From contig NZ_ML769302.1 of assembly GCF_009720385.1 (NCBI RefSeq), positions 1 to 64,000 on the forward strand: 64,000 nt of DNA, written 5' to 3'. Both the position numbers and the translations under genes were made by a program. The notes beneath the pieces are model-generated. The model did not search any database and was not told the origin of the DNA. It saw only the letters and a program-made list of their open reading frames with translations. Shown here one piece after another: positions 1 to 64,000 of this stretch (position 1 is its first letter; the number at the start of each line of letters is the position of its first letter). The DNA is from Catellatospora vulcania. Its GTDB lineage: Bacteria > Actinomycetota > Actinomycetes > Mycobacteriales > Micromonosporaceae.

Positions 1-533
1 GTGAATTCGTCGACGATGCGGTCGTAGACGGCCTGGTCGAAGTCGACGAGGTCCATCTTGTTGACGCACAGGACCAGGTGCGGCACGCGCAGCAGCGAGC
101 ACAGGAACGCGTGCCGGCGTGACTGCTCGACGATCCCCTTGCGCGCGTCGACCAGGACGAGGGCCAGGTCGGCGGTGGAGGCGCCGGTGACCATGTTGCG
201 CGTGTACTGGATGTGGCCGGGGGTGTCGGCGATGATGAACTTGCGCCGCGGCGTCGCGAAGTACCGGTACGCGACGTCGATGGTGATGCCCTGCTCCCGC
301 TCGGCCCGCAGACCGTCGGTCAGCAGCGCGAGGTTGGTGTACTCGTCGCCACGGGCAGCGCTGACGGCCTCGACGGCTTCGAGCTGGTCCTCGAACAGCG
401 ACTTGGTGTCGTACAGCAGCCGGCCGATCAGCGTGCTCTTGCCGTCGTCGACCGACCCGGCCGTCGCGAAGCGCAGCAGGTCGACCCTGGCCTCCGAACG
501 GGCCTCGGCCACGGGCTCAGCAACAGCGGTCAT
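1..533 (-). CDS. cysN: Sulfate adenylyltransferase subunit 1, N-terminal part (cut by window edge)
   Basis: GTPase subunit of ATP sulfurylase; with CysD it converts sulfate and ATP to adenylyl sulfate in the cytosol, using GTP hydrolysis to drive the reaction. About 177 residues are visible. The P-loop GSVDDGKST lies at residues 26-34, followed by the G3-type motif [12 protein letters not shown] and the guanine-specificity motif NKMD, the usual order in the EF-Tu-like CysN family. The ATG overlaps the cysD stop by one base (TGATG), so the two are translationally coupled. The C-terminal half lies outside the window, so a fused APS-kinase domain (CysNC) cannot be excluded. Confidence 0.95.
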
Positions 534-1459
534 CAGAAGTACCCCTCACGCTTGCGGTCTTCCATCGCCGCTTCACTGACCTTGTCATCACCACGGGTCG
601 CGCCACGCTCGGTCACCCGGGTCGCGGCGACCTCCGCGATCACCTTCTCCACCGTGTCGGCCTCCGAGGCCACCGCAGCGGTCAGCGTCGCGTCGCCGAC
701 GGTGCGGTAGCGCACCCGGGCCTTGAACACGTTCTCGCCGGGCTTGGCCGTGATGAACTCGTTGACCGCGAACAGCATCCCGTCCCGGCTGACCACTTCA
801 CGCTCGTGCGCGTAGTAGATCGACGGCAGCGGGATCTCCTCCCGCGCGATGTAGTGCCAGATGTCCAGCTCGGTCCAGTTCGACAACGGGAACACCCGAA
901 TGCTCTCGCCCGGGTGATGACGACCGTTGTAAAGCGACCACAGCTCCGGCCGCTGGTTCTTCGGATCCCACTGCCCGAACTCGTCCCGGAACGAGAACAC
1001 CCGCTCCTTGGCCCGCGCCTTCTCCTCATCCCGGCGCGCACCACCGAACAGCGCGTCGAACCGGTACTTGTCCACCGCGTCCAGCAGCACCGGCGTCTGG
1101 ATCCGGTTACGGGACCCACCTGCGGGCTCCGTGACCAGCCCGCGCGCGAGAGCCTCGGGAACCGACGCGACGATCAGCTGCAGGCCGAGTTCCTGCACCC
1201 GGCGGTCGCGATATTCGAGCACCTCGGGGAAGTTGTGGCCCGTGTCGATGTGCATCACCGGGAAAGGGATCCGGCCCGGGGCGAACGCCTTCTGCGCCAG
1301 GCGCAGCATCACGATCGAATCCTTGCCACCCGAGAACAGCAGCACCGGACGCTCGAACTCCGCCACCACCTCCCGCATCACGAAGACGCTCTCGGCTTCG
1401 AGAGCGTCGAGGTGGGAGACCCGGTACGCAGCCGGCTGCTCAGACGCAGGCTGGATCAT
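533..1459 (-). CDS. cysD: Sulfate adenylyltransferase subunit 2
   Basis: Catalytic PP-loop subunit of ATP sulfurylase, which adenylates sulfate in the first step of assimilatory sulfate reduction. The 308 residues match the family's normal length. The PP-loop SGGKDS is at residues 43-48, followed by the [11 protein letters not shown] and [16 protein letters not shown] segments typical of CysD. The ATG is preceded by AGGAAAGG about 8 nt upstream. It is the first gene of a cysD-cysN operon. The 60 bp separating it from the cysQ-like gene upstream contains a TAGATT hexamer that could be its -10 box. Confidence 0.97.
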
Positions 1460-1520
1460 ATCCAGACCTTTCCTAGTGAATTACTCGGGAATCTACCGTA
1501 CACGCGGTCGCGCTTGCCGA

Positions 1521-2300
1521 TCAAGAATGCTGTGACACGGCCGACAGCAGGTCAGCGGCCAGATCGCGGCGGCAGACGATCAGATCGGGCAGGCTCGCGT
1601 CCGACTGGTTGTAGATCAGCGGGGAGCCGTCGATGCGGGAGGTGTGCAGGCCCGCCGCAGCGGCGACGGCGACCGGGGCCGCCGAGTCCCACTCGTACTG
1701 GCCACCGCCGTGGATGTAGGCGTCGACCTCACCGGTGACCACGGCGGCGATCTTCACGCCGGCCGAGCCCATCGGCACGAGCTGCGCGCCGACCTGCTCG
1801 GCGACCGCGGCCAGGAAGTACGGCGGGCGGGTGCGGCTAGTGGCGATGCGGATCGGGCCGCCCGCGGCGACCTGCGGGGACAGCGGCGGGTACGGCGCGG
1901 CCGGCTCGCTGCCGAGCACGCGCTGCTGCGCGGGCAGTCCGACGGCCCCGGCCGCGAGCACGCCGGTGGTCTCACCGGTGCGCCGCCACAGGGCGACGTG
2001 CACGGCCCAGTCGGCGCGGCCTTCCTCGCCGAACTCGCGGGTGCCGTCGAGCGGGTCGATGATCCACAGCCGGTTGGCGCTGAGCCGGGCCGGGTCGTCC
2101 ACACCCTCCTCGCTCAGCACCGCGTCGGCGGGCCGCCAGCGGGACAGCTCGGTCATGAGCAGGTCGTGTGAGCGCTTGTCCCCGGCGGCCCGCAGTCCTG
2201 CGGGGTCGTCGAAGCCGAGTTCGTCACGCAGGGCGAGCAGCAGGTCGCCGGCCTGTCGGGCCAGCCATACGGCGAAGGCGCCGTCTTCCACCGGGGGCAT
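1521..2300 (-). CDS. cysQ: CysQ-type 3'(2'),5'-bisphosphate nucleotidase / inositol monophosphatase family
   Basis: Mg-dependent phosphatase of the inositol monophosphatase fold. Next to cysDN the natural substrate is 3'-phosphoadenosine 5'-phosphate, the by-product of PAPS use, so it probably recycles PAP. The 259 residues include the metal-binding SEEG (63-66) and the IDPLDGT signature (81-87), followed by a C-terminal GGQYEWDSAAP segment that carries the third metal ligand. Its ATG overlaps the stop of the upstream glycosylphosphotransferase by one base (TGATG). The family assignment is firm; the PAP substrate is inferred from the motifs and from the neighbouring sulfate genes. Confidence 0.85.
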   Translation of the reverse strand: MPPVEDGAFAVWLARQAGDLLLALRDELGFDDPAGLRAAGDKRSHDLLMTELSRWRPADAVLSEEGVDDPARLSANRLWIIDPLDGTREFGEEGRADWAVHVALWRRTGETTGVLAAGAVGLPAQQRVLGSEPAAPYPPLSPQVAAGGPIRIATSRTRPPYFLAAVAEQVGAQLVPMGSAGVKIAAVVTGEVDAYIHGGGQYEWDSAAPVAVAAAAGLHTSRIDGSPLIYNQSDASLPDLIVCRRDLAADLLSAVSQHS

Positions 2301-3943
2301 CAGTACGCTCCAGAGCTACGGGCAACGGCGGTCAGCGTACGCAGGAGAATGAGCAGGTCCATGGACATTGACCAGTTCTCGACATAGCGGAGGTCCAACC
2401 GGACCGCCTCCTCCCACGGCAGGTCGGATCGCCCGGAGACCTGCCAGAGTCCTGTCATTCCGGGTTTCACCGCCAGTCTGCGGCGTACGTCGTCGGCGTA
2501 CGCCGCGACCTCGCAGGGCAGCGGCGGCCGCGGCCCCACCAGTGACATCTGTCCCAGCAGCACGTTCAGCAACTGCGGCAGCTCGTCGAGTGAGTAGCGG
2601 CGCATCCATTTGCCCATCGCGGTCACCCGCGGGTCATCCCGGATCTTGAACAGCACTCCGTCGTGCTCGTTGAGATGCTTCAGCTCGGCCAGCCGCGCTT
2701 CGGCGTCGGTGTACATGGTACGGAACTTGAAGATGACGAACTCGCGCCCGTCCCTGCCGACTCTCACCTGCCGGAACAGGGCCGGTCCGGAGGAGTCGAT
2801 GCGCAGCGCCATCGCGATCACCAGCAGCAGTGGCGCGGACATGACCAGCAGCAGCGCCGCCCCGGCCCGGTCCATCAGCTCCTTCATCACCCGGCTGCCG
2901 CCGGACAGCCGCGGATGTTCCACGTGCAACATCGGCAGCCCGTCCACCGGACGGATGGTGGTGCGGCCGCCGGCCACGTCGATCAGGGCGCTGGCCACGA
3001 TCAGGTCGATCTCGTCGCGCTCCAGCTGCCAGGCCATCCGGCGCAGCGCGTGCCCGTCCAGCTCGGGGCAGCTGAGCACGATCACGGTGTCCGCGCCCGC
3101 GGCCCGCACGGCCGCCGCGACGTCGTCGAAGGTGCCGTACACCGGCAGGCCGACCCGGCCGTCGCTGCCCCGGGGCACGCACGCCCCGACTACCTCCAGG
3201 CCGTGGAAGCGCTCGCGGCACAGCTGCCGGTGCAGGCCGATGATGGCCAGCTCATGCCCGACCACGATGGTCCGGCGCAGGCACTCGCCGCGCTCGCGCC
3301 GCCGGTGCAGCGACTTGCGGATCACGAATCTGGTCAGCACCAGCGTCCCCGTCGCGGCGGGCAGCGCGATGAGCACGTACGAGCGGGCCGTGGGCAGTTC
3401 CAGGGCGTACGAGCCGACGGCCGCGGTCGCGATCAGCCACAGCCCGCCGCGCATGACCCGGTCGTACTCCTGCGTGCCGACGTACAGGTAACGCTTGTCG
3501 TAGGCCCTGGTCAGCGCCAGCGACGTGACGAGCGCGAACGGCAGCGCCAGGGACAGCAGGACGTAGGTGCTGGTGTACGGGGTGATCTCGGTGCCGAAGC
3601 GCAGCATGTAGACGAGCACGCCCGCGGCCGCGCCGACGAGCAGGTCCGAGCCGAGCAGCGAACGCAGGTACCGCTGCTCCCAGCCCTTGCGGCGGTCGAG
3701 CACCCGCATGGGCAGGCCGATGTGGGTGCTGCCCCGGTGCAGCGGGCGCCGGCTCGCGGCGGGGCGGTGCTGGGGCGTCTGCGGGCGTACCGCGACCAGG
3801 CCCACCGGCGCGGGGCTGAACGGCGCCGGACCGGCAGGGGTCGGCGTGGCGGTGTAGGACAGCGCCCCGGAGGCGTCGATGTGCCGATGGCGTTGCGGGT
3901 AGGGCCGCGGGCCGCGCCGATCGTCGTCTCGGCGCTGCTCCAT
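2300..3943 (-). CDS. Exopolysaccharide polyprenyl-phosphate glycosylphosphotransferase
   Basis: A 547-residue membrane enzyme that transfers a sugar-1-phosphate from a nucleotide sugar to undecaprenyl phosphate, the priming step of exopolysaccharide or cell-surface glycan synthesis. After an Arg/Pro-rich cytoplasmic N-terminus come about four hydrophobic segments (roughly 100-210), a Rossmann-like CoA-binding region (about 225-330), a fifth membrane segment (about 365-385) and the C-terminal bacterial sugar transferase domain, with FKFRTMYTDAE, RRYSLDELPQLLNVL, SLVGPRPP and KPGMTGLWQVSGRS. No glycosyltransferase or Wzx/Wzy genes are nearby, so the glycan is unknown. The gene is coupled by a TGATG overlap to the cysQ-like gene. 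Confidence 0.92.
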   Translation of the reverse strand: MEQRRDDDRRGPRPYPQRHRHIDASGALSYTATPTPAGPAPFSPAPVGLVAVRPQTPQHRPAASRRPLHRGSTHIGLPMRVLDRRKGWEQRYLRSLLGSDLLVGAAAGVLVYMLRFGTEITPYTSTYVLLSLALPFALVTSLALTRAYDKRYLYVGTQEYDRVMRGGLWLIATAAVGSYALELPTARSYVLIALPAATGTLVLTRFVIRKSLHRRRERGECLRRTIVVGHELAIIGLHRQLCRERFHGLEVVGACVPRGSDGRVGLPVYGTFDDVAAAVRAAGADTVIVLSCPELDGHALRRMAWQLERDEIDLIVASALIDVAGGRTTIRPVDGLPMLHVEHPRLSGGSRVMKELMDRAGAALLLVMSAPLLLVIAMALRIDSSGPALFRQVRVGRDGREFVIFKFRTMYTDAEARLAELKHLNEHDGVLFKIRDDPRVTAMGKWMRRYSLDELPQLLNVLLGQMSLVGPRPPLPCEVAAYADDVRRRLAVKPGMTGLWQVSGRSDLPWEEAVRLDLRYVENWSMSMDLLILLRTLTAVARSSGAY

Positions 3944-4067
3944 GAATGCCCCCCGTCACCGACCCGGCGGCACCCGCGCAGACCTGCGGAAACCGGTCTG
4001 TGGCAGATGCGCCTGACGGTTACAACGCGAGAAAGGGGCAAATGTGACGGCGGGAGACTGTCCGGGA

Positions 4068-4661
4068 TCAGGCGGTGTGGTACGTCTGCTGGGCCGCGGC
4101 CAGGCCGCCCTTGACGATCGCCTCGACCGCGTCCGCGGCCCGGTCCACCAGGAAGTCCAGCTCCTTGCGCTCCACCGAGGAGAAGTCGGACAGCACGAAG
4201 TCCGCCGGGTCCTGCCGGCCGGGCGGGCGGCCCACGCCGAAGCGCACCCGCACGTACTCCTTGGTGGCCAGCGACTTGGTCATCGAGCGCAGCCCGTTGT
4301 GGCCGCCCTCGCCGCCGCCGACCTTCAACCGCAGCTGCCCGTACGGGATGTCCAGCTCGTCGTGCACGGCGATGATCTGCTCCGGCGGCACCTTGTAGAA
4401 CTGGCTCAGCGCCGCGGCGGGACCGCCGGACAGGTTCATGTAGGTCAGCGGCTTCACCAGCACCAGCCGAGGGGCGTCCACGCCGAACCCGAGCCGGGAC
4501 TCGGCGACCTCGGCGACGGCCTTGCGGTGCCGGCCGAACTTCACGCCGGTGCGCTCGGCCAGCAGGTCGGCGATGAAGAACCCGACGTTGTGCCGGTTGC
4601 CGGCGTACTGCGGCCCCGGATTGCCCAGGCCCACGATCAGCCACGGTGCGGCCTGCTCCAT
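4068..4661 (-). CDS. pth: Peptidyl-tRNA hydrolase
   Basis: Hydrolyses the ester bond of peptidyl-tRNAs that drop off the ribosome, recycling tRNA. The protein has 197 residues, close to the family norm. It begins with the [20 protein letters not shown] block carrying the catalytic His and has the DELDIPYG and [12 protein letters not shown] blocks with the catalytic Asp and tRNA-contacting residues. I chose the internal ATG because AGGGGAG lies 6 nt upstream; a longer frame starting at 4697 begins inside a hairpin and lacks a ribosome-binding site. It follows rplY, the usual actinobacterial order. Confidence 0.96.
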
Positions 4662-4683
4662 CAACACTCCCCTGAATACGCTC

Positions 4684-4722
4684 GTGGCGTCCTTCACGCT
4701 CTCACAGCATGAAGGACGCCAC
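4684..4722 (-). terminator. 13-bp perfect inverted repeat between rplY and pth
   Basis: Arms 4684-4696 and 4710-4722 are exact reverse complements with a 13-nt loop. There is no U-tract. Reading with the genes it lies just after the rplY stop and ends 22 bp before the pth start. It could attenuate or process the rplY-pth transcript rather than terminate it fully. Confidence 0.6.
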
Positions 4723-4740
4723 GGTCGGACGCTAAAGCGA

Positions 4741-5379
4741 TCAGGCCTCGGCGGCCACGGTCTCGGCAGCCTCGGCGGCCTCGGCCTCGGCCGACTCCGG
4801 CGCCTCGGCGGTCTCGCCCTCGAGCTGCTCGGCGGTCGGGGCCTGCGTCACGATGGCGACCATGGTGTCGGCGTCGACGGCCAGCTGCGAGCCCTTCGGC
4901 AGCGTGATGTCACCGGCGGTGATGTGCGTGCCGGCCTCGAGGCCCTCGATGGAGACCTCGACGAACTCGGGCAGGTGCAGCGCCTCGGCGATGATCGAGA
5001 TCTTGTCGTGCTCGTGCATGACCAGCGTGCCCTTGGCGGCCTCGCCGACCAGGTGCACCGGCACGTCGACGGTGACCTGCTCGCCGCGCTTGACGATGAT
5101 CATGTCGATGTGCTCGAAGGTGTCCTTCAGCGGGTCGCGCTGGATGGCCTTCGGCAGGGCCAGGGTCTTGGTGCCGTCGGGACCGACGAGCTCGAAGACG
5201 GTGTTGATGCCGCCGTGGCGGATGGCCGCGGCGAACTCACGAGCGGGCACGGCGATGTGGCGCGGGGCCTCACCGTGGCCGTAGATGACGGCGGGCACGA
5301 GGCCCAGACGACGGGTGCGACGGGCGCCACCCTTACCGAACTCGGTACGCGGCTCGGCGCTGATCTTTACTTCAGACAC
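4741..5379 (-). CDS. rplY: 50S ribosomal protein L25 / general stress protein Ctc
   Basis: Binds 5S rRNA in the central protuberance of the large subunit. At 212 residues it is the long Ctc form: an N-terminal L25 domain (about 1-95, with the [13 protein letters not shown] and VIYGHG blocks), a TL5-type beta domain (about 100-185) and an acidic Ala/Glu-rich tail. The GTG start is chosen because AGGAGAAG lies 5 nt upstream; extending the frame six codons to an upstream ATG would swallow that site. pth follows downstream. Confidence 0.95.
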
Positions 5380-5663
5380 GATTCTTCTCCTGCTCAACGG
5401 GTCTCTGTCAGGCCGAGCGAACGAGGGCGCGCGGGGTAACCATGACCCGGAGCACCGCGTCGATCACGGCGCCATCAACAGGCTTTTCGACCCGCAGGGC
5501 ACCCTCGCCGTGGCAACCCGATTACTGTACCCGATCACTTTCGGTGATCCCCGCCGGGGCGGCCCATGTCACCCCTGCTCCGGGTTTATCGGGCGAGCAC
5601 CACACCCACCTGCCCCGCCATCCGGGGAACCGCCTCACCGCCGCCCGACACACGCCGTCCCGC
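5380..5663. other. Non-coding stretch upstream of rplY
   Basis: Together with the adjacent palindrome this forms a 404-bp gap between rplY and prs. Open frames exist on both strands but none has a ribosome-binding site, a recognisable product or typical third-position GC bias. It presumably holds the rplY promoter. Its base composition is less GC-rich than its neighbours in places. I see no RNA gene. Confidence 0.5.
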
Positions 5664-5728
5664 ATAGACGCTGGCCTATCACATCGAAAAATACGCGATC
5701 GAATTCGATGTGATAGGCCAACGTCTAT
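5664..5728. repeat. Palindromic repeat family A, copy 1
   Basis: Arms of 25 nt (5664-5688 and 5704-5728) pair with a single C/A mismatch around a 15-nt loop that contains CGATCG. The outer arm is the family core TAGACGCTGGCCTAT; the inner arm CACATCGAA is specific to this copy. It lies 55 bp past the prs stop codon. Related copies are at 15387, 24203 and 45423. It is a long hairpin in RNA and may act as the prs terminator, but no U-tract follows in that direction. Confidence 0.85.
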
Positions 5729-5783
5729 CAAAAACGGGAGCTCGGACCCGGCGCGTGCGGCAGGACCGGTCGAAGCGGGCTCG

Positions 5784-6764
5784 TCAGCTGAGGCCGCCGA
5801 AGAGGGTGGTGACGGAGCCGTCGTCGAAGACCTCGCGGATCGCGCGGGCCAGCAGCGGGGCGATGGAGAGCACGGTCAGCTTGTCGAACTGCTTGTCCGA
5901 GCCCAGCGGGAGCGTGTTGGTCACGATGACCTCGCTGATGCGGCTGTTCTTCAGGCGCTCGGTGGCGGGGTCGGAGTGCACGGCGTGCGTGGTGGTCACG
6001 ATGACGTCGGCCGCGCCGTTGTCGAACAGGATGTCCGCGGCCTTGCAGATCGTGCCCGCGGTATCGATCATGTCGTCGACCAGGATGCAGGTGCGCCCGG
6101 CGACCTCGCCGATGACCCGGTTCGCGACGACCTGGTTGGGCTTGAGCGGGTCGCGGGTCTTGTGGATGAACGCCAGCGGGCAGCCGCCGAGCCGGTCGGT
6201 CCAGCGCTCACCGACGCGCACCCGGCCCGAGTCCGGCGACACCACGGTCAGCTCGCGGTGGCCGTAGTTGGCCTGTACGTAGTCGGCCAGGATGTCCATC
6301 GCGAACAGGTGGTCCACCGGGCCGTCGAAGAAGCCCTGGATCTGGGCGGTGTGCAGGTCGACGGTGAGGATGCGGTTCGCGCCGGCGGTCTTGAGCAGGT
6401 CCGCGATGAGGCGGGCGGAGATCGGCTCGCGGCCGCGGTGCTTCTTGTCCTGGCGGGCGTACGGGTAGAACGGCAGCACCACGGTGATGCGCTTGGCCGA
6501 GCCGCGCTTCGCCGCGTCGATCATCAGCAGGGTTTCCATGATCCAGTTGTTCACCGGCTGGGTCATGGACTGGACGATGAAGGCGTCCGAACCGCGGACG
6601 GACTCCTTGTAACGGACAAACGTCTCACCGCTGGCGAAGTCGTACGCCGTCGTCGGGGTCACCCCCACGCCCAGCACCTCGCCGATCTCCTTCGCGAGCT
6701 CGGGGTAGGCCCGGCCCGAGAAGAGCATCAGGTTCTTGCGGTTCTCAGTGACGATGCTGCCCAT
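5784..6764 (-). CDS. prs: Ribose-phosphate pyrophosphokinase (PRPP synthetase)
   Basis: Makes 5-phosphoribosyl-1-pyrophosphate from ribose 5-phosphate and ATP for nucleotide, His and Trp synthesis and, in Actinobacteria, for decaprenyl-phosphoarabinose. The 326-residue length is standard. Visible motifs are the ATP-binding FYPYARQDKKHRGREPIS block, the metal-binding VDLHTAQIQGFF and the PRPP loop LVDDMIDTAGT. It lies downstream of glmU on the same strand, the classical glmU-prs order, although a convergent LuxR-type gene and a bidirectional hairpin lie in between. A long palindrome sits just after its stop. Confidence 0.97.
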   Translation of the reverse strand: MGSIVTENRKNLMLFSGRAYPELAKEIGEVLGVGVTPTTAYDFASGETFVRYKESVRGSDAFIVQSMTQPVNNWIMETLLMIDAAKRGSAKRITVVLPFYPYARQDKKHRGREPISARLIADLLKTAGANRILTVDLHTAQIQGFFDGPVDHLFAMDILADYVQANYGHRELTVVSPDSGRVRVGERWTDRLGGCPLAFIHKTRDPLKPNQVVANRVIGEVAGRTCILVDDMIDTAGTICKAADILFDNGAADVIVTTTHAVHSDPATERLKNSRISEVIVTNTLPLGSDKQFDKLTVLSIAPLLARAIREVFDDGSVTTLFGGLS

Positions 6765-6991
6765 CGGCTTGCCGCCCCTTCACGATGGTCTGCGGTCAGT
6801 ATCACCTTTTCGGTTCATCCTCTCCCGGCGGTTCGCCAACCAGCCAGCAAGGCCGTTCCTGGGTGCGACAGATCACGGACAGATCGCTTGCCCCCGAGTT
6901 CACGCAGGTGACACCAGGGTGCCTTGCCCGGCCCCGACGCCGGGCGCTACCTTCGTAAAGCACAAGTGTCCGTACAGAAAGGCTGCACTCG

Positions 6992-7231
6992 ATGGCCCGG
7001 GACCGGTCCGGAGAACCGACGCTCGTTCAGCGCCGGATCCTCCTGCTGCTCGCCGCAGGTTTCACCGTGCAGACGATCACCAAGCTGGTCTTCCTCAGCG
7101 AGCGCGCAGTGCACGACCACATCGCCAACCTCAAGCAGGCCACCGGCGCCAAGAACCAGTTCTCCCTCGGGGCGGAGGCCGCCAAGCGCGGCTGGCTCGA
7201 AGACGAGGACGAGCAGCCCGGCCGCCGCTGA
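6992..7231 (+). CDS. Small orphan LuxR-type helix-turn-helix protein
   Basis: A 79-residue protein that is little more than a GerE/LuxR-type four-helix DNA-binding domain: VQRRILLLLAAGFTVQTIT forms the first helices and FLSERAVHDHIANLKQATGA corresponds to the scaffold and recognition helices. It has no receiver or ligand-binding domain, so it could act as a constitutive or competitive DNA binder. AGAAAGG precedes the ATG by about 8 nt. It is inserted on the opposite strand between glmU and prs and ends at a bidirectional hairpin. Family resemblance is by eye; the targets are unknown. Confidence 0.7.
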   Translation: MARDRSGEPTLVQRRILLLLAAGFTVQTITKLVFLSERAVHDHIANLKQATGAKNQFSLGAEAAKRGWLEDEDEQPGRR

Positions 7232-7242
7232 ACCGGCCCACG

Positions 7243-7277
7243 AAAAAGGCGCAACCCCCGCAGGGGTCGCGCCTTTT
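7243..7277. terminator. Bidirectional intrinsic terminator
   Basis: A-rich start, stem AAAAGGCGC-A-ACCCC pairing with GGGGT-C-GCGCCTTTT around a short CGC loop (one A/C mismatch), and T-rich end. It has the features of a Rho-independent terminator in both directions and serves the convergent LuxR-type gene and glmU. Confidence 0.85.
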
Positions 7278-7293
7278 CCCATGTCTCGCGGGA

Positions 7294-8724
7294 TCAGCCC
7301 TCTTCAGCGGCCGTCTGCTCGGCCGCCTCGGCCGCCTCGGCCGCCGCGCTGCCCGGACGGGACCGGCGCACCCAGCCCTCGATGTTGCGCTGGTGCGCCC
7401 GCGCCACCGCCAGCGCGCCCGGCGGCACATCCTTGTCGATCACCGAGCCGGCCGCCGTGTACGCCCCGTCGCCGATCCGAACGGGCGCCACGAACGTGGT
7501 GTCGCAGCTCGTCTTCACGTGCGAGCCGATCACGGTGTGGCTCTTCGTGCTGCCGCTGTAGTTCGCGAACAGGTTGCCCGCGCCGATGTTGGTCTGCTCG
7601 CCGATCGTCGCGTCACCGACGTACGTCAGGTGCGGAACCTTGGTGCCCTCGCCCAGCGACGCGTTCTTGATCTCGACGAACGTGCCGACCTTGCCCTTGC
7701 GGCCGATCCGCGCCCCCGGACGCAGGTACGCGTACGGGCCCACGGACACGTTCGGGCCGATCTCGGCCTGCACCGCGTGTGCCCGTACCACCTGGGCCTG
7801 CTCGCCCACGATGGTGTCGATCAGCGTCACGTCCGGGCCCACCACGGCGCCCGTGCCCACGCTGGTCGTCCCGCGCAGCTGCACGTTCGGCTCCAGCAGC
7901 GCGTCGCGCTCCACGGTCACCGTGGCGTCGACCCAGGTCGTGGCCGGGTCGACGATAGTCACGCCGTCGCGCATCAGACCGAGGTTGATCCGGTCACGCA
8001 GCAGCGCCCGCAGCGTCGCCAGCTCGGCCCGGTCGTTGCAGCCCAGCGTCTCGGTCGCGTCGGCCGCCAGGTGCACGCGCACCGGCGAGCCCTGCGTCAC
8101 GAACAGCTCGAAGACGTCGGTGAGGTACTCCTCGCCCTGGTCGTTGTCGGTGGTCAGCTTCGCCAGCGCGGTCCGCAGCGCGGCCGCGTCGAAGGCGTAG
8201 ATGCCCGCGTTGATCTCGCGGATCGCCCGCTGCTCCGGCGTCGCGTCGCGCTCCTCGACGATGCGGACCAGCCCGCCGTCGGCGTCGCGGACCAGCCGGC
8301 CCAGACCGGCCGGGTCCGGCACGGACGCGCCCAGCACGGTCGCCGCAGCCCCCGCCGACTCGTGCGCCTCGACGAGGTCCTGCAGCGTCTGCGCGCGCAG
8401 CAGCGGCACGTCGCCGTTGAGCACGACCACGGTGCCGTCCAGCTCGCCGAGCGCCTCGATCGCGATACGCACCGCGTGGCCGGTGCCGTTCTGCTGCGCC
8501 TGGAGTGCGGTCGCCACGTCGGGCGCGATCCCGGCGAGGTGCTCGGTGACCTGGTCGGCCCGGTTGCCGACGACGGCCAGGGTGCGCTGCGCGCCGAGCG
8601 GGGCGGCGGCGGCGAGCACGTGGCCCACCAGGGAGCGGCCGAGCAGTGGATGCAGCATCTTCGGCAGATCCGACTTCATCCGCTTACCCTCGCCCGCCGC
8701 GAGGACGATCACCGTACGAGTCAC
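7294..8724 (-). CDS. glmU: Bifunctional GlcNAc-1-P uridyltransferase / GlcN-1-P acetyltransferase
   Basis: Acetylates glucosamine 1-phosphate and then uridylates it to UDP-GlcNAc, the precursor of peptidoglycan. The 476 residues show the N-terminal pyrophosphorylase (VIVLAAGEGKRMKSDLPKMLHPLLG, nucleotide-binding loop near residue 10; LNGDVPLLR near 100) and the C-terminal left-handed beta-helix of hexapeptide repeats (GPYAYLRPGARIG, GTFVEIKNASLGEG, HLTYVGDATIGEQTNIGAGN). A GTG start is used. The C-terminal tail is Ala/Glu-rich, as is common in Actinobacteria. tRNA-Gln lies directly upstream on the same strand. Confidence 0.97.
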   Translation of the reverse strand: MTRTVIVLAAGEGKRMKSDLPKMLHPLLGRSLVGHVLAAAAPLGAQRTLAVVGNRADQVTEHLAGIAPDVATALQAQQNGTGHAVRIAIEALGELDGTVVVLNGDVPLLRAQTLQDLVEAHESAGAAATVLGASVPDPAGLGRLVRDADGGLVRIVEERDATPEQRAIREINAGIYAFDAAALRTALAKLTTDNDQGEEYLTDVFELFVTQGSPVRVHLAADATETLGCNDRAELATLRALLRDRINLGLMRDGVTIVDPATTWVDATVTVERDALLEPNVQLRGTTSVGTGAVVGPDVTLIDTIVGEQAQVVRAHAVQAEIGPNVSVGPYAYLRPGARIGRKGKVGTFVEIKNASLGEGTKVPHLTYVGDATIGEQTNIGAGNLFANYSGSTKSHTVIGSHVKTSCDTTFVAPVRIGDGAYTAAGSVIDKDVPPGALAVARAHQRNIEGWVRRSRPGSAAAEAAEAAEQTAAEEG

Positions 8725-8760
8725 GAGCTGCCTAACGTCGATCCGAACACATAACTAAAG

Positions 8761-8832
8761 CTCGGCTGCCAGGGCTCGAACCTGGAAAGCGCGCTCCAAA
8801 GGCGCGAGTGTTGCCAATTACACCACAGCCGA
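8761..8832 (-). tRNA. tRNA-Gln (anticodon UUG)
   Basis: A 72-nt cloverleaf: acceptor TCGGCTG/CAGCCGA, D stem GTGT/ACAC with an AATTGG loop, anticodon stem CGCGC/GCGCG with loop CTTTGGA (anticodon TTG), and T stem CCAGG/CCTGG with TTCGAGC. The discriminator base is G, as expected for tRNA-Gln. The CCA end is not encoded. It lies just upstream of glmU. Confidence 0.93.
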
Positions 8833-8856
8833 TCGGGTCGCCTGACAGCTTAGCGC

Positions 8857-9558
8857 CTACCCCGCCGCTGCCGGTCGCCCACTTCTGGCCAGCCCGTTCA
8901 TCACACCTTCGATGAGCCAGTAGAGCTCACGGCCTCGTGGAACGGTGACCACGAGGCAGCCTCGGTACTCGACGCCCTGGTTGTGGCGGCCGGTCGACGG
9001 CGTATGCCGCTTCAGCGTCACGGAGCCGACGGCGCTTTCGGTCAGGTGCAACTGCTGCGCCCACCACGCCTGAACGACCGCCACCTCCGCCGACTCGTGA
9101 ATGCTCAGCCGGTACCGGAGATCATGCCGGGATCGGCCGGTCGACTCGACGAACCTCAGGAACAGCTCCACCAGTACCAGGTCGCTGTTGGTGAAGGTGA
9201 CCTGCCAGTCCGTCGGCCGCCATGGTTTGTGCTTGGCACCTTCGCTCCAGTAGAGCACTGCGCCCACCAGTAGCAACTCGCGCTCGGTGAGCCGCCCGAC
9301 CTGCACAGCCGTGGTGTCGACTACCTCGAGGTGGCGCTCGTCGCGCTGCCGGCGGTGCGCTGACCATTGCGCGTCCGTCATGCGTTTCGAGTGCTCGCGC
9401 CGTCGTGCGACGCGTTCGTCCGTGTCGGGCAGAGGCACGTGACGCACCCAGGTGAACGCCGTCGACCGTGCCACGCCCAGCCGCGCCGCGATCTCCGGGA
9501 CGGTCGAACCGGCCTCGCGCAGCGCTACCGCCTGCGCGCGCAGTTCCGCCTTGGCCAT
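8857..9558 (-). CDS. HTH protein with LAGLIDADG-like region, function unknown
   Basis: A 233-residue protein. The N-terminus (about 5-35) reads as a resolvase/transposase-style helix-turn-helix (LREAGSTVPEIAARLGVARS). The middle (about 95-150) has GAVLYWSEGAKHK followed by TFTNSDLVLVELFLRFVES, which resembles the first helix and following segment of LAGLIDADG homing endonucleases, although the acidic catalytic residue is Glu in WSEG. No intein or intron context is present. A TAAAAT hexamer lies 6 nt before the ATG, suggesting leaderless translation. It borders tRNA-Gln. I do not recognise a named family; the endonuclease resemblance is by eye. Confidence 0.7.
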   Translation of the reverse strand: MAKAELRAQAVALREAGSTVPEIAARLGVARSTAFTWVRHVPLPDTDERVARRREHSKRMTDAQWSAHRRQRDERHLEVVDTTAVQVGRLTERELLLVGAVLYWSEGAKHKPWRPTDWQVTFTNSDLVLVELFLRFVESTGRSRHDLRYRLSIHESAEVAVVQAWWAQQLHLTESAVGSVTLKRHTPSTGRHNQGVEYRGCLVVTVPRGRELYWLIEGVMNGLARSGRPAAAG

Positions 9559-9624
9559 GCGGTGATTTTAGGACAGGCGTACGACGCTCCCGGAGGAATT
9601 TCTCAACAGGCGGCTCTGTCAAAC

Positions 9625-9651
9625 TACGGTCCCGTAGGTTACGGTGTCGTA
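9625..9651. promoter_or_regulatory. Tandem TACGNNNNCGTA operator before the desaturase gene
   Basis: Two copies of the dyad TACGNNNNCGTA at 9625-9636 and 9640-9651, start to start 15 bp apart, within a near-direct repeat ACGGTNNCGTAGGT. This is the size and symmetry expected for a TetR-family dimer pair. The TetR-type gene two genes along the strand is the obvious candidate to bind it. The regulator is inferred. Confidence 0.6.
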
Positions 9652-9694
9652 GGTAGTACAAACCATGCCTTCCACCCAGCTCCAGCGAGGTGCC

Positions 9695-10684
9695 ATGACC
9701 ACGACAGCCATCGACACGCCTACCGGCACCGCGGCGACTGCACGCGGACAGAAGCCACTGACCGAGGGGGCCCAGTCCAAGGGCACCTTGATCGGGCTCT
9801 GGGCCTTCGTGGTCCTGCCGTTCCTGGCGCTGTTCGCTGTGGTCCCGGTCGCCTGGGGCGGCTGGCTGAACGTCACCGACGTGGTCATCTTCGCGGTGAT
9901 GTACGTGGTGACGGGGCTGGGCATCACCGTCGGCTACCACCGCTACCTGACGCACAGCTCGTTCAAGGCCACGCGCTGGCTGCGCGTGACGCTGGCGGTC
10001 TCCGGCGCGATGGCCGTGCAGGGCTCGCCGACCCAGTGGGTCGCCGACCACCGCCGTCACCACCAGTACTCCGACCTTGAGGACGACCCGCACTCGCCGT
10101 GGCGTTTCGGCAACTCCTTCAAGGGCCTGACCAAGGGCATGTTCCACGCCCACGTGGGCTGGCTGTTCGCCCGCGAGCTGTCCAACCGGGTCCGCTTCGC
10201 ACCGGACCTGCTGGCCGACAAGGACATCGCCAAGGTCGACAAGCTGTTCGGCCTGCTGTCGCTGACCACCGCGTTCGCGCCGGCCGTCGTCGGCGGTCTG
10301 GTGACCTGGTCGTGGCAGGGCGCGCTGACCGCGTTCTTCTGGGCCGGCCTGGTCCGCATCGGCCTGCTGCACCACGTCACCTGGGCGATCAACTCGGTCT
10401 GCCACGTGTACGGCGAGCGCCCGTTCGAGATGCGCGAGGGCGACAAGGCCTCCAACTTCTGGCCACTGGCGATCCTGTCGTTCGGCGAGAGCTGGCACAA
10501 CCTGCACCACTCGGACCCGACCAGCGCCCGGCACGGCGTGCTGCGCGGCCAGATCGACATCTCGGCCCGCGTGATCTGGTTCTTCGAGAAGTTCGGCTGG
10601 GCGACGAACGTCAAGTGGCCCAAGGCCGACCGGCTCAAGGCCAAGATGATCGACCGCGACGCCGAGCCCAAGCTGGCCCGGTGA
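9695..10684 (+). CDS. Acyl-CoA delta-9-type fatty acid desaturase
   Basis: Membrane di-iron enzyme that introduces a cis double bond into a fatty acyl chain, using O2 and reductant. All three histidine boxes are present: HRYLTH near residue 85, HRRHH near 120 and HNLHH near 260, separated by paired hydrophobic segments, in about 329 residues. I favour the ATG at 9695 with GAGG upstream; an ATG ten codons earlier is possible. A tandem TACGNNNNCGTA site precedes it and a TetR-family gene follows, consistent with lipid-responsive control as known for other actinobacterial desaturases. Confidence 0.93.
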   Translation: MTTTAIDTPTGTAATARGQKPLTEGAQSKGTLIGLWAFVVLPFLALFAVVPVAWGGWLNVTDVVIFAVMYVVTGLGITVGYHRYLTHSSFKATRWLRVTLAVSGAMAVQGSPTQWVADHRRHHQYSDLEDDPHSPWRFGNSFKGLTKGMFHAHVGWLFARELSNRVRFAPDLLADKDIAKVDKLFGLLSLTTAFAPAVVGGLVTWSWQGALTAFFWAGLVRIGLLHHVTWAINSVCHVYGERPFEMREGDKASNFWPLAILSFGESWHNLHHSDPTSARHGVLRGQIDISARVIWFFEKFGWATNVKWPKADRLKAKMIDRDAEPKLAR

Positions 10685-10713
10685 CCGTCGACACGACGGG
10701 CACACCATCGCCG

Positions 10714-10738
10714 CCCTCATCCTCCTGGCAGGATGGGG
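10714..10738 (+). promoter_or_regulatory. Hairpin covering the TetR gene's ribosome-binding site
   Basis: CCC-T-CATCCT pairs with AGGATGGGG around the loop CCTGGC. The 3' arm is the purine-rich segment immediately before the GTG at 10741, so the stem would hide that ribosome-binding site, or simply end the desaturase transcript. Confidence 0.45.
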
Positions 10739-10740
10739 GC

Positions 10741-11421
10741 GTGGCAGACGACTCCCGTGACGCCCGGCCGGCCGGACGGCAGCCTGCACCGCCGAAGACC
10801 GGCTCACGGGTACGCATGAGCTTCTCTCAGCGCCGTGAGCAGCTGATCGCCGTGGGGCGGCAGCTTTTCGCCGAGCGCGGTTTCGACGCGACCTCGATCG
10901 AGGAGATCGCCTCCCGTGCCAAGGTTTCCAAGCCCGTGGTGTACGAGCACTTCGGCGGTAAGGAAGGCCTGTATGCCGTCGTGGTGGACCGCGAGGTCAC
11001 CTCGCTGCTGAACCGGGTCACCTCCGCCCTGACCGCGGGGCATCCACGCGAACTGCTGGAGCAGGCGGCGCTGGCGCTGCTGGACTACATCGAGGAGGAG
11101 ACCAACGGCTTCCGCGTGCTGGTGCGCGAGTCGCCGGTGATGTCCTCGTCGGGCAACTTCTCCTCGGTCCTCAACGACGTCGCGCACCAGGTCGAGCACA
11201 TCCTCGGGGCCGAGTTCAAGACGCGGGGGTACGACCCGAAGCTGGCCGAGCTGTACTCGCAGGCGCTGGTGGGCATGGTGGCGCTGACCGGCCGCTGGTG
11301 GCTGGAGGTGCGCAAGCCGCGCAAGGAGACGGTGGCCGCGCACCTGGTCAACCTGTGCTGGAACGGTCTGGCCCAATTGGAGCCCAAGCCCGCCCTGCTG
11401 ACCCGCAAGGGCGTCAAGTAG
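10741..11421 (+). CDS. TetR/AcrR-family transcriptional regulator
   Basis: A 226-residue one-component repressor. After a 25-residue basic, Pro-rich leader, the DNA-binding domain runs from about 30 to 75: REQLIAVGRQLFAERGFDA, then TSIEEIASRAKVSKPVVYEHFGGKEGLYA, the typical TetR helix-turn-helix. The C-terminal helical domain would bind the ligand, plausibly an acyl-CoA given the desaturase 57 bp upstream. The GTG is preceded by GGATGGGGG; an ATG at 10816 would shorten the protein but keep the DNA-binding domain. Regulation of the desaturase is inferred from adjacency and from the dyads at 9625-9651. Confidence 0.9.
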   Translation: MADDSRDARPAGRQPAPPKTGSRVRMSFSQRREQLIAVGRQLFAERGFDATSIEEIASRAKVSKPVVYEHFGGKEGLYAVVVDREVTSLLNRVTSALTAGHPRELLEQAALALLDYIEEETNGFRVLVRESPVMSSSGNFSSVLNDVAHQVEHILGAEFKTRGYDPKLAELYSQALVGMVALTGRWWLEVRKPRKETVAAHLVNLCWNGLAQLEPKPALLTRKGVK

Positions 11422-11424
11422 CCG

Positions 11425-11919
11425 CTACTTGTTGGCGTGCGGCTTGACGGCGAACTTGTCGCCGGGGCGGGTGCTGTGGCGCAGCACCTCTTCGGCGATG
11501 GACTCGGCCGGTGTGCCGACCTTGCCGTACATCCCGGCGATCAGCATGATCGTGCCGAGGATGAACGAGACCACGCAGGTGGAGATCTCGAAGTTGAGCT
11601 TGTTCGCCGGGGTCTGCATGACCGTCAACATGATGAGGCCGGCGAGCATGAAGACCGCGCCGCCGAAGATGTTGATGAAGTGGTCGATGTTGCGGCCGAT
11701 GATGGCGCCGCCGAGCACGATCGCGCCGACGATGACGGACAGCCACGCGAACGCGGGGTTGGTCTTCAGCCCGAGTGCCTCGATGTCGGCGCGGCTGAAG
11801 AACGGTTCACCGGCGGTGCGGATGGCGCCGACGATGCCGAACACCAGCAGGTACGCACCCGACAGTCCCGCCAGGAAGCGCCACTGGGGCCTTAGTCGGT
11901 GATTGACCGGAAGATGCAT
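11425..11919 (-). CDS. DUF4383 membrane protein (downstream paralogue)
   Basis: A 164-residue protein with four predicted membrane segments (about 14-34, 52-75, 82-103, 112-134) and the DUF4383 hallmarks NHRLRPQWRFLAGLSG, GLKTNPAFAW and GRNIDHFINIFGG. Its function is unknown. It is about half identical by eye to the next gene upstream, so the two are a tandem duplication. The start is the ATG at 11919, directly before MHLPVNH, matching the MPVNH start of its paralogue. Confidence 0.85.
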   Translation of the reverse strand: MHLPVNHRLRPQWRFLAGLSGAYLLVFGIVGAIRTAGEPFFSRADIEALGLKTNPAFAWLSVIVGAIVLGGAIIGRNIDHFINIFGGAVFMLAGLIMLTVMQTPANKLNFEISTCVVSFILGTIMLIAGMYGKVGTPAESIAEEVLRHSTRPGDKFAVKPHANK

Positions 11920-11928
11920 GACCTCAGT

Positions 11929-11955
11929 GTCCCGCCGGGAGTGTCCCGGCGGGAC
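11929..11955 (-). terminator. 12-bp perfect hairpin between the DUF4383 paralogues
   Basis: Arms GTCCCGCCGGGA (11929-11940) and TCCCGGCGGGAC (11944-11955) are exact complements with a 3-nt loop. The very stable GC stem lies after the upstream DUF4383 stop and 9 bp before the start codon of the downstream copy. It has no U-tract. Confidence 0.65.
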
Positions 11956-11969
11956 CGTTTCACGGCAAA

Positions 11970-12431
11970 TCAGGCCACGCCGACGCGGTGCTTCTCTTCC
12001 GCGGCGGCCTTGGCGGCCGGGCCGACCTTGACGTACATGCCGGCGGTGAACAGGACCGACCCGATGAGGTACGAGACGATGCAGGTCGCCATGGTGAAGT
12101 TGAGCACATTCGAGTCGGTGTGCATCAGCGCCAGCATCGCGGTGCCCACGAGCATGAAGCCGGCGCCGACCCACATGTCGACGAAGCGGTCCAGGTTGCG
12201 GCCCACCAGCGTGGCCAGCAGCACGACGGCCCCGGCGGCGATGCTCGCGTACGAGAAGGCGGGGTTGGTCTTCAGCCCGAGCGCGCTGGCCTCGCCCTGG
12301 TTGAGCAACGGCTCGCCCTGGCTGTCGAGGTAGCCGAGCACACCGAACGCCAGCACGAACAGCCCGGCGAGCAGGGCCAGCCCGCGGTAGAGCGGGCGAA
12401 GGGAGTGGTTGACGGGCATGTGGGAAGCCAT
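11970..12431 (-). CDS. DUF4383 membrane protein (upstream paralogue)
   Basis: A 153-residue, four-helix membrane protein with the same NHSLRPLYRG, GLKTNPAFSY and GRNLDRFVDMW blocks as its downstream neighbour. GGAG lies 7 nt before the ATG. DUF4383 proteins are common in Actinobacteria and have no assigned role. Hairpins at 11929-11955 and 12455-12495 bracket this gene, so it may be transcribed on its own. Confidence 0.85.
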   Translation of the reverse strand: MASHMPVNHSLRPLYRGLALLAGLFVLAFGVLGYLDSQGEPLLNQGEASALGLKTNPAFSYASIAAGAVVLLATLVGRNLDRFVDMWVGAGFMLVGTAMLALMHTDSNVLNFTMATCIVSYLIGSVLFTAGMYVKVGPAAKAAAEEKHRVGVA

Positions 12432-12454
12432 GTCGCAGCTCCGGCGGGGACGAG

Positions 12455-12495
12455 GGGTCAGGGGAAGCGTGAGGTTATCAGGCCTCCCCTGACCC
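12455..12495 (-). terminator. Terminator after the ABC-F gene
   Basis: Arms GGGTCAGGGGA (12455-12465) and TCCCCTGACCC (12485-12495) are exact complements, with a 19-nt loop. It follows the ABC-F stop codon and precedes the DUF4383 gene. Confidence 0.65.
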
Positions 12496-12515
12496 GCTTT
12501 CCGCCAGTGCGGGCG

Positions 12516-14315
12516 CTACTCGGAGATCAGCTCCGCGAGGTTGAGCCACTCGTCTTCGAGCAGCCCGCGCTCGTCCTGCAGCGCCTTGAGGCTCGCGTCC
12601 AGTTCGGCGATCTTCGCGAAGTCGGTGGCGTGCTCGGCCATCTGCGCGTGCACCTTCGCGACCCGCTGGTCGAGCTTGTCGATCTGCCGCTCGACCCGCG
12701 ACACCTCTTTCTTCGCCGCGCGTACCTCGGCCGCGCTCGGCCCGCCGGTGCGTTCGGCCTTCAGCTCCTTGACCGTCGCCGACGAGGCCGCGACCCGGGC
12801 CGCATCGTGGTCGACGCGCTGCAGGTACTCGTCGACGCCGCCGGGCAGGTGCCGGATCTTGCCGTCGCCGAGCAGGCCGTACACCTTGTCGCAGACGCGT
12901 TCGACCAGGTAGCGGTCGTGGCTGGCGACGACCATCGTGCCGGGCCAGGTGTCGAGCAGGTCCTCCAGCGAGGCCAGGGTGTCGGTGTCCAGGTCGTTGG
13001 TCGGCTCGTCGAGGATCAGCACGTTCGGCTCACCGGCCAGCAGGCGCAGCAGCTGCAGCCGCCGGCGCTCGCCACCGGACAGGTCGGACACCGGGGTCCA
13101 CACCCGGCGGTCGGTGAAGCCGAAGATCTCGGCCAGTTGCGACGCGGACAGCTCCCGGTCGCCGAGCTTGACCCGCCGCGCCACCTGCTCGACGGCCTCC
13201 AGCAGCCGCAGCTCGCCGGGCAGCTCCGCGAGCTCCTGGGACAGGAACGCGGGCCGCACCGTCTGGCCGGCACGGAAACCGGTCGCCTCGGTGACCCTCG
13301 CCAGCAGGCGCAGCAGCGTCGACTTGCCCGCGCCGTTCGCGCCGAGCAGCGCGATCCGGTCGCCGGGGCCGACGTGCCAGGTGACGTCGTCCAGGATCAG
13401 CTTCGGCCCGGCGTACAGGGTGACGTTCTCCAGGTCGTACACCTGGCGGCCGAGCCGGGCGGTGGCCAGTTTGGCCAGGGTGACCTGGTCGCGGGCCTCG
13501 GGCACGTCGGCGATGAGCGCGTTGGCGGCGTCGATGCGGAACTTGGGCTTCGAGGTGCGGGCCGGCGGGCCGCGGCGCAGCCAGGCGATCTCCTTGCGGA
13601 GCAGGTTCTGGCGGCGGGACTCGGTCACCGCGGCGACCCGCTCCCGCTCGGCGCGGGCCAGGATCCACGCGGCGAAGCCGCCGTCGTACGCCCGCACCTG
13701 GAGGTCGGCGACCTCCCAGATGCGGTTGCAGACCTCGTCGAGGAACCACCGGTCGTGGGTGACCACGATCAGCGCTCCGCGCAGGCTCTCGTTGAGGTAG
13801 CGGGCCAGCCAGTTGACGCCCGCGATGTCGAGGTGGTTGGTGGGCTCGTCGAGGATCAGCAGGTCGGTCGGGCGCACCAGCAGCGCGGCCAGCGCGATGC
13901 GCCGCCGCTCGCCGCCGGACATCGTGCCGACCGGCTGGTCCAGCCCGAGGCCCGGCATGCCGAGGCCGTCGAGGATGTGGCGGACGCCGGAGTCACCGGC
14001 CCACTCGTGCTCGGCCTCGAACGCGGCGGGCAGCCAGGCGTCGCCCAGCACCACGTCGCGCACGGTCAGGTCCGGGGCCAGGTCCAGCGCCTGTGGCAGC
14101 GCGGACACGCGCAGGTCGCGGCGGTGCGTGACGCGCCCGGTATCGGGGTCCTCGGCCTTGGTCAGCATCCGCAGCAGGGTCGACTTGCCCGCGCCGTTGA
14201 GGCCGACCACGCCGATCCGGTCCGCGTCGTCCAGCCCTAGGGAGACGTCGGTGAGCAGGGGGCCGGTCGGGCCGTAACCCTTGCTCACCCGGTCGAGATT
14301 GATGATGTTGGCCAT
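12516..14315 (-). CDS. ABC-F family ATPase, Uup-like, with C-terminal coiled coil
   Basis: A soluble protein of about 599 residues with two ABC ATPase domains and no membrane segments. Domain 1 has GLNGAGKST (near 38), signature SGGERRR and LILDEPTNHLD; domain 2 has GANGAGKST (near 325), SGGERRR and LILDEPTNDLD. The linker is followed by a C-terminal helical hairpin (about 520-599, SRVERQIDKLDQRVAKVHAQ) as in Uup, which acts at the ribosome or on branched DNA. The ATG at 14315 is 8 nt past the ispE stop, so expression is likely coupled to it. A role in antibiotic resistance is possible but not indicated. Confidence 0.9.
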   Translation of the reverse strand: MANIINLDRVSKGYGPTGPLLTDVSLGLDDADRIGVVGLNGAGKSTLLRMLTKAEDPDTGRVTHRRDLRVSALPQALDLAPDLTVRDVVLGDAWLPAAFEAEHEWAGDSGVRHILDGLGMPGLGLDQPVGTMSGGERRRIALAALLVRPTDLLILDEPTNHLDIAGVNWLARYLNESLRGALIVVTHDRWFLDEVCNRIWEVADLQVRAYDGGFAAWILARAERERVAAVTESRRQNLLRKEIAWLRRGPPARTSKPKFRIDAANALIADVPEARDQVTLAKLATARLGRQVYDLENVTLYAGPKLILDDVTWHVGPGDRIALLGANGAGKSTLLRLLARVTEATGFRAGQTVRPAFLSQELAELPGELRLLEAVEQVARRVKLGDRELSASQLAEIFGFTDRRVWTPVSDLSGGERRRLQLLRLLAGEPNVLILDEPTNDLDTDTLASLEDLLDTWPGTMVVASHDRYLVERVCDKVYGLLGDGKIRHLPGGVDEYLQRVDHDAARVAASSATVKELKAERTGGPSAAEVRAAKKEVSRVERQIDKLDQRVAKVHAQMAEHATDFAKIAELDASLKALQDERGLLEDEWLNLAELISE

Positions 14316-14323
14316 GATGCTGG

Positions 14324-15280
14324 TCAGCCTATCCGGGCGCCGTGCACTGCTCCGTACGCCTGCTGCACCCCGCGGCACAGCCCCGACTCGCGCAGCGCTG
14401 CCGCGAGGTCGGCCCCGTGGGCCTCGTCACGGGCCAGGAAGACACAGGTCGGGCCGCTGCCGGAGACCAGGCTGGCCAGCGCGCCGGCCTTGTCGCCCAC
14501 GTCGAGCGTGTCGGCCAGCGCGGGGCGCAGCGACAGCGCCGCCGCCTGCAGGTCGTTGCCGAGGACCGCGCCGAGCACCGCCGGGTCCCGCTGGCGCAGC
14601 GCGCTGAGCAGGTCGTCGCTGCTGTTCAGCGGGGCGGGTGCGGTGCCCGCGGCACGCATGCGGTCCAGCTCGCCGTACACCTGCGGGGTGGACAGGCCGC
14701 CGTCGGCGAACGCCACCACCCAGTGCCACCGGTTGGCGCGGGCCAGCACCGGGCTGACCGCCTCGCCGTGGCCGGTGCCCAGCGCGGTGCCGCCGTACAG
14801 CAGGAAGGGCACGTCGGAGCCGAGCGTCGCGGCGATCCGGGCCAGCTCGTCACGGCCCAGGCCGGTGCCCCACAGGGCGTCCAGCGCGACCAGGGTCGCG
14901 GCGGCGTCGGCGGAACCGCCGGCCAGGCCGCCCGCGAGCGGGATCGTCTTGCGCAGGTGCAGCCGGGCGTGGGCGGGCACCTTGGCGGTCGCGGCCAGCG
15001 CGTGCGCGGCGCGGATGATCAGGTTGCTGTCGTCGAGCTCCAGCTCACCGACGCCCTCGCCCTGCATGGTCAGGCTCAGCGTGTCCCCGGACCGCGCGGT
15101 GACCTCGTCGTAGACGGAGATGGCGTGATACACGGTGTGCAGCTCGTGGTAGCCGTCGGACCGCAGCGGGCCGACCCCGAGGTGCAGGTTGATCTTCGCG
15201 GGCACCCTCACCCGGACCGGCCCTGACGAGGCTCCCGCCAGGTCATCGTCGTCGTCGCCGAGCGTCCATGCCTCTGTCAC
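14324..15280 (-). CDS. ispE: 4-diphosphocytidyl-2-C-methyl-D-erythritol kinase
   Basis: GHMP-family kinase that phosphorylates the 2-OH of CDP-methylerythritol in the MEP pathway to isoprenoids. The 318 residues include VRVRVPAKINLHLGVG near 25, with the catalytic Lys region, and the ATP-binding loop PLAGGLAGGSADAAATL near 115; the C-terminal LVSGSGPTCV motif is also present. It uses GTG, and TACGCT ends 7 nt before it, which suggests a leaderless mRNA. ksgA lies upstream and the ABC-F gene downstream, the standard actinobacterial ksgA-ispE-abcF order. Confidence 0.95.
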   Translation of the reverse strand: MTEAWTLGDDDDDLAGASSGPVRVRVPAKINLHLGVGPLRSDGYHELHTVYHAISVYDEVTARSGDTLSLTMQGEGVGELELDDSNLIIRAAHALAATAKVPAHARLHLRKTIPLAGGLAGGSADAAATLVALDALWGTGLGRDELARIAATLGSDVPFLLYGGTALGTGHGEAVSPVLARANRWHWVVAFADGGLSTPQVYGELDRMRAAGTAPAPLNSSDDLLSALRQRDPAVLGAVLGNDLQAAALSLRPALADTLDVGDKAGALASLVSGSGPTCVFLARDEAHGADLAAALRESGLCRGVQQAYGAVHGARIG

Positions 15281-15386
15281 GCCGACCAGCGTACTGGCCC
15301 CACCCCGATCACCCGCCGCCGCAGCACCCCGCTCCCACGTGCCCTGCCCACGGCGATCCGACGCGGCCTGCCGACCCCGCCTTATG

Positions 15387-15449
15387 TAGACGTTGGCCTA
15401 TCTGGATGACAATTCTGCGATCGAACTCATCCAGATAGGCCAACGTCTA
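15387..15449. repeat. Palindromic repeat family A, copy 2
   Basis: Arms 15387-15409 and 15427-15449 are exact 23-nt complements around a 17-nt loop containing GCGATCGAAC. The outer core is TAGACGTTGGCCTAT, the inner part CTGGATGA. It lies 16 bp past the ksgA stop codon and about 100 bp upstream of ispE. Confidence 0.88.
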
Positions 15450-15465
15450 TGAAGAACGTTGGCGG

Positions 15466-16323
15466 TCAGCCCTTCGCGGCGGCCAGGGCGGCGAAGGCGT
15501 GCACGTCGAGCTGTTCGCCGCGGGCCGACGGGTCGATGCCGGCCTTGCGCAGCAGCGCCTCGGCCTCAGGGGGGCTGCCCGCCCAGCCGGCCAGCGCGGC
15601 CCGCAACGTCTTGCGGCGCTGCGCGAACGCGGCGTCGACCACCGCGAACACCGCCTCCCGCGCGACGTCGTCGCGGGGCGGCTCCCGGCGAGTGAAGGAC
15701 ACCAGGCCGGAGTCCACGTTGGGCATCGGCCAGAACACCGCGGGCGGCACCTTGCCGGCCTGGCGGGACGAGGCATACCAGGCGAGTTTCACCGACGGGA
15801 TGCCGTAGATCTTGCTGCCGGGCGCGGCGGTGAGCCGGTCGGCGACCTCCTTCTGCACCATGACCAGGCCGTGCCTGATCCCGGGCAGCTCCGCCAGCAG
15901 GTGCAGCACCACCGGCACGGCGACGTTGTACGGCAGGTTCGCCACCAGCGCCGTGGGCGGCGGGTCGAACTCGGCCGCGGTGACGCGCATGGCGTCGCCA
16001 TTGTGGATGGTGAGCCGGTCGACGAGCCCGGGGGCGCGCTCGGCGGCGGTCGCGCCGAGTGCCGCGGCCAGCGGCGGGTCGATCTCCACCGCGTGCACGT
16101 GGGCCGCGTACGGGAGCAGGCCCAGGGTCAGCGAGCCCAGGCCGGGCCCGACCTCGACGGCGACGTCGGCGGGGTCGAGCTCGGCGGCGGCCACGATGCG
16201 CCGGATGGTGTTGGGGTCGTGCAGGAAGTTCTGCCCGAGCTTCTTGGTCGGCGCGACACCGAGCCGCGCGGCCAGCTCCCGGATCTCCGCCGGGCCGAGC
16301 AGTCTTGCCTGTTCAACGGTCAC
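15466..16323 (-). CDS. ksgA: 16S rRNA dimethyladenosine transferase
   Basis: SAM-dependent enzyme that dimethylates two adjacent adenines in the 3' hairpin of 16S rRNA late in 30S assembly; its loss gives kasugamycin resistance. The 285 residues show [12 protein letters not shown] near 28, the SAM site [11 protein letters not shown] near 58 and the catalytic NLPYN near 130. The GTG start lies 6 nt after TAGCCT, a leaderless arrangement. It follows the cytochrome P450 gene by only 9 bp, but the -10-like hexamer there suggests its own promoter. Confidence 0.96.
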
Positions 16324-16332
16324 GCCATCAGG

Positions 16333-17664
16333 CTATCGGCCACGCTCGCGGACGGTCATGTGCAGCCCGCCCTTGGGCCGGATGGTGGCCTGACCGGACA
16401 GCTGCGCCGGGGCGCCGGAGGTCGGCTCCAGCGTCACCCGGGGCACCAGGGTGGCCAGCACCAGCGCGATCTCGGCCTCGGCGAAGCGGTTGCCGACACA
16501 GATGCGCGGGCCGTCGCCGAACGGCAGGTAGGCCTCGCGCGTGATGTCCGCGCCGGGCGCGAACCGCTCGGGGCGGAACTCCTCCGGCTCGGGCCAGTAC
16601 GCCGGATCGGTGTGGATCACGTACGGGCTGAAGAACAGGATCTGCCCCGCCTTGACGGTGTGCCCGCCGAGTGACGTGTCGGCGACCGGCGTGCGGTCGA
16701 ACAGCCAGCCCGGGGGCCAGCGGCGCAGCGTCTCCTTCACCACCTGCCCGAGGTAGGGCAGGTTCGGCAGGTCGGCCATGGTGGCGGGGCGCTCGCCGAG
16801 CACCTCGACGACCTCGGCGCGCAGCCTGTCGGCGATCTCCGGATGCCGGCCGAGTTCATAGAACGCCCAGGTCAGCGCGGTCGCGCTGGTCTCGTGACCG
16901 GCGAAAAACATGGTCAGCAGCTCGTCGCGGATCTCGGTGTCGGTCAGCGCGGGGCCGCCCTCCGGGTCCCGGGCGTTGATCAGCATGGAGAGCAGGTCGC
17001 CGCCGTCGCCGCCGCGTTCCCGGCGACGCCGGATCAGCTCGTACGACAGCCGGTCCATCCGGGCCACGCTGGCCTTGCGCCAGCGGTGGGTCTTCGTCGG
17101 CAGCCAGCCGGGCAGCAGCCCGAACGACAGCAGGTACGCGTTGAGCGAGTTGACGAAGTCGTGCACCGCCGCGAACACCTCGTCGCCGTCGTCGTCCACG
17201 GTGAACAGCGAGGTGCCGACGATGCGCAGGGTCAGCTGCGTCATCTCCTCGACGACCTCGACCCGCTGCCCGTCGGCCCAGGAGCCGGCCAGCCGCCGCG
17301 ACTCGTCCACCATGATCTCGCCGTACCGCGCGATGCGCTGGGTGTGCAGGCTCGGCAGCACCAGCCGGCGCTGGCGGCGGTGCTCGACGCCCTCGCGGGT
17401 GAGCAGGCCGTCGCCGATGTGGCCCTGCAGCAGCCGGGTGGTGCGCCACGACTTGGCGAACTCCTGCGGCCGCTTCACCAGCATCTCGTGCACCAGCAGC
17501 GGGTCGGCGACGAGCAGCATCGACAGGGTGCCCATCCGGACACGGCTCAGCGGGCCCATGGTGCGTGCCGTGTGCTGCAGGAAGCCGGGCATGTCCCGGT
17601 TCATCTCGCGCAGGTTGCCCAGCAGCGGCATGCCCGGCGGCGAGGGGATGGTCTCCGTCGTCAC
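16333..17664 (-). CDS. Cytochrome P450 monooxygenase
   Basis: Haem-thiolate monooxygenase of about 443 residues. The I-helix oxygen-activation motif AGHETSA, the K-helix ExxR (KETLRR) and the haem loop FGDGPRICVGNRFA with the axial Cys are all intact, and the N-terminus starts with a Pro-rich PSPPGMPLLGN hinge. There is no membrane anchor, so it is a soluble bacterial enzyme needing separate redox partners; none are nearby. The GTG at 17664 is preferred because TAACCT ends 7 nt before it; a GTG ten codons upstream has no such support. The overall style (KxTLRxxPPxW, CVGNRFA) is closest to fatty-acid or terpene-oxidising P450s; the substrate is unknown. Confidence 0.92.
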   Translation of the reverse strand: MTTETIPSPPGMPLLGNLREMNRDMPGFLQHTARTMGPLSRVRMGTLSMLLVADPLLVHEMLVKRPQEFAKSWRTTRLLQGHIGDGLLTREGVEHRRQRRLVLPSLHTQRIARYGEIMVDESRRLAGSWADGQRVEVVEEMTQLTLRIVGTSLFTVDDDGDEVFAAVHDFVNSLNAYLLSFGLLPGWLPTKTHRWRKASVARMDRLSYELIRRRRERGGDGGDLLSMLINARDPEGGPALTDTEIRDELLTMFFAGHETSATALTWAFYELGRHPEIADRLRAEVVEVLGERPATMADLPNLPYLGQVVKETLRRWPPGWLFDRTPVADTSLGGHTVKAGQILFFSPYVIHTDPAYWPEPEEFRPERFAPGADITREAYLPFGDGPRICVGNRFAEAEIALVLATLVPRVTLEPTSGAPAQLSGQATIRPKGGLHMTVRERGR

Positions 17665-17809
17665 ATCGACGAGGTTAGACGTGCCCGGCGACACTCACCA
17701 GAGGCCGCCGACCCGGCCGGGCGACCTGCGCCGACGGGTGGCGGAGCGGTCCCGCTCATGAGGTGGTCCCGGCGCCCGGTCGGCTCGTTCTCCGCCCACC
17801 TTCGGCCCG

Positions 17810-17838
17810 TTGACGGATGATCTTCAACTGCCTAGGTT
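17810..17838 (+). promoter_or_regulatory. Sigma-70-type promoter of the DUF805 gene
   Basis: TTGACG (17810-17815), a 17-bp spacer and TAGGTT (17833-17838). Transcription would start near 17845, leaving a short leader with GGGAGG before the GTG at 17873. Confidence 0.6.
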
Positions 17839-17872
17839 CAGCGAACTTGACCTTCACGGGAGGAAACCGCAA

Positions 17873-18226
17873 GTGGGCTCATACCTTGATGTGCTGAAGA
17901 AATACGCGACTTTCGGCGGGCGCGCCCGTCGCAAGGAGTTCTGGATGTTCACGCTCATCCAGTTCGTCATCGTCACCGCGCTCTTCGCCCTGTACCTGAC
18001 CACCGAGGTCGATGCGTTCTACTACCTGTACCTCGCCTACTTCTTCGGCACCATCATCCCGACGCTCGCGGTGAGCTGGCGGCGGCTGCACGACACCGGC
18101 CGCTCGGGCGGCTGGTACTTCATCGGCGCTGTGCCGCTCATCGGCGGGTTCTGGCTGCTCGCCCTGCTGGCCGGCGCGGGCGAGCCGAAGGCGAACCTCT
18201 ACGGCCCGGACCCCAAGGCCGCCTGA
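17873..18226 (+). CDS. DUF805 membrane protein
   Basis: A 117-residue inner-membrane protein with three to four hydrophobic segments. The DUF805 features are visible: an N-terminal YLDVLKKYATFGGRARRKEFWMF segment, then PTLAVSWRRLHDTGRSGGW between helices, and a C-terminal NLYGPDP. No function is assigned to this very widespread family. The GTG at 17873 is chosen because GGGAGG lies 9 nt upstream; the frame is open for 21 more codons but without a site. Confidence 0.9.
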   Translation: MGSYLDVLKKYATFGGRARRKEFWMFTLIQFVIVTALFALYLTTEVDAFYYLYLAYFFGTIIPTLAVSWRRLHDTGRSGGWYFIGAVPLIGGFWLLALLAGAGEPKANLYGPDPKAA

Positions 18227-18230
18227 CCGC

Positions 18231-18281
18231 ACAGCAGAACGCCCTGCCCCCGGACCACCGGGGAGCAGGGCGTTCTGCTGT
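18231..18281. terminator. Bidirectional terminator, DUF805 / tatD
   Basis: A 17-bp perfect outer stem (18231-18247 with 18265-18281; ACAGCAGAACGCCCTGC) continues into a CCCCGG/CCGGGG inner stem after a one-base bulge, with loop ACCA. It lies between two convergent genes. Confidence 0.88.
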
Positions 18282-18293
18282 GTCGGGCGAGGC

Positions 18294-19148
18294 TCACCAG
18301 GGGCCGAAGACGCGGTCGCCGTTGTCCGAGATCGCGTGGCACATCTCGGCCAGCGGCATGCCCTTGGCCTCGGCGAGCGCCCGCACGGTCAGCGGGATCA
18401 GGTAGGAGGCGTTGGGCCGTCCCCGGTGCGGCATCGGCGTCAGGTACGGCGCGTCGGTCTCGACCAGGATCTGCTCCGGTGGGGTCAGCGCGACCGCTGC
18501 CCGCAGCTGCGGGGCGTTCTTGAAGGTCACCGTCCCGGCGAAGGACAGCACGAAGCCGCGCCGTACGCATTCGGCGGCGAACGCCTCGTCCCCGGAGAAG
18601 CAGTGCATCACCACGGTCGGCGGGGCGCCCTCGTCGTCGAGCACCCGCAGGATGTCGGCGTGGGCGTCGCGGTCGTGGATGACCAGCGGCTTGCCGACCC
18701 GCTTGGCCAGCGCGACGTGCGCCCGGAAGCTGCGCTCCTGCGGCGCCAGCCCTTCCTCCCCGGTACGGAAGAAGTCCAGGCCCGTCTCGCCGATGCCGCG
18801 CACCCGCGGGTCCTCGGCCAGCACCGCGATCTCGGCCAGCGCGGCATCCAGATCGGACAGTCGCGGGGCCTCGTTGGGGTGCAGCGCCACGGTCGCGACG
18901 ACGGCCGCGTGCTCGGCGGCGCAGGCCACGCCCCAGCGCGAGGAGGCCACGTCGACGCCCACCTGCACCAGCCGGTCCACGCCGACCTTGGCGGCGGCGT
19001 CGAGCTGGACGGCCGGGTCGCCGCCGTCCTGGGCGACGATGTCGAGGTGGGTGTGGCTGTCCAGCACGGGGTGCGGCAGCGGCTCCGGGGCGGGCGGGAA
19101 GGACTCCCAGCGGCGTTCGGCGGCCCGCGCGGCGCGATCGTTGGTCAC
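18294..19148 (-). CDS. tatD: TatD-family metal-dependent hydrolase / DNase
   Basis: TIM-barrel metallohydrolase of the amidohydrolase superfamily; TatD members act as 3'-5' exonucleases or deoxyribonucleases. The 284 residues contain the metal ligands DSHTHLD near 30, GETGLDF near 118, IHDRDA near 158, HCFSG near 183 and ETDAPYL near 230. The N-terminus carries about 25 extra residues rich in Arg and Pro. It uses GTG. In many Actinobacteria this gene lies between metG and ksgA, and both are close by here. Confidence 0.92.
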   Translation of the reverse strand: MTNDRAARAAERRWESFPPAPEPLPHPVLDSHTHLDIVAQDGGDPAVQLDAAAKVGVDRLVQVGVDVASSRWGVACAAEHAAVVATVALHPNEAPRLSDLDAALAEIAVLAEDPRVRGIGETGLDFFRTGEEGLAPQERSFRAHVALAKRVGKPLVIHDRDAHADILRVLDDEGAPPTVVMHCFSGDEAFAAECVRRGFVLSFAGTVTFKNAPQLRAAVALTPPEQILVETDAPYLTPMPHRGRPNASYLIPLTVRALAEAKGMPLAEMCHAISDNGDRVFGPW

Positions 19149-19290
19149 CCGCCCATGATCCCACCCCGGCCGACCGACACAGCGGTCGGTGAGCGCACGG
19201 TCCCGCTGCGAGGTCGATCACCCCGCGCGCGGCCTTCTGTTCAGTCCTCGTTCATCTGCGGGGCACGCGCGGGCATTAGCGTCAAAACCC

Positions 19291-20523
19291 GTGACGACCG
19301 TCAATGACACCGACCGTGGCACGGTACTCGTGGACGGCCGCGCCTACGCCGCGGACGCGGTCGCCGGTGGCGCCGCGTACGAGCTGTTCAGTGAGACGCC
19401 CGCGCCGGGCTTCCTGCGCCTGGACCACCCTGCCCAGTGGGCGTACCACCGGTTCGTGCCGGCCGCCGAGGTCACCGCGGGCGCGCAGGAGCCGGCCGCG
19501 ACGCACCCGGAGTCGCCGCTGTGCGCGCCGCTGTCACGTGCCGTGAGCTGGGAGCACGTACACCGGCTGAGCCAGCGCCCACCACGTGACCGGCAGGCCG
19601 CCGAGCTGGTCGGCACCGTGCGGGCGACCGCCACCGTGCGCCGGGGCACCCGGATGGTCATGCCACTGAACCCGACCGGTGTCACCGCCCTGCTGCGTGG
19701 CCGCCTGCCGCACGGCTTCTGCTACCGCGAATGGGACCTCGCCCACCTGCGTACCCCCGCAGAACTGGCCGTGCTCGGCGCGGGCGGCACCGGCGCCCAG
19801 GACCCGGCCGACGAGATCGCCTACCTGCTGCGCTGGCGGGCCGTCGACCCGCGCGACTACCAGCCGTCGAGCGGCGACACCGTGGCCGGGCTGGTGGCCA
19901 TGCCGCCGCACGACCGGGTCGGGGCGGCGGTGCTGGGCACCGGGTTCGCGCCCAGCAGCAGCGAGCTGATCCCGGAGTGGATCACCGCGGACTTCGCCGA
20001 CCTGCCGCTGCCCGCGCACGCGGCGCTGGTCGCGTACGTGCCGGACGGCACCGAGATCGTGCTCTACACCTTCCAGCCCGAGCAGCGGGGCTGGCTGCGC
20101 CTGGTCGGCCCGCAGTGGCGGCGGCTGCTGCACCCGCTCCGCGAGATCAGCGCGGACCAGGAGTACCTGCCGATCCCGCGCACCGAGCCGGTGCACAGCC
20201 GGCTGATCGGCACGTTCCGGGGCGAGGAGTACGAGGCCGTCGCCGACCCGCCGGAGGAGTTCCGGGTGCTGGCGATGAGCCGGGCCGCCCGCTACCCGGT
20301 CGAGTCGCTGCTGCGGCGCACCCGCTACGCGCACTGGCGCGGCGCGCCCTGCACCGTGCTCGCGGCCGACAGCAACTGGGTCCGGCTGCGCCTGTGCCGC
20401 CCCGACCCGACGAACGTCGCCGCGCTGGGAGCGCAGTGCTACGAACGGGGCGTGTACGAGGCCTGGGCGCCGGCGACCGAGGTCACCGACGCCCAGGACG
20501 TCAACATCCCTTACCCGCTCTAG
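19291..20523 (+). CDS. Conserved hypothetical protein, 410 aa
   Basis: A soluble-looking protein without signal peptide or membrane segments; I do not recognise its family. It is rich in Trp, Tyr and Arg, and two regions (about 55-150 and 270-395) look like related beta-rich modules, each with a YxxFxP or [19 protein letters not shown]-like stretch, so an internal duplication is possible. The GTG at 19291 has no ribosome-binding site, but TAGCGT ends 8 nt before it, so a leaderless start is plausible. Its stop codon shares bases with the metG stop on the other strand (CTAG). Confidence 0.75.
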
Positions 20524-22295
20524 CTCTCCAGGCGGGCGAGTTCTTCCTCCACGATGGACGGGTCCAGCTTCCTGAACACCGGCGTCGGCGCGCTCAGCTG
20601 CGTGCCGGGGCGCAGCTCGCGCGGCTCCCACTTGGCGCCGACGGTGTAGTCGCCGGTGAGGATCGGGTAGCCGGGGCCGCCGTCGAGATCGGACACCTCG
20701 ACGATCTGCGGCATCGGCGCGTGCACGCCCTCGCCGCCGAGCAGCTCGTGGATCTTCTGCGCGGCGTGCGGCAGGAACGGCGTCAGCAGCGTGTTGCAGT
20801 CGGTGATCGCCTGCAGGGCGGTGTGCAGGATGGTGGCCAGCCGGGGCCGGTCCTCCTCCGCCTTGATCTTCCAGGGCGACTGGTCGGACAGGTACTTGTT
20901 GGCCTCGCCGACGATCCGCATCGCCTCGTTGATCGCGGCCTTCTGCTTGTGGTTGCCGAGCAGGCCGCCGACCGTGGCGAAGCCGCCGCGCACCGTCTCC
21001 AGCAGCGCGGTGTCCTCCGCGGTCAGGTTGCTGGCCATGGGCACCGCGCCGAAGTTCTTCACCGCCATCGAGACGGTCCGGTTGACCAGGTTGCCCCAGC
21101 CCGCGACCAGCTCGTCGTTGTTGCGGCGCAGGAACTCCGCCCAGGTGAAGTCGGTGTCGGTGGTCTCCGGGCCGGCCACCGCGATGTAGTAGCGCAGCGC
21201 GTCGGCGTCGTAGCGCTCCAGGAAGTCGCGCACGTAGATGACGACCCGGCGCGAGGAGGAGAACTTGCGGCCCTCCATGGTCAGGTACTCGCTGGACACC
21301 ACCTCGGTGGGCAGGCCCAGCTCGCCGAGCTGGCCCGGCTTGCCGCCCTTGTCGCCCTTACCGTCGTAGCCGAGCAGGATCGCCGGCCAGATCAGGGAGT
21401 GGAAGACGATGTTGTCCTTGCCCATGAAGTAGTACGACAGGCCGTCCTCGGACTGCCACCACTTGCGCCACGCCTCCGGGTCGCCGGAGCGGCGGGCCCA
21501 CTCGATCGAGGCCGACAGGTAGCCGATGACCGCGTCGAACCAGACGTAGAAGCGCTTGGTGTCCCAGCCCTCCTTCGGGATGGGCACCCCCCAGTCCAGG
21601 TCGCGGGTGATCGCGCGGGGCCGCAGGTCGGCGACCAGGTTCTTGGAGAAGCGCAGCACGTTGGGCCGCCAGCCCTCACGGGTGTCGAGCCACGAGCCCA
21701 GCGCGTCGGCGAACGCCGACAGGTCCAGGAAGTAGTGCTCCGAGTCGATGAACTCCGGCGTCTCACCGTTGATCTTCGACTTGGGGTCGATCAGGTCGAT
21801 CGGGTCCAGCTGGTTGCCGCAGTTGTCGCACTGGTCGCCGCGGGCACTGGTGTAGCCGCAGATCGGGCAGGTGCCCTCGATGTACCGGTCGGGCAGGCCG
21901 CGGCCGGTCGACGGGGAGATCGCGGCCTGGGTGGTCTTCGCGATCACGTACCCGTTGTCGAACAGGGCGGTGAACAGCTCCTGCACCACGGCGTAGTGGT
22001 TGCGGGTGGTGGTCCGGGTGAACAGGTCGTAGGCCAGGCCCAGCCCGTGCAGATCCTCGACGATCATGCGGTTGTACTTGTCGACCGCCTCCCGGGGCGT
22101 GATGCCCTCGGCGTCGGCCTGCACCTGGATGGGCGTGCCGTGCTCGTCGGTGCCCGACACCATGAGCACGTCGTGGCCTGCCATGCGCATGTACCGGCTG
22201 AAGACGTCGGAGGGCACTCCGAAACCGGAGACATGACCGATGTGGCGGGGGCCGTTCGCATAAGGCCAGGCGACCGCGGCGAGAACGTGACTCAT
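20520..22295 (-). CDS. metG: Methionyl-tRNA synthetase
   Basis: Class I aminoacyl-tRNA synthetase that charges tRNA-Met for initiation and elongation. The 591 residues show the HIGH motif as HIGH within [10 protein letters not shown] near 17, a zinc knuckle with two CxxC pairs (CPICG and CDNCG near 145-160), the KMSKS equivalent KFSSSR near 345 and an anticodon-binding helical domain at the C-terminus. It lacks the dimerising C-terminal EMAP-like domain. TACGCT lies 8 nt before the ATG. The two zinc pairs put it in the four-cysteine class. Confidence 0.96.
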
Positions 22296-22407
22296 AACGA
22301 CCCAGCGTAGTGAAGGCGCTCAGTGGCCTATGCACCGGTTGTCACCTCGTACGACACGCCCGGCAAATCCCCTTGTCGAGTGTCCGACTGGAGTGAAATG
22401 ACCAGGT

Positions 22408-24174
22408 ATGAGGGATAACGTGGACAGCCTCGCGCACGATGAGCCCACCCAGCGGGTCGAGCCCGGCGCGGCCCCCGCCCGCGACGAAGCCCACCCCTCC
22501 CGGCCCGGCCGGTCCGGCACGCTCGTCGCGCCGCCCCCGCCCGGCCTGGTGGCGCTACCTTCCGACACCGACGCCCCATGGCGCCGCCCCGACGACCCGC
22601 CCCCGTCGCGCCGTCACGCCACGCCAGATCCCACGCCACCACGGCCGGTCGTGGCCGAGCAGGCCGCCACCCACGACCCTGGTTCACCGCAGCCAGTCGT
22701 GGACGAGCAGGCCGACTGGCACGACCGTGCGCTGCAGCAGCAGGCCATGCACGACCCTGCGCCGCAGCAGCCGGTCGGGCACGAGCAGGCGGTCCCGCAC
22801 GAGCCGGCACCACAGCAGTCGGTCGCGCAGCAGCAGACCGGCCCGCACGACCCCGCGCCGCGGCAACCGGTCACGCACGAACAGGCCGGCCTGCCGGAGT
22901 CCACGCCAACACAGCCCGTGGCAGATGATGCGGCGTCGCCGACGACCGCTCCGGATGACCCCGCGTCGCCACCCACCGTGGCGCGGGACCGGGTGGCAGC
23001 GCCACCTCCCGAGCCGGTCACCGAGGGTCCTGCCGTGCAGGCGGATGGCGTGGCATCGCCTCCGGTCGACGACAGCGCCTCCGCAGATCGTGACGACGAC
23101 CTGGCCGACGACCCCGAACCCGCGTTCGCACCCGAGCGTCAGCACCCCGCCTGGCTCGGCGAGCCGACCGGCCACTTCGACCTAGACCTGCCCGAACCCG
23201 GCCGCACGAATCCGTCCTGGCTCGGCGAGCCCAACCGTCGCGCCGACCCCGACGAACCGTTCGACCAGTACGCGCTGCCCGACGACGCGCCCTCGGCCGC
23301 GTTCAGCCGGACAGCCGGCAGGACGACGCCGGACACGACGGGGTCCGGCCCGGTGCGCGCGGCGCGCAACGCCGTGACGGTGGACCTCGCGGACCAGGAC
23401 AGCGGGCACGGCCTGCCGGACACCGACGCCAGGTCCGCACCCGGCCGGCGCATGACCGAAATCGCCACGCCGGGCGCCCCCGCTCTCGCACCGCCCGCGG
23501 GGCACCGGCCGGTGGCGGGAGCGCCGCCGGCGCAGGCTCTCGGGAACTCGGCGCACACCGAGGCGTTCACCATGCCGGTGCAGGAGGTCCCGCGGGAGAG
23601 CTGGATCGACCCCCGGCTGCACGGCGCCCGTCGCGCCCGGCCCGAGGCCGTGGCACCGCCCAAGCGGCCGAGGCCGCCCCGCGCGCCACGACGCGCGGGT
23701 GTCGCGATGCCGTTCCTGATCTTCTTCGCGCTGGTGTCCGCCTTCTTCAGCTGGGTCAGCGCGGAACCGCTGTGGCTCGCGCTCGGCCACGGCGAGACCG
23801 GCACGCTGACCGTCACCAGCTGCGCGGGCAGCGGGCTCCTGGAGCGCTGCGTCGGCGAGTTCGCCACGCCGGCACGCGACTTCACGGTCGACGCGGTCAA
23901 CGTGCTCGGCCCGCCCGGACAGGCCGAGGGACTGAGCGCCCCGGCGCGCATGGTCGGGGCCAACAGCCACCGGGCGTACGTCACCAACGGCACCGGCGGC
24001 CTGCACCTGCGCTGGATCGTCGGGCTGTCGATCGTGCTGCTCTGCTCGATCGCCATCGTCTTCGCCACCGGCGCCCTGCGCCTGCCCGAGCGCCGCGAAC
24101 GCCTCGCCGCCGTCGGCCTCGCCTTCGCCGGCCCCCTCCTGGTCACCATCGGCTTCCTCGCCGCCACCTTCTGA
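22408..24174 (+). CDS. Pro/Gln/Glu-repeat membrane protein, function unknown
   Basis: A 588-residue protein. Residues 1-420 are low-complexity and presumably cytoplasmic. Between about 70 and 190 there are roughly five degenerate repeats of 16-18 residues with the pattern DPAPQQPVxHEQAxxH, and the motif PxWLGEP appears twice near 250-275. The C-terminal third has three hydrophobic segments (about 432-450, 532-556, 565-588); a domain of about 80 residues between the first two contains a Cys pair (CAGSGLLERC) and would lie outside the membrane. The ATG at 22408 or the GTG at 22420 (GAGGG 5 nt upstream) could be the start. Confidence 0.75.
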   Translation: MRDNVDSLAHDEPTQRVEPGAAPARDEAHPSRPGRSGTLVAPPPPGLVALPSDTDAPWRRPDDPPPSRRHATPDPTPPRPVVAEQAATHDPGSPQPVVDEQADWHDRALQQQAMHDPAPQQPVGHEQAVPHEPAPQQSVAQQQTGPHDPAPRQPVTHEQAGLPESTPTQPVADDAASPTTAPDDPASPPTVARDRVAAPPPEPVTEGPAVQADGVASPPVDDSASADRDDDLADDPEPAFAPERQHPAWLGEPTGHFDLDLPEPGRTNPSWLGEPNRRADPDEPFDQYALPDDAPSAAFSRTAGRTTPDTTGSGPVRAARNAVTVDLADQDSGHGLPDTDARSAPGRRMTEIATPGAPALAPPAGHRPVAGAPPAQALGNSAHTEAFTMPVQEVPRESWIDPRLHGARRARPEAVAPPKRPRPPRAPRRAGVAMPFLIFFALVSAFFSWVSAEPLWLALGHGETGTLTVTSCAGSGLLERCVGEFATPARDFTVDAVNVLGPPGQAEGLSAPARMVGANSHRAYVTNGTGGLHLRWIVGLSIVLLCSIAIVFATGALRLPERRERLAAVGLAFAGPLLVTIGFLAATF

Positions 24175-24202
24175 CCGACTGCACGGCCCCACCGCGCTTT
24201 CA

Positions 24203-24267
24203 ATAGACACTGGCCTATCTGGATGAGTTTTCGACGATCGAACTCATCCAGATAGGCCAGTGTCTAT
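24203..24267. repeat. Palindromic repeat family A, copy 3
   Basis: Arms 24203-24229 and 24241-24267 are exact 27-nt complements with an 11-nt loop ending GACGATCG. The core reads TAGACACTGGCCTAT: the two bases that differ from copy 2 are changed on both arms, so pairing is preserved. It lies between two convergent genes, 29 bp after the upstream stop. Confidence 0.88.
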
Positions 24268-24375
24268 GCGGAGGCCGAGGGCGGCGGCCCGGTGGGCCCG
24301 GTGGGCCCGGTGGGGCGCAACGCGGTCACGTGCTTTGGGGGCGCGGGTGGTGGGTTGCGGTGGTTCGGCGTGGTG

Positions 24376-25206
24376 TCAGCGGCGGGTGGAGAGGTCGTAG
24401 ACGTCGCGTTTGGGGAGGTGGTGGGCGGCGGCCACGGCGGCCGCGGCGTCACGCCGGGACGAGCCGGCGGCCACGTGCGCGGCGACCTCGGCGATGAGCT
24501 GCTCGTCGGTGGGCCGGGTCGTGTCGGGCGTCGCGCCGGCCACGACGAGGGTGAGCTCGCCACGGAGCTCCTCCAGCCCGGCCAGCTCGGCCAGGGGCGC
24601 GCGGCGTACCTCCTCGTAGGTCTTGGTCAGCTCGCGGCACAACGCGGCGGCACGGTCGCCGCCGAAGGCCGCCACCAGGTCGGCGAGGGTGTCCTTGACG
24701 CGGTGGGTGGACTCGAAGAAGACCAGGGTGCGTTCCTCGGCCGCGAGCGCGGCGAGCCGCGCCCGCCGCTCGCCGCCCTTGCGCGGCAGGAAGCCCTCGA
24801 AGCAGAACCGGTCGCACGGCAGCCCGGACAGCGCCAGGGCCGTGGTGACCGCGCTGGGGCCGGGGGCGCAGGTGACCGGGAGCCCGGCCGTGAGCGCGGC
24901 GGCGACGAGCCGGTAGCCGGGGTCGCTGACGCTGGGCATGCCGCCGTCGGTCACCAGCGCCACCGACTGCCCGTCCCGCATCGCCTCGACCAGCTCGGGG
25001 GTACGCCGTTCCTCGTTGCCCTCGAAGTACGAGACGATCTTCCCGGGTATGACGATGTCGAGATCCCGGGCCAGCCGCAGCAGCCGCCGGGTGTCCTCGG
25101 CGGCGACCAGGTCGACGTCGGTGAGCACCTGACGCAGCCGCGCCGAGGCGTCCGCGGGGTTGCCCAGCGGCGCGCCGCACAGCACCAGCCCGGTGACTTC
25201 CGCCAT
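24376..25206 (-). CDS. rsmI: 16S rRNA 2'-O-ribose C1402 methyltransferase
   Basis: SAM-dependent methyltransferase of the tetrapyrrole-methylase fold that modifies C1402 in the decoding centre of 16S rRNA. The 276 residues show GAPLGNPADAS (SAM site), AAEDTRRLLRL, FEGNEERR, LVTDGGMPSVSDPGY and PGPSAVTTALALSGLP, all family hallmarks. The ATG at 25206 has AGGGAC 2-3 nt upstream; an in-frame upstream ATG adds 12 residues that are not part of the family. It is divergent from pmt, as is usual in Actinobacteria. Confidence 0.96.
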   Translation of the reverse strand: MAEVTGLVLCGAPLGNPADASARLRQVLTDVDLVAAEDTRRLLRLARDLDIVIPGKIVSYFEGNEERRTPELVEAMRDGQSVALVTDGGMPSVSDPGYRLVAAALTAGLPVTCAPGPSAVTTALALSGLPCDRFCFEGFLPRKGGERRARLAALAAEERTLVFFESTHRVKDTLADLVAAFGGDRAAALCRELTKTYEEVRRAPLAELAGLEELRGELTLVVAGATPDTTRPTDEQLIAEVAAHVAAGSSRRDAAAAVAAAHHLPKRDVYDLSTRR

Positions 25207-25291
25207 CTGTCCCTGCCTTCGATGTGTTCTTTTGCCGATCACCGTGAACTGAGGCGACGGTTTCCGAGTTTTTCAGCCTACGATCCTTGGC

Positions 25292-26818
25292 GTGACCCAG
25301 ACGGCGACGGCGCCCCCGCAGGCGCCCATCACTTCCGAGCCGCACGTGCTCAATGTCGTTCGGCGCCGGCTGCTGCCCCTGGAGCAGCGGCTGAACCCGT
25401 ACGCGTGGCTGGCCGCGCTGGCGGTCACCTTCCTCGCGGGCGTGCTGCGCCTGTACAACCTGGCGAAGCCGCCCGGCAAGATCTTCGACGAGACCTACTA
25501 CGCCACCGACGCCCACTGGCTGTGGGAGAAGGGGTTCGAGTGGGACGAGAAGAACGGCACCGCCGGCTACGTCGTGCACCCGCCCCTGGGCAAGTGGATC
25601 ATCGGGCTGGGTGAGCAGGTCCTCGGCTACAACGAGGCGGGCTGGCGGCTGTCCGCCGCGGTGTTCGGCACCATCTCGGTGCTGATGTTCACCCGCATCG
25701 CCATGCGGATGTTCGGCTCGGTGGTGCTGGGCGGCGCGGCGGGCCTGCTGATGGCGTTCGACGGCATGCACTTCGTGCTCTCGCGCACCGCCCTGCTCGA
25801 CCTGTTCCTGATGTTCTTCCTGCTGGCCGCGTTCGGCGCGCTGGTGCTCGACCGCGATCAGCGGCGGCTGCGGTGGCTGCGCTTCGTGGAGGGCGGCGGG
25901 GACCCGCACGGGCGCGGCCGGTCGAGTCGCCCGGCGTTCGCGGTGCCGTGGTGGCGGCTGGCGGCGGCGGCGCTGCTGGGCTGCGCGCTCGCGGTGAAGT
26001 GGTCCGCGCTGGCGTTCCTGCCGGTGTTCGTGCTGCTGGTGATCTGGTGGGAGGTCGGCGCCAGGCGCAGTGCCGGGGTGCGCCACCCGATCCGCGACAC
26101 CATCCTCGACGAGGGCCTGTGGGTGCTGGCCTGCATCCCCGTCGTGCTGGGCGTGTACCTGGCGAGCTGGAGCGGCTGGATCCTCACCGACGGCGGCTAC
26201 TACCGGAACTGGTCCCCGAACTGGTTCAGCAGCCTGTTGCACTACCACCAGGAGGCGCTGAACTTCCACGAAGGGCTCAGCTCGGAGCACACATACCAGT
26301 CGGCGGGCCCGTGGGCGCCCATCCAGTGGCTGCTGCTGGGCCGTCCGGTGGCGTTCTACTGGTCCGGGGACCCGGGCTGCGGGGTGGACCAGTGCGCCGC
26401 GGAGGTGCTGCTGCTGGGCACGCCCCTGCTGTGGTGGAGCTTCCTGCCCGCGCTGGGCGCGACGCTGTGGTTCGGCATCGCCCGCCGCGACTGGCGGGCC
26501 GGGGCGATCCTGGCGATGACGGCCGCCGCGCTGATCCCGTGGTTCTTCTTCCCGAACCGCACGATGTTCTACTTCTACGCGATGCCGGCCGAGCCGTTCC
26601 TGATCCTGGCCGTGGTGTTCGTCTTCGGCGCGATCATGACCTCACCGCCGGGCCTGCCGCAGAACGAGAACAGGCAGCTCGCCGGTTCGATCGCGCTGGG
26701 CGCGTTCGTGCTGCTCGTCGTGATCATGTTCGCGTTCTTCTACCCGATCTACACGGGCGAGCCGATCCCGTACGTGGACTGGCAGAAACGCATGATCCTC
26801 GGCAACAACTGGATCTGA
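25292..26818 (+). CDS. pmt: Dolichyl-phosphate-mannose-protein mannosyltransferase (PMT family)
   Basis: Membrane glycosyltransferase that moves mannose from polyprenyl-phosphomannose to Ser/Thr of proteins exported through Sec. The 508 residues have about ten or more membrane segments. The catalytic acidic pair is in FDETYYATDA, in the first extracytoplasmic loop near residue 65; VHPPLGKW follows, and the C-terminus has the YFYAMPAEPF motif. TACGAT ends 7 nt before the GTG, a leaderless arrangement. The downstream hairpin is a good terminator. Confidence 0.95.
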   Translation: MTQTATAPPQAPITSEPHVLNVVRRRLLPLEQRLNPYAWLAALAVTFLAGVLRLYNLAKPPGKIFDETYYATDAHWLWEKGFEWDEKNGTAGYVVHPPLGKWIIGLGEQVLGYNEAGWRLSAAVFGTISVLMFTRIAMRMFGSVVLGGAAGLLMAFDGMHFVLSRTALLDLFLMFFLLAAFGALVLDRDQRRLRWLRFVEGGGDPHGRGRSSRPAFAVPWWRLAAAALLGCALAVKWSALAFLPVFVLLVIWWEVGARRSAGVRHPIRDTILDEGLWVLACIPVVLGVYLASWSGWILTDGGYYRNWSPNWFSSLLHYHQEALNFHEGLSSEHTYQSAGPWAPIQWLLLGRPVAFYWSGDPGCGVDQCAAEVLLLGTPLLWWSFLPALGATLWFGIARRDWRAGAILAMTAAALIPWFFFPNRTMFYFYAMPAEPFLILAVVFVFGAIMTSPPGLPQNENRQLAGSIALGAFVLLVVIMFAFFYPIYTGEPIPYVDWQKRMILGNNWI

Positions 26819-26828
26819 TACGGCCGCA

Positions 26829-26860
26829 CGAAGGCCCGTGGCGCTCGCCACGGGCCTTCG
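26829..26860 (+). terminator. Terminator of pmt
   Basis: Arms CGAAGGCCCGTGGC (26829-26842) and GCCACGGGCCTTCG (26847-26860) are exact complements with a 4-nt loop. It starts 10 bp after the pmt stop. Confidence 0.85.
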
Positions 26861-26888
26861 CCGTGTCCGTCGGGGTGCAGGGTCCGGG

Positions 26889-27149
26889 TCAGTCCAGCTG
26901 CTGGACCTCAGGCGGCTCGATGCCGAGGCGCCGCAGCGCGCTCGCCCGCACCACCCAGACCCATGAGCAGCCGCCGGTTCCGTCGGGCTTGCGCACGGTG
27001 TAGTGGTTGAGGCGCAGCTCGTCAGCGGTGAACGGGTTCCAGTCCATGCCCCACCGGAACAGTCAACGCTCCCAGGCCCGGTGCCACACCCGGGCCTTGA
27101 TGCTGCTGTAGTGGAAGAGGGTCACCCACTCGTCGGAGTCCGTCGCCAT
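26889..27149 (-). pseudogene. Small gene interrupted by an in-frame TGA
   Basis: From the ATG at 27149 the frame runs 28 codons (starts MATDSDEWVTLFHYSSIKAR), meets TGA at 27063-27065, then continues open for a further 57 codons to a TGA at 26889-26891 (VRKPDGTGGCSWVWVVRASA near the middle). Coding character (Trp, Tyr, Arg rich, GC-biased third positions) is the same on both sides of the stop. TAGGGT ends 6 nt before the ATG, the leaderless pattern of real genes here. The downstream part could restart at an ATG at 27048. I do not recognise the family. A CGA-to-TGA mutation, sequencing error or real read-through would each explain it. Confidence 0.6.
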
Positions 27150-27217
27150 GCCGCGACCCTAGCCGCGCCGCGGGGCGGCGTCATCCGACTTGCGCTGCGC
27201 GGCCGCGCGAACAGCGA

Positions 27218-27250
27218 AGCGGCCATCTTCATCAATGGAAGATGGCCGCT
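27218..27250 (-). terminator. Terminator of tRNA-Ala
   Basis: Arms AGCGGCCATCTTC (27218-27230) and GAAGATGGCCGCT (27238-27250) are exact 13-nt complements with a 7-nt loop. It lies 8 bp beyond the 3' end of the tRNA. Confidence 0.75.
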
Positions 27251-27258
27251 GAACTCGG

Positions 27259-27332
27259 TGGAGACGAGGGGATTCGAACCCCTGACCCCCTCGATGCGAA
27301 CGAGGTGCGCTACCGGGCTGCGCCACGTCCCC
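27259..27332 (-). tRNA. tRNA-Ala (anticodon CGC)
   Basis: A 74-nt cloverleaf: acceptor GGGGACG/CGTCTCC containing the G3-U70 wobble that identifies tRNA-Ala, D stem GCGC/GCGC, anticodon stem CCTCG/CGAGG with loop TTCGCAT (anticodon CGC), T stem AGGGG/CCCCT with TTCGAAT. The discriminator is A. The CCA end is not fully encoded (CCG follows). Confidence 0.95.
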
Positions 27333-27422
27333 GAGTTGGTCCGCGTAACGGACCGGCCAAGGTTAGCAGGTCCGCCGGACGTTCGCGAATCCATACCCGG
27401 TGCGTCGTGGGTCACGGTCGAA

Positions 27423-27483
27423 GATCGCTGTTTCTGGTCAGGACCTGCGGCCCCGCCACACCCGCTGACCTGAAACAGCGATC
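27423..27483. terminator. 19-bp inverted repeat downstream of glpR
   Basis: Arms 27423-27441 and 27465-27483 (GATCGCTGTTTC with GAAACAGCGATC at the outer ends) pair with one T/T mismatch around a 23-nt loop. It lies 24 bp after the glpR stop and could be its terminator. It is unrelated in sequence to families A and B, and I found no second copy in the window. Confidence 0.6.
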
Positions 27484-27507
27484 ATGGCGGGCCGCCCGGC
27501 GGGCGCG

Positions 27508-28266
27508 TCAGGCGGCAGGCCCCGCGTGGTACGGCTTGCCGCGTACGCCGGCCTGGCGGCCGCGGTAGGAGATCGTCGCCACGCGGGGCGGCGGCGGCGC
27601 TTCGGCGGCCAGCGTCTCGGCCTGGGCCTGCAACAGGGCGAGTTGCTCCTGTGCCCGCAGCAGCTCCTCCTGGAGCAGGCGGGCGGCCTCGCGGCGGGCC
27701 TCGGCGCGGCGGCGCTGCGCGAGGCGGACCTGTGCCTGCTGCTCGGCGAGCCACTGCGCCTGGCGCTCCTCGGCGCGGCGGCGGCGGGCCGAGCGCAGCG
27801 CCTGACCGCGCAGGTGGGCGACGTACAGCAGCAGCGCCGAGCCGGTCACCGACACGCTGATCAGGAAACCGGGGCTGACCAGCACGACGCCCGCGAGCTG
27901 CACCAGGTTCAGCAGCACCAGCCCGGCCAGCAGCCGCCGGCGGCGGTACACGGCGGGGCGGTGCCTGCGACGCGGCTTGGCCCTGCCCCGCTCACCCTGG
28001 CCGACCAGCCGCAGCGGGGTGCGGGACGGGCCGTTGCCGGAGACGGGCGGGGCGGACACGGGAGCGGTGCACAGTGCCCGCGGCGGCCGGATCGGGCGGC
28101 GGCCGGGCACAGTGCGGCGGCGGCGCCGGCGCGACAGCACCCGCGCGGTAGAGATCGCCCGCTCCGCCACCAGCCGCTCGGTGGCGTCGTACCGGCGCAC
28201 CAGCGCCGGGGCGAGAGCGAGCAGACCGGCAGCGGCGAGGACGGCGAGGAGCACCGAGGTCGGCAC
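27508..28266 (-). CDS. glpR: GlpR/SepX-type divisome membrane protein
   Basis: A 252-residue membrane protein with an N-terminal helix (about 4-24), a basic Pro-rich linker, two closely spaced membrane helices (about 112-152) and a long charged coiled coil (about 160-225) ending in a short tail. This layout and the order glpR-rimJ-glp-galU match the actinobacterial GlpR (Corynebacterium) / SepX (Streptomyces), which bind the gephyrin-like Glp and take part in cell division and polar growth. The GTG at 28266 has GGGAGG 7 nt upstream; a TTG seven codons earlier has less support. Identification rests on topology and synteny. Confidence 0.8.
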   Translation of the reverse strand: MPTSVLLAVLAAAGLLALAPALVRRYDATERLVAERAISTARVLSRRRRRRTVPGRRPIRPPRALCTAPVSAPPVSGNGPSRTPLRLVGQGERGRAKPRRRHRPAVYRRRRLLAGLVLLNLVQLAGVVLVSPGFLISVSVTGSALLLYVAHLRGQALRSARRRRAEERQAQWLAEQQAQVRLAQRRRAEARREAARLLQEELLRAQEQLALLQAQAETLAAEAPPPPRVATISYRGRQAGVRGKPYHAGPAA

Positions 28267-28352
28267 CCTCACCCCTCCCGTCACCAAGGTGTGGCGACCG
28301 ACCGGTTCAGGAATCGGTCACCGTAAGACTTCCAGTGAGGGGAGCCTACGTT

Positions 28353-28370
28353 CGTGATCACGTGATCGCG
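28353..28370. promoter_or_regulatory. Palindrome upstream of glpR
   Basis: The perfect 12-bp palindrome GATCACGTGATC (28356-28367) extends to a near-perfect 18 bp (CGTGATCACGTGATCGCG). It lies 90 bp upstream of the glpR start and 33 bp past the rimJ stop, so it is well placed as a regulator site for a glpR promoter. The binding protein is unknown. Confidence 0.5.
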
Positions 28371-28402
28371 TAACGCCACACCGTAGGAAGGTGAAGTCCG
28401 GT

Positions 28403-29029
28403 TCAGCCGCGCCGACGCCGCCAGCGTGCCATCAGGCCGCCGTCGGAGGCTACGTCCTCCCAGGTCAGCGCATATCCGATGTGATCACGCCAAGCGCCGT
28501 CGATGAACATGTAGTGCGGGTGGTAGCCCTCCTCGCGGAAGCCGAGCTTCTCCACCACGCGACGGCTGGGCTTGTTCTCCGGCCGGATGTTCACCTCGAC
28601 GCGGTGCAGCCTGCCGGGGCCGAACGCGTGGTCGACGACGAGCGCGAGCGCGGTGGGCATGATGCCGCGCCCGGCCACCCGCGAATCGATCCAGTAGCCG
28701 CAGTACGCCGACGAGAAGGCCCGGCGCACGATGCTGCCCAGGTTGATGTGCCCGACCAGGCGCTCCCGGCCGTTCTCGCGCAGGCAGATCGCGAACGGCA
28801 TCGATTCGCCCTGGCGGGCCCCGCGGCGCATGGCCCGCCGGATCATGTGGAACGCGGCCGTCGAGTTCAGCTCCGACCAGGCCGCGGGCGGCGTGGCCTC
28901 CCACTGGCGCAGCCAGGCCTCGTTGTAGGTGCGCACCTCGACCCAGTGCCCGGCGTCACCGCGCCGGTACGGCCGCAGCACGACGTCCCCGTCGGTGAGC
29001 ACCGCGGGATACCCCACCGCAGAAGTCAT
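28403..29029 (-). CDS. rimJ: RimJ/RimL-family GNAT N-acetyltransferase
   Basis: A 208-residue GNAT-fold acetyltransferase that would acetylate a protein N-terminus or other amine with acetyl-CoA. It shows VLRPYRRGDAGHW at the N-terminus, the RLVGHINLG strand, the acetyl-CoA loop region SRVAGRGIMPTALALVVDHAF and the RVEVNIRPENKPSRRVVEKLGFREEG block of the RimJ/L subfamily. GAGGAGCG precedes the ATG. It lies between glp and glpR, its usual place in Actinobacteria; whether it modifies divisome proteins is not known. Confidence 0.9.
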   Translation of the reverse strand: MTSAVGYPAVLTDGDVVLRPYRRGDAGHWVEVRTYNEAWLRQWEATPPAAWSELNSTAAFHMIRRAMRRGARQGESMPFAICLRENGRERLVGHINLGSIVRRAFSSAYCGYWIDSRVAGRGIMPTALALVVDHAFGPGRLHRVEVNIRPENKPSRRVVEKLGFREEGYHPHYMFIDGAWRDHIGYALTWEDVASDGGLMARWRRRRG

Positions 29030-29096
29030 GCCCGCTCCTCGCTGCGCTCGTCGGCAGCATGAGGACCCGGGAACATGATTCGCTCGCTTCGCTCCC

Positions 29097-30401
29097 TCAT
29101 CGCCGGCGGTCCAGCAGCAGCACGTCCACGGTGGAGCCCGCGGCCGCGCTGGTCACCCGCTCACCCAGCACCAGAAGTCCGTTAGCCTCGGCCATACCGG
29201 CCAGGGTACGGGCACCGCCCGCCAGCGGTTGCACCGTGTATCCGCCCCCGCGCCGCTCGGCGACCAGCGCCGGCCGGAACTCACGCAGCCCGCCGGGCGA
29301 CGCGACGGTCTCCAGCAGGTGGCCGCGCACCGAGGGCCGGAACACCGGCTCGGCCCCGGCCAGCACCTGGATCACGGGCCGGGCCAGCACCTCGAAGCCG
29401 ATCAGCGCGGCCCCGGGCTCGCCGGGCAGGCATACGATCGGCACCTCCTCGGCGCTGCCGACGGTGCCGAAACCGAGCGTGCCGCACGGGTAGAGCGACA
29501 CGTCGGTGAAGTTGACCATGCCGGCGCGGCTGCCGTCGCGGCGCGACAGGATGCGCCGCACCATGTCGCCCGGCCCGGTGCCGGACCCGCCGGTGGTGAT
29601 GATCAGATCGGCGCGCAGGGTCTGGTCCTCCAGCAGCGCGCGCAGCGCCTCCGGGTCGTCGTCGCAGATCCCCACGCGGTACGCGTGCGCGCCCGCCTCC
29701 GCGGTGGCCGCGGTCAGCGCGTGCGAGTTGACGTCGACGACCTGCCCGGCCTGCGAGACCCGGCCCGCCTCGACGAGCTCGTCGCCGGTGGACACGATCA
29801 CGACGCGCGGGCTGGGCCGCACCACCACGTGCCCGATCCCGCTGGCGGCCAGCGCGCCGACCAGGGCGGGGGTCACCGCGGTGCCGGCGCGGGCCAGCAC
29901 CATGCCCTCGGCGACGATCTCGCCGGTGCGGCGTACGCCGTAGCCGCGCTTGACGGGGTGGTGCACCTCGACCGAGGCCATGCCCTGGTCGGTCCAGCGG
30001 ATCGGCACCACCACGTCGGCGGCCTGCGGCAGCGCCGCCCCGGCGGCCACCGAGAAGCAGGTGCCGGGCGTGAGCCGGGCCGGCCGCCAGCTGGCCGCGG
30101 CGAGGTCGCCCACCACGTTCAGCCGGGCCGGCCGCCCGGCCGCCGCCGCGGCGATGTCCTCGGACCGGGCCGCGTAGCCGTCGATCGCGGCCTGGTCGAA
30201 GGCCGGGTACGGGTGGGACGCCACCACGTTGTCGGCCAGCACGTTGCCGTGCGCCTGGGTCAGGTCCAGATCCAACGCCGGCAACGCCCGCAACCTGCGC
30301 AGCACGCTGCCCAGGTAGTCGGCGAGTGGCGTCAGCTCGCCCGCGGCCGCGGCCGCGTCGAGATGGACGGGGTCCGGAGTGGACCTGACCGTGGCGGTCA
30401 T
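29097..30401 (-). CDS. glp: Gephyrin-like molybdotransferase Glp (MoeA family)
   Basis: MoeA-fold protein of 434 residues. MoeA inserts molybdate into adenylylated molybdopterin, and the catalytic-domain motifs are present (ATDGYAARSEDI region as IDGYAARS; STGDELVEAG; TTGGSGTGPGD; CLPGEPGAALIGFEVLARP). This position, coupled to galU and followed by rimJ and glpR, is that of the paralogue Glp, shown in Corynebacterium to bind FtsZ and the membrane receptor GlpR. The ATG at 30401 comes one base after the galU stop with GGGGAAGG upstream. Whether it keeps Mo-cofactor activity cannot be told from sequence. Confidence 0.85.
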   Translation of the reverse strand: MTATVRSTPDPVHLDAAAAAGELTPLADYLGSVLRRLRALPALDLDLTQAHGNVLADNVVASHPYPAFDQAAIDGYAARSEDIAAAAAGRPARLNVVGDLAAASWRPARLTPGTCFSVAAGAALPQAADVVVPIRWTDQGMASVEVHHPVKRGYGVRRTGEIVAEGMVLARAGTAVTPALVGALAASGIGHVVVRPSPRVVIVSTGDELVEAGRVSQAGQVVDVNSHALTAATAEAGAHAYRVGICDDDPEALRALLEDQTLRADLIITTGGSGTGPGDMVRRILSRRDGSRAGMVNFTDVSLYPCGTLGFGTVGSAEEVPIVCLPGEPGAALIGFEVLARPVIQVLAGAEPVFRPSVRGHLLETVASPGGLREFRPALVAERRGGGYTVQPLAGGARTLAGMAEANGLLVLGERVTSAAAGSTVDVLLLDRRR

Positions 30402-30402
30402 G

Positions 30403-31350
30403 TCAGGCGGCCTTCCCCGCATTGCGGTCGAGGCCGGCGACGAAGGACTTCAGCCACTCCGTGAAGGCGGGGCCGAGGTCGTCTCGTTCGCTGGCCAGCT
30501 GTACGACGGCCTGCAGGTAGCCCAGCGGCATGCCGGTGTCGTAGCGGTGCCCGCGGTACACGATCCCGTGCACCGGGGTGCCCTCGGCGAGCAGCAGCGC
30601 CATCGCGTCGGTGAGCTGGATCTCACCGCCGCTGCCCGGCTTGGTGCGCCGGATCGCGTCGAAGATCGTGCCGGGCAGCACGTACCGCCCGACGACGGCC
30701 AGGTTGCTCGGGGCCTCCTCGCGGGACGGCTTCTCGACCAGCCCGGTGACCCGCACGACGTTCTCGACGTCGGCGTACTCGGGGGCCTCGGACACCGACG
30801 CGATGCCGTACCGGTTGACCTGGTCCTCGGGGATCTCGATGAAGGCCAGCACGATGCCGCCGGTACGCGACTGCAGCTCGATCATCTGTGGCAGCAGCGG
30901 CTGGGACTCCTCGGTGAACTCGTCACCCAGCAGCACCACGAACGGGGCGTCGCCCACGTGGGACTCGGCGTAGGAGACCGCGTGGCCGAGGCCCAGCGGC
31001 TCGCCCTGGCGGCAGGTGTAGATCTCGGCCAGCTCCGAGGTGCCGCGGACGGCGGCCAGGCGCTCCATGTCGCCCTTGGCCTCCAGCCGCGCCTCCAGGT
31101 ACGGCTGGCGGTCGAAGTGGTCGACCATGCTCGTCTTGCCGCGTCCCGTGATCAGCAAGACATCGTTGATGCCCGCCCGGGACGCCTCCTCCACGATGTA
31201 CTGCAGAACAGGCCGGTCGACGACGGGCAGCAGCTCCTTGGGCACCGCCTTGGTGGCCGGGAGGAAACGGGTCGCCAGACCGGCCGCGGGAATGACAGCC
31301 TTGGTGGCCCGCTGGCCGTGCGCTTGTGCGAGGGGGGTGTGCTCCGACAT
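30403..31350 (-). CDS. galU: UTP-glucose-1-phosphate uridylyltransferase
   Basis: Makes UDP-glucose from UTP and glucose 1-phosphate for glycans, trehalose and galactose metabolism. The 315 residues show the nucleotide loop VIPAAGLATRFLPATKAVPKE near 20, VLLGDEF near 125, the GLVEKPSREEAPSN block near 200 and the GGEIQLTDAM segment. The ATG is preceded at 6 nt by TAGTCT, whose first three bases on the coding strand are the stop codon of the upstream GGDEF gene. It starts the galU-glp-rimJ-glpR group. Confidence 0.95.
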   Translation of the reverse strand: MSEHTPLAQAHGQRATKAVIPAAGLATRFLPATKAVPKELLPVVDRPVLQYIVEEASRAGINDVLLITGRGKTSMVDHFDRQPYLEARLEAKGDMERLAAVRGTSELAEIYTCRQGEPLGLGHAVSYAESHVGDAPFVVLLGDEFTEESQPLLPQMIELQSRTGGIVLAFIEIPEDQVNRYGIASVSEAPEYADVENVVRVTGLVEKPSREEAPSNLAVVGRYVLPGTIFDAIRRTKPGSGGEIQLTDAMALLLAEGTPVHGIVYRGHRYDTGMPLGYLQAVVQLASERDDLGPAFTEWLKSFVAGLDRNAGKAA

Positions 31351-31359
31351 GTCGCGAGA

Positions 31360-33927
31360 CTAACGGCCCCGAGCCTGTCGAGGGGCTTGTGGGCTGCTCG
31401 ACGCGCCGCCGGATGGGCACAGGACGCCGCCGGGCAGCGCTACCTGGAACGTGTCGCGCCCGGCCGCCTTGGCGGCGTACAGGGCCTCATCGGCCGCCTG
31501 GAGCACCCCGGCGCCCTGCGACCCGTGGTCGGGCAGCACGGCCAGTCCGATCGAGACGGTGACATGGACGTAGAGGTCCGGACCGCCGTCGCGGGCCGGC
31601 ACGACGATCGGCTCGCGGCGCACCGCCTCGCACAGCCGCTCGGCGACGGCGACGCCGCCCACCTCGTCGGTCTCCGGCAGCAGCACCACGAACTCCTCGC
31701 CGCCGTGCCGGAAGGCCACGTCGACCTCGCGGATCTCGTACCGGATGCGCTGGGCGAACTCGGCCAGCACGGCATCGCCCGCGGCGTGGCCGTAGGTGTC
31801 GTTGATCTCCTTGAACCGGTCCAGGTCCAGGGCGAGCACGCACAGCCGCCGGCCGAACCGGACGGCCCGCTCGGACTCCCTGCGCAGCGACTCGCGCAGC
31901 GAGCGGTAGTTGAACAGCCCGGTCAGCGGGTCGGTCACCGACAGCCGCTGCGCCTCCTCGTGCACCCGCACGTTGTCCACCGCGACCGCGGCCTGCCCGG
32001 CGAACGTGCGCAGGGTGACCAGGTCGGAGTCGTCGAACTCGTCGCGGCCCAGCCGGTCGTAGAGGGCCAGCACGCCGCGCGCCGCGGGCAGCGCCCCGGG
32101 CTGCGGGAACGCGTTGGCCTCACCGAGCCCCGGCGCGGAGAACGGCACCACCATGTACGTGCGGCAGTCCGGCTCGCCCGGGTCCAGCCGCGGCCCGTCC
32201 CGCTCGACGCGGCCCAGCCGGGGCACCCCGGTGGCCGCGACCAGGCCGGTCAGGCCCAGCCCGTACGGCACCCGTAGGGTGCCCCGCTCGCCGGTGGTCC
32301 ACTGCTCGGGCAGGCCCTCGGTGCACTGGCCGACCAGCGCGCCGGTGGCCGGGTCGGCCAGCAGCACCATGCCGGCCGACGCGCCGGTGGCGTGCCGTGC
32401 GGTCTGCAGGATCACCCGCAGGATGCGGTCGAGGTCGTGGGTGCTGGACAGGGTGTCGCCGAGCACGCCGAGGTGCCCGCGCAACTGGTCCCGGCTCGCC
32501 GTCAGCGCCGCCACGTAGGTGTGCAGCTCCCGGGTCATGTGGTTGAAGGCGGTGGCCATCCGCGCGATCTCGTCGTTGCCGCGTACCGGCACCCGGGCGT
32601 CCAGGTCGCCCCCGGCGACCCGGTCGGCGGCCGCGGCCAGCTCGACCACGGGCTCGGTGGCGGTCTTCGCCAGCCACCAGGCGACCGTCACGGCCACCGC
32701 CGCGGTGATCAGGACGACGAGGGTGAGCAGCAGGTAGAGGCCGGTCGGCGGCCGGGCGGGCAGCGACACCGCCAGCGGCAGCGGCTCGCCGGCGACGGGA
32801 CCGACCCGCGCCACGAGGTGGCCGTTGTCCGCCGCGCCGGTCGCGCCTTCGCGCAGCCTGCCCGCGTACCCGCTGATCGACGCGGCGTCCGCGCCGAGCA
32901 TGGTGGTGTGCACCGGCCCGCCGGTGCCCAGATCCTCCGGGGCGGGAGCGAGGTCGACCTCCCGGCCGAACTCACCGCCGACGGGGTATTCCCCGGCCGC
33001 GGCCGCGTCGGCCGGGTCCTGGCCCGCCGGAGCGGCGGCAGCGTCAGCCGGAGCCTGGCCCTGCCCCGCCGCAGCGGCGGCGGCGTTCACCGGAGCCTGG
33101 CCCGCCGGGACCATGGCGGCGTCGGCTGGACCGGGACCGTCGGCAGTCGGGTCGACGGGCAGCGCGCCGCCGGTGAGGTCGCCGGGCTGCCCGGCCGTCG
33201 CACCGGCCGGAGCGCCGATGCCACCAGGCACCGCGCCCGGCATTCCACCGATGCCGCCCGCGCCGTCCTCGGTGCCGTCGGTCGCGTCGCCGTCCGGCTC
33301 ACCGGTGCCGTCCGTCGCGTCGCCGTCCAGGTCACCGGTGGTGTCGTCCGGGTCGGCCGCTGAATCCGGGTCGGCGGCGACCGCGCCGGCCGGGACACCG
33401 GCTCCGGGCAGCAGGGTCAGCTGCGCGCCGCTGGCCTGGGCGAGGCGGCGGATGAGGTCGCCGTCGACGGTGAGCGCGGCCGAGACGGTGCCGGTCGGCT
33501 CGCCGTTCGGGCCGGCCAGCGGCACCCGGGCCGACAGCGCCTCGAACCCGGCCACCGCGTCCGGGCGCACCTGCGGGTCCGGCCCGGCGCAGTCGGCCCA
33601 CGGCGGGGCCGGCGCCTGGGCGGTGGTGGCGCCGTCGATGCCGGTGTCGATGTGCACGCCGCCCGCGAGACCGGCGGCGACCATCCGCTCGGCGGTCGCC
33701 AGGCGCTGGTCGGCGGGTGCGGCGGCGACGCCCTCGGCGACGGCGCGCAGCTGGCCGCAGAGCGCGCCGACCGAGGTGCGCACCGAGCCGGCGGCCACGG
33801 CCAGCCGCTCGGTCGCCCGCTCGTGGGACAGCTTGCTGACCATGGTGCCGACGAAGAAGGCGCCGAGCAGTACGGGGCTCAGGACCACCGCCAGGAAGGC
33901 GGTGGTGAGCCGTGCGCGCAGTGTCAC
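31360..33927 (-). CDS. Membrane diguanylate cyclase with HAMP, GAF and GGDEF domains
   Basis: An 855-residue sensor that should make cyclic di-GMP. An N-terminal helix (about 8-30) and a second helix near 400 bracket an extracytoplasmic region; its middle (about 185-335) is an Ala/Pro/Gly/Asp-rich low-complexity insert. A HAMP linker (about 420-480), a GAF-like domain (about 500-650) and the GGDEF domain follow. The catalytic loop reads GGEEF near 740, a functional variant, and the product-inhibition I-site RxxD (REVD) sits five residues before it. No EAL domain is present. It is only 9 bp upstream of galU. Confidence 0.9.
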   Translation of the reverse strand: MTLRARLTTAFLAVVLSPVLLGAFFVGTMVSKLSHERATERLAVAAGSVRTSVGALCGQLRAVAEGVAAAPADQRLATAERMVAAGLAGGVHIDTGIDGATTAQAPAPPWADCAGPDPQVRPDAVAGFEALSARVPLAGPNGEPTGTVSAALTVDGDLIRRLAQASGAQLTLLPGAGVPAGAVAADPDSAADPDDTTGDLDGDATDGTGEPDGDATDGTEDGAGGIGGMPGAVPGGIGAPAGATAGQPGDLTGGALPVDPTADGPGPADAAMVPAGQAPVNAAAAAAGQGQAPADAAAAPAGQDPADAAAAGEYPVGGEFGREVDLAPAPEDLGTGGPVHTTMLGADAASISGYAGRLREGATGAADNGHLVARVGPVAGEPLPLAVSLPARPPTGLYLLLTLVVLITAAVAVTVAWWLAKTATEPVVELAAAADRVAGGDLDARVPVRGNDEIARMATAFNHMTRELHTYVAALTASRDQLRGHLGVLGDTLSSTHDLDRILRVILQTARHATGASAGMVLLADPATGALVGQCTEGLPEQWTTGERGTLRVPYGLGLTGLVAATGVPRLGRVERDGPRLDPGEPDCRTYMVVPFSAPGLGEANAFPQPGALPAARGVLALYDRLGRDEFDDSDLVTLRTFAGQAAVAVDNVRVHEEAQRLSVTDPLTGLFNYRSLRESLRRESERAVRFGRRLCVLALDLDRFKEINDTYGHAAGDAVLAEFAQRIRYEIREVDVAFRHGGEEFVVLLPETDEVGGVAVAERLCEAVRREPIVVPARDGGPDLYVHVTVSIGLAVLPDHGSQGAGVLQAADEALYAAKAAGRDTFQVALPGGVLCPSGGASSSPQAPRQARGR

Positions 33928-34013
33928 ACTTTCCCCCTCGGCGGCGGTGAAGTCATCGGAGTCAACGGCGAACGCCGCGCTAGGATGCGACGCTTGTACA
34001 ACCTGAGGACGTT

Positions 34014-34625
34014 ATGAGTGAATATTCCGTTTCTTCAGTGACCCCCGTGCCGGCCAAACGCGAGGTACGCGCCGCGGTGCTGGCCGCCCGCCGGGCGATG
34101 ACCCCGGCAGCCGTCGCCGAGGCGGACGCGGCGCTGGCCGGGCGGCTGACGGAGCTGGTCACGCCCGGCGCGGCGTGGACCGTCTGCGCGTACGTGCCGA
34201 TTGCCGGCGAGCCCGGCGGGCCGGACCTGGCGGACCGGCTCGCCGCCGTGCCCGGCGTGGCCCGGGTGCTGCTGCCGGTGCTGCGCGCCGATCGCGATCT
34301 CGACTGGGCCGCGTACGCCGGGCCGGAGTCGCTGGCGCCCGCCGCGTTCGGGCTGCGCGAACCGACCGGACCGCGGCTCGGCGTGACCGGGATCACCTCA
34401 GCCGAGTTGGTGCTGGTTCCGGCGGTGGCCGTGGACCGGCGCGGCATCCGGCTGGGCCGCGGCGGCGGCAGCTACGACCGGGCGCTGGCCAGGGTGCGGC
34501 CCGGCACGGCGGTGATCGCGCTGCTGTACGACGGCGAGCTGCGCGACGCGGTCCCCGCCGAGGAGCACGACCAGCGGGTAGGTGGCGCGCTCATGCCGAG
34601 CGGCCTGCGGCGCATTCCCGGCTGA
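34014..34625 (+). CDS. 5-formyltetrahydrofolate cyclo-ligase
   Basis: Converts 5-formyl-THF plus ATP to 5,10-methenyl-THF, the only route out of this storage folate. The 203 residues carry AKREVRAAVLAARRAM at the N-terminus (phosphate-binding Lys/Arg), VCAYVPIAGEPG, and the C-terminal LVPAVAVDRRGIRLGRGGGSYDRAL block that binds ATP and Mg. TGAGGACGTT precedes the ATG. It is upstream of ruc in the same order as M. tuberculosis Rv0992c-Rv0991c and divergent from the GGDEF gene. Confidence 0.92.
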   Translation: MSEYSVSSVTPVPAKREVRAAVLAARRAMTPAAVAEADAALAGRLTELVTPGAAWTVCAYVPIAGEPGGPDLADRLAAVPGVARVLLPVLRADRDLDWAAYAGPESLAPAAFGLREPTGPRLGVTGITSAELVLVPAVAVDRRGIRLGRGGGSYDRALARVRPGTAVIALLYDGELRDAVPAEEHDQRVGGALMPSGLRRIPG

Positions 34626-34653
34626 CGCGGACAGTGTGATCGGCGACAGCTAC

Positions 34654-34683
34654 TTGGCACCTCGCCGGGCTGTCAGGCACTAT
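34654..34683 (+). promoter_or_regulatory. Candidate promoter of ruc
   Basis: TTGGCA (34654-34659), 18-bp spacer, CACTAT (34678-34683). The -10 hexamer abuts the first arm of the CIRCE element, so HrcA binding would block initiation. Confidence 0.5.
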
Positions 34684-34709
34684 TAGCACTCGGTATACCC
34701 GAGTGCCAG
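34683..34709. promoter_or_regulatory. CIRCE element (HrcA operator)
   Basis: TTAGCACTC, nine bases, GAGTGCCAG. The consensus is TTAGCACTC-N9-GAGTGCTAA: the left arm matches in full and the right arm at seven of nine positions. It lies between the candidate -10 and the GTG at 34730. Confidence 0.88.
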
Positions 34710-34729
34710 CAATGATCATGGAGGGGAAC

Positions 34730-35050
34730 GTGCCCACCTACCAGTACGCCTGCACCGCTTGCGGTCACCAGCTGGAGGCCGTGCAGTCCTTCGCGGACGA
34801 GCCGCTGACCGAGTGCCCGACGTGCGAGGGCACCCTGCGCAAGCTGTTCTCCTCGGTCGGCGTGGTGTTCAAGGGATCCGGCTTCTACCGCACCGACTCG
34901 CGCGGCAGCGGCTCCGCCACCGCCCCCGCGTCGTCCGGCAGCTCCTCGGCCCCCGCAACGAGCAGCTCGACCGGCAGTTCTTCGTCGAGCGGCAGCAGCA
35001 CGACATCGTCGAGCACCTCGTCGTCGGCCGCGAGCAGCAGCACTTCCTGA
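34730..35050 (+). CDS. ruc: Ruc-type redox-regulated chaperone, FmdB-family zinc ribbon
   Basis: A 106-residue protein. Residues 1-50 are an FmdB zinc ribbon with CxxC pairs at 8/11 and 29/32; the rest is almost pure Ser/Thr/Ala and must be disordered. M. tuberculosis Rv0991c (Ruc) has this build and is a heat-inducible chaperone active when its cysteines are oxidised. The upstream folate cyclo-ligase gene is the same neighbour as in that species, and a CIRCE element precedes the gene. The GTG at 34730 has GGAGGGGAAC directly upstream; the earlier in-frame ATG lies inside the operator. Confidence 0.87.
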   Translation: MPTYQYACTACGHQLEAVQSFADEPLTECPTCEGTLRKLFSSVGVVFKGSGFYRTDSRGSGSATAPASSGSSSAPATSSSTGSSSSSGSSTTSSSTSSSAASSSTS

Positions 35051-35123
35051 GATTCGCCCGCATTGTCCGGTTCCGCGCTATAGTACGGCGGTGCGCCAGC
35101 CCCGCCCCCGCTGTAGCCGGCGG

Positions 35124-35297
35124 TCAGTCCCAGTGCGGCGGGCGTTCGTCGCGCAGCCGGTCGTCGTTGCTGTACGACCGCTCGCCCCAGCCCCGGTCCG
35201 TGTCCTCGCGGGTCTGCTCGGGCAGCACGGGAGTGTCGTCCTCGAACTCCACGACGCGGTCGTCGTCTCGACCGCCGAATCCGGCCTCACTGCTCAT
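35124..35297 (-). CDS. Small acidic conserved protein, 57 aa
   Basis: Begins MSSEAGFGGRDDDR and ends RLRDERPPHWD. It is highly charged (Asp, Glu, Arg) with no Cys or hydrophobic core, so it is probably disordered alone. I recall similar short actinobacterial proteins ending in RPPHW/HHx-type tails, with no assigned function. It is divergent from the next gene, with 47 bp between starts. Its composition, codon bias and conserved-looking tail support it; there is no strong ribosome-binding site. Confidence 0.65.
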   Translation of the reverse strand: MSSEAGFGGRDDDRVVEFEDDTPVLPEQTREDTDRGWGERSYSNDDRLRDERPPHWD

Positions 35298-35344
35298 CAC
35301 CGCAGCATAAGACCCGCCGCGGGCCGCGCACCGGGGCAGGCCCC

Positions 35345-35632
35345 GTGAACCGGCCCGCCGACGACCAATGGCGTCGGCCCACCCCGTCCGCGGACGGGGC
35401 CGACGCCGAGCAGTCCGCCGCGGCGTACCCCGGGCCGCCGCCCGCGGTGCCGCCGCCACCGGGCTGGCACCCGGAGGTCACTGCGCGCACCGTGCCCCCG
35501 CGGCGGCTGCCCGAGCTGGACCACGACGCGATCGATCTCGCCGAGGAACGCGCGGACCGGTTCACCAACGCCCTCGGCATCGCCGCGGGCGTCGTGCTCA
35601 TCCTCGTCGCCTGCATCCAGTGGCGGACCTGA
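35345..35632 (+). CDS. Small single-pass membrane protein, 95 aa
   Basis: A Pro/Ala-rich cytoplasmic N-terminus (PPPAVPPPPGWHPE near 35), a charged stretch LDHDAIDLAEERADRFTN and one C-terminal membrane helix (about 74-92) ending QWRT. GTG start with GGGGCAGG upstream. It ends 3 bp before the convergent DUF2231 stop. Function unknown; it could be a tail-anchored adaptor. Confidence 0.65.
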   Translation: MNRPADDQWRRPTPSADGADAEQSAAAYPGPPPAVPPPPGWHPEVTARTVPPRRLPELDHDAIDLAEERADRFTNALGIAAGVVLILVACIQWRT

Positions 35633-35635
35633 CGG

Positions 35636-36121
35636 TCAGATGGTGCTCCAGACCGCCTGCGCTCCGGTGTCGCCGGTCTTGAAGACGTAGTAGGCGGTGG
35701 CCCCGGCGGCGAGCAGGTTCAGCGCGATCAGCGCCCAGCCCGTGGCACGCGAGCCGCTGGTCGCCGGCTTCTTCGCGGCCGAGGTGGTGAACAGCACCAG
35801 CGCGATCGCCAGCACGCCGAGCAGGGTGCCCGCCCAGGCCGCCGCGTCGCCGTAGTCCTTGTGCAGGTCCACCTGGGCCAGGATCTGGGGCGGGTAGCCC
35901 TTCTCGACGAGCGTCGTGAACAGCGCCTCGCCGCTCTGCCGCGCGAACCACAGCGCGATCGGCGCGCCCACCCCGAGCAGCAGCACCGCCCAGCCGATGT
36001 ACCGGCGCACCGAAGGCGCGAACGAATAGACGACCACGCCGGCGATCAGCAGCGGGGCGAATACCACTGCGGCGTGCACGAGCAGGGGGTGAGCCGGCAA
36101 GCCGAGCAGTTCCTCGAACAC
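35636..36121 (-). CDS. DUF2231 membrane protein
   Basis: A 161-residue four-helix inner-membrane protein. It starts VFEELLGLPAHPLLVHAAVVFAP, the DUF2231 hallmark with two conserved His in the first helix that might bind haem or metal; further helices lie at about 38-60, 80-105 and 125-150. GGAGGCACA precedes the GTG at 36121; frames open upstream have no ribosome-binding site. DUF2231 proteins have been suggested as haem-binding quinone-linked membrane proteins, which is not testable here. Confidence 0.88.
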   Translation of the reverse strand: MFEELLGLPAHPLLVHAAVVFAPLLIAGVVVYSFAPSVRRYIGWAVLLLGVGAPIALWFARQSGEALFTTLVEKGYPPQILAQVDLHKDYGDAAAWAGTLLGVLAIALVLFTTSAAKKPATSGSRATGWALIALNLLAAGATAYYVFKTGDTGAQAVWSTI

Positions 36122-36270
36122 TGTGCCTCCACGTGGATTCCGGGGGTGCGTACCCAAGGTCAAAGGTGAGCCTAGACCCGGCTGCGTCGATGGGACAGAG
36201 CGGGAATCCGCCGTGTCGCAGACCACGTAAATCGGACCTTTTCTTGAGCAGATCCAAGTTAGCTGCTGAA

Positions 36271-36735
36271 ATGGTGTTCATGGACGGCGGCATAGAGCCT
36301 CAGGCTCTCCTTCGCGCGCGGGGTCTGCGGGTGACCCGGCCGCGGCTCGCCGTGCTCGACATCCTCGGACAGGGCGGCCACCTCGAAGTCGAGGAGATCA
36401 CCCGGCAGGCCCGGCAGCGCCTCGACTCGGTCTCCACCCAGGCCGTCTACGACGTGCTCGGCGCACTCGCCCGCGCAGGCCTGGCCCGGCGCATCGAGCC
36501 CGCCGGCTCCCCCGCGCGGTACGAGGCCCGCAGCGGCGACAACCACCACCACATCGTCTGCCGCGGCTGCGGCGCGATCGCCGACGTGGACTGCGCCACC
36601 GGCGCCGCGCCCTGCCTCGACCCGAGCCAGACGCACGGCTTCGCCCTCGACGAGGCCGAGGTGACCTACTGGGGGCTGTGCCCGAAGTGCCAGCAGCTCG
36701 CCGCAGAGGACCGCACCGCCGGGACCGCGGCCTGA
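36271..36735 (+). CDS. Fur-family transcriptional regulator
   Basis: A 154-residue metal-responsive repressor. The winged-helix domain (LRARGLRVTRPRLAVLDIL to TQAVYDVLGALARAGLARR) is followed by the dimerisation domain with NHHHIVCRGCGAIADVDC (metal-site His and first Cys pair) and a C-terminal CPKC, so a structural zinc site with two CxxC pairs is complete. It looks like the FurA/PerR-like branch of Actinobacteria. No katG or catalase gene is adjacent, unlike typical furA. The start may be the ATG at 36271 or at 36280; neither has a clear ribosome-binding site. It is divergent from the DUF2231 gene. Confidence 0.88.
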   Translation: MVFMDGGIEPQALLRARGLRVTRPRLAVLDILGQGGHLEVEEITRQARQRLDSVSTQAVYDVLGALARAGLARRIEPAGSPARYEARSGDNHHHIVCRGCGAIADVDCATGAAPCLDPSQTHGFALDEAEVTYWGLCPKCQQLAAEDRTAGTAA

Positions 36736-36736
36736 G

Positions 36737-37696
36737 TCAGGGCTTGACCGCGGGCGGCACCTGCTCGCCCAGCGGGCCGGCGGGGTGCGGCACCTGCGCC
36801 GCCGTCTCCACCGCCGCCCAGGTCTCCTTCACCGGCGCTTCCGCGCCCGCCGGGCACACCCGGCGGAAGTCGCACCAGCTGCACAGGCTGCTCGGCCGGG
36901 TCGGGAAGGCCTCGTCGGGCGGCGTGCCGCCGGCCAGCGCCTTCTCCGCCGCCACGATGTCACGCGCCGTGTCCTCGGCCCGCGACACGTGCCGGGCGAT
37001 CGACTCCGGGGTGTGCTCGTGCGCGGCGACCGTGCCGGTCGGCAGGTGGTGCAGCTCGACCGTGCGGCAGGGACGGCGGAACACCCGCTCGGCGGCGAAC
37101 GCGTACAGCGCCAGCGCCAGCGAGCCGCGGGCGTCGTCGGCGTCCAGCCCGGTGCGGCCGGTCTTGTAGTCGACGATCACGGCCTGCCCGTCGCGCGCGT
37201 CGATGCGGTCGGCCCGGCCGCTCAGCGCCAGCACCGCCGTCTTCGCGGCCACCGTGCGCTCCACGCCCAGCAGTTCCAGCTCCGGGTCCAGGTCCGCGGT
37301 GTACGCCTCCAGCCAGCCCAGCGCCCGTTCGTAGACCGCGCGCTCCTGCTCGTCGTCGCGGTAGCCCTCGCGCACCCAGGTCGCCCGCAGCAGCTTCGGC
37401 AGCGCCGCGCTCGTGCGCCGCTCCACCGGCACGTCCCACCAGTTGCGCAGGGCCGTGTGCACGCTCGCACCGAGCGAGTTGTGCGCCCACGCGGGCCCCT
37501 TCTGCGGCGCGGGCCGGTCGAGGTAGGTGTGCCGGTAGCGGCGCGGACAGTCTGCGTACGACGAGAGCTTGCTCGGGGTGCACACGAACAGGCGCTCGGG
37601 CATCATGTCGAAGCCGAGCTGCTCCGGGACGTCCTTGCCGCGGCGGGGGTGGGGGGTTCGGCTCACCTGGCAGATCGTGCCAGTCCGGTGGGACAC
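36737..37696 (-). CDS. RecB-family PD-(D/E)XK exonuclease with Fe-S-type cysteines
   Basis: A nuclease of 300-319 residues. The catalytic core is GRADRIDARDGQAVIVDYKTG (Asp and DxK near 165-185), and QxxxY-like helices follow. One Cys in SSYADCPRRYR near the N-terminus and three in LCSWCDFRRVCP near the C-terminus match the 4Fe-4S clamp of AddB/Cas4-type nucleases. There is no helicase domain, so it may act alone in repair. The N-terminal start is uncertain (GTG at 37696 or 37666, or ATG at 37606). marC lies immediately upstream on the same strand. Confidence 0.85.
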   Translation of the reverse strand: MSHRTGTICQVSRTPHPRRGKDVPEQLGFDMMPERLFVCTPSKLSSYADCPRRYRHTYLDRPAPQKGPAWAHNSLGASVHTALRNWWDVPVERRTSAALPKLLRATWVREGYRDDEQERAVYERALGWLEAYTADLDPELELLGVERTVAAKTAVLALSGRADRIDARDGQAVIVDYKTGRTGLDADDARGSLALALYAFAAERVFRRPCRTVELHHLPTGTVAAHEHTPESIARHVSRAEDTARDIVAAEKALAGGTPPDEAFPTRPSSLCSWCDFRRVCPAGAEAPVKETWAAVETAAQVPHPAGPLGEQVPPAVKP

Positions 37697-37715
37697 TCGC
37701 GAGTCGACCCGCGCG

Positions 37716-38333
37716 CTACGGGTGGGCGGTGGTGAACATCTCGACGAAGGCGCCGATGGAGTCGGCCATCAGCTGGACCGCGATCGCGGCCAGCAGCAGA
37801 CCGGCGATCCGGGTGAGCACCTCGATGCCGCCGGGCCGCAGCACCTTCACGATGAACCCGGAGTAGCGCAGCACCAGCCACACCGCGACCATGACCGCCA
37901 GGATGCCCAGCCCGATCGCCAGGTACTGGCCGCCGCTGTCGGCCCGCTGCACGAACAGCATGGTCGCCACGATCGCGCCGGGACCGGCCAGCAGCGGCGT
38001 GCCGAGCGGCACCAGGGCGATGTTCGAGGTCGACTGCTGGTCGGGGTCGTCGGCCTTGCCGGTGAGCAGCTCCAGCGCGACCAGGACCAGCAGCAGGCCA
38101 CCCGCGCCCTGCAGTGCGGGCAGCTGGATGTGCAGGTAGTCCAGGATGGTCTGACCGGCCACCGCGAAGACCGCGATGACGCCCAGGGCCAGCGCGACGG
38201 CGTGCGTGGCCGCCTTGTGCCGGTCCCGGGCGGGCAGCGCCCCGGTCAGCGCCAGAAAGATGGGCACCATTCCCGGCGGGTCGGTGATGACGAGCAGGGT
38301 GACGAAGACCTCGCCGAAGAACTTCCAATCCAC
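37716..38333 (-). CDS. MarC-family integral membrane protein
   Basis: A 205-residue protein with six hydrophobic segments and the family hallmarks VITDPPGMVPIFLALTG at the first helix and PLGTPLLAGPGAIVATM in the middle. Despite the name MarC, the E. coli protein is not a proven drug exporter, and the substrate is unknown. The GTG at 38333 gives the standard family length; TATGCA lies 6 nt before it. The neighbours (PHP phosphoesterase upstream, RecB-like nuclease downstream) are on the same strand. Confidence 0.9.
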   Translation of the reverse strand: MDWKFFGEVFVTLLVITDPPGMVPIFLALTGALPARDRHKAATHAVALALGVIAVFAVAGQTILDYLHIQLPALQGAGGLLLVLVALELLTGKADDPDQQSTSNIALVPLGTPLLAGPGAIVATMLFVQRADSGGQYLAIGLGILAVMVAVWLVLRYSGFIVKVLRPGGIEVLTRIAGLLLAAIAVQLMADSIGAFVEMFTTAHP

Positions 38334-38361
38334 ACGGGATGCATAGCACGCCGGGCAAGGG

Positions 38362-39225
38362 TTATCCCGCGACTCCCGTGACGGGGGTGGTCCCGGTCGC
38401 ACCGGCGACTATCTTCTCGAGCGCCTCGGGGGCCGTGGTGTACTCCCCGATGCGCACCTTCTTGTGGGTGCCGTGGAAGTCCGAGCTGCCGGTCGTGAAC
38501 AGGCCGAGGTCGGCGGCGATGCGGCGCACCTCGGCGCGCTCGGCCGGGCTGTGGTCGTGGTGGTCGGCCTCCAGGCCGTCCAGTCCGGCGGCCGCGAGCT
38601 GCCCGAACACCTCCTCCGGCACGACCCGGCCGCGGACCGAGGCGCGCGGGTGGGCGAACACGGTCACCCCGCCGGCGCCCTGCACCAGGCGCAGCGCCTC
38701 GAACACGTCGAGGTCCTCCTTGGGCAGCCGGTACGGGCTGCCGTTGCCGAGCCAGCGCGGGCCGAACGCCTCCTGCGTGTCGGCCACGAGCCCGGCCCGG
38801 ATCAGCGCGGCGGCCAGGTGCGGCCGGCCGATGGTGCCGCCGTCGGCGTGGGCGAGGATGTCGGCCCAGTCCACGGCGATGCCGTCGGCGCGCATCAGCG
38901 CGACCATGCGCTCGGCGCGCCCCAGCCGCGACTCGCGGACCCGGGCCAGCGCCGCGACCAGCGCCGCGTCGGCCGGGTCGAACAGATATGCCAGCAGGTG
39001 CAGCGGGATCGACTCGCCCTCGCCGTGCCAGCGGCAGCTCAGCTCGGCCCCGCGGATGAGGGTGAGGCCGGGCGGCAGCGCCTGCTCGGCGGCCGCCCAG
39101 CCGGCGGTGGTGTCGTGGTCGGTGAGCGCGGCCACCCGCAGTCCTGCCGCGCCGGCCAGGCGCATCAGCTCGTCGGGTGGGGTGGTGCCGTCACTCGCGG
39201 TGGAGTGCAGGTGCAGGTCGATCAT
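38362..39225 (-). CDS. PHP-domain phosphoesterase
   Basis: A 287-residue metal-dependent phosphoesterase. It opens with IDLHLHSTASDGTTPPDEL, the PHP motif I, then LTDHDTTAGW (II), GAELSCRWHGE, FAHPRA (III) and TGSSDFHG (IV), giving all metal-binding His and Asp residues. Related stand-alone PHP proteins hydrolyse 3',5'-bisphosphate nucleotides or the 5' end of RNA (RNase AM, YciV). That activity would overlap with CysQ-type PAP recycling, but the substrate here is inferred. Its ATG overlaps the upstream stop by one base. Confidence 0.9.
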   Translation of the reverse strand: MIDLHLHSTASDGTTPPDELMRLAGAAGLRVAALTDHDTTAGWAAAEQALPPGLTLIRGAELSCRWHGEGESIPLHLLAYLFDPADAALVAALARVRESRLGRAERMVALMRADGIAVDWADILAHADGGTIGRPHLAAALIRAGLVADTQEAFGPRWLGNGSPYRLPKEDLDVFEALRLVQGAGGVTVFAHPRASVRGRVVPEEVFGQLAAAGLDGLEADHHDHSPAERAEVRRIAADLGLFTTGSSDFHGTHKKVRIGEYTTAPEALEKIVAGATGTTPVTGVAG

Positions 39226-40457
39226 CACTTTTTGGTGCCGTACGACGGGATCATCGTCCAGCCGGGCTGGACGTCGGAGGGCAGCGTCACCTGCAGTTTG
39301 GTGCCGTCGGTCCTGCAGGCGAAGATGCCGTCGGCGTCGGTCTGCGCCAGTGCGGTCGCGCTGTCCGACCACACCACCGCGTCGACCGCGGTGATCGGGC
39401 AGTCCGCCTTCAACACCAGTGCCCGGACCTGCGCCTGTGCCTGCGACTGCGCCTGCTTCTTGCCGCCGTTGGCCACGGCGTTGATGCGCGCTTTGTCCAG
39501 GTCGACCATCTGCAGGCCGCTCGGGGTGGCCACGGCGAGCAGCCGGCCGTCGGGCGACAGCGCCGCGTGGAGCTTGACCAGCGCCCGGCCCACCAGGTCG
39601 CCGCAGCCCAGCCGCGCGCCGATCTTCAGGCCCTTCTTGACCGCGGACACGTCGACCAGGCACAGCAGGTCGCCCTCGCCGCGCACGATGCCGACCGCCA
39701 CGCTCGCCCCGGCGCTGCCGAACACCGCTAGCAGCTCGGCGTTCCAGGTCTCGGTGTACTGCGAGGGAGCGGCGGCGCTCCAGTAGTCGAAGCCCTTCTC
39801 GCTGGACACGACCACCCGGTCCCCGAAGAAGGTCACCGGGGCAGCCGTAGCGGGCACCGGTGACGACGCGACGGTCGTGCCCCGGTCGTCGCCGGACACC
39901 TTGGTGACCGCCAGCGTGCCCTGGTCGTTGACGGCGACCCGGCTGCCGTCGTGGCTCACGGTCCACTCCGCCTGGCCGGAGAGCTTGAGCGGCTCCGCGG
40001 CGCTGTTGGAGAGCAGGCGCACCGTGGTGGAGTCGGAGTACACCCAGCCGTCGGGGACCTTGGCGATCATGGCGACGTCGCCGTCGTGGTCGAGGTCCAC
40101 CCGCTGCCCGTCGCTGGTCCACAACTGCTGGCCGACCAGCAGGTCGACCGGCAGCTCCATGGTCGGCAGCTGGGTCTGGCGGGCGGCGACCGGCTGGTCG
40201 GCGCCGAAGAGATTCTGGAAGGTGACCTGGTTCGGGTCCGCGGCTATCGGCGTCCCGCCGCCGATCCCCTGTGCCGCGACGGCGCCGCCGAGCACGGTCG
40301 CGAAGGCGAACACCGTCATCGTGCCGGTCGCCGTGCGCCGTCGCCGGTTCGTCCGGCGCGCCTGTCGGATGGCGCGGCCGGCCGGATCGGCGGGCGCAGG
40401 CAGGGTCTGCGCGCGAGCCGCGAACATCTCACGCAGCTCGTCCTCAAGCATGGTCAC
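39225..40457 (-). CDS. Membrane-anchored beta-propeller-like partner of the sigma factor
   Basis: A 410-residue protein: a 40-residue cytoplasmic N-terminus (LEDELREMFAARAQTLPAPADP, a pattern often seen in partners of SigE-family sigma factors), one membrane helix (about 45-65) and a long extracytoplasmic region with repeated strands such as EWTVSHDGSRVAVNDQ and AALSPDGRLLAVAT that resemble propeller blades. There is no Cys/His zinc anti-sigma motif. Its GTG overlaps the sigma gene stop by four bases (GTGA), so the two are co-translated. An anti-sigma or sensor role is inferred from position and topology. Confidence 0.75.
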   Translation of the reverse strand: MTMLEDELREMFAARAQTLPAPADPAGRAIRQARRTNRRRRTATGTMTVFAFATVLGGAVAAQGIGGGTPIAADPNQVTFQNLFGADQPVAARQTQLPTMELPVDLLVGQQLWTSDGQRVDLDHDGDVAMIAKVPDGWVYSDSTTVRLLSNSAAEPLKLSGQAEWTVSHDGSRVAVNDQGTLAVTKVSGDDRGTTVASSPVPATAAPVTFFGDRVVVSSEKGFDYWSAAAPSQYTETWNAELLAVFGSAGASVAVGIVRGEGDLLCLVDVSAVKKGLKIGARLGCGDLVGRALVKLHAALSPDGRLLAVATPSGLQMVDLDKARINAVANGGKKQAQSQAQAQVRALVLKADCPITAVDAVVWSDSATALAQTDADGIFACRTDGTKLQVTLPSDVQPGWTMIPSYGTKK

Positions 40458-41161
40458 CGCCCAGGTTGGCCGACCGGCACGCGGGCCGGTCGAACAGCTT
40501 CCCTCCGAGGCGACGGCACCGCGGGTGCCGCGACCGGGGTGGGCTCGGCCGTCAGGGTGACCTCGCCGACCGGCAGGTCGAGCGGTTCCGTGACGACTCT
40601 GCCCGCCCGCTGCTTCGGGACCGCCGGCTCCGCCGCCGCCTTCGCGGCCGGCAGCCTGCCGGTGACTCCCTCGGCAGCCAGCCGCTGCCGCAGTGTCCCC
40701 AGGGCCCGTGAGGTCTGGCTCTTCACGGTCCCGGGCGAGATCTGCAACATCGCGGCTGTCTGCGCCTCAGACATGTCCTCGTAGAAACGCAGGACCAGCA
40801 CGGCGCGTTGTCGTGCCGGAAGAGCTTTGACATGTTTCCACATCACATCGCGTTCGAGCTGCTCTTCGAGGTTGTCCGGGGCCGCCCGTTCCGGCAGGAA
40901 TTCGGTGGGTCGCTCGCCGTGCCAGCGGCGCCGCCACCAGCTGGTCGCGGTGTTGACCAGCACCCGGCGGGCGTACGGCTCCACCGCCTCGATCTGGCCC
41001 AGGCGCTTCCACGCCAGGTACGTCTTGGTGAGCGCCGTCTGCAGCAGGTCCTCCGCGGTGGCCCAGTCACCGGCCAGCAGGTATGCCGTGCGCAGCAGGG
41101 CAGCCGAACGTGCGGTCACGAACTCGCGGAACTCGTCCTCCATGGCCAAACGTTGGCTCAC
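40454..41161 (-). CDS. SigE-family (ECF-like) RNA polymerase sigma factor
   Basis: A 235-residue alternative sigma factor. Region 2 spans about 10-75 (SAALLRTAYLLAGDWATAEDLLQTALTK) and region 4 about 110-165 (LPARQRAVLVLRFYEDMSEAQTAAMLQISPGTVKSQTSRAL). About 65 extra residues rich in Ala, Pro and Arg form a C-terminal extension absent from minimal ECF factors. The GTG at 41161 has GGGAGG 7 nt upstream. The 235-bp region upstream has GGTATC-GGGTG-GATACC at 41268-41284 and the palindrome GATCTAGATC, which may be control sites. Confidence 0.9.
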   Translation of the reverse strand: MSQRLAMEDEFREFVTARSAALLRTAYLLAGDWATAEDLLQTALTKTYLAWKRLGQIEAVEPYARRVLVNTATSWWRRRWHGERPTEFLPERAAPDNLEEQLERDVMWKHVKALPARQRAVLVLRFYEDMSEAQTAAMLQISPGTVKSQTSRALGTLRQRLAAEGVTGRLPAAKAAAEPAVPKQRAGRVVTEPLDLPVGEVTLTAEPTPVAAPAVPSPRREAVRPARVPVGQPGR

Positions 41162-41396
41162 AGACGCACCTCCCATCGCAGGCGTACGTCGCGGACGCCT
41201 GACCGAGGCGCGCCGAACGCGCCCATCACCCCGTGTAAGAGGCTTCCGCACGCCGTTCGGTTCCCGGTATCGGGTGGATACCCCGTATGCGTCACCTCAA
41301 CGGACAGACTGGCATACTCGCGCTAGCGGATCTAGATCTGGCAGAGAACTTTCCTGTCGCCGATCGGGCATTTCGGCGGTGGCCGAAAAGCCCCGG

Positions 41397-42299
41397 CTAC
41401 TCCTCTTCCGCCTCGCGCCCGAGCCGCGCCTCCACTGCCGCGGGCTCGTACATCTCCTCGACGATGCGCAGGTAGAGCTCGTTCGGATTCGGCATGTGCT
41501 CGACCTTGCTGAGCGCCTGATCCTGACCGGCGGACTCGAGCACGAACGTGCCGTAGTTGAGCATCCGGCCCAGCGGCGACTGCTCGTATTTCATGTCGGT
41601 GACCTTCAACAGCGGCATCATCGCCACCTTGCGGGTGATGAGCCCGTTGACGAGCATCAGCCGCTTGTTGGTCAGGATGAACCGGTCGAAATACCAGTCG
41701 GCGACGGTCCAGGCGACCCAGCTCATCACCAGCGCCCAGATCACCACCGCCACCACCCACATGCCGGCGATGTCGGACTTCGCCAGGAAGCCCGACAGGT
41801 AGCCGAGCGCGAAGGTGGCGAACACGCCGATCAGCAGCGGATTGGTGAGGTGCACCCAGTGCCGCTTCCACTCCCCGCGATAACGCTCCGTGGGGAACAG
41901 GTAGCGCGCGACCATGGCGCTCGGCTCGTCTTCGAGCGGAAGCACCCGGCGCGGCCCGAGTGGCACGCCGGAGGCGTCGAAACGCAGACCGGCGAGCTCC
42001 TCCTCGGAGAAGTTCGGCAGCTCGTCGCCGAGCGGCGCCGTCGAGGCACTGTCACCGGGGGGCCTGCCACCGGCGCCGCCCGAAGCGGTGCCCGCGGTCG
42101 CCCCCACGGTGGCCTTGCCGATGAAGTGTGCGTGGTCGCCCTGATCGGCGTGGAACTCGCCCTCAGCCGGTGGCTGAGACTCCGCTCGCGTCCGCGGGAT
42201 GGGCTCCGTGTCGCGTTCACGGCGACCGGACCACTCCGGACCGTCAGGACCCGGAGTGCGCTCTTCGCTTGGCTCGTCCGGCCCTAGACCGCCGATCAT
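41397..42299 (-). CDS. PH-domain (bPH_2/DUF304) membrane protein
   Basis: A 300-residue protein. Residues 1-125 are a Gly/Glu/Pro-rich cytoplasmic region. Two membrane helices (about 150-172 and 178-200) follow, then a bacterial PH domain (WYFDRFILTNKRLMLVNGLITRKVAMMPLLKVTD) as in DUF304 proteins, which may bind membranes or partners. The C-terminus is acidic. The ATG comes 5 bp after a 52-residue micro-ORF with no ribosome-binding site of its own, so its translation probably depends on that ORF. Confidence 0.87.
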   Translation of the reverse strand: MIGGLGPDEPSEERTPGPDGPEWSGRRERDTEPIPRTRAESQPPAEGEFHADQGDHAHFIGKATVGATAGTASGGAGGRPPGDSASTAPLGDELPNFSEEELAGLRFDASGVPLGPRRVLPLEDEPSAMVARYLFPTERYRGEWKRHWVHLTNPLLIGVFATFALGYLSGFLAKSDIAGMWVVAVVIWALVMSWVAWTVADWYFDRFILTNKRLMLVNGLITRKVAMMPLLKVTDMKYEQSPLGRMLNYGTFVLESAGQDQALSKVEHMPNPNELYLRIVEEMYEPAAVEARLGREAEEE

Positions 42300-42304
42300 G
42301 TGAG

Positions 42305-42463
42305 CTAAGCGACCAGGCTGCCGAAGAAGTCACCGAAACCCTGGGCGATGTCCATGACGGTCCCGCCCAGCGTCTTCACGACGTTCGCCGCAGAATCGGG
42401 CCGGAACGCCACGAAGAAGATCAAAAAGGCGATGCCGCCCCACGTAAGGATCTTCTTGAGCAT
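42305..42463 (-). CDS. 52-residue micro-protein with one membrane helix
   Basis: Begins MLKKILTWGGIAFLIFFVAF, a basic tip plus one hydrophobic helix, and continues with an amphipathic tail (VMDIAQGFGDFFGSLVA). GAGGGGG lies about 10 nt before the ATG. The length is short but the ribosome-binding site, the basic-hydrophobic start and the 5-bp spacing to the PH-domain gene argue that it is translated. I recall similar short proteins next to PH-domain genes in other Actinobacteria, with no function assigned. Confidence 0.75.
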   Translation of the reverse strand: MLKKILTWGGIAFLIFFVAFRPDSAANVVKTLGGTVMDIAQGFGDFFGSLVA

Positions 42464-42618
42464 GTCGGGCTATCCCCCTCCGCCTGGCCGTGTCCACTCG
42501 ACAACTGGTGGCCGTGGCGAGACTCAGCGTATCAGTAACGGTGCCTGCCGAGAATCATTAGCGCACATCCGTGCCAGTGCTTTGACCAGCGTCCGATGAG
42601 GAAAGTAAGGAAGTCGAC

Positions 42619-43275
42619 TCACCGGGTGGGACGCAGCCGCGGTGACAGCGCTCCGAACACCAGTTCCGGCGGCAGCCAGTCGCTCAGGTCCTGCAGCACG
42701 ACCTCCTCGGAGAGGAGGTAGCCGGCCTGCGCCGGCCAGGTCACGGCGTACAGCCAGCGCCCCTGGGCCTCCCCTGCGTACGCGCAGCGGTCGTCGGGCG
42801 TGGACACCGCCCACAGTGGAGTGGGGTGCCCGCCGGCCTTCACCTTCGCGTGCGCGCCGTGCCCGCCCTCCAGCTCCAGCAGGGCCGGGCCGGGGTCCGT
42901 GCCGGTCAGCCCCGCGAAGTGGGCGCCGAGCCCCACGCCCGGCTCCTCGGCGATGAGCAGGACATCGGCCGGGCCGTCGCTGAACGGTGTCGGCCCGCTG
43001 CACGCCAGCGCCGTGGCGGACACTCCGGACCGGTCGTCGCCCGCCCACGCCACGCCGGTGACGGTCCAGCCGGTCGGCAGCGGCCAGGGGCACCAGAGCG
43101 GCACTCCCGACTCGGCCGCGCGCTTGCTGGCGCAGGCGAAGACGTCCTGGTTCACATGCTGGGCGGTGTGCAGCGGCGGCACCGGGCCGTCGCGTTCGCA
43201 GACCCAGTCGGAGTGAGCAAGACCGGGCGGCCGCAGATCGCCACCGCACCGCGGACATGACACCGCGAGCCCCAT
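42619..43275 (-). CDS. DUF6758-type conserved actinobacterial protein
   Basis: A 218-residue protein with an N-terminal zinc-ribbon-like segment (SCPRCGGDLRPPGLAHSDWVCERDG: CxxC plus a later Cys and His), followed by VPLWCPWPLPTGWTVTGVAWAGD. These features match DUF6758 proteins of Actinobacteria, which are found near PHP, MarC and PH-domain genes as here. No catalytic motif is visible and no function is known. The stop is 155 bp upstream of the micro-ORF start. Confidence 0.8.
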   Translation of the reverse strand: MGLAVSCPRCGGDLRPPGLAHSDWVCERDGPVPPLHTAQHVNQDVFACASKRAAESGVPLWCPWPLPTGWTVTGVAWAGDDRSGVSATALACSGPTPFSDGPADVLLIAEEPGVGLGAHFAGLTGTDPGPALLELEGGHGAHAKVKAGGHPTPLWAVSTPDDRCAYAGEAQGRWLYAVTWPAQAGYLLSEEVVLQDLSDWLPPELVFGALSPRLRPTR

Positions 43276-43338
43276 GAGGACAACTGTCCGCCCCGTGATC
43301 GAGGCACGTCAAGCCACTCGCCAAGATCGGCAGGCCGG

Positions 43339-44163
43339 TCAGGCGGGGGGCGGGCCGGCGTACGCCCGGATCCAGGCGTGCATGGCGACCGCTGAGGCCA
43401 CTCCGGCGTTCACGGACCGGGTCGAGCCGTACTGGGCGATCGAGTACATCTGGTCGCAGGCCGCCCGCGCCGCCTCGGACAGCCCCGGGCCCTCCTGGCC
43501 GAACAGGAGCGCACAGTGCCGCGGCAGGGTGGTCGTCTCCAGCGGGACGCTGCCGGGCAGGTTGTCGATGCCGATGACGGCCACGCCCGCCCCACGCGCC
43601 CAGGCGGCGAAGGACGCGATCGAGTCATGGTGGCGTACGTGCTGGTAGCGGTCGGTGACCATGGCGCCGCGCCGGTTCCAGCGGCGGCGGCCCACGATGT
43701 GCACCTCGGCGGCCAGGAACGCGTTCGCGGTGCGCACCACCGTGCCGATGTTGAAGTCGTGCTGCCAGTTCTCGATGGCGACGTGGAACTCGTGCCGCCG
43801 GGTGTCCAGGTCGGCCACGATCGCCTCGTGCCGCCAGTACCGGTAGCGGTCCACCACGTTGCGCCGGTCGCCGGCGGCCAGCAGCTCGGGGTCGTAGTGC
43901 TCGCCGTCCGGCCACCGGCCGGCCCAGGGGCCGACGCCGACCTCCAGCTCGTCTTCGGCGACCGGGCCGCCCGTGCCGAAACCGTCCGGGCCGGCCTGCG
44001 ACGGCACACCGTCCACCGCGGTGCGTCCGGCGGGCAAGCCGACGCCGCCGGACTGCCGGTCGTGCGGCGTGGCTGCGCGGTCCGCGCGCTCGGCGGGCAC
44101 GCGACCGCCGCCCGGCCGCTGGTCTTGCGGCGTGGCGGCGTCCGCGTCCCGTTCGGTGGTCAC
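43339..44163 (-). CDS. SpoU-type tRNA/rRNA methyltransferase
   Basis: SPOUT-fold RNA 2'-O-ribose methyltransferase. After about 85 low-complexity residues, the catalytic domain has the SpoU motifs: HEFHVAIENWQHDFNIGTVVRTANAF (motif 1, N and R), LLFGQEGPGLS (motif 2) and IAQYGSTRSVNAGVASAVAMH (motif 3). The RNA target is unknown. The GTG start has TAAAAT 9 nt upstream. The 274-residue length includes the Arg/Gly/Pro-rich tail at the N-terminus, which is unusual for the family. Confidence 0.9.
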   Translation of the reverse strand: MTTERDADAATPQDQRPGGGRVPAERADRAATPHDRQSGGVGLPAGRTAVDGVPSQAGPDGFGTGGPVAEDELEVGVGPWAGRWPDGEHYDPELLAAGDRRNVVDRYRYWRHEAIVADLDTRRHEFHVAIENWQHDFNIGTVVRTANAFLAAEVHIVGRRRWNRRGAMVTDRYQHVRHHDSIASFAAWARGAGVAVIGIDNLPGSVPLETTTLPRHCALLFGQEGPGLSEAARAACDQMYSIAQYGSTRSVNAGVASAVAMHAWIRAYAGPPPA

Positions 44164-44183
44164 AAGTGAAGGATTTTAGCTGG

Positions 44184-44717
44184 TCATACGTTGCGCAGCG
44201 CGTCCAGCAGGTCGGCCAGGAAACGCTGCTCGGCCGGGCTGCGGGTGACCCCGCCGATGCCCAGCAGGCCGCCGGAGCGAGCCGCGCCGCAGACCTGGTC
44301 CGCGATCGCCGCCAGCCAGCGGCGGTACGCCTGCCCGTCGGCCGGGGTGGCCCGGGAGTCGAGCACGATCGCCGCGGCCCGGCAGCTCACCAGCACCTCG
44401 GTGATCGCGGCGTGCGGGTCGCGGAACTGCTCCGCGGCGGGCGGATCGGGGTCCGCCTCGGCGTAGATCGCGCCGACGATGGCTTTCACCAGCTCGGAGT
44501 CCTCGTCGGCTCCGGCGGCGATGGCGTTGATGCCGGCCAGGCCCTCGTCGACCGTACGGCGGTCGCTGTCGGGTTCGGCGGAGGTGGCGGCGATCATGAC
44601 ACGGGCCGGGAGCCGGGTCAGCAGCTCCCACTCGTGCGGTTCGAAGGTGAGGGGAGCGATCTCCCGCCGGTACAGCTGGCGCGAGATCAGGTGATCCGCT
44701 GCGGAATTACTCGGCAT
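44184..44717 (-). CDS. Hypothetical protein, 177 aa
   Basis: Not recognised. It is Ala-rich and mainly helical, with LTFEPHEWELLTRLPARVMIAATSAEPD near the N-terminus and a C-terminal GGVTRSPAEQRFLADLLDALRNV. It has no membrane segment or signal peptide. AGGAGG lies 5 nt before the ATG, giving good support for translation. It ends 20 bp before the SpoU-type gene start and might be co-transcribed with it. Confidence 0.75.
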   Translation of the reverse strand: MPSNSAADHLISRQLYRREIAPLTFEPHEWELLTRLPARVMIAATSAEPDSDRRTVDEGLAGINAIAAGADEDSELVKAIVGAIYAEADPDPPAAEQFRDPHAAITEVLVSCRAAAIVLDSRATPADGQAYRRWLAAIADQVCGAARSGGLLGIGGVTRSPAEQRFLADLLDALRNV

Positions 44718-44820
44718 GGCGACCTCCTGCCGTCAGCATATGCCGCGACCGCGGACGCTTGCCGCGAAGCGTGCCAATCACCCGCAAGGGCGGCGACCGT
44801 TGTCTGTGATGTAGTTCTCG

Positions 44821-44854
44821 GCACGGCCTATGTACTCGCCGGTAACGGCCGTGC
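44821..44854. promoter_or_regulatory. Inverted repeat upstream of the MaoC gene
   Basis: GCACGGCC (44821-44828) and GGCCGTGC (44847-44854) are exact complements 18 bp apart, with TATGTACTC between them. It lies 80 bp before the MaoC start and could be an operator around the -10 region. No regulator is assigned. Confidence 0.4.
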
Positions 44855-44934
44855 AGAATCCTTTTCACAAGCGCGGGCGGCGGGTGCCGGGGAGGGCCCC
44901 GCCGTTCGCTGCATCCAGGGGCGGGAGACGGACA

Positions 44935-45399
44935 ATGCAGTTCGGGCGCTACTTCGAGGAGTTCGAGGTCGGGGCGATCTACAAGCACTGGCCCGGCAAG
45001 ACGGTCACCGAGTACGACGACCACCTCTTCTGCCTGCTGACGATGAACCACCACCCGCTGCACCTGGACGCCCACTACGCGGCGACGCAGACCGAGTTCA
45101 AGCGCAACGTGGTGGTCGGCAACTACATCTACTCGCTGCTGCTGGGCATGTCCGTGCCCGACGTCAGCGGCAAGGCCATCGCCAACCTCGAGGTCGAGAG
45201 CCTGCGCCACGTCGCGCCGACCTTCCACGGCGACACCATTTACGGCGAGACCACCGTGCTGGACAAGCGCGAGTCCGGGTCCAAGCCCGATCGCGGCGTG
45301 GTCAGCGTCGAGACCCGCGGCTACAACCAGGACGGCACCCTGGTCTGCATCTTCAAGCGCAAGGTCATGGTCCCCAAGCGCCCCGACGCCGCCGAGTAG
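44935..45399 (+). CDS. MaoC-family hydratase, probable mesaconyl-CoA type
   Basis: A 154-residue hotdog-fold dehydratase. FEVGAIYKHWPGKTVTEYDDHLFCLLTMNHHPLH contains the catalytic Asp/His pair of MaoC-type hydratases. The sequence strongly resembles the MaoC gene that sits in the crotonyl-CoA carboxylase/reductase cluster of Streptomyces, in the ethylmalonyl-CoA pathway. The acyl-CoA dehydrogenase at 50012 and the CoA-ester lyase at 53955 are the other members of that cluster, here spread over 10 kb. GGGAGACGG precedes the ATG. Confidence 0.88.
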   Translation: MQFGRYFEEFEVGAIYKHWPGKTVTEYDDHLFCLLTMNHHPLHLDAHYAATQTEFKRNVVVGNYIYSLLLGMSVPDVSGKAIANLEVESLRHVAPTFHGDTIYGETTVLDKRESGSKPDRGVVSVETRGYNQDGTLVCIFKRKVMVPKRPDAAE

Positions 45400-45422
45400 G
45401 GCCGCCCACGGCCCCGTTTTCC

Positions 45423-45487
45423 ATAGACGTTGGCCTATTACGTCGAGTATTTGTAGATCAAACTCGATGTAATAGGCCAACGTCCAT
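45423..45487. repeat. Palindromic repeat family A, copy 4
   Basis: Arms 45423-45448 and 45462-45487 (26 nt) pair with one A/C mismatch and one G-U-type pair around a 13-nt loop with AGATCAA. The core is TAGACGTTGGCCTAT; the inner arm TACGTCGAGT is specific to this copy. It lies 23 bp past the MaoC stop and 27 bp before the convergent stop of the DCC gene. Confidence 0.85.
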
Positions 45488-45514
45488 TCAAGGAGGGGCG
45501 CCCAGGACGGGGGC

Positions 45515-45895
45515 TCAGGGACGGGGTGGGGCCGGCGGCACGGCGCAGGCGGCGGTGCCGCCGGGGAGCTGGTGGCGGTGGCGGGCGATCCAGCGGTACA
45601 CGGGCCAGGACGCGAGCCCCACACCGGGCAGGCCGAGTGCGCCGCCCAGCGGACGCCAGGCCGAGCGGCTCGTGCGCAGCAGCGCGGCGATCGCGTCGGG
45701 CCCGGCGAGCGGGGGTCGGCCGGGTTCGACGTACTGCACCGCCTCCAGGCACTGCTCGCGGGTCAGGCCCAGGGCGGGCAGGTCCGCGCGGTGCCAGGGC
45801 ACGAGCAGGGCGTCGGTCGGGATCCGGCGGCGGATGAACTCGACGCACCGGGTGCAGAAGGCGCAGTCGCCGTCGTAGACGAAGGTCGCGGGCAC
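45515..45895 (-). CDS. DCC-type (DUF393) thiol-disulfide oxidoreductase-like protein
   Basis: A 126-residue protein with the thioredoxin-fold hallmark YDGDCAFCTRCVEFIRRR near the N-terminus (DxxCxxC), typical of DUF393/DCC proteins. The GTG at 45895 is preferred because GGAGG lies about 9 nt upstream; a GTG seven codons earlier has no site. trxA lies divergently upstream. Redox activity is presumed from the motif. Confidence 0.82.
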   Translation of the reverse strand: MPATFVYDGDCAFCTRCVEFIRRRIPTDALLVPWHRADLPALGLTREQCLEAVQYVEPGRPPLAGPDAIAALLRTSRSAWRPLGGALGLPGVGLASWPVYRWIARHRHQLPGGTAACAVPPAPPRP

Positions 45896-45950
45896 ACTTT
45901 CATGGTCCTCCGCCACACGCCCGCAGTACGGCGGGATGCCCTGTGTGTCA

Positions 45951-45967
45951 CGTCACCGTCGGTAACG
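45951..45967. promoter_or_regulatory. Dyad in the DCC/trxA intergenic region
   Basis: CGTCACCG-T-CGGTAACG, an inverted repeat with one mismatch, in the 150-bp divergent region between the DCC gene and trxA. It could be a shared operator. The binding protein is unknown. Confidence 0.35.
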
Positions 45968-46045
45968 TGGACGGGACGGGAATGTGCAAGGTGACGCAGT
46001 GGTTTACATGGACGCTGGTCACTCGATGAAATGAGGAGCACGACG

Positions 46046-46402
46046 ATGGGCACCGTGGAGTTCACCACCGACAACTTCGGCGAGAAGACGAGCGGCGACG
46101 GCATCACGTTCGTGGACTTCTGGGCGAGCTGGTGTGGCCCGTGTGTCCGTTTCGCGCCGGTCTACGAGCGGGCCGCCGAAGCGAACCCGGACGTCACCTT
46201 CGGCAAGGTCGACACCGAGGCGCAGCAGGAGCTCGCCATGCACTTCAACATCCAGTCGATCCCCACGATCATGGCGATCCGCGACGGCGTGATCGTGTAC
46301 GCGCAGCCAGGCGCGCTGCCCGAGACCGCGTTCCTGGACCTGATCTCCAAGGTGCGCGAGCTCGACATGGAGAAGGTGAAGGCGGACGCGACGGCTGCCT
46401 GA
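46046..46402 (+). CDS. trxA: Thioredoxin
   Basis: A 118-residue thioredoxin that reduces protein disulfides. FVDFWASWCGPCVRFAPVYERAA near 25 holds the CGPC active site, and SIPTIMAIRDG has the cis-Pro. The ATG at 46046 has GAGGAGC 6 nt upstream; an in-frame ATG five codons earlier would overlap the site. The LexA-type box of the next gene starts 3 bp after its stop. Confidence 0.94.
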   Translation: MGTVEFTTDNFGEKTSGDGITFVDFWASWCGPCVRFAPVYERAAEANPDVTFGKVDTEAQQELAMHFNIQSIPTIMAIRDGVIVYAQPGALPETAFLDLISKVRELDMEKVKADATAA

Positions 46403-46405
46403 CGT

Positions 46406-46421
46406 TCGAACATATGTTTGA
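46406..46421 (+). promoter_or_regulatory. LexA (SOS) box
   Basis: TCGAACATATGTTTGA, one mismatch from the actinobacterial SOS box TCGAAC-N4-GTTCGA. A TATGTT hexamer (46413-46418) inside the box is a suitable -10, so LexA would occlude the promoter of the radical SAM gene whose GTG is at 46430. Confidence 0.82.
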
Positions 46422-46429
46422 ATAGCGGG

Positions 46430-48487
46430 GTGCGCTGGAGTCATCTCACCGAGAGCAGCACCCCGCCGGACGCGACCGCGCCGGTGCAGCAGCCGCTGCC
46501 CGGCGCGGTCGTGCGTACGTTCGACACTCCCGGCTTCGCCGGGATGACGTTCTACGAGGTACGCGCCAAGTCACTGATCAACAAGGTGGCGGGCGAGCGG
46601 CGCGGGGTGCCGTTCGAATACACGATCAACCCATACCGCGGCTGCACCCATGCCTGCTCGTACTGCCTGGCCGGGGACACCCCCGTGCTGATGGCGGACG
46701 GGCGCACCAAACCCATCTCCGAGCTGCGCGTCGGCGACGCGATCATCGGCACGGTCCGCGAGGGCTCCTACCGGCGCTACGCGGTGACCCACGTGCGGGA
46801 CAAGTGGTCCACCGTGAAGCCGGCCTACCGGGTGACCCTGCGCGACGGCACCGAGCTGGTGGCCAGCGGGGACCACCGGTTCCTCACCGACCGGGGCTGG
46901 AAGCACGTCACCGGGGCCCGCTCGGGGCCTGCGCAGCGGCCGCACCTGACCACCGGCAACAAGCTGATGGGCACCGGCCGCTTCGCCGAGCAGCCCAAGG
47001 AGTCCCCGGAGTACCGGCGCGGCTACCTGCACGCGGTGCTGCGCCCGGAGCCGGAGAGCGGCTACCGCGACCCGTACGGCACCGTGCCGCGGTTCCGGCT
47101 CGCGTCCGCCGAGCCGCAGCTGCTCAGCCGCACCATCGGCTACCTGCGCGAGTCGGGGGCGCACACGGCCGAGTTCACGCCGCTGGGCCAGCGCACGGGG
47201 CTGCGCACGTACGCCCGCCGCGATCTCGACCTGATCCACACCCTGCTGGAGCGGCCCGACGAGCGCGACGCCGAATGGGACAAGGGTTTCCTGGCCGGCG
47301 TCTTCGACGCGGAGGGCAGCCACACCCAGGGCCTGTGGCGCATCGTGCACACCGATCCGGAGCTGGTCGAGCCCACCAGGGCGGCGCTGCGCGCGTTCGG
47401 GTTCGAGTTCGTCGTGGAGGACCGGCGCGACCTGATCGGGCTGCTCAGCCTGCGCCTGCTCGGCGGCCTGCCGGAGAAGCTGCGCTTCTTCCACCTGACC
47501 GACCCCGCGGTGACCCGGCGGCGCACCGTGCAGGGCGTCGCGATCAAGGGCACCGTGCCGCTGCACGTGGACTCGATCGAGCCGCTGGGCCTGGAGCTGC
47601 CGCTGTGGGACATCACCACCGGCACCGGCGACTTCATCGCCAACGGCGTGGTCAGCCACAACTGCTTCGCCCGCAACACGCACAGCTATCTCGACCTGGA
47701 CACCGGGCACGACTTCGACTCGAAGATCGTGGTGAAGGTGAACGCGCCCGAGCTGCTGCGCCGTGAGCTGGCCGCGCCCCGCTGGGAGGGCAGGCCGATC
47801 GCGATGGGCACCAACGTCGACTGCTACCAGCGGGCCGAGGGCCGCTACCGGCTGATGCCGGGCATCATCGGGGCGCTGTCGGACTGGTCGAACCCGTTCT
47901 CGATCCTCACCAAGGGCACGCTGATCCTGCGGGACCTGCCGCTGCTGCAGCAGGCCGCGTTGCGCACGAAGGTGTCGGTGGCTTACTCGATCGGCTTCCT
48001 CGACGAGGCGCTGTGGCGCAGCGTGGAGTCGGGCACGCCGAGCCCGTCGCGGCGGCTGGACGCGGTGCGCCGGATGAGCGACGCCGGGCTGCGGGTCGGG
48101 GTGCTGATGGCGCCGATCCTGCCGGGCCTGTCCGACAGCGAGGAGCAGCTCGACGCGACCGTCGGGGCGCTGGTCGCGGCGGGGGCCGCGAGCATCACGC
48201 CGCTGGTCCTGCACCTGCGGCCCGGCGCCCGGGAGTGGTACCTGGGCTGGCTCGCCGCGAACCATCCCGGGCTGGTGCCGTTCTACGAGCGGCTCTACCC
48301 GGGCAAGCGCGCCTATGTGAGCGACGACTACCAGCGGCTGGTGACGGCGAAGGTGCGCCGGGCCTGCCGGCGGCACGGGCTGCCGGCCCGCGACACGCCC
48401 GCCCGGGATCTGGTGGTGACCGGGCAGGAGGAGCCGGTGCCGCCCGCCGCCACGGAGGCGACGGGCGTCCAGCTCACGCTTCTGTGA
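46430..48487 (+). CDS. Intein-containing Rv2578c-family radical SAM protein
   Basis: A 685-residue precursor. The host protein is a radical SAM enzyme of the Rv2578c type: NPYRGCTHACSY gives the first two Cys of the CxxxCxxC cluster motif (C72, C76), and after splicing the third is C412 in CFARNTHSYLD. A SAM-binding region with GTNVDCYQRAEGRYRLMPGI and LTKGTLILRDLP follows. An intein of 333 residues interrupts the motif. The family may act on damaged DNA or RNA, but its substrate is unknown. The GTG at 46430 fits the start of homologues (MRWxxL). The gene is preceded by a LexA box; its end overlaps the convergent DUF3817 gene by 14 bp. Confidence 0.9.
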   Translation: MRWSHLTESSTPPDATAPVQQPLPGAVVRTFDTPGFAGMTFYEVRAKSLINKVAGERRGVPFEYTINPYRGCTHACSYCLAGDTPVLMADGRTKPISELRVGDAIIGTVREGSYRRYAVTHVRDKWSTVKPAYRVTLRDGTELVASGDHRFLTDRGWKHVTGARSGPAQRPHLTTGNKLMGTGRFAEQPKESPEYRRGYLHAVLRPEPESGYRDPYGTVPRFRLASAEPQLLSRTIGYLRESGAHTAEFTPLGQRTGLRTYARRDLDLIHTLLERPDERDAEWDKGFLAGVFDAEGSHTQGLWRIVHTDPELVEPTRAALRAFGFEFVVEDRRDLIGLLSLRLLGGLPEKLRFFHLTDPAVTRRRTVQGVAIKGTVPLHVDSIEPLGLELPLWDITTGTGDFIANGVVSHNCFARNTHSYLDLDTGHDFDSKIVVKVNAPELLRRELAAPRWEGRPIAMGTNVDCYQRAEGRYRLMPGIIGALSDWSNPFSILTKGTLILRDLPLLQQAALRTKVSVAYSIGFLDEALWRSVESGTPSPSRRLDAVRRMSDAGLRVGVLMAPILPGLSDSEEQLDATVGALVAAGAASITPLVLHLRPGAREWYLGWLAANHPGLVPFYERLYPGKRAYVSDDYQRLVTAKVRRACRRHGLPARDTPARDLVVTGQEEPVPPAATEATGVQLTLL
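46664..47662 (+). other. Intein with LAGLIDADG homing domain inside the radical SAM gene
   Basis: Residues 79-411 of the precursor. Block A starts CLAGDTPVLMADG (Cys1), block B includes LVASGDHRFLT, and the C-terminal end reads DFIANGVVSHN followed by Cys+1. The central homing endonuclease region has one good LAGLIDADG helix, GFLAGVFDAEGS near 286, while the first (near 198, GYLHAVLRPEP) has lost its acidic residue. Splicing should be possible because Cys1, the His-Asn end and Cys+1 are intact; the nuclease may be dead. Confidence 0.92.
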
Positions 48488-48797
48488 ACGAGGGCTGCCG
48501 GTCCGTGCCGCTGAGCCAGCCGACCACGCGGCGCTCCATGATGAACGACAGGAACGGGATGGTGCCGGCCAGCGCCACCAGCAGGATGCGGGTGACCGGC
48601 CACTGCACCCGCCGGGCCAGGTCGCCGACGGCGGCCAGGTAGACCACGTACAGCCAGCCGTGCACCGGGGCGATGATCATCACGCCCAGGTTGTTGTCGC
48701 CGAAGTACTTCATCGGCATGGCGACCAGGGTGAGCGCCAGCAGCAGCACGCCCACGATCCAGGCGATGATGCGGTACCGGGTGAGTGCGCCGTTCAT
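48474..48797 (-). CDS. DUF3817 membrane protein
   Basis: A 107-residue protein with three membrane segments. The DUF3817 features are LTRYRIIAWIVGVLLLALTL at the N-terminus, MPMKYF, and IIAPVHGWLYVVYL with the conserved His, then PFLSFIMERRV. Similar domains occur in Gram-positive membrane proteins of unknown role, near transporter genes. Its ATG overlaps the stop of the gene upstream by four bases (ATGA). Confidence 0.88.
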   Translation of the reverse strand: MNGALTRYRIIAWIVGVLLLALTLVAMPMKYFGDNNLGVMIIAPVHGWLYVVYLAAVGDLARRVQWPVTRILLVALAGTIPFLSFIMERRVVGWLSGTDRQPSFTEA

Positions 48798-49201
48798 CGA
48801 TACTCCTTAGCGGGATAGTCGCCGGGTCGGGCTTCGGGGTTCTCGGTCAGCCACGCCAGGTACCGGTTGTACTCGGCCAGCTGCGGATCGCCGGATTCCT
48901 CCCCCGCCGCAGTGGGCTGGTTCACCCGCCGCGTGATGACCGGACGCGGCCGGTCCACCGGGTCAACGGCGGGGGCCGGGACCTCGGCACGGCCCTTGCG
49001 GAGGGTGAGCCGCATCTCGCGGACCCAGATCACCACCACGAAGATCGCGAAGATCGGCCACTCGAAGGTGTACGCCCAGCTCAGTGTGTTTCCCTCGGCG
49101 GCACGGCCCGCCTGCCACCAACCGAGGGCCAGACATGTGACGACGGCCAGCAGCGCCAGCACGTGACCGGCCAGCCAGCCGGGGGTGAGCAGTCGTCGCA
49201 C
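48794..49201 (-). CDS. Membrane protein of unknown function, 135 aa
   Basis: Two hydrophobic segments (about 7-27 and 43-60; GWLAGHVLALLAVVTCLALGWWQ and FEWPIFAIFVVVIWV) followed by a charged, probably disordered tail of about 70 residues with Arg/Pro/Glu. The GTG at 49201 lies 7 nt after TATCCT, the leaderless pattern; a longer open frame upstream has no ribosome-binding site. It is coupled to the DUF3817 gene by an ATGA overlap. I do not recognise a family name. Confidence 0.78.
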   Translation of the reverse strand: MRRLLTPGWLAGHVLALLAVVTCLALGWWQAGRAAEGNTLSWAYTFEWPIFAIFVVVIWVREMRLTLRKGRAEVPAPAVDPVDRPRPVITRRVNQPTAAGEESGDPQLAEYNRYLAWLTENPEARPGDYPAKEYR

Positions 49202-49208
49202 GTCGGCC

Positions 49209-49274
49209 AGGATAGCCTGCCCCCCGATCGACACCGGCCGCGCCGTTGGCGGAGGTGAGGTGGTCTCGTAGCCT
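49209..49274. promoter_or_regulatory. Divergent leaderless promoter pair
   Basis: On the minus strand TATCCT (49209-49214) ends 7 nt before the GTG at 49201; on the plus strand TAGCCT (49269-49274) ends 6 nt before the GTG at 49281. Both genes should start transcription at or next to their start codons. Confidence 0.6.
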
Positions 49275-49280
49275 TTCGGA

Positions 49281-49964
49281 GTGATCGCCGTGCCGACGAC
49301 CCCGCGCGCCCGCGCCACCGTGCTGACCGCGGCCGGGCTGCTGCTCATCGCCGTCGCCTGGTGGTACGGGCGCACCACGCCCATCCACCCGCTCTCCGAG
49401 GACGAGGCGCTCACCCTCTGGCTGATCGTCATCGGCGTCGGGGCGGCCGTCGCCCGCTCCTTCTACCTGATGCGCCACCCGACCGGGCAGTGGCGGCAGG
49501 GCGCCGCCGACGGAGAACCCGGCCTCGTGCTCACCCCGGTGTCGGACCGGATGCTGACCGCGATCTGGTTCGCCGTGCAGCTGCCGATCATCGCCCGCTG
49601 GGCGCGGCTGAACGACGGCCGTGAGCTCGGTCTCGCCATCGTGTGGACGCTGCTCGCGCTGGGGCTGCTCTGGGTGGTGGTGCGCCCGGCCCACGGCCAC
49701 GCCCGGCAGATCGTGCTCAACGCCGGCGGGGTACGCGTACACCGGCAGCACTTCCCCTGGTCGCAGGTCCGCTCGGCCCGCCTGAACAGCGGGGCCGGGC
49801 TGCGGCTGGAGACCGCCGAGCGCACCCTGCGCCTGCGCGGCGCGGACTACCGCATGCGCGACGCCGACGTGGCCGGCGTCCTGCAGTACTACCTGGACCA
49901 CCCCGAGCGCCGCGGCGACCTGGCCCACCTCGCCGACGCCCCGCCGGAGCTGCGCTCCCACTGA
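49281..49964 (+). CDS. Membrane protein of unknown function, 227 aa
   Basis: Four hydrophobic segments (about 12-32, 44-62, 90-108 and 118-137) are followed by a soluble beta-rich C-terminal part (about 140-215: IVLNAGGVRVHRQHFPWSQV, a PH-like pattern seen in membrane proteins with YdbS/DUF-type folds). I do not recognise a named family. The GTG is 6 nt after TAGCCT and has no ribosome-binding site. It ends at a good bidirectional terminator. Confidence 0.75.
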   Translation: MIAVPTTPRARATVLTAAGLLLIAVAWWYGRTTPIHPLSEDEALTLWLIVIGVGAAVARSFYLMRHPTGQWRQGAADGEPGLVLTPVSDRMLTAIWFAVQLPIIARWARLNDGRELGLAIVWTLLALGLLWVVVRPAHGHARQIVLNAGGVRVHRQHFPWSQVRSARLNSGAGLRLETAERTLRLRGADYRMRDADVAGVLQYYLDHPERRGDLAHLADAPPELRSH

Positions 49965-49968
49965 CAGA

Positions 49969-50004
49969 CCGATGGCGCGACCCCGCCGGGGATCGCGCCA
50001 TCGG
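49969..50004. terminator. Bidirectional terminator
   Basis: CCGATGGCGCGACCCC pairs with GGGG-A-TCGCGCCATCGG (one bulged base) around a GCC loop. It lies between the stops of two convergent genes, 4 bp from the first. Confidence 0.85.
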
Positions 50005-50011
50005 CACACGG

Positions 50012-51211
50012 TCAGCGGGCGCGGTACTCCTTGAGCAGGCCGCGGGAGATGATCGTCTTCTGGATCTCGCTGGTGCCCTCGCCGATGAGCAGGAACGGGG
50101 CCTCGCGCATGAGGCGCTCGATCTCGTACTCCTTGGAGAAGCCGTAGCCGCCGTGGATGCGGAACGACTCGGTGACGATCTCGTGGCAGTACTCGCTGGC
50201 CAGCAGCTTGGCCATGCCCGCCTCGACGTCGTTGCGCTCGCCGGAGTCCTTCAGCCGGGCCGCGTTGACCATCAGCGCGTGCGAGGCCTCGATCTTGGTG
50301 CCCATCTCGGCCAGCTTGAACGCGATCGCCTGGTGCTGCGCGATCGGCTTGCCGAACGTCGAGCGGTGCTGGGCGTACGCCACGGCCAGCTCGAAAGCCC
50401 GGATGGAGATGCCGCAGGCACGGGCGGCCACGTTGACCCGGCCCACCTCGATGCCGTCCATCATCTGGTAGAAGCCACGACCGGCCTGGTCCGCGCCGCC
50501 GAGGATCGCCGACTCGGGCACCCGGTGACCGTCGAGGATCATCTCGGTGGTCTCGACGCCTTTGTAGCCCATCTTCTCGATCTTGCCGGGGATGGTCAGG
50601 CCCGGCGCGGTCTCGCCGAAGCCGGGCTCCTTCTCCAGCAGGAACGTGGTCATGTTGCCGTAGACGCTGTCCGCGCCCTGGTCGGTCTTCACCAGCGTGG
50701 CCACCACCGACGAGTACGCGCCGTTGGTCAGCCACATCTTCTGGCCGTTGAGCACGTAGGAGTCGCCGTCGCGTTGCGCCCGCGACTTGATCGCGGCGAC
50801 GTCGGAGCCGGTCTCCGGCTCGGACATGCTGAACGCGCCGCGCACCTCGCCGGTGGCCATGCGGGGCAGCAGCCGCTGCTTCTGCTCGGGCGAGCCGTGC
50901 TGGCCGACCAGGTACGCCACGATGAAGTGGGTGTTGACGATGCCGGACACCGACATCCAGCCGCGGGACAGCTCCTCCACGACCAGCGCGTAGGTCAGCA
51001 GCGACTCACCGAGACCGCCGTACTCCTCCGGGATGGTCAGGCCGAACAGGCCCATCGCCTTCATCCCGGCGAGGATCTCCTCGGGGTACTCGTCGGCGTG
51101 CTCCAGCCGCTGCGCGCGCGGAATGATCTCCTTGTCCGCGAACTCGCGCACCGTCTCGAGGATGGCGGTCTGCACATCGGACAGGCCTGGAGTACGGGCG
51201 AGACGAGCCAT
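50012..51211 (-). CDS. Acyl-CoA dehydrogenase, probable methylsuccinyl-CoA type
   Basis: FAD-dependent dehydrogenase of 399 residues that introduces a 2,3-double bond into an acyl-CoA. The FAD/ACAD signatures are AFSMSEPETGSDVAAIKS, MWLTNGAYS, RVNVAARACGISIRAFELAVAYAQ and IHGGYGFSKEYEIERLMREAP, and the catalytic Glu is in LIGEGTSEIQ. The sequence resembles the dehydrogenase in the Streptomyces ethylmalonyl-CoA cluster, fitting the MaoC hydratase and CoA-ester lyase nearby. AGGAGG is 8 nt before the ATG. The substrate is inferred from these neighbours. Confidence 0.9.
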   Translation of the reverse strand: MARLARTPGLSDVQTAILETVREFADKEIIPRAQRLEHADEYPEEILAGMKAMGLFGLTIPEEYGGLGESLLTYALVVEELSRGWMSVSGIVNTHFIVAYLVGQHGSPEQKQRLLPRMATGEVRGAFSMSEPETGSDVAAIKSRAQRDGDSYVLNGQKMWLTNGAYSSVVATLVKTDQGADSVYGNMTTFLLEKEPGFGETAPGLTIPGKIEKMGYKGVETTEMILDGHRVPESAILGGADQAGRGFYQMMDGIEVGRVNVAARACGISIRAFELAVAYAQHRSTFGKPIAQHQAIAFKLAEMGTKIEASHALMVNAARLKDSGERNDVEAGMAKLLASEYCHEIVTESFRIHGGYGFSKEYEIERLMREAPFLLIGEGTSEIQKTIISRGLLKEYRAR

Positions 51212-51367
51212 CTGTCAGCCTCCTGGGGACTGAACGAACCTTCAGGTGAGCTGAGTATGAGCCGGGCTTCCGTCCCATCCAAGGCGCTTGACAGCACCGT
51301 CACTGTGAAAAGGTTCACCGGGTTCGCTAACGTGCGCTGAACCCATATCCGAGAGACAAGGCACCCC

Positions 51368-51805
51368 ATGAGCTACACCCCACCCGGCCAGGACCCCTAC
51401 GGCCAGCAGCCGGACCCCTACGCGCAGCCCCAGCAGCCGAACCCCTACGGCCAGCCGGTGTCCCCCGCCCCGCAGCCCTACGGCCAGCCCGAGCTGCAGC
51501 AGCCCTACGCGCAGCCGTGGAGCGCGGCCCCGGTGAAGCAGAACAACGGCCTGGCGCTCGCCGCCATGATCGTCGGCATCATCTCCATCCCGTCCGCGTG
51601 CTGCGCGCTGCTCGGCGTCGCGGTCGGCGCGGCCGCCGCGATCATGGGCCACATCAGCATGAAGCAGATCGCCCAGCAGGGTCAGTCCAACCGCTCGCAC
51701 GCGCTGACCGGCATCATCACCGGCTACGTCGGCGTCGGTCTCGGCATCCTGAACGGCATCGCCGGTCTGGTGCTGAACCTCAACGGCGGCTTCGGCTCGT
51801 TCTGA
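51368..51805 (+). CDS. DUF4190 membrane protein, tandem copy 1
   Basis: A 145-residue protein. The first 55 residues are Pro/Gln/Tyr-rich (PYGQQPDPYAQPQQPNPYG), presumably disordered and cytosolic. The DUF4190 region follows, with two membrane helices around MGHISMKQIAQQGQSNRSHALTG, the GHIxxKQI motif that marks the family. A function is not known. The next two genes repeat this plan, so this is a triplication with diverged tails. Confidence 0.85.
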   Translation: MSYTPPGQDPYGQQPDPYAQPQQPNPYGQPVSPAPQPYGQPELQQPYAQPWSAAPVKQNNGLALAAMIVGIISIPSACCALLGVAVGAAAAIMGHISMKQIAQQGQSNRSHALTGIITGYVGVGLGILNGIAGLVLNLNGGFGSF

Positions 51806-51830
51806 CGAGTCCCCGAGTCAGGAGCCCTTC

Positions 51831-52373
51831 ATGACCTATCCGCCACCCGCGGGCCCGGATCCGTTCAACCAGCAGCCCGATCCGTACGCTCCGCCGGCCA
51901 CCCCGAACCCGTACGCCCCGCAGCCGGTCAGCGCCGACCCCTACGCGGTGCCGCCGGTCAGCGCCGACCCGTACGCGGCTCCGGCCGTCAGCGGTGCGCC
52001 GTACTCCCCGCAGCCGACGGGCTCGTACGGCGTGCCGTACACCCCCTACGCGGCGGGACCCACCGCACCTGGCACCAACGGCATGGCGATCGCGTCGATG
52101 GTGCTCGGCATCGTCGGTGTGATGCTGTGCTGCTGCTACGGCATCGGCGCGCTGCCGGGCCTGATCGGGGCCATCCTCGGCCACATCAGCCTCAAGCAGG
52201 TCAAGCAGACCGGGCAGCAGGGTCGCGGCATGGCCATCGCCGGTATCGCCACCGGCTGGTCGGCCGTCGCACTGACGGCGATCATGGTGGTCCTCCTGAT
52301 CATCGGCGTGCTCAACGACCCGAACTTCTGGAATGAGATCCAGAGCGGTAGCAGCAGTAGCGACTGGGACTGA
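51831..52373 (+). CDS. DUF4190 membrane protein, tandem copy 2
   Basis: A 180-residue paralogue of the gene before it. The Pro/Tyr-rich N-terminus contains a local repeat VSADPYAxPPVSADPYAAPAVSGAPY. Two membrane helices surround LGHISLKQVKQTGQQGRG. A CCC triplet of cysteines lies at the end of the first helix, and the C-terminus ends with a Ser-rich SGSSSSDWD tail. GGAGCCCTTC precedes the ATG, 25 bp after the previous stop. Confidence 0.85.
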   Translation: MTYPPPAGPDPFNQQPDPYAPPATPNPYAPQPVSADPYAVPPVSADPYAAPAVSGAPYSPQPTGSYGVPYTPYAAGPTAPGTNGMAIASMVLGIVGVMLCCCYGIGALPGLIGAILGHISLKQVKQTGQQGRGMAIAGIATGWSAVALTAIMVVLLIIGVLNDPNFWNEIQSGSSSSDWD

Positions 52374-52388
52374 CGTAGGAGACAAGCC

Positions 52389-52958
52389 ATGACGTATCCG
52401 CCTCCGCCCGCCGGCCAGGACCCGTACTCGAGTCAGCCGGACCCCTATGCACCGCCGCCACCGGCCAACCCGTACGCGACGCCGCCGTCCTACGGCTCCC
52501 CGGCCGTGCCCGGCTCACCGGTGACGCCGCCGGCGAGCGGGCCGCCGATGAGCGTGCCGCCGGTGGCACCGCAGTCGGGGCAGCCCTACGGCGACCCCTA
52601 CAAGACCGGTGACCCCTACGCCGCCACGCCGCAGCCGTACGGGCAGCAGCCCTACGGCCAGCAGCCCCCGTACGGCGGTTACCCGCCGGCCCGGCCGCAG
52701 AACAGCATGGCCCTGGTCGCGCTGATCCTGTCCCTGGTCGGCCTGATGACCTGGATCACCGCCCCGATCGGGGCGATCCTCGGTCACTCGGCGATGAAGC
52801 AGATCCGCCAGACCGGCGAGGACGGCGAGGGGATGGCGAAGGCGGCGATCATCGTCGGCTGGATCATCACGGGCCTCGGCATCATCGGCTGCCTCTGCGC
52901 GTTCGGCCTGCCGTTCCTCGCCCTGATCGGCGTGAGCGGCGCGAGCACCAGCTACTGA
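52389..52958 (+). CDS. DUF4190 membrane protein, tandem copy 3
   Basis: A 189-residue third paralogue, 15 bp after copy 2, with GGAGACAAGCC before the ATG. Its Pro-rich head is the longest (about 105 residues; YGQQPYGQQPPYGGYPP). The family motif reads LGHSAMKQIRQTGEDGEG and lies between two membrane helices. The three genes probably form one operon ended by the hairpin at 53001-53043. Confidence 0.85.
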   Translation: MTYPPPPAGQDPYSSQPDPYAPPPPANPYATPPSYGSPAVPGSPVTPPASGPPMSVPPVAPQSGQPYGDPYKTGDPYAATPQPYGQQPYGQQPPYGGYPPARPQNSMALVALILSLVGLMTWITAPIGAILGHSAMKQIRQTGEDGEGMAKAAIIVGWIITGLGIIGCLCAFGLPFLALIGVSGASTSY

Positions 52959-53000
52959 CCGCGGCGCGCTCCCGACGCCCGGGTGCGCTGCGAAAACGAT

Positions 53001-53043
53001 CGAGGCTCCGGCCTGCCGTCACCGGCAGCAGGCCGGAGCCTCG
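53001..53043. terminator. Bidirectional terminator after the DUF4190 genes
   Basis: Arms CGAGGCTCCGGCCTGC (53001-53016) and GCAGGCCGGAGCCTCG (53028-53043) are exact 16-nt complements with an 11-nt loop. It lies between two convergent genes. Confidence 0.85.
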
Positions 53044-53069
53044 ACTCGTATGGTCCGCGCTCGCGCGCG

Positions 53070-53882
53070 TCAGAGCACGGCTGCGGCGCTCGCGTCCCAC
53101 AGCCGTGCGGCGAAGTGCGGGTCGCGGGCGCTGGGGTGCGGGCGGGTCGGCTTGCGCAGCACGTAGTACGCGCCGTTCTGCAGCTCCGCCGGGTCGGCCG
53201 TGGACAGCCAGACGAGCTGGTCGGCGCCCTGCTCCGGGGTGGTGATACCAGGACCGATCTTGTAGAACAGCCGGGCGGCGGGCGTGCCGAAGCGGGTGCG
53301 CACCACCCCCGGGTGGAACGAGAAGCTGAGCAGGTCCGGCCAGCGCCGGGCGGCTTCCGCCGCGAACAGGATGTTGGCCCGCTTCGAGCCGCCGTACGCC
53401 AGCCAGGCGCTGTAGATGCCGCCGCGCCGGTCCAGGTTGTCCGGGTCGAGGGTGCCGAACGAGTGCGCCATCGACGCCGTGTTGACGATGCGGGCGCCCG
53501 GGGCCAGCTGGTCGCGCAGCAGGTGCGACAGCAGGAACGGGGCCAGGTGGTTGGTCTGGATGGTCAGCTCGTGCCCGTCCACGGTGGTGGTCCGCCGGTT
53601 GGCGACCAGACCCGCGTTGTTGGCCAGCACGTCGATGCGCTGCCCGGCGAGCTTGGCGGCGAGGTCGTGCACCTGCGACAGCTGCGCGAAGTCGGCCAGC
53701 AGGCCGACCGGCTCGGGGCCCGCCGCCTCGGCCCGCACCGCACCCAGTGCCGCGTCCAGCCGGCCCGGATCGCGCCCGACCAGGGTGACCTGCCAGCCCT
53801 GCCGCACCAGCGCGACGGCGCCCGCCTGCCCGATGCCGGATGTGGCACCGGTGATCACCGCGTGGCGCGTGAGATCTTCCAC
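53070..53882 (-). CDS. Short-chain dehydrogenase/reductase
   Basis: NAD(P)-dependent oxidoreductase of 270 residues. The Rossmann motif TGATSGIG (near 11-18), NNAG (near 88), the catalytic Ser in NTASMAHS and YGGSK (Y and K of YxxxK) are all present. The pattern and the FHPGVVRTRF segment resemble retinol-dehydrogenase-like SDRs with an unknown substrate. It uses GTG with GAGGAGA upstream. It ends 27 bp from a convergent terminator and is divergent from the CoA-ester lyase gene. Confidence 0.88.
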   Translation of the reverse strand: MEDLTRHAVITGATSGIGQAGAVALVRQGWQVTLVGRDPGRLDAALGAVRAEAAGPEPVGLLADFAQLSQVHDLAAKLAGQRIDVLANNAGLVANRRTTTVDGHELTIQTNHLAPFLLSHLLRDQLAPGARIVNTASMAHSFGTLDPDNLDRRGGIYSAWLAYGGSKRANILFAAEAARRWPDLLSFSFHPGVVRTRFGTPAARLFYKIGPGITTPEQGADQLVWLSTADPAELQNGAYYVLRKPTRPHPSARDPHFAARLWDASAAAVL

Positions 53883-53954
53883 AGTCCCGTTCTCCTCTCG
53901 ACGGGAGTGAGGTTACCGTGGCGTCAACTACTGAACGCTCCCTAAGGAGTATCG

Positions 53955-54908
53955 ATGGCCGCTCTCGGGCGTGCCCGCAGGTCATGTCTGGCCGTGCCGG
54001 GTTCCAGCGTCAAGATGCTCGGCAAGGCCCAGGGCCTGCCCGCCGACCAGGTCTTCCTCGACCTGGAGGACGCGGTGGCGCCGCTGGCCAAGCCTGAGGC
54101 CCGCAAGAACATCGTGGCCGCGCTCAACGAGGGCGACTGGGCCGGCAAGACCCGCGTGGTACGGGTCAACGACCTGACCACGCCGTGGACCTACACCGAC
54201 GTCATCGAGATCGTCGAGGGGGCCGGGGCCAACCTGGACGCGATCATGCTGCCCAAGGTGCAGAGCGCGTCGCACGTGGAATGGCTCGACCTGACGCTGA
54301 CCCAGCTGGAGAAGTCGCTCGGCCTGCCGGTCGGCGCGATCGGCATCGAGGCCCAGATCGAGAACGCCGCCGGGCTGGTCAACGTGGACGCCATCGCGGC
54401 AGCCTCGCCCCGGGTGGAGACCATCATCTTCGGCCCCGCCGACTTCATGGCCTCGATCAACATGAAGTCGCTGGTCGTCGGCTCGCTGATCCCCGGCTAC
54501 CCGGGCGACCCGTACCACTACATCCTGATGCGCATCCTGATGGCCGCCCGCATGCACGACAAGCAGGCCATCGACGGACCGTACCTGCAGATCAAGGACG
54601 TCGACGGGTTCACCGAGGTGGCCCGGCGCTCGGCAGCCCTCGGCTTCGACGGCAAGTGGGTGCTGCACCCCGGCCAGATCGACGCCGCCAACGAGGTCTA
54701 CTCGCCGGCCCAGTCCGACTACGACCACGCCGAACTGATCCTCGACGCCTACGACTACTACACCTCCGAGCAGGGCGGCCGCCTCGGCGCGGTCATGCTC
54801 GGCGACGAGATGATCGACGAAGCCTCGCGCAAGATGGCCCTCGTCATCTCCGCCAAGGGCCGCGCCGCCGCCATGACCCGCACCACCTCCTTCACCCCCC
54901 CGGCCTGA
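53955..54908 (+). CDS. HpcH/HpaI-type CoA-ester lyase (malyl/methylmalyl-CoA lyase-like)
   Basis: TIM-barrel Mg-dependent lyase of 317 residues. SCLAVPGSSVKMLGKAQGLPADQVFLDLEDAVAP near the N-terminus (Arg and Asp/Glu ligands), IGIEAQIENAAGLVNV and FGPADFMASINM fit the CitE/Mcl family that cleaves malyl-CoA or methylmalyl-CoA to glyoxylate and an acyl-CoA. In the ethylmalonyl-CoA pathway this is the last specific step; its relatives in Streptomyces are clustered with the MaoC and dehydrogenase genes found nearby here. AAGGAG precedes the ATG. Confidence 0.9.
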   Translation: MAALGRARRSCLAVPGSSVKMLGKAQGLPADQVFLDLEDAVAPLAKPEARKNIVAALNEGDWAGKTRVVRVNDLTTPWTYTDVIEIVEGAGANLDAIMLPKVQSASHVEWLDLTLTQLEKSLGLPVGAIGIEAQIENAAGLVNVDAIAAASPRVETIIFGPADFMASINMKSLVVGSLIPGYPGDPYHYILMRILMAARMHDKQAIDGPYLQIKDVDGFTEVARRSAALGFDGKWVLHPGQIDAANEVYSPAQSDYDHAELILDAYDYYTSEQGGRLGAVMLGDEMIDEASRKMALVISAKGRAAAMTRTTSFTPPA

Positions 54909-54939
54909 CGCCACCACCGCCACCACCGCCACCACCGGC

Positions 54940-55000
54940 GCAACTCTTAAAGACTCGCGGCCTCAGGACAGTCCTGAGGCCGCGAGTCTTTAAGAGTTGC
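54940..55000. repeat. Palindromic repeat family B, copy 1
   Basis: Arms 54940-54969 and 54971-55000 are exact 30-nt complements around one base. The core is GCAACTCTTAAAGACT-C-GCGGCCTC. Upstream lies a (CCACCACCG)-type triplet run (54911-54936). It sits between the convergent stops of the CoA-ester lyase and dimethylargininase genes. It could be a very strong terminator. The second copy is at 60898. Confidence 0.88.
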
Positions 55001-55026
55001 CGAGCGAGAGGGGGACGGGTCGTGGG

Positions 55027-55872
55027 TCAGTCGCGGAGTTCGGCGATGCAGCACTTGACGCTGCCGCCGCCCTTCTTCAGCTCGGCCAGGTCGACCAGGA
55101 CGGGGTGGTAGCCGGCGGCGGTGAGCTTGTCGGCGAACGCGGTCGACTCGGTGTTGATGACGACGTTGCGGCCGTCGCTGACCAGGTTCAGGGCGAACGC
55201 GAGCGCGTCGGCCTCGTCGGCGATCACGGCGTTCGGGAACAGCTGCGCGATGACCTTCTGCGACGCCTCGGAGAACGCGCCGGGGTAGTAGGCGATGTTC
55301 TCGTCGTCGAGCACGGTCAGCGCGACGTCGAGGTGGTAGAAGCGCGGGTCGACCAGCTTCAGCGAGATCACGGGGCGGCCCAGGGCCTCGGCGGCCTCGG
55401 CGTGCGCGGCGGGCTCGGTGCGGAAGCCGTACCCGGCCAGGGCGATGCCGCCGTGGGCGTCGGGCAGGTAGGCGAAGTCGCCCTCACCCTCATTGATCTG
55501 CGTCGGCGCGACGAAGGCGTACTCGTCGCGGGACTCGTAGAAGGCCCGGTGGGCCGCGGCCTCGTCGGCGCGCTGCGGGTAGCGGAACTTCGCCCCGTAC
55601 GCGACGCCGTCGACCACGAACCCGCCGTTGGCCGCGAAGACCATGTCCGGCAGGCCGGCCTGCGGGGTGAGCACGTGCACCGTGTGGCCGAGGTCGAGCA
55701 TGGTCTGGCGCAGCACGTCCCACTGCTTGACCGCCAGCGCGGTGTCCACGGGCGCGGTGGTGTCCATCCACGGGTTGATGGCGTACTCCACGACGAAGTG
55801 CTCCGGGGCGCACATCAGGTAGGCACGCGGACGGGGCCGCCGGGCAGTGGGGGTCAAGTCACGCTCTGTCAC
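55027..55872 (-). CDS. ddaH: Dimethylargininase (DDAH)
   Basis: Amidinotransferase-fold enzyme of 281 residues that hydrolyses N-omega-methylated arginines to citrulline; bacterial members also act in arginine catabolism. Visible are YAINPWMD, the FAANGGFVV segment, the catalytic His in FYHLDVALT and the nucleophile Cys in GGSVKCCIAE near the C-terminus. The GTG at 55872 is preferred (TAACCT ends 8 nt before it); a TTG three codons earlier is possible. It ends next to a family B palindrome. Confidence 0.9.
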   Translation of the reverse strand: MTERDLTPTARRPRPRAYLMCAPEHFVVEYAINPWMDTTAPVDTALAVKQWDVLRQTMLDLGHTVHVLTPQAGLPDMVFAANGGFVVDGVAYGAKFRYPQRADEAAAHRAFYESRDEYAFVAPTQINEGEGDFAYLPDAHGGIALAGYGFRTEPAAHAEAAEALGRPVISLKLVDPRFYHLDVALTVLDDENIAYYPGAFSEASQKVIAQLFPNAVIADEADALAFALNLVSDGRNVVINTESTAFADKLTAAGYHPVLVDLAELKKGGGSVKCCIAELRD

Positions 55873-55909
55873 GATCAGCAAGGTTACGCACCGGAGCCGC
55901 TGCTCAGTA

Positions 55910-55933
55910 GCGTGAAGGATTGCGTCCTTACGC
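55910..55933. terminator. Hairpin in the ddaH / copA gap
   Basis: GCGT-G-AAGGA pairs with TCCTT-ACGC (9 bp, one bulge) around TTGCG. It lies 106 bp past the copA stop and 38 bp upstream of ddaH, so it could end copA transcripts or lie in the ddaH upstream region. Confidence 0.35.
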
Positions 55934-56038
55934 TGGTCTGTTGCGTCTTCGCAGCCCCGACCGGCGGTCTGTTGCGTGAAAGGGCAGGTTCACGCTCCCG
56001 GCGGCGGATGCGGATCCGGTGCCACCCAGCGTGACGGA

Positions 56039-58243
56039 TCACCGGAAACGGAACAGGCGGAGCGAATTCGTCACGACGAAGATGCTGCTCAGCGCCATCG
56101 CGGCGGCGGCCAGCACCGGCGTGACCAGGCCCGCCGCGGCCAGCGGCAGCGCCGCCACGTTGTAGGCGAACGCCCAGAACAGGTTGCCCTTGATCGTGCG
56201 CAGGGTGGCCCGGGACAGCCGGATCGCGTCCGCCGCGACGGTCAGGTCGCCGCGCACCAGCGTCAGGTCGGCCGCCTCGATCGCGGCGTCGGTGCCGGTG
56301 CCCATGGCCAGGCCGAGGTCGGCGGCGGCCAGCGCGGCCGCGTCGTTCACCCCGTCGCCCACCATCGCCACCGTGTGCCCCTGCTCCTGCAGCTTTCGCA
56401 CGGCGTCGACCTTGCCGGCCGGGAGCACCCCGGCGATGACCTCGTCGATGCCGACCTCGGCCGCCACCGCCCGCGCAGGGCCTGCGGCGTCGCCGGTCAG
56501 CAGCACCGGACGCAGCCCGAGCCGCTTGAACTCGGCCACCGCCGCCACCGAGCCGGGCTTGACCGTGTCCGCCACGACCAGCCACCCGGCGAACTCGCCG
56601 TCCAGCGCCACCGCTACCGCGGTCCGCTCCCCGTCGGCCGCGCCCGCCGGGTCGAGGGCCACGCCCTGCTCGGCGAGCATGGACGCGCGGCCGACCAGCA
56701 CCTTGCGGCCGTCGACGAGGCCCTGCGCGCCGAGGCCGGGCAGGGACTGGAAGTCGCGCACCGCGGCGGGGGCGATGCCGCGGGCGGCGGCCCCGTGCAC
56801 CACGGCGCGGGCGATCGGGTGCTCGGACGCGTGCTCCACCGCGGCGGCGTACCGCAGCAGGTCCTGCTCTTCGATCCCGGCGGCCGGGTGCGTGCCGACC
56901 AGCGCCATCACGCCGGTGGTGACCGTGCCCGTCTTGTCGAGCACGATCGTGTCGACCCGGCGGGTCGATTCGAGCACCTCGGGGCCCTTGATCAGGATGC
57001 CGAGCTGGGCGCCCCGGCCGGTGCCCACCAGCAGCGCGGTCGGCGTGGCCAGGCCCAGCGCGCACGGGCAGGCGACGATCAGCACCGCCACGGCGGCGGT
57101 GACCGCGGCCGAGGTGACCCCGCCGTCGTACGCCGTCCAGAACGCGAACGTGCCTACCGACAGCGCGATCACCACGGGGACGAACACGCTGGAGATCCGG
57201 TCGGCCAGCCGCTGCACGGGGGCCTTGCCCGACTGGGCCTCGGTGACCAGCTTCGCCATCTGCGCGAGCTGGGTGTCCGCGCCGATCCGGGTCGCCCGCA
57301 CGACGAGGCGGCCGCCCGCGTTGACGGTCGCGCCGACCACCGCGTCGCCGACGCCGACCTCGACCGGCATGCTCTCGCCGGTGAGCAGGGCGGTGTCCAC
57401 GGCGCTGGCGCCCTCGACGATCACGCCGTCGGTGGCGATCTTCTCGCCGGGGCGCACCACGAACAGGTCGCCGACCGCGAGCCGGTCCACCGGGACCCGC
57501 TGCTCGACGCCGTTGCGCAGCACCACCGCGTCCTTGGCGCCGAGGTCCAGCAGGGCGCGCAGGGCCGAGCCGGCCCGGCGCTTGGCGCGGTGCTCGAACC
57601 ACCGTCCGGCCAGCAGGAACGTGGTCAGCGTGGTGGTCACCTCCAGGTAGAGGTGCATGCCGGGGTCGTCACCGCGGGCGGCCAGCCAGGCCAGCGACAT
57701 GGTCATGCCGGGCATGCCCGCGCCGCCGAAGAACAGCGCCCAGGCGCTCCAGCCGTACGACACCAGCACGCCGAGGCTGATCAGCGTGTCCATGGTGGCC
57801 GCGCCGTGGCGCGCATTGAGCGCGGCGGCCCGGTGGAACGGCCAGGCGCCCCACACCGCAACCGGGCTGGCCAGCGTGAACGCCAGCCACTGCCAGTTGG
57901 TGAACTGCAGCGCCGGGATCATGCTGAGCAGCACCACGGGCAGCGTCAGCAGGCCGCTGATCAGCAGCCGCTGGCCGAGCGGGTCCGGCTCCGGCCGGGC
58001 GGCCTCGTCGGCGGGGACGGCCTGCGGCAGCGCGGCGGTGTACCCGGTGGCCGCCACGACCTTGATCAGGTCGTCGACGGAGACCGTCTCCGGGTACGTC
58101 ACGTGCGCGGTCTCGGTGGCGAAGTTGACGGTGGCGGTGACGCCGTCCACCCGGTTCAGCTTCTTCTCCACCCGGCCGGCGCAGGTGGCGCAGGTCATCC
58201 CGCCGATCTCCAGCTCGATGACGTTCGCCTGCCGCAGGTCCAT
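56039..58243 (-). CDS. copA: Copper-exporting P1B-type ATPase
   Basis: A 734-residue P-type ATPase that pumps Cu(I) out of the cytosol. An N-terminal heavy-metal-associated domain (about 8-72) has GMTCATC; eight membrane helices follow, with the ion-binding CPC in VACPCALG, the phosphorylation motif DKTGT, the HP locus ASEHP and the [12 protein letters not shown] hinge. The ATG at 58243 has GGGGGAC upstream. It is the last gene of the csoR-copZ-(His-rich protein)-copA set. Confidence 0.96.
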
Positions 58244-58257
58244 GACCCCGTGTCCCC

Positions 58258-59244
58258 CTACTTCACTTCGAGCGTGAACTGGGCGGTGCGCACCTTGCCG
58301 CCCACCGAGTAGTCGAAGAACATCCGGTAGCGCCCCGGGCTCGGGGCGGCCAGCCAGAACTTCACGCCGCCGTTGACCAGCGCGGGCTCCGGGTGCACGT
58401 GCACGTACGCCAGGTCCAGCTCGCGCAGCACCACCAGGTGCCCGAACGAGCCGAGGTACGGCTCCAGCGCGGCGGTCGCGCCGCCCTGCTTCACGGTGAA
58501 CAGCATCGGCTGGCTGGCCCCGATGACCGGGGTGCCCTCGTACCCGACGGTCTGGCCGTCGAGCGCGGCCTCGCGGGCCGCCGCGGGCAGCGGCTGCGGG
58601 CGGTAGTCGCCGGCCACGGTCAGGTCGGCGCCCAGCGCGATCGCGGTCTGCGTGCCACCCGCGCTGATCGCGGTGAAGTCGGCGTACGCCCGCCACGAAC
58701 CCGGCGTGGCCAGGTCGGCCTGCACGGTCCAGGTGCCGTCGGCGGCCATGGTCGGGTGCAGGTGCTGGTAGCCGGTCATGTCCCGGCGCACGACAACCAG
58801 GTGCAGCGGCTTGGAGTGCACGACCGCGAAGTTCGTCACGGCCTTGCCGTCAGCCCCGTTGACGGTGAACTTGAGCTGCTGCGAGCCGGGGGCTGCGAAC
58901 ACCGTCGCCGCCGGGGCCAGCGTGTAGCCGCCGCTGCTCACCGCCAGGCCGCCGACCTCGGAGCCGGCACTGGCACCCGGGGCGTGCACGTGCGCGCCGC
59001 CCATGCCCATGGCGTCCGTCGAGGCCGCCGGGGCCCCGGTCGTCGCCCCCTGGGTCGGGCTCTGCGCCGGGCCGAGCACCTTGCCGAGGGTGAATCCCGC
59101 GACCAGCGCCACGATGAGCCCGCCGACGAACATGCCGAGCTTGGTCCCCGCCGGGTCGCCGGATCTGCCGGCGGCCTGCGCGCGGACCGTCTCGGCCTGC
59201 ACCGGGACCTGGGCTTCGACCTGGGTCGCCTGCTGCTCAGGCAT
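58258..59244 (-). CDS. Membrane-anchored His/Met-rich copper-locus protein
   Basis: A 328-residue protein with an Ala/Glu-rich cytoplasmic start, one membrane helix (about 36-58), a Met/His segment ([11 protein letters not shown] near 80-90) and a beta-rich extracytoplasmic part. A motif HLVVxR-x5-YxHxHP occurs twice (near 150 and near 270), with the His spaced to bind metal. The gene lies between copZ and copA, with an 8-bp overlap with copZ. I infer a periplasmic-side copper-binding or delivery role. Its family is usually annotated heavy metal-binding. Confidence 0.8.
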
Positions 59245-59455
59245 CGACGCCGGCCAGCTGGTAACCCGCCTCGTCGACCGCGTTGCGCACCTCGTCGAGC
59301 GGCAGCACGGAATCGCTGACGACCGCGGCGTTGCCCGCGGCGAGGTCGACCTCGACCTCCTTCACGCCGGGCAGCGCGGTCAGCTCCCGGGTCACCGCGC
59401 TGACGCAGTGCCCACAGGTCATGCCGGTGATCTGGTATGTCGTCCGAACGGACAT
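59237..59455 (-). CDS. copZ: Copper chaperone CopZ
   Basis: A 72-residue heavy-metal-associated protein with the Cu(I) site GMTCGHC near 11 and the usual beta-alpha-beta-beta-alpha-beta pattern ending VDEAGYQLAG. It would carry Cu(I) to CopA or to CsoR. Its stop overlaps the next start by 8 bp. Confidence 0.94.
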   Translation of the reverse strand: MSVRTTYQITGMTCGHCVSAVTRELTALPGVKEVEVDLAAGNAAVVSDSVLPLDEVRNAVDEAGYQLAGVDA

Positions 59456-59472
59456 CGCGGTCTCCCTACGAC

Positions 59473-59775
59473 CTATGACCGGACCAGGCGAGCGATCGCC
59501 TCGGTGGCTTCCTTGACTTTGGCGGTGGGATCGCCCTGCCGGGCGGCGTCCACCACGCAGTGGTTGAGGTGGCCCTCCAGCAGACCGAGCGCCACCGCCT
59601 GCAGCGCACGGGTGGCGGCCGAGATCTGCGTGAGGACGTCGACGCAGTAAGTGTCCTGCTCGACCATCCGCTGCAGCCCGCGGACCTGCCCCTCGACCCG
59701 CTTCAGTCGCGCGAGCAGCGCCTGCTTGTCGTCGTCGTGGGCGTAACTGACCGGGGTCTTCTCCGTGCTCTCCAC
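59473..59775 (-). CDS. csoR: CsoR copper-sensing transcriptional repressor
   Basis: A 100-residue all-helical repressor of the CsoR/RcnR family. DKQALLARLKRVEGQVRGLQRMVEQDTYCVDVLTQ carries the first Cu(I) Cys, GHLNHCV the His and second Cys: the C-H-C ligand set that defines CsoR. The GTG at 59775 is 6 nt after TATGGT, and the operator at 59786-59800 covers that hexamer, so it should repress itself and the operon. An upstream open frame lacks any start support. Confidence 0.94.
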   Translation of the reverse strand: MESTEKTPVSYAHDDDKQALLARLKRVEGQVRGLQRMVEQDTYCVDVLTQISAATRALQAVALGLLEGHLNHCVVDAARQGDPTAKVKEATEAIARLVRS

Positions 59776-59785
59776 GATTTCACCA

Positions 59786-59800
59786 TACCCCCTGGGGGTA
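59786..59800. promoter_or_regulatory. CsoR operator
   Basis: TACCCCC-T-GGGGGTA, the GC-tract dyad typical of CsoR sites. It overlaps the -10-like TATGGT (59782-59787) of csoR. Confidence 0.85.
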
Positions 59801-59886
59801 CCCCCGCCAACCTTCGCGGAGTGTCGCCGAACACGCCGATCTGACCGATGCTGCACCGATCATGCACTTTTGTCGTTATAGACCAC

Positions 59887-60876
59887 GTGTCGAACTCCGC
59901 CACGCGGCGCCTCGTGTTATGGGCCGGCGCGACGCTCATCGCGTCGACCGTGCTCATGTCGGGCGCCGCGCACGCCGAACCGTCGAGCGCCGAGCTCGAC
60001 CGCCAGATCCGTGCCAAGTCCGACCAGCTTGAGGTGGTCGTGGAGAGATACCACGACCTGCGCGACGACCTCAAGACGACGGCGGCGCAGACCGGGGTCC
60101 TGCAGCGCCAGATCGACCCGTTGAAGGAGCAGATCACTTCCCGCCGCGGCGCCGTCGGGCGGCTGGCGGCCGCCGGGTACCGGTCCAGCCGGTCCATGTC
60201 ACTGTCGCTGCTGCTCGACGCGGGCACCACCCGCGACATCGTCGACCGGCTGCTGCTGATGAAGTCGTTCACCCAGCACCAGCAGCGCGAGATCGACGAG
60301 CTGGCGCTCACCTCGGAGCGGTACGCCACCGCCCGGCGCACCCTGGACGCGCTGATCGACCAGCAGAAGAATCAGCAGAAGCAGCTCAGCCGCCAGCAGA
60401 CCACGATCGAGTCCGCGATCAAGGAACTCAAGGCGCTACGCCTCAAGGCGTACGGCCCGACCGGCCGGGTGGCGCGCGTCGAGGACAAGGCGAAGCCGCC
60501 CGTGCCACGGCTGGCCGGAGCGGGCGAGAAGGTCCTGAAGTACGCGCTGGCGCAGATCGGCAAGGACTACAAGTGGGCCGGGGAGGGTCCGGGTGGCTTC
60601 GACTGCTCGGGGCTGGTCGCCGCCACGTTCCGCACGATCGGCATCCAGCTGCCGCACAGCTCCGGCCGGCAGCAGCAGCGCGCCCGCACCATCTCCCGCG
60701 GCCAGCTCGTCCCCGGCGACCTGATCTTCTTCTACCGCGACGTCCACCACGTAGGCATCTACCTGGGCGGCAACAAGATGGTCCACGCCCCCCAATACGG
60801 CGAGCGCGTCCGCGTGGACCCCATCGACTCCCTCCCCATCAACAGCTTCGGCCGCGTCGTCCTCTCCACCCACTGA
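59887..60876 (+). CDS. NlpC/P60 peptidoglycan hydrolase with N-terminal coiled coil
   Basis: An exported endopeptidase of about 329 residues. A signal peptide (LVLWAGATLIASTVLMSGAAHA) is followed by a long coiled coil (about 30-210) and a C-terminal NlpC/P60 domain with the catalytic Cys in FDCSGLV, His in HHVGIYLG and a third polar residue in MVHAPQYG. Related RipC-type hydrolases cut stem peptides at the septum and are gated by FtsEX. The GTG at 59887 is chosen from the signal peptide; TATAGA lies 4 nt before it, and there is no ribosome-binding site. It is divergent from csoR. Confidence 0.9.
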   Translation: MSNSATRRLVLWAGATLIASTVLMSGAAHAEPSSAELDRQIRAKSDQLEVVVERYHDLRDDLKTTAAQTGVLQRQIDPLKEQITSRRGAVGRLAAAGYRSSRSMSLSLLLDAGTTRDIVDRLLLMKSFTQHQQREIDELALTSERYATARRTLDALIDQQKNQQKQLSRQQTTIESAIKELKALRLKAYGPTGRVARVEDKAKPPVPRLAGAGEKVLKYALAQIGKDYKWAGEGPGGFDCSGLVAATFRTIGIQLPHSSGRQQQRARTISRGQLVPGDLIFFYRDVHHVGIYLGGNKMVHAPQYGERVRVDPIDSLPINSFGRVVLSTH

Positions 60877-60897
60877 CCCCGCCCCCACCCCACCCTC

Positions 60898-60966
60898 TGC
60901 CGCAACTCTTAAAGACTTGCGGCCTCAGACGGGTGCCGAGGCCGCAAGTCTTTAAGAGTTGCGGCA
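60898..60966. repeat. Palindromic repeat family B, copy 2
   Basis: Arms 60898-60926 and 60938-60966 are exact 29-nt complements around an 11-nt loop. The core is GCAACTCTTAAAGACT-T-GCGGCCTC: the C of copy 1 is T here and its partner G is A, a compensated change. It lies between the convergent stops of the NlpC/P60 and livM genes. Confidence 0.88.
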
Positions 60967-60969
60967 GGT

Positions 60970-61006
60970 GGGGGTGGGGGTGGGGGTCAGGGGCGAGGGG
61001 CGGGGG
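60970..61006 (+). other. G-quadruplex-type tract at the 3' end of livM
   Basis: Six G-runs of four to five bases (GGGGG-T-GGGGG-T-GGGGG-TCA-GGGG-CGA-GGGG-C-GGGGG) on the plus strand, overlapping the last codons of livM. The loops of 1-3 nt satisfy the usual G4 pattern. Confidence 0.6.
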
Positions 61007-62048
61007 TGACGGAGCGGCGGAGGGCGGTGAGGCGGGTGCCGAGGCCGGCGAGGCCGCCGGGGAAGAAGTAGACGGCCAGGATGAAGATGGTGCCCAGCAC
61101 GAACAGGGGCTGGGACAGGGGGCCGGCCAGCACGCCGGGCAGCGAGTCGACCGCGCCGGACGAGCCGAGGTCGGTCAGCCGGTGGTCCAGGTAGGTGAAC
61201 AGCACCCCGCCCAGCACCGGGCCGAACCGGGTGCCGGGACCGCCGAGCACCACCATCACCAGCAGGGTGAGCGTCAGGTCCGACGACGCGACGTGCGGCG
61301 AGGCGCCGGCCGCGAGCAGCAGGTACACCACGCCGCCGAGCGCGGCCAGCGAGCTGGACAGGGTGAACGAGACCAGCTTGAAGCGGTACGGGTCCAGCCC
61401 CAGCACCCCGATGCGCCGCTCGTCGTCGCGCAGGCCCGCGAACACCCGCCCGGTCGGCGACTGCGCCACCCGGTGCAGCACGACCACGACCAGGGTGAGG
61501 TACGCCAGCGCGAGCCAGTACAGGTTGACCGTGTTGACGACGCCGACCAGCGCGTCGGGCAGCCCGGAGGCGTCCAGCGACAGGCCCTCCTCGCCACCGG
61601 TCAGGCCGCCCGGGTCCCGGGCCACCAGGATCGCGCCGACCTGGCCGAACGCGAGGGTGACCATGGAGAACGCGATGCCGTGCACGCGCAGCGCGACCGC
61701 GCCCAGGGCCGTCGCGACGGTGGTCGCGAACAGCACCGCCAGCAGCGCGGCCAGTGGCAGCGGGTAGCCGTACTTGGTGATGAGGATGTCGGTGCCGTAG
61801 ACGCCGAGCGCGAAGTAGAGCGCGTGCCCGAACGAGAGCAGGCCGGTGCGCCCGAACAGCAGGTCGTAGCCGGCCGCTAGGCCGCCGAAGACCAGGCACA
61901 GCGCCAGCACCTGCAGCGCCCCGGGCGAGTTGATCGGCCCGTCGAACAGCCCGGGGATCGTGATCCCGCTGTACGGCAGCACGGCCAGCAGCACGAAGGC
62001 CGCCACCGGCCAGTACCGCTTGAACAGTGCGGACGGGGTCGTGGTCAT
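60987..62048 (-). CDS. livM: Branched-chain amino acid-type ABC transporter permease LivM
   Basis: A 353-residue permease with about ten membrane helices. LLFGRTGLLSFGHALYFALGVY is the LivM family block, and the coupling-type loop GLRDDERRIGVLGLDPYRFKLVSFTLS is complete. With LivH it forms the membrane pore of a LivFGHMK-type importer for branched-chain amino acids, amides or urea; the substrate cannot be told without the binding protein, which is not in view. Its ATG overlaps the livH stop by four bases (ATGA). Confidence 0.93.
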   Translation of the reverse strand: MTTTPSALFKRYWPVAAFVLLAVLPYSGITIPGLFDGPINSPGALQVLALCLVFGGLAAGYDLLFGRTGLLSFGHALYFALGVYGTDILITKYGYPLPLAALLAVLFATTVATALGAVALRVHGIAFSMVTLAFGQVGAILVARDPGGLTGGEEGLSLDASGLPDALVGVVNTVNLYWLALAYLTLVVVVLHRVAQSPTGRVFAGLRDDERRIGVLGLDPYRFKLVSFTLSSSLAALGGVVYLLLAAGASPHVASSDLTLTLLVMVVLGGPGTRFGPVLGGVLFTYLDHRLTDLGSSGAVDSLPGVLAGPLSQPLFVLGTIFILAVYFFPGGLAGLGTRLTALRRSVTPAPRP

Positions 62049-62935
62049 GCGGTCGCCGCCTTTCCGGCCAGGCCCGCGGGACGCCACAGCAGCACGACGG
62101 CCAGCAGCGCGACCACGCAGATGTCTCCGGCGCCCGAGGTGCCGTAGTAGTTGACGAACTGCTGGAGCAGGCCCACCGCGACCGCGGCGACCGCCGAGCC
62201 GGACACCGAGCCCATGCCGCCGATCACGACGACGATGAACGCGAAGATCAGCAGGGATGCGCCGCTGGTCGGCGAGACGCTGCCGAAGTACACCCCGGAC
62301 AGCGCGCCCGCGAGCGCCGCGGCCGCCCCGCCGATGGCGAACACCAGAGTGAAGGCCTTGCGCACGTCGATGCCGAGCGCGGTCACCATCTCCCGGTTCT
62401 CCACCCCTGCCCGGATGATCAGGCCGTACCGGGTCCAGCGCAGGAAGGCCAGCAGCAGGCCGAGCACCACCACCGCGGCGACGATCAACAGCAGCCGGTC
62501 CAGTGGCACCCGGGCGCCGGCCAGGGTGACGACGTCCTGGGTCCAGGACGGGCGCGGGAACGGGCGCGGGTCCGCGCCGAACCCGGCCTGCAGCGCGGCC
62601 ACCCCGGCCAGCGACAGGCCGACGGTCACCAGCACCTGCTCGATGGTGCGCGAGTAGAGCGGCCGGATCATGACCAGTTCCACCAGCGCGGCGACCACGG
62701 TCCCGGCCACCACGCCGAAGGCGACGGCGAGCACGAAGCCCCACCCGTCGGGGCCCGCGCCGGGCAGGTTGCCCGCGGCCCACCAGGTGGCGTACGCGCC
62801 GACGGACAGGAACAGCCCGTGCGCGAAGTTGAGCACGTCGGCCAGCCCGAACACGAGCGACAGGCCCGACGCGACGAGGAAGTACAGCGCCGCCAGGCCG
62901 AGCCCGGTGACGGTCATCAGGACGATCGTCGACAT
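62045..62935 (-). CDS. livH: Branched-chain amino acid-type ABC transporter permease LivH
   Basis: A 296-residue permease with about eight helices. SGLSLVFGLADVLNFAHGLFLSVGAY and AGVENREMVTALGIDVRKAFTLVFAIGGAAAALAG are the standard LivH blocks including the loop that contacts the ATPase. It overlaps the livF stop by one base and livM by four, so the operon is translationally coupled throughout. Confidence 0.93.
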   Translation of the reverse strand: MSTIVLMTVTGLGLAALYFLVASGLSLVFGLADVLNFAHGLFLSVGAYATWWAAGNLPGAGPDGWGFVLAVAFGVVAGTVVAALVELVMIRPLYSRTIEQVLVTVGLSLAGVAALQAGFGADPRPFPRPSWTQDVVTLAGARVPLDRLLLIVAAVVVLGLLLAFLRWTRYGLIIRAGVENREMVTALGIDVRKAFTLVFAIGGAAAALAGALSGVYFGSVSPTSGASLLIFAFIVVVIGGMGSVSGSAVAAVAVGLLQQFVNYYGTSGAGDICVVALLAVVLLWRPAGLAGKAATA

Positions 62936-63744
62936 CAGTGCCCCCCGGCAGCGTTGACGGCCAGCAGAGACTTGGTGAGCGCGGGGTCGGCCAGCAACTG
63001 CTCGCCCGGCCCGGTCCAGGCGACCTGACCCGCGGCGATGACGACGGCGTCGCCGGCGAGCCTGCGTACGACGGCGAGGTTCTGCTCGACGAGCAGCACC
63101 GGCACCGCCTGCGCGGCCCGTTCCAGGGCCTCGGCCACCTCGGTGACCACCTTGGGCGCGAGGCCCTTGGTCGGTTCGTCGATCAGCAGCAGCCGGTTGG
63201 GGTTGAGCAGCACCCGGCCCAGCGACAGCATCTGCTGCTGCCCGCCGGACAGCGAGCCCGCCCGCTGCCTGGCCCGCTTGGACAGCTCGGGGAACAGGCC
63301 GAAGACGAGGTCGTAGTCGGGGGTGTCGGTGCGCTCCGCCAGCCGCAGGTTCTCCGCGACGGTCAACCCGGCGAACACGTTCCGGTCCTCGGGCACGTAG
63401 CCCAGACCCCCCTTGACCAGCGCGTGGGTGGGCCTGCCGAGGATCTGCTCGCCGCCCAGCCGGACCGACCCGGTGGCAGACCCGTTGCGCGGGGTCAGCC
63501 CCAGGATCGCGCGCAACGTGGTCGACTTGCCCACCCCGTTGCGGCCCAGCAGCACGGTCACGCCCGAGGCCGCGACCTCGAACGACACCCCCTGCAGGAT
63601 GTGCAGCCCGGCGATGCGCACCGACAGGTTCTCGACCTGCAGCAGTGCCGCCGCGCCCGGCGCGGACGTCGACTCGTCGGCGGTGGTCGTCGCGCTGCCG
63701 GGACTCGCCGGATGGGGCTCGCCGGTTCGCTCGTCGGCCTTCAC
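62935..63744 (-). CDS. livF: ABC transporter ATPase LivF
   Basis: A 269-residue ABC ATPase. Walker A is GRNGVGKST, the signature LSGGQQQ, Walker B LLLIDEPTKGL, and the H-loop equivalent is in VLLVEQN (LivF has Gln instead of His at this position, as seen here). An extra 35-residue Ala/Ser/Thr-rich N-terminus precedes the domain. The GTG overlaps the livG stop by four bases. Confidence 0.93.
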   Translation of the reverse strand: MKADERTGEPHPASPGSATTTADESTSAPGAAALLQVENLSVRIAGLHILQGVSFEVAASGVTVLLGRNGVGKSTTLRAILGLTPRNGSATGSVRLGGEQILGRPTHALVKGGLGYVPEDRNVFAGLTVAENLRLAERTDTPDYDLVFGLFPELSKRARQRAGSLSGGQQQMLSLGRVLLNPNRLLLIDEPTKGLAPKVVTEVAEALERAAQAVPVLLVEQNLAVVRRLAGDAVVIAAGQVAWTGPGEQLLADPALTKSLLAVNAAGGH

Positions 63745-64000
63745 AGTCCCTCCCCCAGGTATGCCTCCTGCACGGTGGCGTTGGCCATCACCGCGTCGGG
63801 GGTGTCGCAGGCCAGCAGCGCACCGTGGTGCATGACGGCGATGCGGTCGGCCAGTTCCAGGATCACGTCCATGTGGTGCTCCACCATGAGCACGCTGCGA
63901 CCGCTGTGGGCGGTCAGGTCCCTGATCACCTCGACCAGCTCGGGCACGTCCTCGGCGGACACCCCGGCCATCGGCTCGTCGAGCAGCAGCACCGACGGGT
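63741..64000 (-). CDS. livG: ABC transporter ATPase LivG, C-terminal part (cut by window edge)
   Basis: The last 86 codons: Walker B LLLDEPMAGV, D-loop region, H-loop VLMVEHHMDVIL and the LivG ending ATVQEAYLGEGL. The N-terminal Walker A half lies beyond the window edge. Confidence 0.9.
   Translation of the reverse strand, partial: PSVLLLDEPMAGVSAEDVPELVEVIRDLTAHSGRSVLMVEHHMDVILELADRIAVMHHGALLACDTPDAVMANATVQEAYLGEGL

Follow-up and report, generated by a model that had tools for sequence, protein, structure and literature searches.

The four long palindromes noted in the window (the whole 64,000-nucleotide stretch of Catellatospora vulcania contig NZ_ML769302.1 analyzed here) belong to a repeat family, designated family A, which stands roughly an even chance of being a non-autonomous, REPIN-like DNA hairpin that lacks a RAYT and is copied as DNA among the gene-end slots of Catellatospora. 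The original prediction described a four-copy family and held that restriction to these copies would count against mobility; a covariance model (R2) instead gives 73 intact copies in this genome (G000) together with one fragment. The REP-like habit proposed for the palindromes is supported by these 73 copies, their extragenic location, their limitation to the genus among the genomes searched, a REPIN-like architecture and unequal copy numbers; the MITE-like habit proposed alongside it found no support (see below). The open-access listings searched, in part among top matches only, showed no earlier description of family A for either the genus or the Micromonosporaceae.

Architecture and distribution of family A

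Each of the four palindromes was recovered at its noted site and, as had been claimed, folds into one long hairpin even though the inner arms differ. Two further palindrome families of nearly constant length, B and C, were identified in the genus, and family B is represented twice in the window. The features are as follows:

5664 to 5728, plus strand (loop orientation plus): family A copy 1, flanked by tandem genes and located 55 bp beyond the stop codon of a PRPP-synthetase-like gene (5784 to 6764, minus strand)
15387 to 15449, plus strand: family A copy 2, flanked by tandem genes and located 16 bp beyond the stop codon of an rRNA-dimethylase-like gene (15466 to 16323, minus strand)
24203 to 24267, plus strand: family A copy 3, in which both arms have the GACAC/GTGTC core variant; the flanking genes are convergent, and the right-hand one encodes an RsmI-like methylase
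45423 to 45487, plus strand: family A copy 4, flanked by convergent genes
54940 to 55000, no strand assigned: family B palindrome with GCAACTCTTAAAGAC... arms, 61 bp
60897 to 60967, no strand assigned: second family B palindrome, core 60902 to 60962, also 61 bp

The four family A copies have hairpin z-scores of -9.8 to -12.0 relative to shuffles (DNA parameters), and all eight matches to the arm pattern (at most 3 mismatches) in the window lie within them, against 1.19 expected by chance and a maximum of 5 in 100 shuffles. The GATC loop is present in all four and, again as first described, two core bases of copy 3 depart from the usual core on both arms; the orthologue of this copy in species G010 has an identical 33-nt interior but the usual core. 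An Rfam scan of the window at gathering scores returned two tRNAs only and no match to family A.

In the unit of approximately 65 bp, near-invariant outer arms enclose a 33-nt interior, which is variable in sequence, nearly constant in length and conserved in its pairing. In a sample of 228 copies from 11 genomes (excluding loci that the parsing assigned to no genome), the core was 59 nt long in 211, the pattern having permitted 55-67 nt and up to 5 substitutions, so that the anchoring of some 65-67-nt cores may be wrong. The 14-nt arm was listed 91 times without mismatch in G000, always inside the 73 elements, and no larger element with family A ends was seen among these matches. The 28-bit G000 fragment and one 20-bit hit (L190) were excluded from element counts.

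Pairing within a copy exceeded that of shuffles, also when shuffling was confined within genomes: pair 16 was complementary in a fraction of 0.90 compared to 0.69 in shuffles and pair 19 in 0.94 compared to 0.62, and 44 two-sided compensated cells were counted compared to 16.2. Departures from pairing among 87 tandem copies were G·U in 32 cases and A·C in 30 (19:15 with one tandem copy per site); this equality suggests that pairing is not selected in RNA, and maintenance at the RNA level was rejected on this ground. Two of the five measures of covariation were weak, viz., the number of pairs with two-sided change (10 vs. 7.0, reached in 7 of 500 shuffles) and the number of further pair types (19 vs. 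18.5, 256 of 500).

The interiors of family B likewise covary within each copy. With family C, pairing of the interior was not above shuffles, the arms being nearly fixed and the length constant. These last features, shared with family A, would suit a double-stranded protein-binding site in which two inverted half-sites are held at fixed spacing for chromosome organization or as a roadblock, but the per-copy covariation of the A and B interiors is not needed by independent half-sites and two species, G002 and G007, are nearly devoid of family A. This explanation is considered very improbable.

Family A was found in all 11 Catellatospora species examined, with 7-8 places at the low end and at least 102 copies at the high end; G002 and G007 retain only 8 and 7 places, respectively, mostly low-scoring. 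It was detected in 0 of 50 genomes outside the genus and in 0 of 396 sampled genomes of the order, likewise outside the genus (counts reading 150 in the cross-genome screen are saturated by the scoring cap). Carriage by phages or plasmids was discounted, copy 3 being unmatched in phage and plasmid collections; viral contigs likewise held no match to a slightly shortened family A pattern.

Position behind genes

The claims that all four copies lie within 55 bp of a stop codon (55, 16, 28, and 23 bp for copies 1-4) and that two of them separate convergent genes were borne out, with gene context assigned from gene calls by codon usage. The same position is adopted genome-wide: 72 of the 73 copies in G000 lie behind a gene, 46 of these between convergent genes, and the median distance to the stop is 38 nt (349 gene ends of 228 copies). 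Relative to the gene upstream, the loop faces one way more often than the other (50:18, or 32:12 with one copy per site). This bias hints at a role linked to transcription, which would not be predicted from an account at the DNA level alone.

These positions and the loop bias, together with the C-rich composition of the 3' UTRs (C 0.51, G 0.27), would be expected if the palindromes were selected at the RNA level, as transcription terminators or hairpins at 3' ends, with a termination or RNA-binding factor recognizing the fixed arms. As the original prediction had argued, a simple terminator finds no support: the consensus outside the palindrome over 228 copies, CCCCGCTTTTC...GAAAAGCGGGG, has no U-tract following the hairpin, and G·U pairs are not preferred. 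In this consensus, a T-run precedes the hairpin and an A-run follows it for transcripts arriving from either side, and a terminator scan of positions 5400-24800 found no terminator-like site at copies 1-3. The near loss of family A from G002 and G007 and the absence of any element at some orthologous sites (see below) also speak against this reading, which is regarded as unlikely.

The flanking CCCCGCTTTT motif was evaluated as an outer stem and rejected; flanks from position 4 outward pair no more than shuffles, positions 4, 5, 7, 8, and 11 pair less, and position 1 does pair above them (0.71 vs. 0.53). At tandem copies the motif scored 6.30 of 10 on the gene side and 5.79 on the far side (p 0.07; background 3.08), and its presence on both sides gives it the appearance of a feature of the site.

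Insertion marks and known repeat systems

A RAYT-type transposase was sought with the Y1 profile PF01797, which matched 5 of 14 known genomes in a control. It had no match in G000, and hence a Y1/RAYT enzyme was set aside as driver, nor did it match in G002, G005, G008, or G009, though the profile might miss a highly divergent enzyme; each of the remaining six genomes yielded 1-3 matches. At eight of the nine such loci (approximately 1.5 kb per side), no arm of family A, B, or C was found at up to 2 mismatches. Direct repeats of 3-8 bp abutting the element were not in excess among the 228 copies, and a MITE generating target duplications of at least 3 bp was thus rejected; direct repeats of 2 bp bordered 125 copies compared to 105 in shuffles, and a TA duplication of this size would still fit, TA being self-complementary and as such also compatible with the palindrome itself. 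Neither a transposition intermediate nor an enzyme that copies the hairpin was found.

REPINs are REP doublets that form hairpins; they are described as non-autonomous and as associated with RAYT transposases (Bertels and Rainey, 2011, PMC3116915). Family A resembles them in its near-invariant inverted ends, a less conserved spacer that keeps both its length and its capacity to form a hairpin, compensatory changes, extragenic location and repetition within a genome; like REPs and REPINs, it is a high-copy extragenic palindrome. REPIN ends overlap REP sequences, whereas the family A arm GACGTTGGCCTAT has no stem of its own of 5 bp or more. Its CGTC is paired within the long stem and, on reading of the sequence, a REP hairpin with an unpaired GTAG/CGTC tag at each end is absent. 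Family A also differs from REPINs in that no Y1 was found in G000 and in having gene-end sites common to species with differing contents.

In CGTC-tagged REPs, the stem measures 8-9 bp and the loop 4-5 nt, and the CGTC at one end is unpaired (Di Nocera et al., 2013, PMC3733652). They, like family A, are dispersed palindromes found mostly behind genes and apparently without a dedicated transposase; in family A, by contrast, CGTC is present at both ends and is paired within a stem of approximately 25 bp. RAYT-linked REPs are abundant where the cognate RAYT is present (Nunvar et al., 2010, PMC2817692). Family A shares with these the character of abundant extragenic palindromes differing between species, but its abundance does not follow Y1 matches. 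The inverted DNA uptake sequences of the Neisseriaceae are comparable in their fixed short arms, their arrangement as inverted pairs behind genes and their genus dialects; family A differs in its variable, covarying interior of constant length. These uptake sequences act as terminators. A REPIN architecture with dozens of copies, differing contents and no detectable RAYT raises the question of what else copies hairpins.

Orthologous slots and their contents

The original prediction held that finding the same hairpins at the same positions in all relatives, with no sign of movement, would argue against it; many positions proved to be shared, but their contents mostly were not. Family A occupies the site of copy 1 in 9 of 11 species, that of copy 2 in 6 of 11, that of copy 3 in 7 of 11 (G003, not among the seven, has a truncated arm) and that of copy 4 in 6 of the 10 species covering it. 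At the site of copy 2, the other five species have no element and hardly any gap, and three species lack any element at site 4, observations that disfavor a terminator. Other inverted repeats are present at site 3 in G002, G005, and G007; by inspection, 5 of the 6 cases at sites 1 and 3 without intact family A carry one, which would suit a terminator, as would the repeats at 54.9 kb described below. No clean empty orthologous site with intact flanks was encountered among the sites compared.

A G000 element was present at the orthologous place of sampled elements in 19/26 cases for G010, 15/31 for G001, 9/9 for G003, 16/19 for G004, 15/23 for G006, 3/4 for G002, 2/3 for G007, and 5/9 for G005, and in few for the outer clade (G008, 5/15; G009, 3/16); these counts include the window region, which was chosen because G000 has elements there. 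With so many sites shared, recent insertion is not proven. Over 110 orthologous pairs, the outer arms differed at 1.78 positions compared to 1.74 in random pairs and the interiors at 11.7 compared to 12.7 of 33 (p 0.09); the four flanking bases per side were closer (1.73 vs. 2.38). In some comparisons, orthologous interiors were somewhat closer than random pairs (G000-G010, 7.8 vs. 10.1; G000-G004, 10.8 vs. 14.0), and turnover is thus not complete. The loop orientation was flipped relative to G000 in 2/14 orthologues of G001, 6/15 of G004, 4/12 of G006, and 4/17 of G010.

Species also differ in which interior types predominate. The CTGGATGA type accounts for 53/132 half-arms in G000, 30/50 in G010, and 17/60 in G001 but for 0/36 in G004 and at most 1/42 in G006, where the leading types are CACATCGA and CTCATCGA; the samples of G003, G004, G005, G008, G009, and G010 are mostly best-scoring copies, which biases the types seen. 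Of such a best-scoring sample from G008, 17/30 were of CTCATCGA/CACATCGA types, and the four copies of this species in the window region are of another kind, AGGA- or AGAGGAC-like. Where two G000 copies have near-identical interiors, their flanks are no more similar than those of other pairs and their outer arms differ just as often, identity stopping at the border of the element. Interiors and outer arms are unlinked in both G000 and G010; G001 (5 pairs) showed the opposite.

On the REPIN-like reading, the slots would lie just behind genes and many would be inherited along with them, the palindrome in a slot being repeatedly overwritten, as DNA, by copies from elsewhere in the genome. Contents would probably be overwritten in place rather than whole elements lost and regained; the hairpin may be copied in single-stranded form or through a short conversion tract within it, and the factor responsible would be one other than RAYT. 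The resident hairpin may in turn act as a two-way transcript end or barrier.

It is also conceivable, if doubtful, that the palindromes are vertically inherited with no dispersal enzyme and are homogenized within species by general recombination, through ectopic conversion from copy to copy and templated correction of one arm by the other at replication. The many sites common to closer species, the unlinked interiors and arms, the flips in loop orientation and the lack of a Y1 match in G000 all agree with this. Homology of 13-25 bp is nevertheless short for RecA-type conversion, the span in copy number is wide, and different palindromes occupy one slot across species, which requires gain or replacement and not conversion only.

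Under copying of REPIN-like hairpins among slots, shared slots with unshared contents would make the rate, direction and unit of copying measurable across the 11 species and any strains sequenced later, and would allow what a gene-end slot does to be told apart from how its resident repeat came to be there. A broader process is suggested only tentatively, namely RAYT-independent, in-place rewriting of DNA hairpins in persistent gene-end slots, for which unrelated palindrome families of set length would compete and in which arms and interior would be exchanged separately. The slot at 54.9 kb holds family B in G000 and family A in G010, and an inverted repeat was recognized there by inspection in all eight readable species.

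Family A palindromes in Catellatospora

Family A is a palindrome of about 65 bp found behind genes, in which near-constant outer arms enclose a 33-nt interior that is variable yet paired (consensus nCATAGACGTTGGCCTATCTGGATGAnAATTCGnnGATCGAACTCATCCAGATAGGCCAACGTCTATGA). The four palindromes of the original prediction were recovered in the window, each forming a long hairpin far above chance:

5664-5728, family A copy at site 1
15387-15449, family A copy at site 2
24203-24267, family A copy at site 3 (copy 3)
45423-45487, family A copy at site 4

With one mismatch allowed, the arm pattern matched the 8.83-Mb genome of C. vulcania (G000) 131 times, versus 20 matches for a reversed control pattern. 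A search with a covariance model built on 21 oriented copies upheld the family itself and not its supposed size of four copies; 73 intact copies and one fragment were counted (146-147 model matches on both strands). By uncurated gene calls based on the codon usage of six window genes, 46 G000 copies lie between convergent, 26 between tandem, and one between divergent genes; for the 228 copies collected across 11 genomes, the respective values are 128, 92, and 7, with one context undetermined. Measured at 349 gene ends, the distance to the stop codon has a median of 38 nt and is at most 60 nt in 268 cases. Two G000 copies lie about 600 bp apart (L207; G000:C8:10887 and 11496), and the distant species G008 (L272) and G005 (L283) have counterparts of both.

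All 11 Catellatospora genomes examined (G000 and ten others, G001-G010) contain family A, with 1 to 102 copies per genome by the strict pattern. Model matches on both strands numbered 76 in G003, 120 in G005, 142 in G010, at least 150 in each of G001, G004, G006, G008, and G009, and 11 in both G002 and G007. At a looser cut-off, G002 had 14 matches at eight places and G007 13 at seven, mostly low-scoring; in these two genomes sites 2 and 4 are without an element and sites 1 and 3 hold other hairpins. Outside the genus, family A was found in none of 50 genomes, and a relaxed pattern in none of 396 genomes of the order. For the window's metG, the closest named genome among the matches returned was Catellatospora sp. 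KI3 (88%), the rest being at most 81%.

The GAC...GTC core spans 59 nt in 211 of the 228 copies. Among the 21 model copies, two-sided changes occupied 44 cells versus 16.2 in shuffles; weaker measures of covariation gave 10 pairs versus 7.0, and 19 pair types versus 18.5. When the 59-nt copies were pooled, pairs 14-19 were formed in 0.83-0.94 of them, versus 0.54-0.73 with partners shuffled within genomes; pairing at positions 24-29 fell below that of shuffles owing to the asymmetry of the loop, whose small stem is offset. The motif CCCCGCTTTTC in the flanks points inward on either side of the element and shows no pairing above chance; it appears not to belong to the copied unit and perhaps reflects a site preference.

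Shared sites and differing contents

The region orthologous to the window, 32 to 60 kb in each of the ten relatives, held together with the window 35 family A elements, the window's four included. Of 11 species, nine carry family A at site 1 and seven at site 3, where G003 additionally has a truncated arm; at site 4, which 10 species cover, six carry it. Site 2 is occupied in exactly the six closer species, the other five having a very short gap; this fits a gain in the common ancestor of the six and, equally, losses. Scored on at least one matched flank, in a sample over-representing the window region, elements with a G000 orthologue numbered 19/26 in G010, 15/31 in G001, 9/9 in G003, 16/19 in G004, 15/23 in G006, 3/4 in G002, 2/3 in G007, 5/15 in G008, 5/9 in G005, and 3/16 in G009.

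Elements at one site differ widely, by up to 26 of 33 interior positions between species; identical orthologous interiors occur between G003 and G010 at site 1 and between G000 and G010 at site 3. Among the six closer species, 110 orthologous pairs differed from random pairs neither much in the outer arms (1.78 versus 1.74 differences) nor in the interiors (11.7 versus 12.7, p 0.09), and the four adjacent bases per side were closer than in random pairs (1.73 versus 2.38, p 4e-7, the pairs being non-independent). Orthologous interiors were closer than random for G000-G010 (7.8 versus 10.1) and G000-G004 (10.8 versus 14.0), and not for G000-G006 (15.8 versus 15.6) or G001-G010 (15.6 versus 13.1).

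Genomes also favour different interior types, sampled completely in G000, mostly in contig order in G001 and G006, and mostly from best-scoring copies elsewhere. Type CTGGATGA made up 53/132 half-arms in G000, 30/50 in G010, 17/60 in G001, and 0/36 in G004; CACATCGA and CTCATCGA jointly accounted for 31/42 in G006, 18/36 in G004, and 17/30 in G008; and CTAGAGGA was the top type in G005 (5/18) and G009 (4/30). The four window-region copies of G008 have an interior of another kind than its CACATCGA/CTCATCGA sample.

Copies with near-identical interiors (at most one difference) had flanks at the baseline of dissimilar pairs, past the first three bases in nine G000 pairs and likewise in seven G010 pairs; G001 had just two such pairs. 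At two or fewer interior differences, outer-arm differences were 2.38 versus 2.04 in other pairs in G000 (32 pairs) and, in agreement, 2.00 versus 1.67 in G010 (15 pairs), but 0.20 versus 1.11 in G001 (5 pairs). Interior and arms are therefore unlinked in behaviour in two of the three genomes. Copy 3 and its G010 orthologue, with the same interior and both arms changed jointly, are a clean case of the reverse: the interior is kept and the arms altered. Across orthologues, base pairs of the outer arms had changed on both sides 54 times and on one side 88 times.

Mobility and the level of pairing

The Y1 tyrosine transposases of profile PF01797 include RAYT, the enzyme linked with REPs. The RAYT-type transposase that the original prediction proposed to look for did not appear: PF01797 had no match in G000, nor in G002, G005, G008, or G009. 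The six remaining Catellatospora genomes had one to three matches each; family A copy number does not track these across the 11 genomes, and no arms of family A, or of two further palindrome families, B and C, were found at the eight Y1 loci examined. The 91 perfect family A arms among those listed for G000 all lie inside the 73 elements, and thus no larger element with family A ends was seen. No target duplication of 3-8 bp was found at family A; at 2 bp, 125 of 228 copies had abutting repeats versus 105 in shuffles, but TA, being self-complementary, may equally belong to the palindrome.

Bertels and Rainey (PMC3116915) describe REPINs, REP doublets forming hairpins, as elements whose spacer is conserved in length and in its ability to form a hairpin, not in its sequence, with compensatory changes common. 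The architecture of family A agrees with that description; family A differs from REPINs in being without REP end hairpins and tags, and without a detected RAYT in G000. It is therefore termed a REPIN-like element without detectable RAYT, and the best reading is that such an element is kept and rewritten in gene-end slots. The rewriting agent may be a dedicated enzyme or general recombination.

If pairing were selected in RNA, G·U should be favoured. When 87 tandem copies were read in the orientation of their upstream gene, one-sided departures comprised 32 G·U versus 30 A·C (p 0.90, interval 0.39-0.65) beside 52 other mismatches; one copy per site gave 19 versus 15. Against the DNA-level reading of this parity stands the loop orientation relative to the upstream gene, which was sense in 18 and antisense in 50 orientable tandem copies of all species (p 1.3e-4); counting each site once gave 12 and 32 (p 0.004).

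Families B and C and a shared gene-end slot

Family B, whose arms are constant and whose core spans 58-59 nt, occurs twice in the window:

54940-55000, family B copy
60897-60967, family B copy

The core is 59 nt in 19/19 G000 copies and 58-59 nt in the other copies listed, and its interior pairing exceeds that of shuffles (0/500 reached the observed value). Among 37 genomes searched, copies numbered 19 in G000, 24 in G001, 14 in G003, 4 in G006, and one each in G004 and G010, with none in the other five Catellatospora genomes or in 26 outside genomes. Family C (arms TTTCGGGGAAASTGC) has 154 copies in G009, 148 in G008, 33 in G000, and 4 each in G001 and G006, occurring for example in the G008 and G009 regions syntenic to the window, and none in 26 genomes outside the genus. 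In G002 its length is 52 nt in 43/44 copies, and the near-constant 22-nt interior pairs no better than shuffles (334/500 reached the observed value).

At the slot near 54.9 kb (window 54908-55028), compared in eight readable species with G001, G005, and G006 left out, family A lies in G010 and family B in G000 and G003; by inspection, G002, G004, G007, G008, and G009 hold other long inverted repeats. Depending on the species, this gene-end slot contains an element of family A or B, or a long inverted repeat belonging to one of three further kinds. Two more inverted repeats in the window lie at 18230-18282 and 27423-27483, the latter just past a tRNA-Ala; several relatives have similar sequence at the position orthologous to this second repeat.
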